DNA of 36,258 nt from Actinomycetales bacterium. GTDB taxonomy: Bacteria > Actinomycetota > Actinomycetes > Actinomycetales > Kineosporiaceae. Positions within the stretch are counted from its first letter, which is position 1. Each line of letters opens with the position of its first letter. The DNA lies in the NCBI GenBank assembly GCA_012719445.1, contig JAAYAH010000062.1, positions 1-36,258 of the forward strand, read 5' to 3'. The notes beneath the pieces are model-generated. The model saw nothing but the letters and a program-made list of their open reading frames with translations. It did no database searches and was not told where the DNA came from. Shown piece by piece: positions 1-36,258 of this stretch. The position numbers and the translations under genes were made by a program.

Positions 1-194
1 GGAACCCCGCCCACCCGACGCGACAGCCGGGCAACCAGCCTGCCCGAACCCCCAAGACCAGCCCCGACCACCAGCGACGATCAAGGAATCGGCATCCACG
101 CCGCGCTACTCGCGGATCTGGGTCAGACCGCGACGCAGCCGTTCCCTGGTGGTGACCCACCCGAACGCCGGCCGCGGCGAGGCCGGCACGGCAG
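1..194. other. unassigned left edge
   Basis: I see no gene I can support here. Short open frames exist on both strands, as expected at this G+C content, but none has a start with a ribosome binding site or a recognisable domain. A minus-strand frame ends at a TAG at 106-108 but runs back only about 40 codons to a stop at 229-231. Confidence 0.5.
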
Positions 195-228
195 CGCTCC
201 CCGGCGCCGGTGAGAGCGCCGGGGAGCG
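195..228 (-). terminator. hairpin terminator after the diguanylate cyclase
   Basis: A perfect 13-bp inverted repeat has arms CGCTCCCCGGCGC (195-207) and GCGCCGGGGAGCG (216-228) around an 8-nt loop. It begins about 35 nt beyond the stop codon of the minus-strand diguanylate cyclase. There is no U-tract, which is common for intrinsic terminators in high-G+C actinobacteria. Confidence 0.65.
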
Positions 229-239
229 TCACCTCCACG

Positions 240-280
240 CTCACGACGAGGCGGTACCGGACCTCACGACGAGGCGGTAC
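240..280. repeat. 23-bp-period tandem duplication over a stop codon
   Basis: The 18-bp sequence CTCACGACGAGGCGGTAC occurs at 240-257 and again at 263-280, a 23-bp period. The second copy contains the stop codon of the diguanylate cyclase (264-266), so the last codons and the stop have been duplicated just downstream. The most likely origin is a local slippage duplication. Confidence 0.8.
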
Positions 281-1331
281 TGTCCGCCGAGCCGTCCCGA
301 CCCGCGGCGGCCTCGCCGCGAAGCATCGCCTCGCGCTTGGCCTTGGCCGCGCGGACGCTGGCTCGCGGTCTGGCCGGCTCGTCGTCCGCGGCGCCCGACC
401 GCTGCGGGGCGACGAAGGGCGCGGGACGAATCACCACACAGTTGCGTCCGGCCCGTTTGGCATGCAGCAGGTTGCGGTCGGCCCGCGCGATCAGCATCTC
501 GGCGGAGTCCCGGTGCTGCACGAGCGCCCCGCCGATGGACACCGTGACCGACAGCAGGCCGGTACGGGTGAAGATCGAGGAGTGGCCGACGAGCATGCGC
601 AACCGCTCGGCCACCCTCTCGAGTTCTTCGTCGTTCGCCGCAGAAGTGATGGCCAGGAACTCGTCCCCGCCCCAGCGGGCCAGGCTGTCCGTGGCCTGCA
701 GTCCGTAGCGCAGGGTGGAGGCGACCATCGTCAGCCCGGCGTCCCCGGCATCATGGCCGTAGGTGTCGTTGACCTCCTTGAACTTGTCGAAGTCGATGAT
801 CAGTACACCGAACCGCTCCTGGTGACGGGTCCAGTCGCCGAGCCACTCCGTGAGGTTGCCCTCGATGTAGCGGCGGTTACCGACTCCGGTCAGCGGGTCG
901 GTCAGGGCCTGCTCCTCCAGTTCGCCCATCCGCTGGCGGATGGTGGCCATCTCGTCGTCGTCCCGAAAGACCTCGACCGCTCCGGTGATCTCTCCGGTGT
1001 CGTCACGCAGCGGCGACGCCCGAACCCACACCGGCTGGCGATGCCCGTCCTTGTGATGCATGTAGACCCGGGCTTCCCGGAACTGACCGTCGTTCATGGT
1101 CGCCCTCAGCGGGCAGAGCTTGCCGCACAGTTCCGTCCCGGTCTCGTCGACGTGGTTGAGGAGACCGTCGCTGCACCGGCTGCCGGACACCTGAGCGCTG
1201 GTGTAGCCCGACATCAGCTCCGCCCCGTGGTTCCAGTACGTGATCTTCCCGCCGCGGTCGATGTAGTACACACCGTCACTCATGCTGTCCAGTAACGCCT
1301 CGTGAAACTGGGTTCCGCTGTCCGTGCCCAC
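264..1331 (-). CDS. PAS-GGDEF diguanylate cyclase
   Basis: This is a probable diguanylate cyclase making cyclic di-GMP from two GTP. Residues about 8-125 form a PAS domain with an unusual cluster of Cys53, Cys69, Cys73 and His60, His92, His93 and His97, which might bind a metal or sense redox state. A short helix leads into a GGDEF domain (about 140-305) with the intact active-site signature WGGDEF at 220-225 and the upstream metal-binding region FDKFKEVND. The RxxD product-inhibition site expected five residues before GGDEF reads QATD, so feedback inhibition may be absent. There is no signal peptide or membrane segment, so the protein is likely cytosolic. The GTG start at 1331 has a GGGAG ribosome binding site (1338-1342) at 6-nt spacing. 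The C-terminal 50 residues are Arg/Ala-rich and probably disordered. It diverges from purU. Confidence 0.9.
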   Translation of the reverse strand: MGTDSGTQFHEALLDSMSDGVYYIDRGGKITYWNHGAELMSGYTSAQVSGSRCSDGLLNHVDETGTELCGKLCPLRATMNDGQFREARVYMHHKDGHRQPVWVRASPLRDDTGEITGAVEVFRDDDEMATIRQRMGELEEQALTDPLTGVGNRRYIEGNLTEWLGDWTRHQERFGVLIIDFDKFKEVNDTYGHDAGDAGLTMVASTLRYGLQATDSLARWGGDEFLAITSAANDEELERVAERLRMLVGHSSIFTRTGLLSVTVSIGGALVQHRDSAEMLIARADRNLLHAKRAGRNCVVIRPAPFVAPQRSGAADDEPARPRASVRAAKAKREAMLRGEAAAGRDGSADSTASS

Positions 1332-1479
1332 GCCTGGCTCCCATCGGGTCCGCTGTCACGACCGGCCCTTCGGCTCCACGGACACGATGATCAGGTCCGG
1401 TGACCGAGGACTCCCCTCCTTCCAGCGGTCGGATCCACAGAGGACGAGCCTTACCCGCGGCCGCGGCCAACACCCCGAA

Positions 1480-1491
1480 GGGAGTACTCCC
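1480..1491. promoter_or_regulatory. 12-bp perfect palindrome in the divergent purU/GGDEF gap
   Basis: GGGAGTACTCCC is a perfect palindrome ending 2 nt before the proposed purU -10 hexamer, a position suited to an operator. A second palindrome, CCGCGGCCGCGG, lies at 1455-1466 but is less informative in such G+C-rich DNA. No regulator is identified. Confidence 0.35.
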
Positions 1492-1493
1492 GC

Positions 1494-1499
1494 TAGCCT
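1494..1499 (+). promoter_or_regulatory. -10 element of a probable leaderless purU transcript
   Basis: TAGCCT fits the actinobacterial TANNNT -10 consensus. It ends 7 nt before the GTG start at 1507, so transcription would begin at or next to the start codon. No convincing Shine-Dalgarno sequence precedes the GTG, which fits a leaderless mRNA. Confidence 0.5.
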
Positions 1500-1506
1500 G
1501 CGGGAC

Positions 1507-2427
1507 GTGGCTACGCACGTTCTGACCCTCTCCTGCCCGGACCGGCCCGGCATCGTCCACGCCGTGGCCGGAACCGTCGTCGACCAGGGCGGCAATATCG
1601 TGGAGAGCCAGCAGTTCGGTGATCCGGCGACCGACCGCTTCTTCATGCGGGTCGCCGTCGAGCCGGCGAGCGCACCGACCGGTCCCCGCGCCGGTGGCAC
1701 CGCCCCGAAACCCCCGACGTGGTCGAAGCGGGACACCACGGCGTTCGGCGCCGGACTGCGCATGGGCTTCGAGCCGGTCGCCCGGCAGTTCGCCATGTCC
1801 TGGCAGCTGCACCACGCCCAGACCCCCACCAGGACCCTGGTGCTGGTCAGCCTCGGCGGCCACTGCCTCAACGACCTGCTGTTCCGGGCCCGCAGCGGCG
1901 CCGTCCCGATCGACGTCCCCGGGGTCGTCAGCAACCACCCCGATCTGGCCGGGATGGCCGAGTTCTACGGCGTCCCCTTCCACCACGTGCCGGTGACCGA
2001 GGAGAGCGGCGGCAAGCCGGCTGCCGAGGCCCGGCTGCTGGCGCTGGTCGAGGAGCTGGACATCGAGCTCGTGGTCCTGGCCCGGTACATGCAGGTGCTC
2101 TCGGACGACCTGTGCCGCACCCTCGAGGGCAGGATCATCAACATCCACCACTCGTTCCTGCCGAGCTTCAAGGGCGCCCGTCCCTACCACCAGGCGCACG
2201 CCCGGGGGGTCAAGCTCATCGGGGCGACGGCGCACTACGTGACCGCGGCCCTCGACGAGGGACCGATCATCGAGCAGGACGTCGCCCGGGTCGACCACGG
2301 CATGAGCCCGGGGGACCTGGCGGCCACCGGCCGGGACGTCGAGTGCCAGGTGCTCGCCCGGGCCGTCCGCTGGCACGCCGAGCACCGGGTTCTCCTCAAC
2401 GGGACCTCGACCGTCGTCTTCCGCTGA
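1507..2427 (+). CDS. purU: formyltetrahydrofolate deformylase
   Basis: PurU hydrolyses 10-formyl-THF to THF and formate, balancing one-carbon units and feeding formate to purine synthesis. The N-terminal ACT domain (about 3-52) begins with the characteristic LTLSCPDRPGIVHAVAG. The C-terminal formyltransferase-fold domain (about 108-306) carries the PurU signature GGHCLNDLLFR (117-127) and catalytic residues Asn212 and His214 in NIHHSFLPSF plus Asp250. The frame is open back to 1324, but homology begins exactly at the GTG at 1507, which has a -10 hexamer 7 nt upstream, so I chose that start. At 306 aa it is slightly longer than usual because the linker between the domains (about 53-85) is Pro/Gly-rich and extended. 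The gene stands alone. Confidence 0.93.
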   Translation: MATHVLTLSCPDRPGIVHAVAGTVVDQGGNIVESQQFGDPATDRFFMRVAVEPASAPTGPRAGGTAPKPPTWSKRDTTAFGAGLRMGFEPVARQFAMSWQLHHAQTPTRTLVLVSLGGHCLNDLLFRARSGAVPIDVPGVVSNHPDLAGMAEFYGVPFHHVPVTEESGGKPAAEARLLALVEELDIELVVLARYMQVLSDDLCRTLEGRIINIHHSFLPSFKGARPYHQAHARGVKLIGATAHYVTAALDEGPIIEQDVARVDHGMSPGDLAATGRDVECQVLARAVRWHAEHRVLLNGTSTVVFR

Positions 2428-2453
2428 CCGCATCGGGGGATCACGACTATCCT
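2424..2453 (+). promoter_or_regulatory. candidate promoter of the PQQ-like membrane protein
   Basis: CTGACC (2424-2429) resembles a -35 box and lies 18 nt before TATCCT (2448-2453), a good TANNNT -10. The -35 overlaps the purU stop codon. This would give a leader of about 45 nt before the ATG at 2503. Confidence 0.4.
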
Positions 2454-2502
2454 CCCGAGCCGGACGTGTCCCGGCACGGCCGGACGACAGGGAGGTCCCC
2501 CG

Positions 2503-4785
2503 ATGCCAGCGGCTGGTCGCGGAGGTCACGGGGACGACCCGGGACCCGGTGACCGGCCGGACCCGGACGAGGCCCGGCTGGCCGAGGCCGTCGACGATCT
2601 GTTCACCGTCGAGCGGCTGCTCGAGCTCAGCGACGAGCACCTGGCCCTGCTGGGCCTCACCCGCGACGACCTCCTCTCCCGACCGCCGGGCTCCGGGACC
2701 GACGCGCCCCACGAGGAGTCCCCCGGACGGAGAGCTCCCGACGTGCTCTCCGGCAGGATCGGCGACGCGGGACGGGCCCCGGGCGCAGGGCGGGAGCCGG
2801 AGGCAGGACGGGAGCCGGAGGCGGGACGGAAGCCAGGGACAGGACGGGAGCCGGGGGCAGGGCAGGGGCGACAGTGCCGTGGGCAGGAACCGGACCGTGG
2901 CGACGGACGGGAGGGCGGGCCGGCCCGGCCGACACCCCGACGGTGGGGCCTGCTCGCCGTCGGCCGGGGTCTGCTCCTCGCCGGCTGCGGCACCGCCGTG
3001 CTGGGAGCCGTCACCGGCACGGGCATGTCGAGCGCCGCCCGGGTGGTCGCCGTGGCCGCGGTCATCCTCTCCGCGGTCCTCCTCGTGGTGTCCGCCGCGC
3101 CCGCCGGGTGGGCCGGGTGGGGCAGCCGGTTCCCGTCGACGTCGCCGTCTGCGTCTGCACCGCCGTCCCCGGGAGCTCACCGCGACCCGAGCCGCACCGC
3201 GCGCCTGGTCCGCTCCGCCGTGCCCACGCCGCCCACGCTGCCGCCGCTGCTGCTCACCCTGGCGCTCGCCGTCCCAGCGCTGCTGCTCGCCCTGGCGCTC
3301 GCCGTCCCGCCGACGGTGCAGACCGCGCAGGGCAGGGCGCGCGCGGGGGACGCCGTCCTGGTCGCCCTCGGGGCCGCCCTCACCTGCTGCGGCCTGCTGC
3401 TGCGGCTGCCGGCGTCGGGCGGTCGCGGCACTCCCCGGCCGCCGTTGCGACACCGCGGGCCCCACCCCGTGCTGTCCGCCGGGCTCACCCTCGGGGTGGT
3501 GGTCGCGGCGGTCCCGCCGGCGGTGACCGCCCACGGCTGGGCCCTGGCCGTGCGCCCGGATGCCGCCACCGCCGTCCCGGGCGCCCCGGCCCCCGTCCCC
3601 CGCACGGTCTCCGCCGTCGTCTGGCAGGCCCCTCTCCCCGACCGCTCCTCCCTGCTGGGGTCGGGGAGCCGCGGGCCGATGGTCGAACTGGACGACGGCG
3701 TGCTCGCCCTGGACGGCGCGACCGGCCGCGAGCTGTGGCACCTCCGCTGGCGGGGCCGGGGAACCGTCGACGCCGTGCTCAGTGCGGGTGGCCGGTGGGT
3801 GGTCGTCCAGTCGCCGCCTGCTGATGCCGCCGGTGCGGGCCGGGGCGACCGACTGGTGATCGACACGGCGACGGGACGGGTGGTGACCCGGCGTCGGGCG
3901 GACCCGGCCCTGCTCCGCCTCGCCACCGGCCGGTACCTCGTCGGGGTCGTTCCCGGGTCCGGCGCCGCGCGGGACCGGGTCGTCGTCCAGCCACTGCCGG
4001 AGCTGGACCGGTCGTGGTCGGTCCCGCTCGACGGCGACTGCGACCTCGGGACGCTGGCGGCCGCAGGGGAGACGCTCCTGGTCACCCGGTTCTGCGAGCG
4101 ACCGGGGCTGCCGTGGGGGTACCGGGTCAGCGGCGTCGACGCCGCAACCGGCACCGTCACCTGGGACCTGCCGATGGACCGGCCCCCGCTGTCCGCGGCC
4201 CTCGACGGTCCCCCGTCCCGGTTCGACGAGTCCGTGGAGCCGGCCCCCGACGGCCTGTCCGCCCTGGTCCGGCTCGCCCCGGCGGAGAACGGCGGGCAGG
4301 CAGCCGGCAGCGGGGCGCACGGGCTGGGCGTGCTGCTGCGGGTCGCCGACGGCGAGATCATCCGTGATCTCGGCCCGGCCCTCGCCGACCGGGCGGTGCT
4401 GACCGGCGGCGGCGCCTGGGTCGAGTCGCGGGGAGGCGGGGATCCGCTGCTCCACGAGTCGTCGGGCCGGGTGCGGAGGGTCGACTGGGACGACTACTGG
4501 GCGGCCCGGCGGGGCACCGACCTGCCGGGCGGTGGCCGGGTCTGGGTGGACACCTCGGGCGACGGGGACGACGGGACCGGCCGGGTGCAGGTCACCGGCC
4601 CCGATCCCGCCTGGGTCGACCTCCCGGAGGTCTCCGGCGGGCACCCGTCGGTGCCGCTGAGCCGGCTCCGCCCCGTGGTCGGCCCGGGGGCGGTCGTGGT
4701 CGGCTACGGCCGCACCGACCTGCCGTCCACGGCGGTCCCGGCCGACGACGTCCCCGGCCCGAGCCTCCTGATCGGCCTGCGCTGA
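2503..4785 (+). CDS. multi-pass membrane protein with extracytoplasmic PQQ-like domain
   Basis: I do not recognise a named family for this 760-aa protein. Residues 1-145 are cytosolic and mostly disordered, with an acidic helix (about 25-60) and a degenerate six-residue repeat of the type GREPEA (about 87-125) from tandem DNA. Hydrophobic segments lie near 147-170, 176-200, 242-270, 281-303 and 321-347. Residues about 366-760 look like a beta-propeller: the strand motif VLALDGATGRELWHL (about 403-417) is a classic PQQ-like repeat, and weaker ones follow (VSGVDAATGTVTWDL). The propeller is probably outside the membrane. The ATG has a GGGAGG ribosome binding site. It is convergent with the histidine kinase gene and not clearly in an operon. 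Possible roles are envelope assembly or ligand sensing; neither is shown by the sequence. Confidence 0.75.
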   Translation: MPAAGRGGHGDDPGPGDRPDPDEARLAEAVDDLFTVERLLELSDEHLALLGLTRDDLLSRPPGSGTDAPHEESPGRRAPDVLSGRIGDAGRAPGAGREPEAGREPEAGRKPGTGREPGAGQGRQCRGQEPDRGDGREGGPARPTPRRWGLLAVGRGLLLAGCGTAVLGAVTGTGMSSAARVVAVAAVILSAVLLVVSAAPAGWAGWGSRFPSTSPSASAPPSPGAHRDPSRTARLVRSAVPTPPTLPPLLLTLALAVPALLLALALAVPPTVQTAQGRARAGDAVLVALGAALTCCGLLLRLPASGGRGTPRPPLRHRGPHPVLSAGLTLGVVVAAVPPAVTAHGWALAVRPDAATAVPGAPAPVPRTVSAVVWQAPLPDRSSLLGSGSRGPMVELDDGVLALDGATGRELWHLRWRGRGTVDAVLSAGGRWVVVQSPPADAAGAGRGDRLVIDTATGRVVTRRRADPALLRLATGRYLVGVVPGSGAARDRVVVQPLPELDRSWSVPLDGDCDLGTLAAAGETLLVTRFCERPGLPWGYRVSGVDAATGTVTWDLPMDRPPLSAALDGPPSRFDESVEPAPDGLSALVRLAPAENGGQAAGSGAHGLGVLLRVADGEIIRDLGPALADRAVLTGGGAWVESRGGGDPLLHESSGRVRRVDWDDYWAARRGTDLPGGGRVWVDTSGDGDDGTGRVQVTGPDPAWVDLPEVSGGHPSVPLSRLRPVVGPGAVVVGYGRTDLPSTAVPADDVPGPSLLIGLR

Positions 4786-4894
4786 CCGGACCGGCCCGCG
4801 CCGGACCCGAGGTCACCCCGCACCGGACGCGACGAGAGCCGACCAGGGGAGGAAGCCTGAGCCGACCAGGAGAGGACCTGAGGGCGGAGAGCCG

Positions 4895-6106
4895 TCAGCC
4901 GACGGTGCGCACGGCCACCTGTAGCGGCAGGACGGCGCGGACCTGCCAGGTGCCGTCGACCGGGCCGGCGGTCAGGTTCCCGCCGAGCGTCGCCACCCGG
5001 TCCCGGATCTCGGCCAGCCCGGTCGCGCGCTTGGTCTCCTCGTCGGGATGGGTGACCTCGTCGACGACCGTGACGACCAGCCGCGGACTGCCGACGATCT
5101 CGATGATCTCCAGTCGTACCAGTGCCCGGACCGCGGAGGAGTTCTGGGAGACGTCGTCCAGGGCCGCCTTCACCACGAGGTAGGCGGTCTGGTCGATCAC
5201 CCGGTACAGCCGGCCGACCCGGCCGACGACCTGCACCTCCAGGCCGGACTCGGCGTTGGCCCGGATGAGGTTCATCAGCCCGGACAGGCCGGGCGCCGGG
5301 TGGCTGGCGGCGGTGGCCCCGTCGGCGTCCAGCGCGCCGCTGACCGACCGCAGTTCGGCGAGCAGGTCGACCCCGCTGCGGCTGATGGCCTCCAGCGCCT
5401 GCCCCACCTCGTCCGGGCGGCGCCAGCCGGTGGTGGTGAGAACGTGCCTGGCCAGCCGCGCCTTGGTGCTCATGAGGGAGATCTGCTGGGACAGGGCGTC
5501 GTGGAGGTTCCGCGCGATCCGCAGTCTCTCCTCGGCGGCCCGGCGGCCCCGGAACTCCTCCAGGACCCTGGCCCGCGCCTCCTCGCGCTCGCCGTGCAGC
5601 CGCATGGCGGTCGCGAAGGCCAGCACGGCCGTCGCCCAGCCCAGGTAGGTCAGCACGGTCCCGAAGGACACCGGGTCCGGCCCGATCCACGATCCCAGCA
5701 CGAGCAGCGCGACCCCGCCGACGGTGACCGCGACCAGCGGCAGCACCGGTCCGACGAGCACGGCGCTGACCAGCCCGAGCGCGGGCGCCAGCAGCACCGG
5801 CCCCGCGGTGTACCCCGCGGCGAGGTAGCCGGCGGCGACGACGACGGTGCCCACCGCCCGCACCAGCAGCGGCTCCCCGACCAGGAGGAACGCCGCACCG
5901 GCGACGAGCAGCACCACCCCGAGGGCGTCCGGAGCCGAGCGGGTCGGCTGCAGCCCCGACAGCGCGTACGACCCCACGACCTGCAGGATCGCGACCACGA
6001 CGAACTGTTCGGCCCGGCCGAACAGCCCGTAGGGGGCCAGCAGGGCCCGCAGCGACGCCGCGTGGCGGGTGGCGAAGGTGGGCGGGTCCTCGACGGGACG
6101 GTGCAC
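4895..6106 (-). CDS. orphan sensor histidine kinase, NarL-partner type, eroded ATPase
   Basis: The N-terminal half (about 25-190) is a run of hydrophobic segments consistent with five or six membrane helices and no large external domain. The dimerisation domain has the HisKA_3 signature ERLRIARNLHDALSQQIS with the phospho-accepting His intact. The ATPase domain (about 290-400) is recognisable but degenerate. The N box reads ALDDVSQNS where the family normally has an Asn, and the G1 region reads VVDEVTHPD without the usual DxGxG. Only TGLAEIRDRV resembles the later GL motif. ATP binding may therefore be weak or lost. No response regulator is adjacent. I chose the GTG at 6106 over upstream in-frame codons because homology starts soon after it and a TACCGT -10 lies 6 nt upstream. 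Confidence 0.8.
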   Translation of the reverse strand: MHRPVEDPPTFATRHAASLRALLAPYGLFGRAEQFVVVAILQVVGSYALSGLQPTRSAPDALGVVLLVAGAAFLLVGEPLLVRAVGTVVVAAGYLAAGYTAGPVLLAPALGLVSAVLVGPVLPLVAVTVGGVALLVLGSWIGPDPVSFGTVLTYLGWATAVLAFATAMRLHGEREEARARVLEEFRGRRAAEERLRIARNLHDALSQQISLMSTKARLARHVLTTTGWRRPDEVGQALEAISRSGVDLLAELRSVSGALDADGATAASHPAPGLSGLMNLIRANAESGLEVQVVGRVGRLYRVIDQTAYLVVKAALDDVSQNSSAVRALVRLEIIEIVGSPRLVVTVVDEVTHPDEETKRATGLAEIRDRVATLGGNLTAGPVDGTWQVRAVLPLQVAVRTVG

Positions 6107-6112
6107 GCCAGC

Positions 6113-6118
6113 ACGGTA
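6113..6118 (-). promoter_or_regulatory. -10 element of a probable leaderless kinase transcript
   Basis: On the minus strand this reads TACCGT, a TANNNT -10 match, ending 6 nt before the GTG start at 6106. No Shine-Dalgarno sequence is visible. The site lies in the 85-nt gap downstream of the icd stop codon. Confidence 0.4.
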
Positions 6119-6191
6119 GCGCCCCCCGGCCGCGATACGTCCCCCGTTCGTGGAGTTCGCCCGTTCGGTCCCGGCCCGGACGGTCACCGGC

Positions 6192-7409
6192 TCAGCGCAG
6201 CGCGGCCCGGAGCCCGTCGTCGAGGGCGGCCAGGAACTGCTCGGTGGTGAGCCACTCCTGGTCCGGGCCGACGAGCAGAGCCAGGTCCTTGGTCATCCGG
6301 CCGCTCTCGACCGTCTCGACGCAGACCCGCTCCAGGGTCTCGGCGAACCCCACCACCTCGGGCGTGGAGTCCAGGGTGCCGCGGTGCCGCAGCCCCCCGG
6401 TCCAGGCGTAGATCGAGGCGATGGGGTTGGTCGAGGTGGGCCTGCCCTGCTGGTGCAGGCGGTAGTGCCTGGTCACCGTGCCGTGCGCGGCCTCGGCCTC
6501 GACCGTCCGCCCGTCCGGGGTCATCAGCACGCTGGTCATCAGGCCGAGGGACCCGAAGCCCTGGGCGACGGTGTCGGACTGAACGTCGCCGTCGTAGTTC
6601 TTGCAGGCCCACACGTAACCGCCCTCCCACTTCAGGGCGGACGCCACCATGTCGTCGATGAGCCGGTGCTCGTAGCCGAGACCGCGCGCCTCGAAGGCCT
6701 CCCGGTACTCCTTGTCGTAGATCTCGGCGAAGGTGTCCTTGAACAGCCCGTCGTAGGCCTTGAGGATCGTGTTCTTCGTCGACAGGTACACCGGGTAGTC
6801 GCGCTTGAGGCCGTACTCGAAGGACGCCCGCGCGAAGTCCTCGATGGAGCGGGTGAAGTTGTACATCCCCATGGTCACGCCGCCGCCCTCCGGGAACCGG
6901 GCGACCTCCAGCTCCATCGGCTGCCCGCCGTCGGCCGGGGTGTAGGTGATCGTCACCGTGCCCGGGCCGGGGACGACGAAGTCGGTGGCCCGGTACTGGT
7001 CGCCGTGGGCGTGACGGCCGATGACGATCGGCCTGGTCCAGCCGGGGACCAGGCGGGGGACGTTGCGCATGATGATCGGCTCGCGGAACACCACCCCGCC
7101 GAGCACGTTCCGGATCGTCCCGTTGGGCGAGCGCCACATCCGCTTCAGCCCGAACTCGGCGACCCGTGCCTCGTCCGGAGTGATCGTCGCGCACTTGACC
7201 CCGACCCCGTGCTCGGCGATGGCGTGCGCGGCGTCCAGGGTGACCTGGTCGTCCGTCGCGTCCCGGTTCGTGATCGACAGGTCGTGGTAGCGCAGGTCGA
7301 GATCCAGGTACGGGTGGATCAGGCGGTCCTTGATGAACTGCCAGATGATCCGGGTCATCTCGTCGCCGTCGAGCTCCACGACGGGCCCGGCTACCTTGAT
7401 CTTCACCAC
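6192..7409 (-). CDS. icd: NADP-dependent isocitrate dehydrogenase
   Basis: This enzyme oxidatively decarboxylates isocitrate to 2-oxoglutarate with NADP+, in the TCA cycle. The 405-aa length and N-terminal [19 protein letters not shown] match the homodimeric eukaryotic-like subfamily rather than the E. coli type. Other signatures are the substrate-binding region [12 protein letters not shown], the metal/substrate segment [18 protein letters not shown] and the cofactor-binding region [11 protein letters not shown]. The frame is open to 7448, but homology starts at two adjacent GTG codons (7409 and 7406). A GAAGGAG ribosome binding site (core 7417-7422) is 7 nt from the first, so I chose 7409. 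The gene is transcribed alone, with the sensor kinase 85 nt downstream. An iron-box-like palindrome sits upstream at 7526-7544. Confidence 0.95.
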
Positions 7410-7525
7410 GGATCGGCTCCTTCGGGGTGTGGACACGGACCCGCGCACGGGCGACGTCGGTCGCGCGCCAGGCCCCGCAGAGGTGTGGGATCCAGCGGCA
7501 GCTTACGCGACGAGGCTCCCCCGGG

Positions 7526-7544
7526 TGAGGCGAGCCATACCTAC
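7526..7544. promoter_or_regulatory. DtxR/IdeR-type iron-box-like sequence upstream of icd
   Basis: Read on the minus strand, the 19 bp are GTAGGTATGGCTCGCCTCA. Against the actinobacterial iron box TTAGGTTAGGCTCACCTAA I count 14 of 19 identities, keeping TAGGT, GGCTC and CCT. It lies in the 250-nt gap between icd (-) and aqpZ (+), 117 nt upstream of the icd start. This is sequence resemblance only. Confidence 0.3.
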
Positions 7545-7598
7545 GGAGAGCGACCTGGCCGCCCGGGAGACCGCCGTCTCCCCAGTGATGCTCACGGA

Positions 7599-7604
7599 TA
7601 GGAT
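7599..7604 (+). promoter_or_regulatory. candidate -10 for the aquaporin gene
   Basis: TAGGAT fits TANNNT and stands out against the G+C-rich background about 55 nt upstream of the aquaporin ATG. No clear -35 hexamer is visible 16-19 nt upstream. Confidence 0.3.
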
Positions 7605-7659
7605 CTTTCTCGTCACTCCTCGTTACATGCTGGTGATCCGATCCCCAGGAAGGTGCACC

Positions 7660-8379
7660 ATGAGCCAGTTCGCCACCCCCGCCCGTCTCGGCGCCGAGTT
7701 CCTCGGCACCTTCTGGCTCGTCCTCGGCGGCTGCGGGACCGCCGTCCTCGCCGCCGGGGAACCGGCCGCGGTCGGGGCGCTCGGTGTCGCCCTCGCCTTC
7801 GGGCTCACCGTCGTCACCATGGCCTATGCGGTCGGGCACGTCTCCGGCGCCCACTTCAACCCCGCGGTGACCGTCGGGCTCGCCGTCGCCCGCCGGTTCT
7901 CCTGGCGCGAGGTACCGGCCTACGTGATCACCCAGGTCGTCGCGGCCGTCGCCGCCGCGGCGGTGCTGCTCGCCGTCGCGTCGGGCCGGGACGGGTTCTC
8001 GGTCTCCGACGGCTTCGCGACCAACGGGTTCGGCGACAGCTCCCCCGGCGGCTACTCGCTCCTGGCCGCACTGATCGTCGAGGTCGTGGCCACGGCCTTC
8101 TTCGTCTACGTCATCCTCGGGGCGACCGGGGAGGGAGCCCCGGCCGGGTTCGCCCCGCTGGCCATCGGCCTCGCCCTCACCCTCGCCCACTTCGTCACCA
8201 TCCCGGTCACCAACGCCTCGCTGAACCCGGCCCGGTCCACCGGCCCCGCCCTGTTCGCGGGGACGGAGCACCTCGGCCAGCTCTGGCTGTTCTGGGTGGC
8301 ACCGCTGGCGGGCGCCGCTCTCGCCGGCGCGACCCACGCCCTGCTCACGGGGGGACGTCGACCCGCCGGTACGCGGTAG
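7660..8379 (+). CDS. aqpZ: aquaporin Z-type water channel
   Basis: This is a six-helix MIP-family channel for water across the cytoplasmic membrane. Both pore half-helix signatures are intact: HFNPAVT with NPA at 67-69 and LNPARS with NPA at 189-191. The selectivity-filter positions include His177 ([11 protein letters not shown]) and Arg192, which marks a water-selective aquaporin rather than a glycerol facilitator. The 239-aa length is typical. The frame stays open far upstream, but the ATG at 7660 is preceded by AGGAAGG (7647-7653) at good spacing and begins the conserved first helix, so I chose it. The gene is divergent from icd and appears monocistronic. Confidence 0.93.
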
Positions 8380-8464
8380 CCGAACGGCTCCGGCCGGGAC
8401 GTCGCGGGAGGCGAGGCCCCTCAGGACGGTCAAGCCGGCCGGCACAGGTGACGACACCCCGGGC

Positions 8465-8968
8465 GTGCAGGAACTCCGGATCACGGCGGCAGCGCTCTCG
8501 GCCCCCGACCCGCTGCCGCGGCTGTGCGCGCGGCACGGCGAGGCCGCGGAGACCTGGCGGGCCGTCACCTTCGGCTCCCGGCTGCCGTGGTGGGGACGTC
8601 TGGTGGTCGTCCTCGGGTTCATGACGGTGACGACCGCCCTGCGACGCCACCGGCTCCACGTTCCGGCCTGGCCGTTCTGCCGCCGTTGCGTCCGGCGCAG
8701 GAGGGTGACGGCGGGGCTGGCGGTGGCCCTCGGCCTCGGCTGGCTGATCGCCTCGACCGCTGTCGCCGTCGGCTACGGGGTCGGCACCGTCGTGGGGGTT
8801 CTCGGCCTGTGCTCCGGCATCATGCTCACCAGATCCGTGACCGTGATCATGCTGTTCCCCGCGGACTGGTCCGCCATCGTCGGCGGCGTGGTGACCGCCG
8901 ACGGCGAGGAGCTGTCCGTTCCCCGCGCCGCCGACGCCTTCGCGAACGCGCTGCCCGGCTCACGCTGA
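8465..8968 (+). CDS. small membrane protein with paired Cys motifs, unknown function
   Basis: I do not recognise a named function for this 167-aa protein. The cytosolic N-terminus has Cys21 and His24 (RLCARHG). A hydrophobic segment follows at 42-59, then a loop with AWPFCRRCVRRRR (Cys72, Cys75), then two hydrophobic segments at about 82-105 and 107-130, and a short soluble tail. CxxH plus CxxC could form a small zinc site next to the membrane. The GTG start at 8465 has no strong ribosome binding site, so the start is uncertain. It lies 85 nt after aqpZ on the same strand and may be read through from it. A strong hairpin at 8982-9019 ends the unit. Confidence 0.65.
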   Translation: MQELRITAAALSAPDPLPRLCARHGEAAETWRAVTFGSRLPWWGRLVVVLGFMTVTTALRRHRLHVPAWPFCRRCVRRRRVTAGLAVALGLGWLIASTAVAVGYGVGTVVGVLGLCSGIMLTRSVTVIMLFPADWSAIVGGVVTADGEELSVPRAADAFANALPGSR

Positions 8969-8981
8969 CCCGCGCGGCCGG

Positions 8982-9019
8982 CCGGGGGCCCGCCGATCTC
9001 CCGATGGGCGGGCCCCCGG
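8982..9019. terminator. bidirectional hairpin terminator
   Basis: Perfect 13-bp arms, CCGGGGGCCCGCC (8982-8994) and GGCGGGCCCCCGG (9007-9019), enclose a 12-nt loop. It sits between two converging genes, 13 nt after the stop of the + gene and 30 nt after the stop of mdh on the other strand, so it can serve both. Confidence 0.75.
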
Positions 9020-9049
9020 TACCCGGCCCGCGACCGCGGGGCGGCGGGG

Positions 9050-10006
9050 CTAGAGGGTGGCGACGTCCGCGGCCTTGGCCCGGACGGCGTCCGCCGCCTC
9101 GCGCAGCCCGGACAGCTCGGAGTCGGTGAGGTCGCGCTCGACGACGCGGCGGACCCCGCCTGCCCCGAGCTCCGCCTCGACGCCGAGGTAGACGCCCTCG
9201 ATGCCGTACTGCCCGTCGACCCAGGTGCACACCGGCATGACGACACCGGAGTCCTCGGCGACGGCCCGCGCCATCCGGGCGGCGGCCGCGGACGGCGCGT
9301 AGTAGGCCGACCCCGTCTTGAGCAGGGCGACGACCTCGGCCCCGCCGTTGCGGGTCCTGGCCACGATCTCGTCGATCGTCGCGGCGTCGAGGAGGTCGGC
9401 CAGCGGCGTCCCGTTGACGGTGCAGGCGCTCGGGACCGGGACCATCGTGTCGCCGTGCGAGCCGAGGGTCAGCGTGCGCACCGCGCCCACCGGGACGGCG
9501 AGCCGCTCGGCGACGAAGTAGGAGAACCGGGCGGTGTCGAGCATGCCGGCCTGACCCATCACCCGCTGGTGCGGGAAGCCGGTGACCAGTCGGGCCAGCG
9601 TCGTCATCTCGTCCAGCGGGTTCGACACCACGATGACCACGGCGTCGGGGGCGTGCCGGGCGACGCTCTCGGCCACGCCGCGCACGATCTTCGCGTTCAT
9701 GCCCAGCAGGTCCATCCGGCTCATGCCCGGCTTGCGCGGCAGGCCCGCGGTGATGACGACGATCTCGGAGCCCTCGATGACCTCGTACCCGGTGCCGTCG
9801 GTCCCGGTGGTCTTCCCGACCACCCGGGTCTCGAAGCCCTCGACCGGCCGGGACTGGTTGAGGTCCAGCGCCAGGCCCTCCGCCCACCCGTCCCGGATGT
9901 CGGTGAGCACGACCTTCTCGAAGAGGTCGTACTCGGCGAGCCGCTGCGCCGTGGTCGAGCCGTAGAAGCCGGCACCGACGACGGTCACGGTTCCCCTGCG
10001 AGCCAT
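9050..10006 (-). CDS. mdh: malate dehydrogenase, LDH-like type
   Basis: Malate dehydrogenase interconverts malate and oxaloacetate with NAD(H) in the TCA cycle. The Rossmann motif is VGAGFYGS (10-17). The specificity loop GLPRKPGMSRMDLL carries Arg91 and Arg97; the arginine at the LDH-Gln position indicates malate rather than lactate. VSNPLDEMT follows, and catalytic His184 lies in LGSHGDTMVP. At 318 aa it fits the LDH-like malate dehydrogenases, not the 330-aa cytosolic type. The frame continues 13 codons upstream, but the Rossmann strand starts right after the ATG at 10006, which has GAGGGG about 12 nt upstream. It follows the 11-gene signalling cluster after 81 nt that contain both a hairpin and a possible promoter, so it may be separately transcribed. 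Confidence 0.93.
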   Translation of the reverse strand: MARRGTVTVVGAGFYGSTTAQRLAEYDLFEKVVLTDIRDGWAEGLALDLNQSRPVEGFETRVVGKTTGTDGTGYEVIEGSEIVVITAGLPRKPGMSRMDLLGMNAKIVRGVAESVARHAPDAVVIVVSNPLDEMTTLARLVTGFPHQRVMGQAGMLDTARFSYFVAERLAVPVGAVRTLTLGSHGDTMVPVPSACTVNGTPLADLLDAATIDEIVARTRNGGAEVVALLKTGSAYYAPSAAAARMARAVAEDSGVVMPVCTWVDGQYGIEGVYLGVEAELGAGGVRRVVERDLTDSELSGLREAADAVRAKAADVATL

Positions 10007-10035
10007 AGCGGTGGCATTCCCCTCGGTCGGTCCTC

Positions 10036-10056
10036 GGCCGCCCACCCGGGGCGGCC
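10036..10056 (-). terminator. hairpin between the STAND regulator gene and mdh
   Basis: Perfect 8-bp arms GGCCGCCC and GGGCGGCC enclose a 5-nt loop, 31 nt past the stop of the upstream gene. It could end the signalling operon, or lie in the mdh leader if the -10 at 10085-10090 is real. Confidence 0.45.
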
Positions 10057-10084
10057 CGGCCGCCTCGGACCGGCGACCGGGCTC

Positions 10085-10090
10085 AGGCTA
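10085..10090 (-). promoter_or_regulatory. candidate mdh -10 sharing bases with a stop codon
   Basis: On the minus strand this reads TAGCCT. Its TAG (10088-10090) is also the stop codon of the STAND regulator gene. It fits TANNNT about 79 nt upstream of mdh, but there is no recognisable -35. Confidence 0.3.
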
Positions 10091-12823
10091 TCCGTCACCG
10101 ATGCCGAGGCGAGCCCGGGTGTCGTCCACCAGCGGCCGGTCGGCCGGCGTGATCGGGTAGCGACGGAGCCGGCGCATCGCGTCGGCCTCGGCGAGCCGGG
10201 ACCCGGCCAGCTCCGGATCCCGGTCGGCGCAGGCCGCGGCGAGCCGTTCCAGGATCCGGGCGAGGTCGACGCTGCGGGTGGTGTGCTCCTGCGCGACCTG
10301 GTAGTGCCGCTCCGCGGCCGCGGCGTCCCCCGCGCGCAGGGCCAGGTCGCCGAGCGAGATCTCGGCCTGCGCCGTGATCCGCGGGTACTCGATCTGCCGG
10401 GCGACGGTCACCGCCTCCTCCGCCGCCGCCGTGGCCTCGGCCTCCCTCCCCCGGCCGACCTCCGCCTCGGCGAGCATGGCCAGGCACAGGCCCAGCAGGT
10501 ACGGCTCGCGGAGCTTCCGGGAGCGGCTGACGGCTCGGGTGAGCAGCCGGTGCCCGTCGTCGAACCGGCAGCCGTCCTTGGCGATCTCCCCCAGGTTGAG
10601 CAGGGCGATGACGGTTCCCCGCTCGTCGCGCCGCGCCTCGCTGATCCCGAGGCTGCGCCGGTAGTACTCCTCGGCGAGGTCGAAGTCACCGGTGTCGTGC
10701 AGGAGCGCCCCGATGTTGTTGACGGCGATGGTGACGTAACGCGGGCTGTCCACCTGCTCGGCGACCAGCAGGCACTCCCGGTGGGCCGCCAGCGAGGCGT
10801 CGTGGTCGCCGAGGGACCGCCTGGCCGCGGCGACGAGGGCGAGGACCGAGCACCGCCCGTCCGGGCGGCCCAGGTCGGGCCGCAGGGCCGTCGCCCGCTC
10901 CGCCAGGGCGACGGCTCCCTCGGCGTCGCCGTGCTCGAGCGACCCGACCCCCGCCCAGTAGGCGGCCAGCGCCGCGGCCACCGGATCGGGGGCCACGTCG
11001 GACACCGCCGCGAGCACCCTGCGGCACTCCGCGAAACGCCCGCGGACCCAGTAGTACTGCGCCAGACCGGTCACCAGGGCGACGTCGAGCAGCTGCCGGA
11101 CGTCGTCCGACGCCGGCCGTGAGCCGCCGACCCCGCCGAGGCCGGTGCCGCCCCCGGCGCCGGCCTCGGTTCCCCCGGCACCGGTCCAGAACCCGCCCGC
11201 GCCGATCCCGGACCAGGAGCCGCCGGTGGTGCCGTACCCGCCGGTGAGCCGGTACTCCCCGGTGCCCCGGAACTCGGCGGTGCTCCGGAACTCCCCGGCC
11301 CGGCCGGTCGCCCAGGCCAGCGCCGCCCGGATGTTGTCGAGGTCGAGGTCGACGGGGACCAGGTCCTCCGAGGCCGGCAGCTCGTGCCGGGACGGGTCGG
11401 CGGTGCGGACGATCCCGAGCATGAGCCGGGCGTGCGCGACGCGCACCGGCGCCTCGTGCCCGGACGTCACGAGGAGGTCCTGGGCGACCTCCCGGATGGT
11501 GTCCAGCATGCCGACCCGGGTCTCGTCCTCGGTCAGGGTGACCAGGCTGGCCTCCGCGAGCCGGGTCACCGCCTCGTCGAGGTCCTCGACGTCGAGCCCC
11601 GCCGCCTCGAGGACGGACCGCAGCGCCGCCACCGTCGGCGTCCCCCTGAAGGCGCCGAGCACCGCCATCACCTGGCGGTCCCTGGGCAGCAGCCGCTCGG
11701 TGCTCCACTCCACGGTGGCCCGCAGGGTGCGGTGCCGCCCCGGCACGTCGACGGCCTCGGCGTGCAGGCTGGTGACCCGCTCCCGGAGCTGCGCGTCGAG
11801 GGCTGCCGGGTCGTGGTCGCCGAGCTGCACGGCGGCGAGCTCGATCGCCAGTGGCAACCCGTCCAGCCGGCGGCACAGCGTGACGACCGCCGTCGCGTTG
11901 CCCGCCTCCACCGCGAAGGTCGGCAGGACCTCGCGCGCCCGCTCCACCAGCAGCACCATGGCCGGCGCTGCCATGATCCGGTCGAGTCCGGTGGCCGGGG
12001 AAGGACCTGCGCCGCTCGCCGGGGTCCCGCCGGGGGCCGGGGCCGGGCCAGGGGTGGTCGGCGACCGGCGCGGCAGCGGCGGCAGCCGGAGCGGTTCCAG
12101 CGGCCACCGGCGCTCCTCCGCCAGCCCCAGCGGGGTACGGCTGGTGACCAGGAGCTGGAGACCGGGGCACCGGGTGAGCAGCTCGGAGACCCCCGCGGCG
12201 AGGTCGGTGACGTGCTCGGCGCCGTCCACCAGCAGGAGGGCCCTCGCCCGCCCGATCCGCGCGGCGACGGACACCAGCGACGCCCCGCCGCCGGGGCGGC
12301 AGCCGACGGCGGCCGCGAGCGCCACCACCAGCTCGTCGAGGTCCCGCATCGGGCTGGCGTCGACGACGTGCACCTGGTCGAAGGACTCGGCGACCCGCCA
12401 GGCGATCTCGAGCGCCAGCCGGCTCTTGCCGACCCCGCCCGGCCCGGTGACGGTCACCAGCGGGTCGCCGGCCCCCCGCACGACCCGGCTGAGCACCCCG
12501 ACCTCGTACTCCCGGCCGACGATGGAGCTGACCGGGGCCGGGAGGTCGATCCGGCCGGCCCCTCGCTGACCGCCCGGCTCGGCGGTCGCCCTGGCCGCCA
12601 GCTCCAGCTCCCGGCGCGCCTCGGGGATCAGCCCGAGAGCGTCGGCGAGCGCTCGGACGGTGCGCAGCCGCGGACGCCGCCGCGAGGTGCGCTCCAGCAG
12701 GCTGATCGCCTGGACGCTGAGCCCGGACGCCTCGGCCAGGTCCTCCTGGGACATCCCCCGCGCGGTGCGGTGACCCACCAGCAGCCCGGAGAAGGTCACC
12801 CGCTCCGAGCCCCGCATGGTCAT
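10088..12823 (-). CDS. XRE-HTH / STAND ATPase / TPR regulator
   Basis: This 911-aa protein is a probable ligand- or partner-gated transcription regulator. Residues about 10-66 are an XRE/Cro helix-turn-helix (MSQEDLAEASGLSVQAISLLE). A STAND-class (NB-ARC-like) NTPase follows, with the sentinel SSIVGREYEV (99-108), Walker A GPGGVGKS (127-134), Walker B ALLLVDGAEHV and the arginine motif LLVTSRTPLG. A winged-helix segment comes next (about 400-480). After a Gly/Thr-rich low-complexity stretch (about 504-574), the remainder is TPR-like helical repeats such as AVNNIGALLHDTGDFDLAEEYYRRSL. I chose the ATG at 12823, with GGGGAG 5 nt upstream, over a longer open frame of Arg-rich noise. It is last in the signalling cluster, 61 nt after the FHA gene, and its ribosome binding site lies in a hairpin. 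Confidence 0.88.
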   Translation of the reverse strand: MTMRGSERVTFSGLLVGHRTARGMSQEDLAEASGLSVQAISLLERTSRRRPRLRTVRALADALGLIPEARRELELAARATAEPGGQRGAGRIDLPAPVSSIVGREYEVGVLSRVVRGAGDPLVTVTGPGGVGKSRLALEIAWRVAESFDQVHVVDASPMRDLDELVVALAAAVGCRPGGGASLVSVAARIGRARALLLVDGAEHVTDLAAGVSELLTRCPGLQLLVTSRTPLGLAEERRWPLEPLRLPPLPRRSPTTPGPAPAPGGTPASGAGPSPATGLDRIMAAPAMVLLVERAREVLPTFAVEAGNATAVVTLCRRLDGLPLAIELAAVQLGDHDPAALDAQLRERVTSLHAEAVDVPGRHRTLRATVEWSTERLLPRDRQVMAVLGAFRGTPTVAALRSVLEAAGLDVEDLDEAVTRLAEASLVTLTEDETRVGMLDTIREVAQDLLVTSGHEAPVRVAHARLMLGIVRTADPSRHELPASEDLVPVDLDLDNIRAALAWATGRAGEFRSTAEFRGTGEYRLTGGYGTTGGSWSGIGAGGFWTGAGGTEAGAGGGTGLGGVGGSRPASDDVRQLLDVALVTGLAQYYWVRGRFAECRRVLAAVSDVAPDPVAAALAAYWAGVGSLEHGDAEGAVALAERATALRPDLGRPDGRCSVLALVAAARRSLGDHDASLAAHRECLLVAEQVDSPRYVTIAVNNIGALLHDTGDFDLAEEYYRRSLGISEARRDERGTVIALLNLGEIAKDGCRFDDGHRLLTRAVSRSRKLREPYLLGLCLAMLAEAEVGRGREAEATAAAEEAVTVARQIEYPRITAQAEISLGDLALRAGDAAAAERHYQVAQEHTTRSVDLARILERLAAACADRDPELAGSRLAEADAMRRLRRYPITPADRPLVDDTRARLGIGDG

Positions 12824-12828
12824 CCCGG

Positions 12829-12852
12829 CTCCCCGGTCGGCACCGACCGGGG
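12829..12852 (-). promoter_or_regulatory. hairpin enclosing the ribosome binding site of the STAND gene
   Basis: On the minus strand, arm CCCCGGTCGG pairs perfectly with CCGACCGGGG (12831-12852), separated by 2 nt. The 3' arm supplies the GGGG of the GGGGAG Shine-Dalgarno sequence (12829-12834), only 5 nt before the ATG. The site would be closed unless the structure is opened by a translating ribosome, protein or ligand. The hairpin could also act as a partial terminator after the FHA gene. Confidence 0.55.
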
Positions 12853-12884
12853 GAACGGGGCAGCCGGTCCGGCCGGGGACACGG

Positions 12885-13946
12885 TCACGGCACCGACGGC
12901 GCCGCCGGGATCTCGCCGGGGGCCGCGCGCCGCACCACGAGCCTGGTCCAGGCACCGACGTAGACCCGGTCGCCCTCGTCGAGCTCGTGGCGCTGGTTCG
13001 GGGACACCGGGTCGGTGGGCAGCGGTCCGCTGGCCGGGCCGACGTAGGTCCCGTTCGCGGACTGGAGGTCCTCGATCCACCAGCGCTGGCCGTCCGTGCT
13101 CAGCTGGGCGTGCCGTCGGCTGACCCCGACGTCGGCGCTGCAGTCGATCTGCGGCGCGATGCCGCGGCTGGTCGAGTGCCGCCCGATGAGCAGGCTCCGC
13201 TCGGCGAGCGGGAGCACCTGCGGCATGCCGGGTGAGGGACACGGGTCGGGGCTCTGCTGCAGGGCGTACCAGCCGGGGTCGACCCACACCTCGACGACCC
13301 ACTCCGGGACGCCGGACGTACTCGCCGGGGCGGTGGGCGGCGCCAGCGGGTCCGGCCCGGCTGTCCCGACCGGCCCGGTGGCCCCGATGGACCCGGTGGC
13401 CGGGTCGTACCCCTGACCGGCCGGGTCGTACCCCTGACCGGCCGGGGCCGCGGCCTGCCGGCCGGAACCTCCCGGCCCGGACAGCGGGTCGTAGCCCTGG
13501 TGTTCCTCGGCGCCGGCAGGGGCCGCGGCGCCCGGCACCCCCAGCGGGTCGTACCCCTGCGGAGCCTGGGTGCCCTGGCCGACGAGCTGGTCGAAGGACA
13601 GCGGCTCCGGCCGCGGCATGGCACCGGTGGTGAAGTCGTAGCCGCAGTTCTCGCAGAACAGCGAGCCCTCGACGCTCTCGGCGGAGCAGTTCGGGCAGGT
13701 GACGTAGGAGGAACCGGCCTGGCCGAGGTACCCGCCGGGCCCGCCGGGGTCCGACGCACCGCCGAGACCGGGATCCGGGTAGCCGCCCTGGCCGGCCGGG
13801 GAGTACCCCCCGGCCGCGCCGGAACCGGGCGACGCGTACCCGCCCGCCGCGTCCGGGCCGCCGACTCCCTGCAGCGGGGTCCCGCAGACGTCGCAGTAGT
13901 CGGCCGCGATCGAGACGTGGCCTTCCGGACAGGTGAAGGTACTCAC
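12885..13946 (-). CDS. zinc-ribbon and FHA domain protein
   Basis: This is a phosphothreonine-binding adaptor, 353 aa and probably cytosolic. A first zinc ribbon (about 6-21) has the ligands CPEGH and YCDVCG. A Gly/Pro/Tyr-rich linker leads to a second ribbon (about 83-101) with CPNC and CENC. Another low-complexity linker (about 128-205) repeats the motif GYDP. The C-terminal FHA domain (about 255-345) has the canonical phosphopeptide-binding set GRHS, VSRRHAQL and SANGTYVG. There is no ETT-type phosphoacceptor motif at the N-terminus as in GarA/OdhI, so it is not the usual PknG substrate. It sits between the VWA and STAND genes and near PknG and a PP2C, so its ligand is probably a cluster member phosphorylated by PknG (inference). 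The ATG lies 45 nt after the VWA stop. Confidence 0.9.
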   Translation of the reverse strand: MSTFTCPEGHVSIAADYCDVCGTPLQGVGGPDAAGGYASPGSGAAGGYSPAGQGGYPDPGLGGASDPGGPGGYLGQAGSSYVTCPNCSAESVEGSLFCENCGYDFTTGAMPRPEPLSFDQLVGQGTQAPQGYDPLGVPGAAAPAGAEEHQGYDPLSGPGGSGRQAAAPAGQGYDPAGQGYDPATGSIGATGPVGTAGPDPLAPPTAPASTSGVPEWVVEVWVDPGWYALQQSPDPCPSPGMPQVLPLAERSLLIGRHSTSRGIAPQIDCSADVGVSRRHAQLSTDGQRWWIEDLQSANGTYVGPASGPLPTDPVSPNQRHELDEGDRVYVGAWTRLVVRRAAPGEIPAAPSVP

Positions 13947-13991
13947 CGCAGCACGCTCCTCAGGGAATCACCGACGTCGGCTCCGGATCTC

Positions 13992-15272
13992 TCATCGACG
14001 GACCCTGCTCGTCTTGGTGGAGCTGGTGTCGAGCGCCATTTCGTCGATCTTGCTCACGTCCCGTCGCAACCGAACGGTACCCGCTTCGGGGTTCTCGATG
14101 TCGACGACCTTGCGAAGCCGCTGGGTGACCTCCACGTTGCCGGTGCCGGCCGCGAGCTGGACGGCGCGGCCCAGCTTCGCCGTCGCGGCCGCGTCGTCCC
14201 CCGCGGCCTTGGCCGCAAGGCCCTCCTGGATGGCGTCGGCGAGCTCGGCCTGCCCGGTGTAGTGCGCGACGTGGGGATTGATCCGGGTGGTCAGCGCGTC
14301 GTCGGCCGACCACATGGCCTTGACGAGGGACTGGGCCACCTGCTCGCCGCCGACGGCGAGCTGGACCCTCGCCGCGAGCTGCTCGGCGCCGATCGGCTTG
14401 GCAGGCAGCCGGACGGCGACGTGGTAGTCGCGCGACTCGTCCCCCCAGGAGCCGGTCGGGTAGGCGCCGGTGAGCGGGTTCACCTGCTGCCGGTGAGCGG
14501 TCAGGTCCTCGACGGTCGGCGACACCTGCCGCACGAAGAGCACCTGCGCACCCTGCGGGGTCCACACCCGGAGCTGGGCCTCCGCGACGCCCCTGGCCAT
14601 CGAGGCGCGCATGAGCCGCTCGAACTCCGCGGCCAGCTCGTACGGCTGCGGGATGAGGTCCACCGTGCCGAGCAGCCCGGTGGCGATCCGGCGCAGCTCG
14701 GCGACCTCCCAGTCGGCGCCGACGCCCCTGGCGTCGCACTGGAACTGCCCGCGCGAGGCCTCGATGGCCGCGCTGAGCTGCTCCGGGGACTCGTGCTGGT
14801 TCTGCCCGTCGGTGAGCAGGATCGCGTGCCGCTGGGTCGCCGACGGCACCGAGGCGAAGACCCGGGTGGCGAGCCGCAGCCAGGTGCCCATCGCCGTACC
14901 GCCGTCGGCGCTGAACGAGGCGACGGCGGCCTTGGCCGCCTGCCGGTTCCTGGCGTCCATCCGGACCATGCCCGACTCGGAGGCCTGGAACGGGTAGGCC
15001 AGCCGGGCCTCGTGGCTCCCGGCGATCACCGCGAACCAGGTGCCGTCCAGGACGTGGTCCACGGCGGCGGCCGCCGCGGCCTTCGCCGCGTTGATCTTGT
15101 CGTAGGCCATCGACCCGGAGGTGTCCACGATGATGATCTCCGCGGCCTCACCGGAGCCGGTCCGACCGGCCTCACCGGCGCCCGTACAGGTGACGGTGAC
15201 GATCGCGTGGACGTCCGTGCCGCCGTCCGGCAGGAACTCGTTCTGGTAGACGGAGGTGGAGAACTGGGCCAT
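13992..15272 (-). CDS. VWA domain protein with intact MIDAS
   Basis: This 426-aa protein has no signal peptide and is probably cytosolic. An N-terminal strand region is followed by a von Willebrand factor A domain (about 45-225). The metal-ion-dependent adhesion site is complete: DTSGSM (Asp50), the Thr in DGGTAMGT, and Asp in LLTDGQN. A beta-rich middle region (about 230-330) and a helical C-terminus (about 345-390) follow. VWA proteins of this kind scaffold complexes with AAA+ ATPases and signalling enzymes, and both types are encoded nearby. GAGGAG precedes the ATG at good distance. It lies 34 nt after the PP2C stop and 45 nt before the FHA gene, so it is almost certainly co-transcribed with both. 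Confidence 0.9.
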   Translation of the reverse strand: MAQFSTSVYQNEFLPDGGTDVHAIVTVTCTGAGEAGRTGSGEAAEIIIVDTSGSMAYDKINAAKAAAAAAVDHVLDGTWFAVIAGSHEARLAYPFQASESGMVRMDARNRQAAKAAVASFSADGGTAMGTWLRLATRVFASVPSATQRHAILLTDGQNQHESPEQLSAAIEASRGQFQCDARGVGADWEVAELRRIATGLLGTVDLIPQPYELAAEFERLMRASMARGVAEAQLRVWTPQGAQVLFVRQVSPTVEDLTAHRQQVNPLTGAYPTGSWGDESRDYHVAVRLPAKPIGAEQLAARVQLAVGGEQVAQSLVKAMWSADDALTTRINPHVAHYTGQAELADAIQEGLAAKAAGDDAAATAKLGRAVQLAAGTGNVEVTQRLRKVVDIENPEAGTVRLRRDVSKIDEMALDTSSTKTSRVRR

Positions 15273-15306
15273 GGAACGCGGGCTCCTCTCGTGCTCGGGT
15301 ACTCCG

Positions 15307-16794
15307 TCAGACGCCGGACGGCTCGGCCTCGGTCGCGGCTCTCCCGGCGATCCTGGCGAGGGCGACCGTCACGTTGTCATGACCGCCCTGGCCGTTGGCC
15401 CAGGCCACGAGATCCTCGGCGAGCTGGAGCGGGTCGGAGGGCTCCGGGCCGGCGAACTCGCGGACCAGGGCGGCGAGCTCGGCCGCGTCGGAGCGGTAGT
15501 TCCACAGCCCGTCGCTGCACAGCAGCAGCCAGCCGGAGCGGTCGGGTTCCAGGCAGACGGTGCGGGGGGTGGTGTCCGGGGCGTCGACGCCGAGCCAGCG
15601 GGTGATGGCGTGCGCGTGGTGACCGGTCTCGGCCTCCTCACGGGGCACCCCCATCGCGATCCGCTCGGCGGCCCAGGAGTCGTCGGTGGTGAGCTGGCCC
15701 GCGTCGCCCTCGTCGGGGATCCAGTAGGCGCGACTGTCACCGACCCAGCCGACGACGATCCTGCCGCTGTCGACGACCGCCGCGACCAGGGTGCACGACG
15801 GTGAGTTCCGGCCGGTCGCCTCGTCCGGGGTGACCGCGATGACGGCGGCGTTCGCCGCCGCGCCGGCGGCCCGGACCCGGTCGACGGCTGCGGCGAACCG
15901 CGGGTCGACGGCAGGACCCGACGGGACCGTGGTCTCGGCGTTGTCGACAAGACGCGCGTCGGGGTCAACCGGCGGAGGCTGCCCCGGCTCGGGACCGGCC
16001 GCGAGCAGGACCTCACGAGCCGCCTTCGCGGCGGCCAGGCTGGCCACGTCGGAGTCCGCCGAGGTGGTGACCCCGTCGCAGACGACGAGGACGGCGCTGC
16101 CGCCGCCACCGACCGTGGCCGGCTCGGCGTCCGAGGCCACCGCCATGGCGTCCTCGTTGCGCCCGTGCCGGATCCCGCGGTCGCACACCGCGGCGATCCA
16201 CGAGGAGGGCCGGTCGTCGAAGTGGTCCCGTCCCCGTGGCGCCCGCGCGCCGCAGGTCTCGCAGTACCCGTCCGCCGCCACCCGGCCGCCGCAGGACCGG
16301 CACGCGGCAGCACCCGCCGGGCCGGTGGTCGCTGCGGCGGTGCCCTGGTCCGTCGTCGCAGCGGCGCCGGCCTCGGCGGCGCTGCCTTCGGCGGCTGGGG
16401 CAACGGGCCCGGCGGCCGGGTCCATGGCGGCGGGGTCCGTGGCGGCGGGGTCCGTGGCGGCACCGGAGGCGCCCCGGTCACCGGGAACGCGGCCGACGCC
16501 GTTCGGGGGGGTGGCGGTGCCGAGCCCTCCCGCCGGCCCGCCCGCGCCGTCCGTCAGGCCGGGGACCGCGACGACGGCGCCGCACCCCTCGCAGAACAGG
16601 TCGGCCGGGCCGATCCCGGCGCCGCACTCCGGGCAGGCGGCCCCGGTGGCGACGGATCCCCCTGCCGCCGACGCGTCCGGACCGGACCCGCCGGCGCCCG
16701 GCTCGACGGCGTCCCCGTCACGGTCGTTCGTCGTGCCGATCACCTTGGGATCGCCCTGCCCTCCACCCGCCATGCCGCCTACCGTCTCATTCAC
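15307..16794 (-). CDS. PP2C-family Ser/Thr phosphatase with two zinc ribbons
   Basis: This is a metal-dependent protein phosphatase likely opposing PknG. The first 60 residues are low complexity. Ribbon one (CPEC, CEGC) and ribbon two (CRSC, CETC) flank a long Ala/Gly/Pro linker. The phosphatase domain (about 190-485) has CDRGIRHGRNEDA, VVCDGVTTSADSD, VGDSRAYW, LLCSDGLW and GGHDNVTV, so the metal-binding aspartates are present. The usual DGMGG is replaced by DGVTT. There is no transmembrane segment, unlike the PstP type that partners PknA/PknB. The start is ambiguous: GTG at 16794 or ATG at 16773 (residue 8), neither with a strong ribosome binding site. The 81-nt gap after pknG leaves room for a separate promoter, but I see no convincing one. 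Confidence 0.9.
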   Translation of the reverse strand: MNETVGGMAGGGQGDPKVIGTTNDRDGDAVEPGAGGSGPDASAAGGSVATGAACPECGAGIGPADLFCEGCGAVVAVPGLTDGAGGPAGGLGTATPPNGVGRVPGDRGASGAATDPAATDPAAMDPAAGPVAPAAEGSAAEAGAAATTDQGTAAATTGPAGAAACRSCGGRVAADGYCETCGARAPRGRDHFDDRPSSWIAAVCDRGIRHGRNEDAMAVASDAEPATVGGGGSAVLVVCDGVTTSADSDVASLAAAKAAREVLLAAGPEPGQPPPVDPDARLVDNAETTVPSGPAVDPRFAAAVDRVRAAGAAANAAVIAVTPDEATGRNSPSCTLVAAVVDSGRIVVGWVGDSRAYWIPDEGDAGQLTTDDSWAAERIAMGVPREEAETGHHAHAITRWLGVDAPDTTPRTVCLEPDRSGWLLLCSDGLWNYRSDAAELAALVREFAGPEPSDPLQLAEDLVAWANGQGGHDNVTVALARIAGRAATEAEPSGV

Positions 16795-16875
16795 GACGCG
16801 TCCGTGCCCAGCATCCGACCTGATCGCCGTTTCGGCGTCGCTCGTGATCGTGACACACCCCGCTCCGCCGACGCC

Positions 16876-19086
16876 CTACACGAGAGTCCACCGGCGGATC
16901 CGGTTCGCGGAATCCACCAGCCGGATCCGCTCGGTCCGGTCCGCCACCAGCTCGGCGGCCTCCCGGTAGGCCGTCTCCAACCCGTCCCGCAGCGGCCGCT
17001 CCTCGGCCGGCTTGCCGAGGATGGTGACCCGCCGGTCCCTGCGCCCGGCCAGCACCTCGCGAAGGGCTCCCTCGAGGACGTCCAGGGTCAGCCGGGCCCG
17101 TGCCAGCGGTTCGACCGGGACCGCGCTGATGCTCTCCAGCGCCGCGGCCAGCGCAGGCAGGCCACCGCCGGACCCCGCGAGCAACCCGGCGCGCTGCCAC
17201 CGTGCCTGCGGGAAGGCCCCGCTCGTCGGGGGCACGAGGTCGAGGGCCGTGATGGCGCCCTTGAGGTCGTTGCGCGCCCGGCGGATCCGCGCCAGCCCGA
17301 ACGCGGCGACGGCGACGTAGTTGGCGTCGGTGCGGACGCACACGGTGTAGAGCGACTCGGCGACGTCGGTCGCCCCGCTCCGCTCGCAGGCGACGGCGAG
17401 GGCCAGCTTCGGGGCCAGCTCGCCGGGCACCTGCCCGTAGACGGCGTTGAAGGCGGCGCGCGCCCCCTCCACGTCGTCCCGGGACAGGCAGGACAGGCCG
17501 GACAGCCACATCGCCCGCCACTCCCACGGGTCCTCGGCGAGCACCTCGGCGATCGACGTGTCGGCGAGCCCGATCCGGCCCGCCTCGATCGCGGCGCGGG
17601 CGACGGCGAGGCGGGTCTCCAGCGAGGCCGACGGCGCCTTGGCCAGCACGTCCAGCCGGGCGTCCGGGGCGGCGACGCTGACCGTCGCCAGCCAGGGGGC
17701 CATCGGGTCGTGCTCGTCCACCCGCAGCGCGGGCAGGTGCTGCCAGTCGATCTCGTCACCGGTCGCCGTCGGCGCGAGGAACAGCAGCGACGGCGTCGAG
17801 TGCGTTGCGGCCCCGCCGGGGGCGCTCCGCTCCGCCACCACCTCGCGCAGCACCCCGAGCAGCTGGACCCGCAGCTCGTCCGCGGTGGCGAACCGGTCGC
17901 CGGGGTCGGCCGCGCAGGCCTTGACCAGCAGCCGGTACAGCGAGTCCTGCTCCCGGAACAGCGGGACCTCGCTCGGCGGCGGCAGCGAGGCCACGTACCG
18001 CGACTGGTACCCGCGGAACTCGGTGACCAGGACGGCGAGAGTCCTGCCGATGGTGTAGATATCCGAGGCCACCGACGGGCCGACCTCCGGGACCTCCGGC
18101 GCCTGGTAGCCGACCGTGCCGTAGATGGCGGAGTCGACGTCGTCCGCCCGGCGCACCCCGCCGAGGTCGATGAGCTTGACGGCGTCGCCGACCTGGATGA
18201 TGTTGTCCGGCTTGAAGTCGCAGTACAACAGGCCGAGGTCGTGCAGGTACCCGAAGGCGGGCAGCACCTCGACCAGGTAGGCGATCGCCTGGTCGACGGG
18301 GATCGGGTCGTACACCCCGCCCTTGGCCGCCATCCGGTCCTTGAGGATGCTCTTCAGCGAGACCCCGCCGACGTACTCCATGACGATGTAGCCGGCGCCC
18401 TCGTGGCTGACGAAGTTGTAGATCTCCACGATGAGCGGGTGCGCGACCTGGGCGAGGAACTGCCGTTCGGCGATCGCCGCGGCCAGCGCGTCCGGGTCGC
18501 CGGAGTTCAGCAGGCCCTTGAGCACCACCCAGCGATCGGAGACGTTGCGGTCCCTCGCCAGGTAGATCCAGCCCATGCCGCCGTGGGCGAGGCAGCCGGC
18601 GACCTCGTACTGGCCGGCGACCATGTCCCCAGCGGCGAGCTTGGGGGCGAACGAGAACGGGGCCCGGCACTTCGGGCAGAAGCCCTCGGTGCGGCCGGGG
18701 TGGCCGTCCCGGGACCGGCCGACCGGGGCCTGGCAGGAGGGGCAGAACCGCCGGTCCTCGGGGACCTGCGGGTGCTTCATGATCGCAGCGAGCGGGTCGG
18801 TCACCGGGACCGGCGGCACCGTGGTCAGCCCCGCGCCCAGCCGGGCGCCACGCAGCCGGGACGACGAGGTGCCGAGCCGTCGGGTGATCTTCGACCCCGA
18901 GGCCGCCGCCCGGAGCGAGCCGATCGGCGCCGAGGCCAGTCGCGCCGATCCGGTGCCCACCACGGACCCCACCGGGGTCGCCTCGGCGGGGAAGTCCGAC
19001 GCCCCGGCGGGCGAGCCGCAGACGTCGCAGTAACCGTCGAGAATGGTCCCGGTGCACCCGGGCTGCGAGCAGGCCGTCGCTGTCAT
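16876..19086 (-). CDS. pknG: serine/threonine protein kinase PknG
   Basis: PknG is a soluble Ser/Thr kinase that, in mycobacteria and corynebacteria, tunes glutamate and TCA metabolism by phosphorylating GarA/OdhI. Domain order: an extra N-terminal zinc ribbon (Cys6, Cys11, Cys20, Cys23), a low-complexity stretch, the rubredoxin-like metal site CPSC (115-118) and CPKC (137-140), the kinase domain (about 158-420) and a C-terminal TPR region (about 430-736). Kinase motifs are the glycine loop LAHGGMGWIYLARD, Lys190, the catalytic loop YCDFKPDN with Asp290, and DLGG with Asp307 in place of DFG, all as in PknG. At 736 aa it is close to the 750 aa of M. tuberculosis PknG. The ATG at 19086 follows the preceding gene by 13 nt. 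The added ribbon resembles those of the neighbouring PP2C and FHA proteins. Confidence 0.95.
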   Translation of the reverse strand: MTATACSQPGCTGTILDGYCDVCGSPAGASDFPAEATPVGSVVGTGSARLASAPIGSLRAAASGSKITRRLGTSSSRLRGARLGAGLTTVPPVPVTDPLAAIMKHPQVPEDRRFCPSCQAPVGRSRDGHPGRTEGFCPKCRAPFSFAPKLAAGDMVAGQYEVAGCLAHGGMGWIYLARDRNVSDRWVVLKGLLNSGDPDALAAAIAERQFLAQVAHPLIVEIYNFVSHEGAGYIVMEYVGGVSLKSILKDRMAAKGGVYDPIPVDQAIAYLVEVLPAFGYLHDLGLLYCDFKPDNIIQVGDAVKLIDLGGVRRADDVDSAIYGTVGYQAPEVPEVGPSVASDIYTIGRTLAVLVTEFRGYQSRYVASLPPPSEVPLFREQDSLYRLLVKACAADPGDRFATADELRVQLLGVLREVVAERSAPGGAATHSTPSLLFLAPTATGDEIDWQHLPALRVDEHDPMAPWLATVSVAAPDARLDVLAKAPSASLETRLAVARAAIEAGRIGLADTSIAEVLAEDPWEWRAMWLSGLSCLSRDDVEGARAAFNAVYGQVPGELAPKLALAVACERSGATDVAESLYTVCVRTDANYVAVAAFGLARIRRARNDLKGAITALDLVPPTSGAFPQARWQRAGLLAGSGGGLPALAAALESISAVPVEPLARARLTLDVLEGALREVLAGRRDRRVTILGKPAEERPLRDGLETAYREAAELVADRTERIRLVDSANRIRRWTLV

Positions 19087-19099
19087 GGGATCCGTCCCG

Positions 19100-20311
19100 T
19101 CATGCCGTCCGCCCCGGGGGCGGGATGGGTGGGGTGGGAGCAGGCGCGGTGCCGGGTGGGCTGGGAGCAGGCGCGGTGCCGGGTGGGCTGGGAGCGGGCG
19201 CGGGAGCTGCGGGGGTGCGCACCAGGGACTGGTAGCGGGAGACCAGCCGTGCCGTGGCGTCCAGGTCGCACGGGGTCGCCCTGAGCGCCTCCCGTGCGGC
19301 GCGGCAGGCCGCGGCGACCGCCGGGTCGGCGTCCCGTCCGGTGGCCGCGGCCATGGCCCGGTAGCCGTCGAGCAGTCCGCGCAGCTCCCGGTGGTGGGCC
19401 AGGGCTGCGGAGTAGGCGGTCTCGGCGACACCGAGCGCCCGCTCGACGGCGGAGAGCCGGGCGAGGTAGGTGACCACGTCGCCGGGCGCGGTGGGGACCG
19501 GGCCGAGCGCGGTGACGTCGGGGACGGCGAACCGGGGGACGGGCGTCACCGCGGCGACGCAGCGGTCCACCAGTTCACGCAGGGTGGAGGCCCGCGCCGT
19601 CAGCTCGGTCCGCAGGGTCGCGGCGCGGGCGGCGTCCCGGCCCGCGTCCCGGTGCCTGGCCAGGGCGACGATGAGGTCCCGCTCCGCCAGCACCGCGTCG
19701 GTCTCCAGCCCTCTCAGCCCTCCGGTGACGTCCGCGCCGCGCCGGGCCCGCGCCGACAGCTCGACCAGCCGGTGGTCGAGGTGGTCGAGGGTGGCTGCGG
19801 CGTCCGGCGGCAGCCCGGCCGGGTCGGGTGGGTCGGTCACCAGGTCACGGATCCGTTCCACCTGGGCCCGCAGCGTGCGCATCCTGGCGGCGACGTCGAG
19901 CCCCAGCGGGTCGAGGTCGAGCCGGGCCCGCAACTGGACGGCGAGCGCGTCGGACAGCCGGCAGGCCTCGACGACGGAGACCGCCATCCCGACGCCCGCG
20001 CGCGCCTCCAGCCGGCCCCAGACGAGCTGGGAGATCCGTTCCCGGTCCTCGGTGGTGACCCGGCCGGAGTCCCAGGCCGCCAGGATCTGGTCGTGCCGGT
20101 CGGCCACGGCCTGCCACAGGGCCATGGACAGGGTGATGTCCGCGGTGTAGCTGTCCGACTCGGCCGCGTCGAGGGCCGCCTGGTCGAGCCGGTCGAGCTC
20201 GGCCTTGCGCTCCTCCCGCCAGCGGCCGAGCTCCTCCAGGTAGGTGCGCAGCTCCTCGGCCGTCGCTGCGACCCCGAGCCGGCCGGGGGCGAGCGGGGCG
20301 ACAGCGGTCAC
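19100..20311 (-). CDS. unknown helical protein between glnH and pknG
   Basis: I do not recognise this 403-aa protein. It is almost wholly alpha-helical by appearance, rich in Ala, Arg, Glu and Leu with heptad-like stretches such as ELRTYLEELGRWREERKAELDRL, and has no signal peptide or membrane segment. A Pro/Ala tail (about 375-403) repeats the peptide APSPPGT and is encoded by 27-bp tandem DNA repeats. The GTG start at 20311 overlaps the glnH stop as GTGA, giving strong translational coupling; upstream in-frame residues look like glnH shadow. pknG starts 13 nt after it. The location suggests it bridges the membrane sensor GlnX/GlnH and cytosolic PknG (inference only). Confidence 0.8.
   Translation of the reverse strand: MTAVAPLAPGRLGVAATAEELRTYLEELGRWREERKAELDRLDQAALDAAESDSYTADITLSMALWQAVADRHDQILAAWDSGRVTTEDRERISQLVWGRLEARAGVGMAVSVVEACRLSDALAVQLRARLDLDPLGLDVAARMRTLRAQVERIRDLVTDPPDPAGLPPDAAATLDHLDHRLVELSARARRGADVTGGLRGLETDAVLAERDLIVALARHRDAGRDAARAATLRTELTARASTLRELVDRCVAAVTPVPRFAVPDVTALGPVPTAPGDVVTYLARLSAVERALGVAETAYSAALAHHRELRGLLDGYRAMAAATGRDADPAVAAACRAAREALRATPCDLDATARLVSRYQSLVRTPAAPAPAPSPPGTAPAPSPPGTAPAPTPPIPPPGRTA
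19136..19189. repeat. 27-bp tandem repeat in the Pro/Ala tail
   Basis: Two perfect 27-bp copies (19136-19162 and 19163-19189) are followed by a partial third copy to about 19204. They encode nine-residue repeats at the C-terminus of the unknown helical protein. The period is a multiple of three, so copy-number changes would keep the frame. Confidence 0.8.
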
Positions 20312-21318
20312 GGTCTCCGCCCGTAGACCGGGTCGGGAGGCGCGGGGGCTGGGCCGAGGTCGGCCCGCAGCCAGCGGTCGTAGACCCGGCGCCACTCCCC
20401 GTCGCGACGCATCCGCTCCAGCACGCCGTTGACGAACCGGACCAGGTCCTGGTTGTCCTTGGAGATGCCCAGCCCGTAGGGCTCCTCGCTGAACGCCGCG
20501 CCGACCACCTCGGCGTAGGGGTCCTGGGCGGCCAGTCCGGCGAGGATGGCGTCGTCCCCGGTGATCGCGTCGACCCGGCCCTGCTGGAACAGGACCAGGC
20601 AGCCGGTGTGGGTGTCGGCAGGCATCGGGAGCGCCGTCGGCTGCTCCTTCCGGAGGTTGTCGAGGCTGGTCGACCCCTTCGGGGCGCAGACCCGGCGCTT
20701 CGCCAGCCCGCCGATGTCACGCACCCCGGAGCCCTTCCGGACCAGGATCTTCTGACCGGCCCGGTAGTACTCGGCGGAGAAGGCGATGTCGGCCCACCGC
20801 GCACAGTTGATCGTCATGGTCCTGGCCACGATGTCGACGTCGCCGTTCTGCAGGGCCGAGATCCGCTGGGATGTGGTGATCACCCGGAACTCGATCTTGT
20901 CCTCGGAGCCGAGGATCGCCTGGGCGACGGCGCGCAGCACGTCGATGTCGAACCCCTCGATCCTGCCGGTGAACGGGTTGCGCGACCCCCACAGCAGGGT
21001 GTCGGCGGACACCCCGGCCACCAGCCGCCCCCGCTTGCGGATCTTCGCCATGGTGCTCCCAGCGGGCAGGGAGCCGGGACCGGGCAACGCTCCCTGCGGC
21101 GCGTAGGAGGCCAGCGGGTTCCCGCAGTCGGGGGCCTGGGTGGCCGCGGCGGGCGGCGGCGCGGCGTCCCCGCGAGACGGCTCGGGCAGCGGGGTCGATT
21201 CGTAGTCGGTCCCCACCGTGCACCCGGCCAGCACCAGCCCGAGCAGCGCGACCACCGCGGCCAGCGGGAGTCGCCGGCCCGAGGCGGAGGCGGTCCTGCT
21301 CGCAGACATCCCGGTCAT
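20308..21318 (-). CDS. glnH: glutamate/aspartate-binding lipoprotein of the PknG sensing system
   Basis: This is a periplasmic-type solute-binding protein, 336 aa, anchored as a lipoprotein. The N-terminal hydrophobic stretch ends in the lipobox LVLAGC with the lipidated Cys at 33, followed by a Pro/Ala linker. The mature region is an SBP_bac_3 amino-acid-binding fold with GFDIDVLRAVAQAILG, an arginine/aspartate-containing ligand region DVDIVARTMT and the typical C-terminal KDNQDLVRFVNGVLERM. No ABC permease or ATPase gene is nearby. With glnX upstream and pknG downstream this matches the mycobacterial glnX-glnH-pknG sensing arm, in which GlnH reports external Asp/Glu through GlnX. The ATG overlaps the glnX stop as ATGA, and the next gene overlaps its stop as GTGA. 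Confidence 0.93.
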   Translation of the reverse strand: MTGMSASRTASASGRRLPLAAVVALLGLVLAGCTVGTDYESTPLPEPSRGDAAPPPAAATQAPDCGNPLASYAPQGALPGPGSLPAGSTMAKIRKRGRLVAGVSADTLLWGSRNPFTGRIEGFDIDVLRAVAQAILGSEDKIEFRVITTSQRISALQNGDVDIVARTMTINCARWADIAFSAEYYRAGQKILVRKGSGVRDIGGLAKRRVCAPKGSTSLDNLRKEQPTALPMPADTHTGCLVLFQQGRVDAITGDDAILAGLAAQDPYAEVVGAAFSEEPYGLGISKDNQDLVRFVNGVLERMRRDGEWRRVYDRWLRADLGPAPAPPDPVYGRRP

Positions 21319-22619
21319 CGGTACTCCTCCAGCCGCAGCGCGAACCCCCACCAGGCGCAGACCCCGGCGAGCAGGCCGATCACGAGCGCCAGCAGGCCGA
21401 TGACGCCCATCCGCGGCCCGGGATCCGACAGCCGGTCCGCGGTCTCCCCGCTGGTCTTCTCCAGCACCCACCGCGAGCGGGCGTCGAAGGAGTCGAAGAC
21501 GGCGTTCGACGAGCCCTTGCCGGTGCTCGTGGCCAGGGTCACCGCGGCGTCCCAGGAACCGCCGTCGTCCTTGGCGCGGATCTCGGCGTGGCGCTTCGTC
21601 CACTCGCCGAGCACCTCGGGCAGGTCTTGGTCGTCGACGTCCAGCCCGGCCAATCGCTCGGTCTGCTCGGCAGCCCGCGCCGACGACTCCTGCCACGTCT
21701 GCTCGAACGCGGCACCGGAGCCCCGGGCGATGAGGGTCAGGCTCTCGTTGGACTTCGCGTCGAAGGCCGCGATCCTGGCCCGTGCCACGGCGACGCTCGC
21801 CGCGTACGGACCGTCCCGCACCCGGTCGACGTCCCCCTGGACGTCGATCATGGCGATGGTGCCGACGAGCGCTCCCAGGAGCACCGCGACCCCCGCGACG
21901 GTCAGCGGCGGGTTGAGCACCCGCCGGGTCCTGCGGGCCAGCCACACCATGACGGCGGTCAGCACGGCCAGTGCGAGCAGGCTGCCGACGAGGAGCCAGG
22001 CCCAGGACAGGCCGGCGAACCGGAAGGCGTCGGCGACCCGCTGCTCGTTGGCGTCGACGAGGGCGGCCAGGATGGGCAACGCCTCGCTCCGCAGCAGCGA
22101 CCCCGCGTCGCGCAGGTACTGGGCGCCCACCGGGTAGCCCTGCCGGTTGTTCGCGCGGGCCGACTCGACCAGCCCGGAGTACTCCAGCAGGTGCGCGTTG
22201 AGCACCCCGAGGGCGTCGGCGTCCGCCGGCTGGGCGCGTGCGGCCTCGGACACCAGCCGGGCGGCGGAGTCCAGTGCCTCCACGTACTCGGCCCGCTGCT
22301 CGGCGGGTTCCAGACCGCCGACGAGGAAGGCGTTGGTCGCGCTGGCGTCGGCCCTGACCAGGTCGGTGTGGATGGTCTGCAGCCGCACCAACTGGGCCGC
22401 GTCGTCCCGGGCGGCGGAGATCGCGTCGGCCCGGAGCCGGAACGCCTGGCCGCCGGTCACCCCGAAGACCAGGGCGACGAGCACGGCCAGGACGGCGGCC
22501 CGCCGGAGCCTGCCGGGGGTGCCGTCCATCTGCTCGCGCACCCGGGCCACGACCGCGGCGACCTGGCGGCGCACGACCCCGGGAGCCCCGGCCGCCGGAG
22601 GCGATGCGAGGTTCGTCAT
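21315..22619 (-). CDS. glnX: four-helix membrane signalling protein GlnX
   Basis: This is a membrane partner of GlnH that passes the ligand state toward PknG. In its 434 aa I see four hydrophobic segments: about 38-60, 198-222, 228-252 and 403-427. The long segments between the first and second and between the third and fourth are helical, consistent with two external ligand/protein-sensing bundles similar to four-helix sensor domains. Length and topology match M. tuberculosis GlnX (about 440 aa). There is no HAMP-kinase or methyl-accepting domain. The ATG at 22619 overlaps the AAA+ gene stop as ATGA. Residues upstream of it in the frame belong to the Pro/Gly/Glu tail region of the AAA+ gene read in another frame. 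Confidence 0.87.
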   Translation of the reverse strand: MTNLASPPAAGAPGVVRRQVAAVVARVREQMDGTPGRLRRAAVLAVLVALVFGVTGGQAFRLRADAISAARDDAAQLVRLQTIHTDLVRADASATNAFLVGGLEPAEQRAEYVEALDSAARLVSEAARAQPADADALGVLNAHLLEYSGLVESARANNRQGYPVGAQYLRDAGSLLRSEALPILAALVDANEQRVADAFRFAGLSWAWLLVGSLLALAVLTAVMVWLARRTRRVLNPPLTVAGVAVLLGALVGTIAMIDVQGDVDRVRDGPYAASVAVARARIAAFDAKSNESLTLIARGSGAAFEQTWQESSARAAEQTERLAGLDVDDQDLPEVLGEWTKRHAEIRAKDDGGSWDAAVTLATSTGKGSSNAVFDSFDARSRWVLEKTSGETADRLSDPGPRMGVIGLLALVIGLLAGVCAWWGFALRLEEYR

Positions 22620-24277
22620 CTGGGTGGCCTCTCGTCTCCCGGATTCCCGGGCTCCTGGTTCTCCGGACCCTGGTCTTTCGGGTCCTGGCTCTCCGGACCC
22701 TCGTCCCCCGGGTCCTGGTCCGCCGGATCGAGGATCTCCGACTCGCCGGTGTCCGGCTCGCACCTGTCCGGCTCGTGGTGCTCGCCGTCGTCCCCGCCGT
22801 CGACGAGATCCTCCGGCAGCAGCTCCCGGAGCTGGTCGACCGTCGGCTCGCCGACGTCCCGGAGCCGCCAGGCCAACCGTCCGATCGCCGCCTCGAGAAC
22901 GTTGCGGGCGAACCGACCGTTCCCGAAGCCCTGGTCCCTCGGCGCCGCCTCGACGAGTTCCCGGAACCGCGCGAGGCAGGCGGGGACGGGACTGTAGTCC
23001 GCCTCGGCCGCGAGCCGTTCGAAGATCTGCGCCAGCTCGTCGTCGGTGTAGTCGACGAACTCGATCACGGTGCGGAACCGGCTGGACAGCCCGGGGTTGG
23101 CCGCGATGAAGGCCGCCATCGGGTCCGGGTACCCGGCGACGATGACCACCAGGTCGTGCCGGTGGTCCTCCATCTCCTTGACCAGGGTGTCGATCGCCTC
23201 GTCACCGTAGGAGTCGCCCGCGAGCGAGTACGCCTCGTCGATGAAGAGCACCCCGCCCTTCGCCGAGGCGACGACCTCGCCGGTCTTCGTCGCGGTCTGG
23301 CCGAGGTAGCCGGCGACCAGCTCGGACCGGTCCACCTCGACGAGCTGTCCCTTGGACAGCAGCCCGAGGGCGCGGTAGATCCCGGCGACGAGCCGTGCCA
23401 CCGTGGTCTTGCCGGTGCCGGGGTTCCCGACGAAGACGAGGTGCCGGGTCAGCGCCGGGCTGCGCAGACCGGCCTCGGCCCGCAGCCGCTCGACCCGGAG
23501 CACCTGCGCCTGCCGGTGCACCTCCCGCTTGACGTCGGCGAGGCCGATGAGGCCGTCCAGTTCGGCGAGCAGCTCGTCGAGGGTCGGCGCGGGCGGCTGC
23601 TCGCGGTCCGCGGCCTCACCCTCCGGCGCGAGCGCCGCCTCCTCCCGGGCGGCCGTCTCGCCGCCCTCCAGCCCGGTCCACGAGGACGGGGTCGGCCGGC
23701 CCCCGCCCGGCCGCCAGTCGGCCGTGCCGAGCAGTCCCCCCGGCAGACCGGGCAGCCCGCGCGGTCGGTCGGACGGTCCCCCCGGCAGGCCGAGCAGCCC
23801 GCTCGACGGGTCGGGCAGTCCACTCGACGGGTCGGGCAGCCCACCGGCGGCACCCCGGCCCGGCTCGACGGCCCGCAGTTGCGCCGCGGCGGCGACCGAG
23901 GCGTTGCCGACCACCCGGATGCTCGGCTCACCGAGGACGCAGGCTGCCGAGGCGACCTCGGCGAGCGCCCGCGCGTAACCGGCCGCGTGCGTGGACCCGG
24001 CCGCGACGAGGGCGTCCAGGGTCGTGGTCGGGGCACCGCGCCAGCGGCGGCCCCGGACCGCGGCGTCGAAGAAGTCCTGGACCCCGGTGACGTCCAGGCC
24101 GGCCTCCCTCGACTGGGTCACCCAGTCGCTCGGCGCACCCGGCACCGACTCGGCCACGGCGGCGGCGAGGGCAGCCCCCTCGGCGCGGGCGACGGCCTCG
24201 GCGACCCCGGCGAGCTCCCCTGCCCGCCCGAGCACTCTCAGTGCCGCCGCGAGCCCCGGCCCCTGGGCTCCTGCCAT
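22616..24277 (-). CDS. CbxX/CfxQ-type AAA+ ATPase
   Basis: This 553-aa protein is probably cytosolic. The N-terminal region (about 1-140) is a helical domain of unknown type, followed by a Pro/Gly linker with a duplicated DPSSGL motif. The AAA+ module (about 235-480) is of the CbxX/CfxQ/SpoVK class. It has ELDGLIGLADVKREVHRQ, Walker A GNPGTGKTT (284-292), pore-region GQTATKT, Walker B GVLFIDEAYSL (342-352), and arginine residues in NPGLSSRFRT. The last 55 residues are an acidic Asp/Glu/Pro/Gln tail. It resembles EccA of type VII secretion, but no other secretion gene is present. It would remodel a partner complex using ATP; VWA and TelA proteins are candidates (inference). Its ATG overlaps the previous stop as TGATG, and its stop overlaps glnX. 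Confidence 0.9.
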   Translation of the reverse strand: MAGAQGPGLAAALRVLGRAGELAGVAEAVARAEGAALAAAVAESVPGAPSDWVTQSREAGLDVTGVQDFFDAAVRGRRWRGAPTTTLDALVAAGSTHAAGYARALAEVASAACVLGEPSIRVVGNASVAAAAQLRAVEPGRGAAGGLPDPSSGLPDPSSGLLGLPGGPSDRPRGLPGLPGGLLGTADWRPGGGRPTPSSWTGLEGGETAAREEAALAPEGEAADREQPPAPTLDELLAELDGLIGLADVKREVHRQAQVLRVERLRAEAGLRSPALTRHLVFVGNPGTGKTTVARLVAGIYRALGLLSKGQLVEVDRSELVAGYLGQTATKTGEVVASAKGGVLFIDEAYSLAGDSYGDEAIDTLVKEMEDHRHDLVVIVAGYPDPMAAFIAANPGLSSRFRTVIEFVDYTDDELAQIFERLAAEADYSPVPACLARFRELVEAAPRDQGFGNGRFARNVLEAAIGRLAWRLRDVGEPTVDQLRELLPEDLVDGGDDGEHHEPDRCEPDTGESEILDPADQDPGDEGPESQDPKDQGPENQEPGNPGDERPPR

Positions 24278-24897
24278 CACGCACCCCGCCCCGGCGGTCC
24301 GGACGAGGGCCCGTGCTCGGAGGCGGCCGGCCCCGGCGGGATCGACGGATCCGGTGGGGCTGCCGACCCCGGCGGGATCGCGCCGAGGTCGAGCCCGCCG
24401 CCGGAGGCCGCCGGGCCGAACTTCTCGGCGAGGAACCGGCCGTGGGCGACGAGCGCGTCGGCGTCCCCCCGGCACACGGCGTCGAGGACCTCGTCCATGG
24501 TGTCGGCGAGCAGGTCGAGCTGGTCGCACAGCACCATGAGCGAGGTCCGGCCGCCCTCGACCGGCCGGCTGTCCGCCCAGCTCCGCGGCAGCCGCAGGTA
24601 GGCACCGATCGCCTCGGGCAGGTAGTTCGTCGCGGTGGCCATCACCGAGTGCGCGCGCGGGCTGCCCGCGCCGAGAGCGCTCAGCCGCGGGACCGTCTCC
24701 CGGACCGTGGCCACGACCCGGTCCACCCGGAAGGTGACCATGGCCGGGACAGTCCCCGCGACCATCTCCTCGACCCTGGTCAGCGACTGGAGGAGGTCGG
24801 CGCTGGTCGGCACGGCAGGCAGCTGCAGCCGTTCCCGTTCCTGTGATCGCCCGCCGCGTCCGAGGAGGCGGGCGATGAGGTCACCCAGTGATGCCAT
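24277..24897 (-). CDS. unknown 206-aa protein between telA and the AAA+ gene
   Basis: I do not recognise this protein. The N-terminus (1-15) is a short amphipathic stretch, MASLGDLIARLLGRGG. Residues about 28-165 are predicted helical, with NYLPEAIGAYLRLPRSWA as a distinctive core and CDQLDLLADTMDEVLDAV as a coiled-coil-like helix. The C-terminal 40 residues are a Pro/Gly/Ser tail. There is no signal peptide or transmembrane helix. It starts 12 nt after the telA stop and its stop overlaps the AAA+ start, so it is produced together with both. A partner role with TelA is likely but unproven. Confidence 0.8.
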   Translation of the reverse strand: MASLGDLIARLLGRGGRSQERERLQLPAVPTSADLLQSLTRVEEMVAGTVPAMVTFRVDRVVATVRETVPRLSALGAGSPRAHSVMATATNYLPEAIGAYLRLPRSWADSRPVEGGRTSLMVLCDQLDLLADTMDEVLDAVCRGDADALVAHGRFLAEKFGPAASGGGLDLGAIPPGSAAPPDPSIPPGPAASEHGPSSGPPGRGA

Positions 24898-24909
24898 GGC
24901 GGTGCGTCG

Positions 24910-26169
24910 TCACCGGGAGCCGCCGGAGAGCCTGCCCGGACCGTGCCCGAGGTCGAGCGAGCCCTCGACGACGCTGCCGTCGGCGATCCGCGCGTCGTGC
25001 CGGGAGACCCGGTCGAGGTACTGCTGGGACTTGACGACCTCGGTCTCCAGGGTCCCGATCGTCGCCGCCATGGTGTCCAGGGCCTGGACCTTGAAGGTGT
25101 CGATGGCGTCCATGGTCGCGTAGATGTTCTGGAACGCGGCCTGGAGCTGCGGCAGGCCGATCGTCGCCGACGCCGCCTGCTGCTGGATCTGGATCGAGTT
25201 GTCCCGCAGCAGTTGCGAGGTCCGCTCGATCATCCCCGAGGTCGTCGTGTTCAGCGCCGTGATCTGGTCGAGCACGAGCTTCTGGTTGCCGAGCGCCTGG
25301 GCGACGATCACCGCGGTGCGCAACGCCGAGATCGTGGTCGTCGACGCGCGGTCGACCCCCTTGATGAGCTCGAGGTTGTTCTTGATCACGACATCGATGG
25401 CGAGGTAGTTCTGGATCGAGACGGCGAGCTGGGTCAGCAGGTCCTGGTGCTTCTGCCGGACGTAGAACAGGACGTCCTCGCGCAGCGAGCGCGCGCGGTC
25501 GGGGTCGGTCGCCTCGACCTCGGTGACCCGGGCCGACAGCCGCGCGTCCAGCCGCTCCGCGACGTAGATGTACTGGTTGAGCCGGGCCATGGTGTCCCAG
25601 AGCTGCTGCTTCTCCTGGCCGAGGGCCACGTTGTCCCGGCGCAGCTCGTCCTGGCCGTCGAGCAGCGCGTGCAGGATGGCGTCGATGTGGCTCTGGGCAC
25701 CCTGGTACTTGCGGAAGTAGTCGGTGACCCGGTCCCCGAACGGCAGCATCCCGAACAGCTTGCGCTGCCCGTGCACCCCCTTGGGGTCGAGGTCCTCCAC
25801 CGTGCGCCGCAGCTCCAGCAGCGTCGAGCCGATCTTCGACCCCTCGGCGAGACCGCCGGACTGCAACGCCTTCACCGGCGTCTGCAACAGCCGGTTGGAC
25901 GACTCGGCGGCGCGACGGATGTCGGCGTCGCCCATCGACCGCACGTCGGCTGCCCGTGCCGTGAACTCCGGCGAGTGCGGCTCGGTGGTGAGCAGCGAGC
26001 CGAGGTAGTCGTCGACCTTCTGGTCGAGGCCGGGAAGCGCCGCGGCGTCGATGGAGGGAGCCATCCGGGGCGCCTGGGTGTCGGCCACCCGCGCCGGGGG
26101 CGCCGGTGGGGTCAGGGTGAGCATCGGCTCCGTCGCCCCAGGAGGAGAGAGGGGAGTCGGCTCGGTCAT
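24910..26169 (-). CDS. TelA-family (toxic anion resistance) protein
   Basis: This 419-aa protein is of the TelA/KlaA family. The first 55 residues are Pro-rich and disordered; the rest is a long helical, coiled-coil-rich body. Family hallmarks include KLFGMLPFGDRVTDYFRKYQ, the region around ILHALLDGQDELRRDN, LNQYIYVAERLDARL and NNLELIKGVDRASTTTISAL. Despite the name, TelA proteins occur widely with VWA, TerD and AAA+ genes in stress-response neighbourhoods and their molecular action is unclear. I would not infer tellurite resistance here, because no terB, terC or terD gene is present. The ATG at 26169 has GAGGAGG at 7-nt spacing and is the first gene of the minus-strand cluster, opposite the PilZ gene. 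Confidence 0.9.
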   Translation of the reverse strand: MTEPTPLSPPGATEPMLTLTPPAPPARVADTQAPRMAPSIDAAALPGLDQKVDDYLGSLLTTEPHSPEFTARAADVRSMGDADIRRAAESSNRLLQTPVKALQSGGLAEGSKIGSTLLELRRTVEDLDPKGVHGQRKLFGMLPFGDRVTDYFRKYQGAQSHIDAILHALLDGQDELRRDNVALGQEKQQLWDTMARLNQYIYVAERLDARLSARVTEVEATDPDRARSLREDVLFYVRQKHQDLLTQLAVSIQNYLAIDVVIKNNLELIKGVDRASTTTISALRTAVIVAQALGNQKLVLDQITALNTTTSGMIERTSQLLRDNSIQIQQQAASATIGLPQLQAAFQNIYATMDAIDTFKVQALDTMAATIGTLETEVVKSQQYLDRVSRHDARIADGSVVEGSLDLGHGPGRLSGGSR

Positions 26170-26310
26170 CGCTGGTCCTCCTCGGTACGCCCGTGCCGCT
26201 GGGTCGCTGGACGCCAGGTCCGGCGGGTCGGTTGCGCGACCCTGCCCGACTCCGGCGACCACGACCCCGACCTGGCCCGGACGGGCCCGTCGCGATCGGG
26301 TCATCGGCAG

Positions 26311-26339
26311 ATCTGACGACACTCTGATGTGCCGATCAA
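26311..26339 (-). promoter_or_regulatory. candidate promoter of the telA-led cluster
   Basis: On the minus strand TTGATC (26334-26339) is followed after exactly 17 nt by TCAGAT (26311-26316). This is a fair -35/-10 pair about 140 nt upstream of the TelA start. No better pair was seen in this gap. Confidence 0.35.
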
Positions 26340-26384
26340 TCTACGCGGTTCCCGGCAGCCTGCGCCTGGACCTCGCGATGACCG

Positions 26385-26403
26385 TGTTCAATGGTGTCGA
26401 ACA
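26385..26403. promoter_or_regulatory. inverted repeat, possible operator
   Basis: TGTTC (26385-26389) and GAACA (26399-26403) form an inverted repeat with a 9-nt spacer in the A+T-richer centre of the divergent gap. The arms resemble half of an actinobacterial SOS box, but the spacing and flanks do not fit LexA. Confidence 0.3.
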
Positions 26404-26514
26404 ATCGGTGACGACTCGTGTTCACCGAGTCACTAATCGGCCCGCGCCAGGACTCCTGCCCGCGGGCACCCGCCCTGGCCCGGTGCCGACGGGCAGGAGG
26501 GAGAGCACTGTCCG

Positions 26515-27405
26515 ATGGCGGAGGAGCCGACCCGAGAGCGGGTGTCCCCCGAGATCGCACTCCCCCCGGTGAACACGCTGCTGCGGATGAGCATCGGCAC
26601 CCGGGTTGCGGCCGACGACGAGGACCGGATGCCGGAGGTGTCCACCCGCGTGGAGAACGTGGTCCCCGGCCCGGACGGCAACCCGGTCGGCGCGGAGCTG
26701 CTCGTCGCCGCGCCGCGCTTCGCCGGCGACCTGGACGTCCCCTTGCCGACGACCCCGTGCGAGGTCACCTGGCTCACCGCCAGGGGGATCCACGAACTGC
26801 CGACGGGCTTCGTCCGCGTCGAGGCCGAGGACGGGCTGCGGATGTGGCGGCTCCGGGTGACCGGACCCGCCTACCGGGTGCAACGCCGCCGCTACTTCCG
26901 GGTCACCTGCGCGTTCCCGGTGACCCTGCGGGTGACCGAGCGGCCCGGGGACACGGACACCCCGGCGGACGACGAGACCCGCCCGGGAGACCGGCCGTTG
27001 TCGCCGTCGCGCCCGAACCGCGCGGGGGCACAGAACCTGTCGGCGTGGCAGCGCGCCGGTGGGATCGTGGCCCGCCAGGACCAGGAGAAGGAGGCCGAGC
27101 CGGAGGAGGTCCCGCTCATCGGCCACACCGTGGACCTCAGCGAGGGCGGGGCCCGGTGCGCCATCAAGGGACCGCTGCTCGAGGCGGGCACCAAGGTCGC
27201 CCTGAGCCTGATGCTGGGCGAGGAGCGGGTCGAGGCGACGGCCGTGGTGCTGCGGGCGATAGAGAACGCCTCGGGCACCGCCTCGGCCCCTGACCTCTAC
27301 GAACTGGCGGTGAGCTTCGAGAACCCCGACGAGTACGGGGACAAGCTGCGCCGGATCGTCTTCGCCGAGCAGATCCGGGCCCGCCGGATGTCGCAGGAGG
27401 GCTGA
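26515..27405 (+). CDS. PilZ-domain c-di-GMP receptor, YcgR-like
   Basis: This 296-aa soluble protein has a YcgR-like N-terminal beta domain (about 20-118) and a PilZ domain (about 120-285). The two c-di-GMP contact motifs are present: RxxxR in VQRRRYFRV (Arg125 and Arg129) and DxSxxG in DLSEGGARCAI (207-217). A charged, low-complexity insertion of about 55 residues (143-200) separates them, where typical PilZ domains have a short loop. The ATG at 26515 is preceded by an AGGAGG at 26496-26501, slightly distant. The gene is divergent from the telA-led cluster and shares its upstream region. No flagellar gene is in the window, so a brake role as in E. coli YcgR cannot be assumed. Confidence 0.88.
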   Translation: MAEEPTRERVSPEIALPPVNTLLRMSIGTRVAADDEDRMPEVSTRVENVVPGPDGNPVGAELLVAAPRFAGDLDVPLPTTPCEVTWLTARGIHELPTGFVRVEAEDGLRMWRLRVTGPAYRVQRRRYFRVTCAFPVTLRVTERPGDTDTPADDETRPGDRPLSPSRPNRAGAQNLSAWQRAGGIVARQDQEKEAEPEEVPLIGHTVDLSEGGARCAIKGPLLEAGTKVALSLMLGEERVEATAVVLRAIENASGTASAPDLYELAVSFENPDEYGDKLRRIVFAEQIRARRMSQEG

Positions 27406-27441
27406 CGGGGCGTCGGTCCATCGGGCAGGGCCCTGACCGGG

Positions 27442-27912
27442 TCAGCCGGGCAGGGTCCTGGCCAGGACGGCGACGGCGGTGCCGAGGACCAGGGCGGTGA
27501 CGACGTCCTGCCGCCGGGAGCGCACCAGCAGGCCGAGGCACAGCGTCGCCGGGAGCACCGCCCGCAGCAACGCCGCGAGTCCGAGCGCCGCCGCCAGCAG
27601 GTAACCCCCGGCCCGGAAGTCGGCGACGACGGTGACCAGCACCGCCGTCGCCATGACCAGGAGAACGCCGACGAAGGCCATCCTGCGCCGCGGCTGCACC
27701 TGCCAGTGGATTCGGAAGGGACGCTGCGGCGGCCCGCCCGCCCTGGCGGCCGAGCTCCGGCCCCCCTCCCCCGGAGACGTCTCCCCGGGAACCCAGTCAT
27801 CCGGAGCACGGTGGGCGCCGGGTGCCGCGGACGTCGTGCCGGGGTGTCGGGGGACCGACGGTTCCCCGTCGGTCGCCTCGTGCCGACCGAGCGGCACCTC
27901 GTCGTGGATCAC
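27442..27912 (-). CDS. DUF3017 membrane protein
   Basis: A 156-aa small membrane protein of the DUF3017 family, which is widespread in actinobacteria, often beside purH or folD, and of unknown function. The N-terminal 70 residues are polar and variable. Three hydrophobic segments follow: MAFVGVLLVMATAVLVTVVA, GYLLAAALGLAALLRAVLP with the adjoining CLGLLV, and VVTALVLGTAVAVLARTL. I chose the GTG at 27912 because GGAAGG precedes it by 6 nt. The frame is open to another GTG at 27948, which lies in a hairpin. It follows purH on the same strand after 111 nt with its own candidate -10. Confidence 0.8.
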   Translation of the reverse strand: MIHDEVPLGRHEATDGEPSVPRHPGTTSAAPGAHRAPDDWVPGETSPGEGGRSSAARAGGPPQRPFRIHWQVQPRRRMAFVGVLLVMATAVLVTVVADFRAGGYLLAAALGLAALLRAVLPATLCLGLLVRSRRQDVVTALVLGTAVAVLARTLPG

Positions 27913-27945
27913 CGTGGCCCTTCCGCCGCGCCCTGCCCGCTGGTA

Positions 27946-27963
27946 CACCCTCCCGAGAGGGTG
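27946..27963 (-). terminator. hairpin after purH / in the DUF3017 leader
   Basis: On the minus strand CACCCTC and GAGGGTG form a perfect 7-bp stem closed by a TCGG tetraloop, a very stable type. It lies 61 nt after the purH stop and 34 nt before the DUF3017 start. It could be a purH terminator or a leader structure if transcription starts at the -10 at 27976-27981. Confidence 0.45.
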
Positions 27964-27975
27964 CCCGTCGCAGCC

Positions 27976-27981
27976 AATCTA
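27976..27981 (-). promoter_or_regulatory. candidate -10 for the DUF3017 gene
   Basis: On the minus strand this reads TAGATT, a TANNNT match in G+C-rich surroundings 64 nt upstream of the GTG start. No -35 is evident. Confidence 0.3.
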
Positions 27982-28023
27982 CGCACGCCGCCGGTCGTGG
28001 TGACCGCGGCGCGACCGGTCCGG

Positions 28024-29661
28024 TCAGTGCGCGAAGTGGCGACATCCGGTGAGGTACATCGCCACCCCTGCCTCCCTGGCCGCGGCGACCACCTCGCCGT
28101 CCCGCTTCGACCCGCCCGGCTGGACGACGGCGCGGACCCCGGCGTCGACGAGGATCTGCAGCCCGTCGGCGAACGGGAAGAAGGCGTCGGACGCCGCGAC
28201 CGAACCCCTGGCCCGGTCCTCCCCCGCCCGACGTACCGCCAGCCAGGCCGAGTCGGCGCGGTTGACCTGTCCCATCCCCACCCCGACGCTGGCCAGGTCC
28301 TTGGCCAGCAGGATGGCGTTCGACTTCACGGCGCGCACCGCCCGCCAGGCGAAGGCCAGGTCGGCGAGGGTCCGCTCGTCCACGGGCTCGCCGGCGACCA
28401 GTCGCCAGCTCGCCGGGTCGTCGCCACCGACCACGGCGCCCGCGGTGAGGGCTTCGGCCGCACCGGCGGCCTCGGGAGCGGTGACGACGGCGTCGATCCG
28501 GTCCCTCGTCTGGGCGAGCATGCCGCCGGACACCGGCCGGAACTCGACGTCGGCCCGGTGGTAGCCGTCCGGCAGGTCCAGCAGCCGGATGTTCTTCTTC
28601 CGGGTGAGGATCTCGAACGCCTCCGGGGTGATCGACGGCGCGACGACGACCTCGACGAAGATCTCCGCGATCCGCTCGGCCATGGCGCGGGTCACCGGAC
28701 GGTTGGCGGCGACAACCCCGCCGTAGGCGGAGCCCGGGTCGCAGGCGTGCGCGGCGACGTAGGCCGCGGCGATCGGGTCCTCGGCCCCGGCCGGCGCCAC
28801 GGCGATGCCGCACGGGTTGGTGTGCTTGATGATCGCCACGGCGGGCTCGGCGAAGTCGAACGCCGCCCGCAGCGCGGCGTCGGCGTCCACGTAGTTGTTG
28901 TAGGACATGGCCTTGCCGTGCAGCGGGGTGGCCTGGGCGATCCCCGGCGCGGCGTCGCGGTCGACGTAGAGCGCCGCGGCCTGGTGCGGGTTCTCCCCGT
29001 ACCGCAGCACCGCCACCCGCTCCAGGGCGAGTCCGGTGTGCGCGGGCCAGCCGCCCTCCTCGGCGGTCAGCTCGTCGGCGCACCACCGGGCGACGGCGGT
29101 GTCGTACGCGGCGGTGTGCGCGAAGGCCCGCGCGGCCAGCCGGCGCCGGGCGTCCAGGTCGAACCCGCCCGCCGAGACCGCGTCGAGCAGCGCCGGGTAG
29201 TCGGCGGGATCGGTGACCACCGCGACGCTGGCGTGGTTCTTGGCCGCCGCGCGGACCATGGACGGCCCGCCGATGTCGATCTGCTCGACGACCTCGTCCT
29301 GCCCGGCGCCGGAGGCGACGGTCTCGCGGAACGGGTAGAGGTTCACCACGACGAGGTCGAACGGCTCGACCTCCAGTTCGGCGAGCTGCCGGGCGTGGTC
29401 GGGCAGCCGCAGGTCGGCCAGGATGCCGGCGTGCACCCTCGGGTGCAGGGTCTTGACCCGCCCGTCCAGGCACTCGGGGAACCCGGTCAGCTCCTCCACC
29501 GGGGTCACCGGTGTCCCGGTGGCCGCGATCCGCGAGGCGGTGCTGCCGGTGGACACCAGCACGACCCCCGCGGCGTGCAGGCCGCGGGCCAGCTCCTCCA
29601 ACCCGGTCTTGTCGTAGACCGAGACCAGGGCGCGCCGGATCGGCCGGCGGGTTGTGCTCAT
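28024..29661 (-). CDS. purH: bifunctional AICAR formyltransferase / IMP cyclohydrolase
   Basis: PurH performs the last two steps of de novo IMP synthesis: formylation of AICAR with 10-formyl-THF, then ring closure. The N-terminal IMP cyclohydrolase domain (about 10-150) has [23 protein letters not shown] and [13 protein letters not shown]. The C-terminal transformylase domain (about 150-545) carries the catalytic [10 protein letters not shown] and the closing YAP-equivalent region [12 protein letters not shown]. At 545 aa it is slightly longer than the usual 520. The ATG at 29661 overlaps the purN stop as ATGA, so the two are translationally coupled. Its cofactor 10-formyl-THF is the substrate removed by PurU, encoded at the left of this window. 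Confidence 0.97.
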
Positions 29662-30320
29662 CCGAGAGTGACCTTCCTGTCGGTGACGGTCCACCCCTCG
29701 CGCGCCATCCGGCCGACGACCTCGACGAGCAGTGCCCGCTCGACGACCTTGATCCGCTCGTGCAGCGTCTCCTCGTCGTCACCGTCCTCGACCAGGACCG
29801 GGCGCTGGGCGACGATCGGGCCGGAGTCGGTGCCCTCGTCGACGAAGATCACCGTGGATCCGGTGATCTTGACGCCGTACGCGAGAGCGTCGGCGACCCC
29901 GTGGGCCCCGGGGAAGGACGGCAGCAGGGCGGGGTGGGTGTTGATGGTGCGATCGCCGAACCTGGTCAGGAACGGCGCCCCGAGGATCTTCATGAACCCG
30001 GCCAGCACCACCAGGTCGGGGGCGAAGGCCTCCACGGCCCTGACAACGGCCTCGTCCCAGGTCGTCCGGTCGGGGAAGTCCCGCAACGCGACGACCGCGG
30101 TGGCGACCCCCGCCGCGCGGGCACGGGCCAGGCCGTAGGCGTCGGCCCGGTCGGCCAGCACCCCGACGACGGAGTACCCGCAGGCGGGGTCGGCGGCGGA
30201 GGCGTCGAGAAGGGCCTGGAGGAGGGTGCCCGAGCCGGACACCAGGACGACGACCTTGCGCGGCCTGCGGCCGGAGGCCCCCGGTTCCGGCGCCTCGTCG
30301 GTGGACGGCGCGTGGCTCAC
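29658..30320 (-). CDS. purN: phosphoribosylglycinamide formyltransferase
   Basis: PurN formylates GAR to FGAR with 10-formyl-THF, step three of purine synthesis. The N-terminal [19 protein letters not shown] is the phosphate-binding region. Catalytic Asn127 and His129 lie in [13 protein letters not shown] and the essential Asp165 in [10 protein letters not shown]. It is 220 aa from the GTG at 30320, the family norm plus a short polar N-terminal extension. The frame continues upstream as a shadow of the DUF6350 gene; a TATCCT -10 lies 8 nt before this GTG, which decides the start. It forms an operon with purH through an ATGA overlap. Confidence 0.95.
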
Positions 30321-30328
30321 GTGCGACG

Positions 30329-30334
30329 AGGATA
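30329..30334 (-). promoter_or_regulatory. -10 element of a probable leaderless purNH transcript
   Basis: On the minus strand this reads TATCCT, ending 8 nt before the purN GTG. It lies in the 46-nt gap after the DUF6350 stop, so purNH likely has its own promoter despite the same-strand neighbour. No Shine-Dalgarno sequence precedes the GTG. Confidence 0.45.
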
Positions 30335-30366
30335 ACCGCAGCGCCTCGACCCCCGTCCGGGGGGCT

Positions 30367-31749
30367 TCACCGGCCGAGCAGCGACCGCGCCCGACGGAGG
30401 ACGGAGCCGACGGCCACCGCGGCCAGTGCCCCGACGGCGACCTCACCGGCGACGACCACCGCGACCGCTCCCGGGTGCGGCCCGACCTGGCCCAGCCGCC
30501 CCGGCCCCGCCGCGCCGCCGGAGAGCCAGGCCAGCAGGAACAGGCAGCACCCGGTGAGCACGGCGGCGCCGAGGGCGTCCCTGACCCGCCACCACCGGCC
30601 CCTGGACCGGCCGCGCAGCACGACGTGGGTTCCGGCGGCGACGCCGGCGAGCACCGGGACGGCGAGGACGGCCGCCGTCCAGGGCGGCATGGCCCCCGGC
30701 GAGGGCAGCGCACCCAGCAGCGGGAGCGCCGGCAGGGCGCCGACGGTCGAGGACGTGTAGGTGACCGAGGTGCCCGTCCCCAGGACGAAACCCGGCCCTG
30801 CGGCATAGGCAGCGGCCCAGACCACCGCGTTGGGGAGCAGGGCGAACTGGACCACGGTCAGCACCAGCCCCCCGGCCACGCCGGGGTCGAGGGCCTCGTG
30901 GACGCGACCGATCCGTTCGTGACCGGTGACGAGCCCGACGGCGAGCAGGATCGCCGCCCCGCCGAGGAGCACCCCGACGGCGACGGTTGCGGGAGCTGCC
31001 CAGCCCCTGGCGAAGGACGGCGGCCGCAACCCTCTCCAGCAGGCGCGCAGTCCCGCGACCGCCCCCCGGTGCCGGTGCGCGGCGATCCCGGCGGCCCCGG
31101 CCAGGGTGGCGAGCACCGCGCCGCCGAGCATCGCCTGTGAGGTCACCGGGACGACGGAGGGGAACCCGACGGCGGGGGTCAGGCACACCACGATCATGGT
31201 GTAGGTGCCGACGAACGCGACGAGACCGCGCACCGGCACCGGTCCCGGAACCGCCGCCCGCGCCCGCGTCTCCTGCCCGGACCGCCTGGCTGCGCGCGCC
31301 CGCCATCCCGGCCGCGTCCCGAACCTCCTCCCCGGTCGCGACCCGGCGCGTTGCTCGGCCGCCGGTCGCCGGGCCCGCGACGGGCGGGAGACGTCCTCCA
31401 CCACCGGGTCGAGGACCAGCGCGACCCGGCGGGCGGCGAACCAGCAGGAGACCAACGGGACCGCCGTGAGCCCGAGCGGGACGATCCCGAGGTACCCGCC
31501 CTCGACGGCGAACCCGGTGTGGTGGGCGAGCAGCCAGGCCACCAGACCGATCCGCAGCGCCGACGACCAGTCCCCCGAGGTCACTCCCCCGGTCACCCAG
31601 GCGAGCACGACCGGGGTCGCCACGGCCACCAGGGAGATCGCGGCGGCCTGCGCCGCGCCCAACGCCCCGGCCACCAGGGACGAGCCGGGACTCACCCGAG
31701 CTTCCGCGGCGGAGGAGGACCTGGGGGAGGCTTCGGACACGGTACTCAT
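30367..31749 (-). CDS. DUF6350 / PerM-like multi-pass membrane protein
   Basis: This is an integral membrane protein of 460 aa with about nine or ten hydrophobic segments, beginning SLVAGALGAAQAAAISLVAV and ending GEVAVGALAAVAVGSVL. An Arg/Pro-rich cytosolic loop (about 135-190) separates the first three helices from the rest. The distinctive motif DWSSALRIGLVAWLLAHH and the position directly upstream of purN match DUF6350 proteins, which include mycobacterial PerM, a protein linked to cell division during infection. The exact role here is unknown. The ATG at 31749 begins a plausible N-terminus, but a GTG 27 codons upstream cannot be excluded and no strong ribosome binding site decides. Confidence 0.78.
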   Translation of the reverse strand: MSTVSEASPRSSSAAEARVSPGSSLVAGALGAAQAAAISLVAVATPVVLAWVTGGVTSGDWSSALRIGLVAWLLAHHTGFAVEGGYLGIVPLGLTAVPLVSCWFAARRVALVLDPVVEDVSRPSRARRPAAEQRAGSRPGRRFGTRPGWRARAARRSGQETRARAAVPGPVPVRGLVAFVGTYTMIVVCLTPAVGFPSVVPVTSQAMLGGAVLATLAGAAGIAAHRHRGAVAGLRACWRGLRPPSFARGWAAPATVAVGVLLGGAAILLAVGLVTGHERIGRVHEALDPGVAGGLVLTVVQFALLPNAVVWAAAYAAGPGFVLGTGTSVTYTSSTVGALPALPLLGALPSPGAMPPWTAAVLAVPVLAGVAAGTHVVLRGRSRGRWWRVRDALGAAVLTGCCLFLLAWLSGGAAGPGRLGQVGPHPGAVAVVVAGEVAVGALAAVAVGSVLRRARSLLGR

Positions 31750-31945
31750 CGCAGGTCCATCGTCACCGCCGCGCGGAGCATCCGCGAGGAGACGCGCCGC
31801 CGACCCCCGGTGGTGCTCATCGGTGTGGCTCACATCACTCGTCGCCACCGGATTCGGAGTCACGCGCCCGGCACGAGACGATCAGGATGGCTGAGCACCG
31901 CCGTCCGATCCCGAGGGCGGCCGTCCCGCACCCGAGGAGGAGGCC

Positions 31946-32749
31946 ATGAGCGGCTCCGGTCCCGGAACCCCCCACCCGGACGGCTACGGCCCGCCCACGA
32001 CCGACTTCCTCCACCCGGGGGAACGGGTGACCGCGCGACGGGCCCGGCCGGCCGTGCTCGTCACGATCGGCGCCGTGCTCGGGGTCGCCGTCCTCGTCGG
32101 GCTCGCGGGCCTGGTGCTCGGCGGCGTCGGGAGCGGGGGGGACGGAGAGGCGGCAGGAGGCACCGGAGCCGGAGCCACCGTGACCGGCACCCCCACGGCC
32201 GGCGGCACCGCGACCGGCGCCACCGGGACCGCGACGACCGGGCCGGCGGTCACGACGTCCCCGACCAGGACCACCGCGACCGCTTCCGGGCCCCCGGCGG
32301 CGACCATCCCCCCGCCGACCAAGCCGGTCGGCCAGCCGTGGCTGCGCCCCGGCAACGACTTCGGCGCGCTGACCGACGTCCAGCGCAGGGGTGACGCCAT
32401 CGAGCTCGTCTTCAACCGGCAGCAGTTCCTCAACGCCGCCATCGGGGGACCGCAGTGGACGGCGTGGGTCGCCGAGAACGGGCAGCCGGAGAACGAGTAC
32501 GCGATAGTCGACGTGAACCCCCGGCTGCGGGTGTTCACCGTCGACGAGGACGCCTTCTTCGCGCTCACCGAGAACCTCACCGGCGCGGGTGGAACCGACA
32601 GCACAGTGGTCACCGGGGACGCGTTCTACACCGCCGTCCGGTCCGCCCTCGACGGCGCCTACCGGACCGGGATCCCGGTGTGGCTGTTCCACTCCACGAC
32701 GGACCTGTCCTCGCCGGTGACCGGGGTGCAGGAGCAGTACCTGCCCTGA
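31946..32749 (+). CDS. single-pass membrane protein with Thr/Gly-rich stalk
   Basis: I recognise no named family. The 267-aa protein has a short cytosolic N-terminus, one transmembrane helix (about 36-60) and a Thr/Gly/Ala/Pro-rich external stalk (about 61-130) with repeated TATGT-like segments. A compact C-terminal domain (about 131-267) follows, with conserved-looking aromatic residues (PQWTAWVAENG, FHSTTDLSSPV). The stalk may be O-mannosylated. An excellent GAGGAGGAGG ribosome binding site precedes the ATG. It diverges from the PerM-like gene and converges on sucD; the topology is extracytoplasmic C-terminus out (inference). Confidence 0.8.
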   Translation: MSGSGPGTPHPDGYGPPTTDFLHPGERVTARRARPAVLVTIGAVLGVAVLVGLAGLVLGGVGSGGDGEAAGGTGAGATVTGTPTAGGTATGATGTATTGPAVTTSPTRTTATASGPPAATIPPPTKPVGQPWLRPGNDFGALTDVQRRGDAIELVFNRQQFLNAAIGGPQWTAWVAENGQPENEYAIVDVNPRLRVFTVDEDAFFALTENLTGAGGTDSTVVTGDAFYTAVRSALDGAYRTGIPVWLFHSTTDLSSPVTGVQEQYLP

Positions 32750-32792
32750 GTCGACCCGGCTACCGCACCAATCGCCCCGGCTCCCGCGTCGG

Positions 32793-33683
32793 TCAGCCCA
32801 GCTCCCGCATCACCCGTCGCATGAGGTCGGCGGTCTCGTGGGGCGTCCTGCCCACCCGGACCCCGGCGTCCTCCAGCGCCTCCCGCTTGGCGCGGGCCGT
32901 CCCGGAGGACCCGGTGACGATGGCCCCGGCGTGCCCGAGAGCCCTGCCCTCCGGCGCGGTGAACCCGGCGACGTACCCGACGACGGGCTTGCTGACGTGG
33001 TCGCGGATGAAGTCGGCCGCCCGCTCCTCCGCATCACCACCGATCTCGCCGATGAGGCAGATGGCCCTGGTCTCCGGGTCCTCCTCGAAGGCGGCGAGCG
33101 CGTCGATGTGCGTCGTGCCCACCACCGGGTCACCGCCGATCCCGACGTTCGTCGAGAACCCGATCTTCTTCAGCTCGAACATGAGCTGGTAGGTGAGGGT
33201 CCCCGACTTGCTCACCAACCCGATCGGGCCGTGCTTGGTGATGTTGGCCGGGATGATCCCGACGTTGGCCCGCCCCGGTGAGATCAGGCCGGGACAGTTG
33301 GGGCCGAGGATCCGCGACACCCCCTTGCGCCGGGCGTGGGCGAGGACGTGCAGGGTGTCCTGGACCGGGATCCCCTCCGTGATCACCACGATGAGGGGGA
33401 CCTCGGCGTCCACGGCCTCCAGCACCGCCGACCGGGCGGCGGACGCCGGAACGAAGATCACGCTGACGTCCGCGCCGACCTGGTTCACGGCCTCCCGGAC
33501 GGTGTCGAAGACGGGCTTCTTGACCTTGTCGTTGAACTCCTTGCCCATCCCGCCCTTGCCCGGGGTGACCCCGGCGACGATGTTCGTCCCGGCGTAGATC
33601 ATGCGCTGGGTGTGCTTGCGCCCCTCGGACCCGGTCATCCCCTGGACGATGACCCTGCTCTCGCGCCGGAGCCAGATCGACAC
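32793..33683 (-). CDS. sucD: succinyl-CoA synthetase alpha subunit
   Basis: The alpha subunit forms the CoA-binding and phosphohistidine-carrying half of succinyl-CoA synthetase, giving substrate-level ATP or GTP in the TCA cycle. The Rossmann-like CoA site has [13 protein letters not shown] (17-29). The second domain has [11 protein letters not shown], and the active-site phosphohistidine is His251 in GHAGAIVTG. The 296-aa length is normal. The GTG at 33683 lies one base after the sucC stop (TGAgGTG), so translation is coupled. It is the second gene of a two-gene operon and converges on the Thr-rich membrane protein gene. Confidence 0.97.
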
Positions 33684-33684
33684 C

Positions 33685-34947
33685 TCAGATCTCCCATCCC
33701 TCTCCGGCGGCCACCACGTCCCGCTCCCCCGGCGGCGGATCCTCGTCCACGCCGGCCGCGGCGTCGCCCGCGGCGAGCCGGGCCGCCCGGCGCGCGGCGC
33801 CGTCCATGGTCTCCACCCGCTCGATGAGCCCCGGGGTCACCGTCGAGGCCAGGTGGTCGAGGATCTCCTGGCCCAGGTCGGCGTTGTTGCCGTCGAGCCG
33901 GACGACGAGCGGACGGGTGATCGGCGTCCCGCGTTCGGCCAGCAGGGTGAAGGCGTGCAGGATCCCGTTCGCGACGAGGTCGCAGGCGGTGATCCCACCG
34001 AAGACGTTGACCAGCACCACCTCGACCTGCGGGTCCTCCAGGATGATCTCCAGGGCGTTCGCCATCACCTCCGCGCTCGCCCCGCCGCCGATGTCGAGGA
34101 AGTTCGCCGGTCGGACGCCGAACCGCCTGCCCTCCCAGGCCACGACGTCGAGGGTGCTCATCACCAGTCCGGCGCCGTTGCCGATGACCCCGACCTGGCC
34201 GTCGAGCTTCACGTAGTTGAGGCCTCGCGCCCTGGCCTTCTGCTCCAGCGGGTCGACGTCGCACGGATCCACCAGGGCGTCGTGCTCGGGGTGGCGGAAC
34301 CGGGCGTTGTCGTCGAGGGTGACCTTCGCGTCGAGGGCGAGCACCTGCCCCGTCCCCGTGCTCACCAACGGGTTGATCTCGACGAGCGTCGCGTCCTCGG
34401 CGACGAACAGGTCCCAGACCCGCAGCAGGACGTCGGCGGCGCCGTCGCGTGCCTCGGCCGGCAGCCCCGCCTGTTCGACGATCTCCCGGCTCCGTTCGGC
34501 GTCCAGCCCGTCGATCGGGTCGACGCTCGCCCGGGTGAGGGCCTCCGGCCGCTCGGCCGCCAGCCGCTCGATGTCCACCCCGCCCTCGGCGGAGAGCATG
34601 ACGAGGTAGTCGCCGGTGCCGCGGTCGAGGAGGACGGACAGGTAGTACTCGCGCGCGATCGAGACCCCTCTGGCCACCATGACGGAGCAGACGGAGTGGC
34701 CCCTGATCTCCAGGTCGAAGATCTCCGCCGCGCGTTCCTCGGCCTCCGCCGGGTTGGCGGCCAGCCGGATCCCGCCGGCCTTGCCGCGCCCCCCGGTCTT
34801 CACCTGGGCCTTGACGGCGACGGTTCCACCGCCGAGGGTTCGGGCCGCGGCCCTGGCGTCCTCGGGTGTCCTGACGACCGCCGCGTCGGGGACCGGGATG
34901 CCGTAGGCGGCGAAGAGCTCGCGCGCCTGGTACTCGTACAGATCCAC
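33685..34947 (-). CDS. sucC: succinyl-CoA synthetase beta subunit
   Basis: The beta subunit holds the nucleotide-binding ATP-grasp domain and the succinate site. Motifs include [41 protein letters not shown] and the C-terminal ligase domain with NFLDIGGGA and [14 protein letters not shown]. At 420 aa it is about 30 residues longer than the usual 385-390; the surplus is an Ala/Asp/Glu/Pro-rich tail (about 388-420). The GTG start at 34947 is preceded by GAGGAC. It is the first gene of sucCD, with a candidate -10 (TAGGCT) at 34983-34988. Confidence 0.97.
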
Positions 34948-34982
34948 GTGGGTGTCCTCGGGGTGGAGAGACCGGCACAGCG

Positions 34983-34988
34983 AGCCTA
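34983..34988 (-). promoter_or_regulatory. candidate -10 for sucCD
   Basis: TAGGCT on the minus strand fits TANNNT 35 nt upstream of the sucC GTG, leaving a leader of about 28 nt. No clear -35 hexamer is seen. Confidence 0.35.
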
Positions 34989-35061
34989 GTCATCCCCACC
35001 GGATCCGGCCCGGCGAGTGGGATCCCGGGCCGCGGCACCCCGCGGCGTCAGCCGGTCGTCG

Positions 35062-35460
35062 TCACACCCGCTGGCCGACGTTGTCCTGGACCCAGGAGAC
35101 GATGTCCCGCATCGTGGTGCCGGGGGTGAACACCTTGCGGACGCCGAACTGCTCCAGCAGCGGGATGTCCTTCTCCGGGATGATGCCCCCGCCGAACACC
35201 GGGATGTCGTCGGCGTCGCGCTCCCTGAGCAGGTCGATGACCCTGGCGAACAGCGTCATGTGTGCCCCGGAGAGAACGGACAGGCCGATGGCGTCGGCGT
35301 CCTCCTGGATCGCCGCCTCGACGATCTGCTCCGGCGTCTGGTGCAGGCCGGTGTAGACGACCTCCATGCCCGCGTCCCGCAGAGCCCGCGCGACGACCTT
35401 CGCCCCGCGGTCGTGCCCGTCCAGGCCGGGCTTCGCCACGACGATACGGACCGGGGCCAT
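35062..35460 (-). CDS. B12-binding small subunit of an acyl-CoA mutase (IcmB-like)
   Basis: A 132-aa stand-alone cobalamin-binding domain. The base-off/His-on motif DGHDRG (14-19, His16) is followed by [10 protein letters not shown] and the third hallmark [11 protein letters not shown]. The sequence closely resembles the small subunit of Streptomyces isobutyryl-CoA mutase (IcmB) and the C-terminal domain of methylmalonyl-CoA mutase. It needs a separate substrate-binding large subunit (IcmA, HcmA or MutB type), which is not in this window. GGGAGG precedes the ATG by 5 nt. It ends 115 nt upstream of sucC on the same strand. Succinyl-CoA is a product of methylmalonyl-CoA mutase, so proximity to sucCD is suggestive; the exact substrate cannot be decided. 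Confidence 0.9.
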
Positions 35461-35588
35461 TACTGCCTCCCAACGAGACGACGGACACCACCCGGATCAC
35501 CGGCACGGACGCGGCGCGACAGGACGGCACGGCCGAGCAAGCCCGGCCCGGTGAGCGGTGCACGGGCAGCGTAACCGACGTGTTTCTG

Positions 35589-35622
35589 CCTGCTCGGGCC
35601 CTTCGGCCCAGCACCGAGCAGG
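35589..35622. terminator. nested hairpin upstream of the B12 subunit gene
   Basis: Outer arms CCTGCTCGG (35589-35597) and CCGAGCAGG (35614-35622) pair perfectly. Inside, GGGCC and GGCCC can form a smaller hairpin around CTTC. On the minus strand it lies about 130 nt upstream of the B12 subunit start. A terminator or leader structure are both possible. Confidence 0.4.
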
Positions 35623-35648
35623 GGTGTCGCCCCACCCCGCGAGAGGCC

Positions 35649-35712
35649 GGAGACACGAGAGACCGGAGACACGAGAGACCGGAGACACGAGAGACCGGAG
35701 ACACGAGAGACC
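35649..35712. repeat. four perfect copies of a 16-bp minisatellite
   Basis: The unit GGAGACACGAGAGACC is repeated head to tail at 35649-35664, 35665-35680, 35681-35696 and 35697-35712 without a mismatch, with a degenerate half unit just before. It has no spacers, so it is not a CRISPR array. The period is not a multiple of three, consistent with non-coding DNA. Confidence 0.9.
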
Positions 35713-35724
35713 GGGCACGCGGGT

Positions 35725-35762
35725 GCGGCCCCCGGCTCCGTGGGGACGGAGCCGGGGGCCGC
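35725..35762 (-). terminator. strong hairpin terminator after the CBM2 gene
   Basis: Perfect 16-bp arms (35725-35740 and 35747-35762) enclose the 6-nt loop TGGGGA, starting about 30 nt past the stop codon of the carbohydrate-binding protein. This is the longest perfect stem I found in the window. Confidence 0.8.
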
Positions 35763-35792
35763 GGGGGTGGGGAGAATCCGCTGCCGCGCGGG

Positions 35793-36257
35793 TCAGTTCG
35801 CGGTGCAGGTGACGGTCGGGACGCTGTTGGTTCCGTTCCAGGTGCCGATGAACCCGAGGGAGGCGCTCTGACCGGCCTGCAGGCCACCGTTCCACGGCAT
35901 GTTCCTCGCCGTGACCGTCGACCCGCTGGCGGTCGCCTGGGCACCCCAGACGTTGTTGTGGGCGACGGCCTGTCCGTCCGCCCAGGTCCAGGTCACGGTC
36001 CAGGAGGAGATGGCGGAGGCACCCGCGGTGACCCGGACGTCGCCCTGGAAACCTCCCGGCCACTGTCCGACCACCGTGTAGGTGGCCGTGCACCCCGCAC
36101 CGCCGTTGCCCGAGGTGGTCGTGGTGGTGGTCGTCGTGGTGGTGGTCGTCGTGGTGGAGGTGGTGGTCGGCGGGGAGGGCAGGGTGCTGGCGGCCGGCAG
36201 GCGGGTGGGACCCCACGGCGCGCCGGAGAGGACGACCGTCGCGTAGTAGGTGGTGTC
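35793..36257 (-). CDS. C-terminal end of a secreted protein with a CBM2 module (partial)
   Basis: The window contains only the last 155 residues; the 5' end lies beyond the right edge. In order I see about 30 residues of an upstream domain (ending VLSGAPWGPTRLPA), a Thr linker (36114-36167) of 14 consecutive Thr codons plus three more split by one Ser, and a family 2 carbohydrate-binding module. The CBM2 has the flanking disulfide cysteines (CTAT near its start and CTAN at the end) and the planar aromatic residues of the cellulose/chitin face (VVGQWPGGF, SWTVTWTW, NNVWGA, PWNGG, TWNGT). The complete protein is probably a secreted glycoside hydrolase, esterase or oxidase, but its catalytic domain is not visible. 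A strong terminator follows. Confidence 0.88.
   Translation of the reverse strand, partial: DTTYYATVVLSGAPWGPTRLPAASTLPSPPTTTSTTTTTTTTTTTTTTSGNGGAGCTATYTVVGQWPGGFQGDVRVTAGASAISSWTVTWTWADGQAVAHNNVWGAQATASGSTVTARNMPWNGGLQAGQSASLGFIGTWNGTNSVPTVTCTAN
36114..36167 (-). repeat. poly-threonine linker repeat
   Basis: ACC and ACG codons alternate in a near-perfect 15-nt period, encoding 14 uninterrupted Thr, one Ser and three more Thr. Linkers like this join catalytic domains to CBM2 modules and are often glycosylated. Slippage could change its length. Confidence 0.85.
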
Positions 36258-36258
36258 C

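Follow-up and report, generated by a model that had tools for sequence, protein, structure and literature searches.

The window analysed here, a stretch of 36,258 nucleotides from an actinomycete, carries a run of eleven genes on the minus strand between positions 10088 and 26169, and an open reading frame check of the window recovered all of them (11/11). In the direction of transcription these are telA, u206, an AAA+ ATPase gene, glnX, glnH, hel, pknG, and genes for a PP2C phosphatase, a VWA protein, an FHA protein and a STAND-type regulator. The first-pass annotation had described the eleven as co-directional and linked by stop/start overlaps or short gaps, and the distances, recomputed from stop codons to the most plausible starts (chosen by judgement), agree with its figures. 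The gaps between telA and u206 and between hel and pknG measure 12 and 13 nt, u206 overlaps the AAA+ gene, whose start is either 24277 or 24280, and overlaps of 4 nt join AAA+ to glnX, glnX to glnH and glnH to hel. Larger gaps follow pknG (81 nt to PP2C, 34 nt from PP2C to VWA, 45 nt from VWA to FHA and 61 nt from FHA to STAND). Scanning the window for promoters and terminators returned no promoter-like element and three terminator-like ones, all on the plus strand.

The first three genes form what we call the front module. The product of telA (24910..26169, minus strand, as for all features below), a helical protein, matches PF05816 at 307 bits against a gathering cut-off of 30 and is a member of the TelA family, proteins of the tellurite-resistance type. 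Its partner at this locus, u206 (24277..24897), encodes a protein of 206 residues with no Pfam or NCBIfam match at E 0.1; its 17 relatives gave stray weak family matches only (best 0.0052, in 1/17), and the family has no PDB match by sequence. The AlphaFold2 model is a helical bundle with a mean pLDDT of 76 and core blocks above 90. The AAA+ ATPase (22616..24277) has an N-terminal extension and matches PF00004 and PF17866 (AAA and AAA_lid_6), and the Walker A and B patterns are present in 90/90 homologues. Its equivalog scores remain below the cut-offs for SpoVK (TIGR02881, 254.9 versus 422.95), EccA (228.1 versus 466.65) and CbbX (212.6 versus 459.25). Judged by these profiles it is a member of the CbxX/SpoVK/EccA group, but one predicted to have none of those named functions.

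The sensor side starts with glnX (21315..22619), encoding a membrane signal transducer that belongs to the GlnX family (subfamily NF058618, 316.9 bits, cut-off 250) and does not reach the cut-off of the GlnX equivalog NF041460 (116 versus 780). The solute-binding sensor protein encoded by glnH (20308..21318, SBP_bac_3) and PknG both have proteins of Mycobacterium tuberculosis as their best solved relatives, which for GlnH is 6h2t (E 1.7e-68). According to the available text of PMC6069109, the Asp/Glu-type pocket of M. tuberculosis GlnH is made up of Arg147, Thr162, Ser164, Arg169, Trp232 and Asp250. Alignment showed that Arg147, Thr162, Arg169 and Asp250 are kept in the window's protein, and that Ser164 is replaced by Thr and Trp232 by His. 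Since the pocket is mostly kept, the ligand is likely to be some amino acid. The next gene, hel (19100..20311), encodes an all-helical protein of 403 residues (model pLDDT 91.8), a possible adaptor. It has no Pfam or NCBIfam match at E 0.1, and its 47 relatives gave stray weak matches only (best 0.00049, in 1/47). Fold searches against the PDB with hel and with u206 returned no match at E 0.001 or better. The best looser matches, EzrA for hel (Z 10.5, rmsd 8.6, 246 aligned) and a designed protein for u206 (Z 12.1, rmsd 2.6, 104 aligned), lie in the range of common helical arrangements and were not used; we call neither predicted fold new.

PknG (16876..19086) combines an N-terminal zinc ribbon with rubredoxin, kinase and TPR domains (PF16919, PF00069, PF16918), all of which were found, and its best solved relative is 2pzi (E 1.2e-137). 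The window's protein contains VVLKG, DFKPDN and IDLGG, and the catalytic patterns occur in 127/146 (Asp) and 128/146 (DLG) homologues, many of the misses being cut at locus ends. It is well supported by sequence that glnX, glnH and pknG of the cluster belong to the GlnX-GlnH-PknG pathway. The PP2C phosphatase (15307..16794, PF13672) has two zinc-ribbon-like motifs and scores 96.6 bits with NF033484, below the cut-off of 230; its N-terminal motif reads GRNEDA, and GDSR and SDGL are found in 121/121 and 120/121 homologues. The VWA protein (13992..15272, PF13768, PF18571) has a MIDAS motif (DTSGSM), LTDG and a VWA_3_C domain, with DxSxS in 114/115 and TDG in 113/115 homologues. The FHA protein (12885..13946, PF00498, PF12773) carries a double zinc ribbon, and FHA motifs were detected in 53-69 of 85 homologues, many misses again being cut at locus ends. 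Its matches to the FhaB and OdhI profiles are weak (38.9 and 32.6 bits), and by eye a GarA-like TT switch motif is not conserved among 18 hand-chosen aligned homologues, from which two f96 rows lacking the first ribbon and seen in an earlier alignment (L028, L035) were left out.

The last gene (10088..12823) encodes a regulator with an HTH, an AAA_16/NACHT-like NTPase and TPRs. It had been proposed as the output of the system, a role that its distribution does not bear out. Among 54 loci with fha, 52 have at least 1.5 kb of sequence beyond it (L024, whose own FHA protein is fused to a STAND region, was left out of the 52), and a match to the window's STAND protein was found there in 1/52, the window itself. 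Three more STAND matches sit elsewhere in their loci (L060, L061 and L069). As the gene lies beyond fha in this one locus only, we exclude it from the system and regard it as a neighbour; of the eleven-gene cluster first proposed, ten genes belong together.

We searched for GlnX in 396 genomes of the phylum, where 46 had a match, 26 of them over the cut-off. PknG_TPR was matched in 143 of 394 genomes of the class and in 16 of 58 relatives; the window's own genome is part of every one of these counts. Eighty stretches of up to 20 kb were fetched: all matches of the set of 16 outside the window, G189, a GlnX match from another class, and 63 class matches picked by hand, non-randomly, to spread over families. 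Across these and the window (81 loci), jackhmmer found pknG in 81, glnX in 73, glnH in 70, fha-like genes in 62, PP2C in 59, VWA in 58, hel in 54, AAA+ in 18, telA and u206 in 17 each, and STAND in 5. Several stretches stop at contig ends, so some of the missing genes reflect lack of sequence. The order glnX-glnH-hel-pknG-PP2C-VWA-FHA, the seven-gene core, is found in families f1, f9, f89, f122, f125, f96 and f6 and in two extra copies in f7. We take f6 to be Streptomycetaceae and f7 to be Mycobacteriaceae, and f1 is presumably Kineosporiaceae, the family of the window; the PknG of Kineosporia babensis (L134) is identical in the tree to an f1 PknG (L004). Family f95 has the core genes with glnX-glnH at the opposite end, and in G189 glnH-glnX lie on the opposite strand from the remaining core genes. 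Loci of f115, most of f7 and a few of f96 hold the three known genes or fewer. The hel gene, which had been placed with the unknown proteins upstream, is indeed held to the cluster but belongs to the core (54/81 loci) and not to the front.

Genome contigs were also scanned with the u206 alignment, and the best 80 of 285 relatives, that is the nearest and a non-random set, were taken as named loci. Where there was room, telA lies upstream of u206 in 79/79 and the AAA+ gene was found in 71/72, glnX in 68/70 (weak matches from 20 bits counted), glnH in 60/70, hel in 67/68, pknG downstream in 65/66 and PP2C in 64/65. The counts stop at PP2C, the VWA and FHA genes lying close to the outer limit of these stretches. 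One locus, L166 (Nostocoides jenkinsii), shows no further cluster gene past an AAA+ fragment and contributes one of the misses for every later gene; in L155 the AAA+ gene is present as a trace only. The genes found, ordered by stop positions, follow the same order in 80/80 loci. Family names were available for 70 of the 79 telA-bearing loci and comprise at least 11 families: Kribbellaceae, Promicromonosporaceae, Dermatophilaceae, Intrasporangiaceae, Propionibacteriaceae, Cellulomonadaceae, Kineosporiaceae, Microbacteriaceae, Nocardioidaceae, Ornithinimicrobiaceae and Dermacoccaceae. One Streptosporangiaceae and one Streptomycetaceae record, both suspected to be mislabelled, were not counted. 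The gene order is thus not restricted to very close relatives, and conservation of both content and order across distant families argues for more than chance. The earlier suggestion that GlnX-GlnH-PknG is part of a larger set holds, as the TelA, u206, AAA+ and helical proteins and the PP2C-VWA-FHA set are retained far beyond close relatives. The gene content and order point to a real, broadly conserved signalling cluster of ten genes, a larger variant of a known pathway.

The sensor itself varies in nature. Nine loci lack glnH (L095, L098, L099, L115, L117, L124, L141, L143 and L144), mostly from Dermatophilaceae and Ornithinimicrobium; eight of the nine have a weak GlnX match (23-74 bits), and the other cluster genes are kept. 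L141 has no GlnX match and, among the five of the nine loci inspected, encodes a different membrane-type protein instead. With glnH absent and the other genes retained, GlnH/GlnX look like a separable input.

In a maximum likelihood tree of 99 PknG rows (quick method, SH-aLRT support only, midpoint root for drawing) every one of the 35 rows with telA fell within a single group of 40 (SH-aLRT 100). Of the five rows without telA in this group, three (L007, L008 and L015) are truncated where their contigs stop, and L017 comes from a second copy limited to glnX-glnH-pknG. The fifth, L006 from f1, has room upstream, yet has no match to telA, u206, AAA+, hel or VWA and is a true exception. The core without telA makes up 43/99 rows, some truncated by contig ends, and core-type rows straddle the root as drawn. 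A group of eleven f7 PknGs (eight three-gene, three other) has as its sister a pair of f7 core copies (L059/L069, support 99). The three-gene rows of f115 adjoin the f7 group (support 88), so reduction may be a repeated event, or the root may differ.

The distribution and the tree indicate a nested arrangement of two units, in which the seven-gene core is widespread and the telA-u206-AAA+ front is confined to one PknG group. The simplest reading has an old core that acquired the front module a single time and gave rise to the three-gene operon by loss of hel, PP2C, VWA and FHA, perhaps repeatedly. As it sits beside core-type copies, the mycobacterial three-gene operon looks like a reduced form, the position of the root being uncertain. 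Another root could weaken the reading as reduction, but it seems less probable that these seven genes came together several times in an identical order.

The history of the front module may reach further back. We searched for stand-alone TelAs in 38 genomes, chosen from families whose fetched pknG loci were without telA, and found them in 14/38. A single branch (support 99) separates the cluster TelAs from these 14. A weak u206-like reading frame (36-83 bits) is located near telA in 10/14 stand-alone loci, and an AAA+ relative in 0/14. The telA-u206 pairing therefore probably predates its joining to PknG. At L175, a stand-alone telA locus that was scanned, an SBP+VWA protein is encoded nearby.

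Zinc ribbons are a common module, and in this cluster they recur on several proteins. The ribbon at the PknG N-terminus (19018..19071, CSQPGCTGTILDGYCDVC), of the form CxxPGCxG...DGYCxxC, resembles one in the PP2C and one in the FHA protein, both of which bear a second ribbon of the FCExC type. The ribbons, first ascribed to a zinc-ribbon/FHA/VWA scaffold, are found on kinase, phosphatase and FHA protein and do not mark one scaffold alone. In a motif survey of PknGs with a tightened motif, the ribbon was present in 77/82 ten-type, 35/44 core-type, 3/16 three-gene and 2/5 other proteins, or overall in 112/126 PknGs with extra genes versus 3/16 three-gene PknGs. Two of these three cases (L027 and L036) lie on contigs that stop shortly after pknG, and they may be cores cut short. 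A looser motif gave 105/121 with a PP2C neighbour versus 6/25 without, a comparison that is uncorrected for relatedness and in which descent is a confounder. Where PP2C is present, its ribbons and those of PknG show no co-variation (p 0.42), so co-loss in kinase and phosphatase is unsupported; the PknG and FHA ribbons co-vary weakly (p 0.015, kinship uncorrected). A Ser/Thr-rich motif ahead of the kinase domain, loosely defined and suggestive, was found in 32/82 ten-type PknGs and 0/65 others. The ribbons may serve docking.

Several observations connect the cluster to amino-acid metabolism. In G418 (f104), a single unbroken frame of about 2,300 residues stands in the position of fha. Its ATG overlaps the VWA stop, and it encodes a zinc ribbon, an FHA domain, a stretch that by eye resembles a cyclase, STAND, TPR and an NAD-glutamate dehydrogenase. 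The pknG gene of G418 itself runs off the contig, and the genome also has an ordinary large GDH. This fusion is a single case from a metagenome-assembled genome; PF05088 was matched in 280/394 genomes, and no second open frame above 2,000 aa was among the matches listed. In G050 and G235 roughly 7 kb separate an NAD-GDH match and an additional match to pknG, and in G050, the one annotated, an amino-acid permease gene lies between the two. A permease also adjoins pknG in a third f7 locus (L058). The window's genome has no PF05088 match, so the fusion cannot be transferred directly to this organism. It does encode a separate GarA-like protein (NF041660, 178.6 bits, below the cut-off of 200), with a DTT motif and gcvH- and MerR-like neighbours (by eye), and an OdhA-type ODH match in a frame of 1269 aa.

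Taken together, we put about even chances on an expanded PknG pathway, in which amino-acid-gated PknG signalling would have its own PP2C, FHA, VWA and hel proteins, plus a TelA/u206/AAA+ output. Every step past GlnH, GlnX and PknG is inferred. GlnH would sense an extracellular amino acid and GlnX would relay the signal to a unit of the PknG TPR and hel, upon which PknG would phosphorylate itself and its partners. The zinc-ribbon FHA protein could then dock on phosphothreonine; in the available text of PMC8546545 the autophosphorylated N-terminus of PknG recruits its FHA substrate. The co-encoded, ribbon-bearing PP2C would oppose PknG and reset the switch, and the VWA protein, by MIDAS-type binding, would gather the assembly. 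Where the front is present, the assembly would control the AAA+ protein as a remodeller of the TelA-u206 pair, the site of action probably being the membrane; by analogy with Firmicutes TelA, these three proteins probably act at the envelope. In this manner amino-acid supply might set the envelope state and, via the separate GarA, the flux of 2-oxoglutarate and glutamate. More tentatively, the three-gene operon of mycobacteria and corynebacteria could be what is left of a seven-gene signalosome of actinomycetes, equipped with a phosphatase, an FHA reader, a VWA organiser and a helical coupler of its own and bound together by a shared zinc-ribbon docking code. In Kineosporiaceae and at least 10 other families this signalosome would drive TelA/u206/AAA+ and couple extracellular amino acids to envelope remodelling.

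PknG is among the best-studied bacterial Ser/Thr kinases and TelA is a widespread family. As far as is known, how GlnX reaches PknG and what reverses PknG are open questions. The cluster supplies candidates for both, hel for the coupling and the PP2C for the reversal, as well as an FHA reader, and the TelA family gains a defined set of signalling partners.

The genes might instead form a conserved operon and no single machine, a PknG metabolic switch sharing its transcript with a stress unit of TelA and AAA+ and with a unit of PP2C, VWA and FHA that serve other kinases, so that the linkage would reflect shared regulation only. This would fit the separability of front and core, illustrated by the core rows without telA in the tree (some of them truncated), the three-gene operons that occur without the other genes, and the gaps of 81, 34 and 45 nt that set PP2C, VWA and FHA apart from the overlapping genes. 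We nevertheless consider it unlikely, as the identical order in all named loci and the same kind of ribbon on kinase, phosphatase and FHA protein argue for physical partnership. Rather unlikely, too, is a conflict or stress switch resembling TerY-P, built of VWA, PP2C and a ribbon-bearing kinase along with TelA and a SpoVK-like AAA+ protein, for which amino-acid sensing would be the trigger only and the output would be defence or envelope repair, not metabolism. The steady gene order, the extra PknG copies that adjoin amino-acid genes, and a kinase that is PknG with a C-terminal TPR and not a TerY-P kinase speak against such a switch. In its favour, TerY-P triads share the three activities and occur beside SpoVK-like ATPases, as described in the part of PMC11090510 available to us, and xpaC-yaaN belongs to an envelope-stress regulon in the sources cited below.

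It is improbable that the FHA protein of the cluster is a second GarA, with PknG phosphorylation freeing enzymes of glutamate and 2-oxoglutarate metabolism and TelA/u206/AAA+ being incidental. The single FHA-STAND-NAD-GDH reading frame and the weak FhaB and OdhI matches are what this idea would explain. It fits poorly with the lack of a conserved TT switch motif in the 18 aligned proteins, with the separate GarA-like protein of the genome and with its lack of a large NAD-GDH. GarA/OdhI and the cluster protein are both FHA proteins of the PknG pathway and differ in that the latter has two zinc ribbons.

The TerY-P triad consists of a VWA protein, a PP2C and a Ser/Thr kinase with a zinc ribbon, and adjoins SpoVK-like ATPases in some CoCoNuT systems (PMC11090510, available text). 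Our cluster matches it in the three activities, the VWA MIDAS, the PP2C, a zinc ribbon on the kinase and a SpoVK-family AAA+ protein. As far as that text goes, the kinase ribbon is C-terminal in TerY-P, whereas it is N-terminal here and the C-terminus is PknG_TPR; furthermore, the kinase of the cluster is a PknG with rubredoxin and TPR, and FHA, GlnX/GlnH and hel are added. Membership in TerY-P fails on ribbon position and kinase type, although by analogy the cluster may work like it. An actinobacterial set of a kinase (often with a zinc ribbon), PP2C and vWA is also described beside GAP1-N2 GTPase systems (PMC7159879). It has the same three activities, in actinobacteria only, and the accessible text of that paper makes no mention of PknG, GlnX, TelA or FHA. 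The GAP1-N2 and vWA-MoxR conflict systems of this source, as far as they are described there, were set aside, the AAA+ protein of the cluster being CbxX/SpoVK-like.

In Firmicutes, xpaC-yaaN (telA) belongs to the sigma-W regulon, and TelA is implicated in nisin tolerance (PMC3498285, PMC12791056, in the text available). TelA adjoins a partner gene in both settings, and here the pair is coupled to a kinase cluster. None of the Pfam matches of the 17 u206 members was to the XpaC family, and u206, without a consistent Pfam match, would at most be a candidate homologue of XpaC.

Among the matches listed, we found no description of the seven- or ten-gene set in the open-access PMC literature. The closest known system is described as an operon of three genes, GlnX-GlnH-PknG, in Mycobacterium and Corynebacterium (PMC6069109, PMC8546545, PMC9769921; available text), and this arrangement is stated to be conserved in Actinomycetales (PMC6069109, same limitation); the words phosphatase, VWA and TelA are absent from the main text of PMC6069109. 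The cluster has the same three gene families in the same order. Compared with the operon as portrayed in the available text of those papers, it adds hel between glnH and pknG, PP2C-VWA-FHA downstream, telA-u206-AAA+ upstream and the zinc ribbon of PknG. Seen against the row of seven to ten genes kept by many other actinomycetes, the textbook three-gene operon looks like a pared-down form of a larger machine.

The cluster variant that lacks GlnH, as read at L095, L098, L115, L124 and L141 from the genera Agilicoccus, Mobilicoccus, Austwickia and Ornithinimicrobium, carries either a strongly diverged GlnX-like protein or another membrane protein in its place. Judged by sequence, this variant is a natural sensor swap.

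Two further loci depart from the usual gene set. Locus L006 (genome G752, family f1), whose PknG falls inside the group that holds all telA-bearing rows of the PknG tree, matched glnX, glnH, pknG, PP2C and FHA, while matches to telA, u206 (the 206-aa helical protein), AAA+, hel (the 403-aa all-helical protein) and VWA were all absent despite sufficient room at the locus. Nostocoides jenkinsii (L166) retains telA-u206 and an AAA+ fragment followed by unrelated genes; some 1 kb past the 3' side of u206, one reading frame includes a run of unknown residues. L108 comes from a record labelled Streptomyces sp. SID13031, and L142 from one labelled Sphaerisporangium cinnabarinum; the scores of their cluster genes resemble those of Kribbella and Cellulosimicrobium, and both are possibly mislabelled.

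Ten of the 14 stand-alone actinomycete telA loci (L167-L180) contain an ORF with weak similarity to u206, in some cases including segments that look membrane-like by eye, and one locus encodes an SBP+VWA protein. Upstream of telA in the window lies a divergent plus-strand gene (26515-27405) for a protein that by eye looks PilZ-type; a homologue search with this gene matched only the window itself.

Extra pknG copies were found in genomes of family f7, taken as Mycobacteriaceae (L060:3297-12579, L061 and L058:8528-12555), with no glnX or glnH matches at these loci. They adjoin genes for NAD-glutamate dehydrogenase (L060 and L061) and amino-acid permeases (L060 and L058). Genome G418 encodes, on the minus strand and directly preceded by pknG-PP2C-VWA, a single ORF (L024:2-6274 with L191:11415-14000) fusing a cluster-type zinc-ribbon FHA domain, a STAND-TPR region and an NAD-glutamate dehydrogenase.
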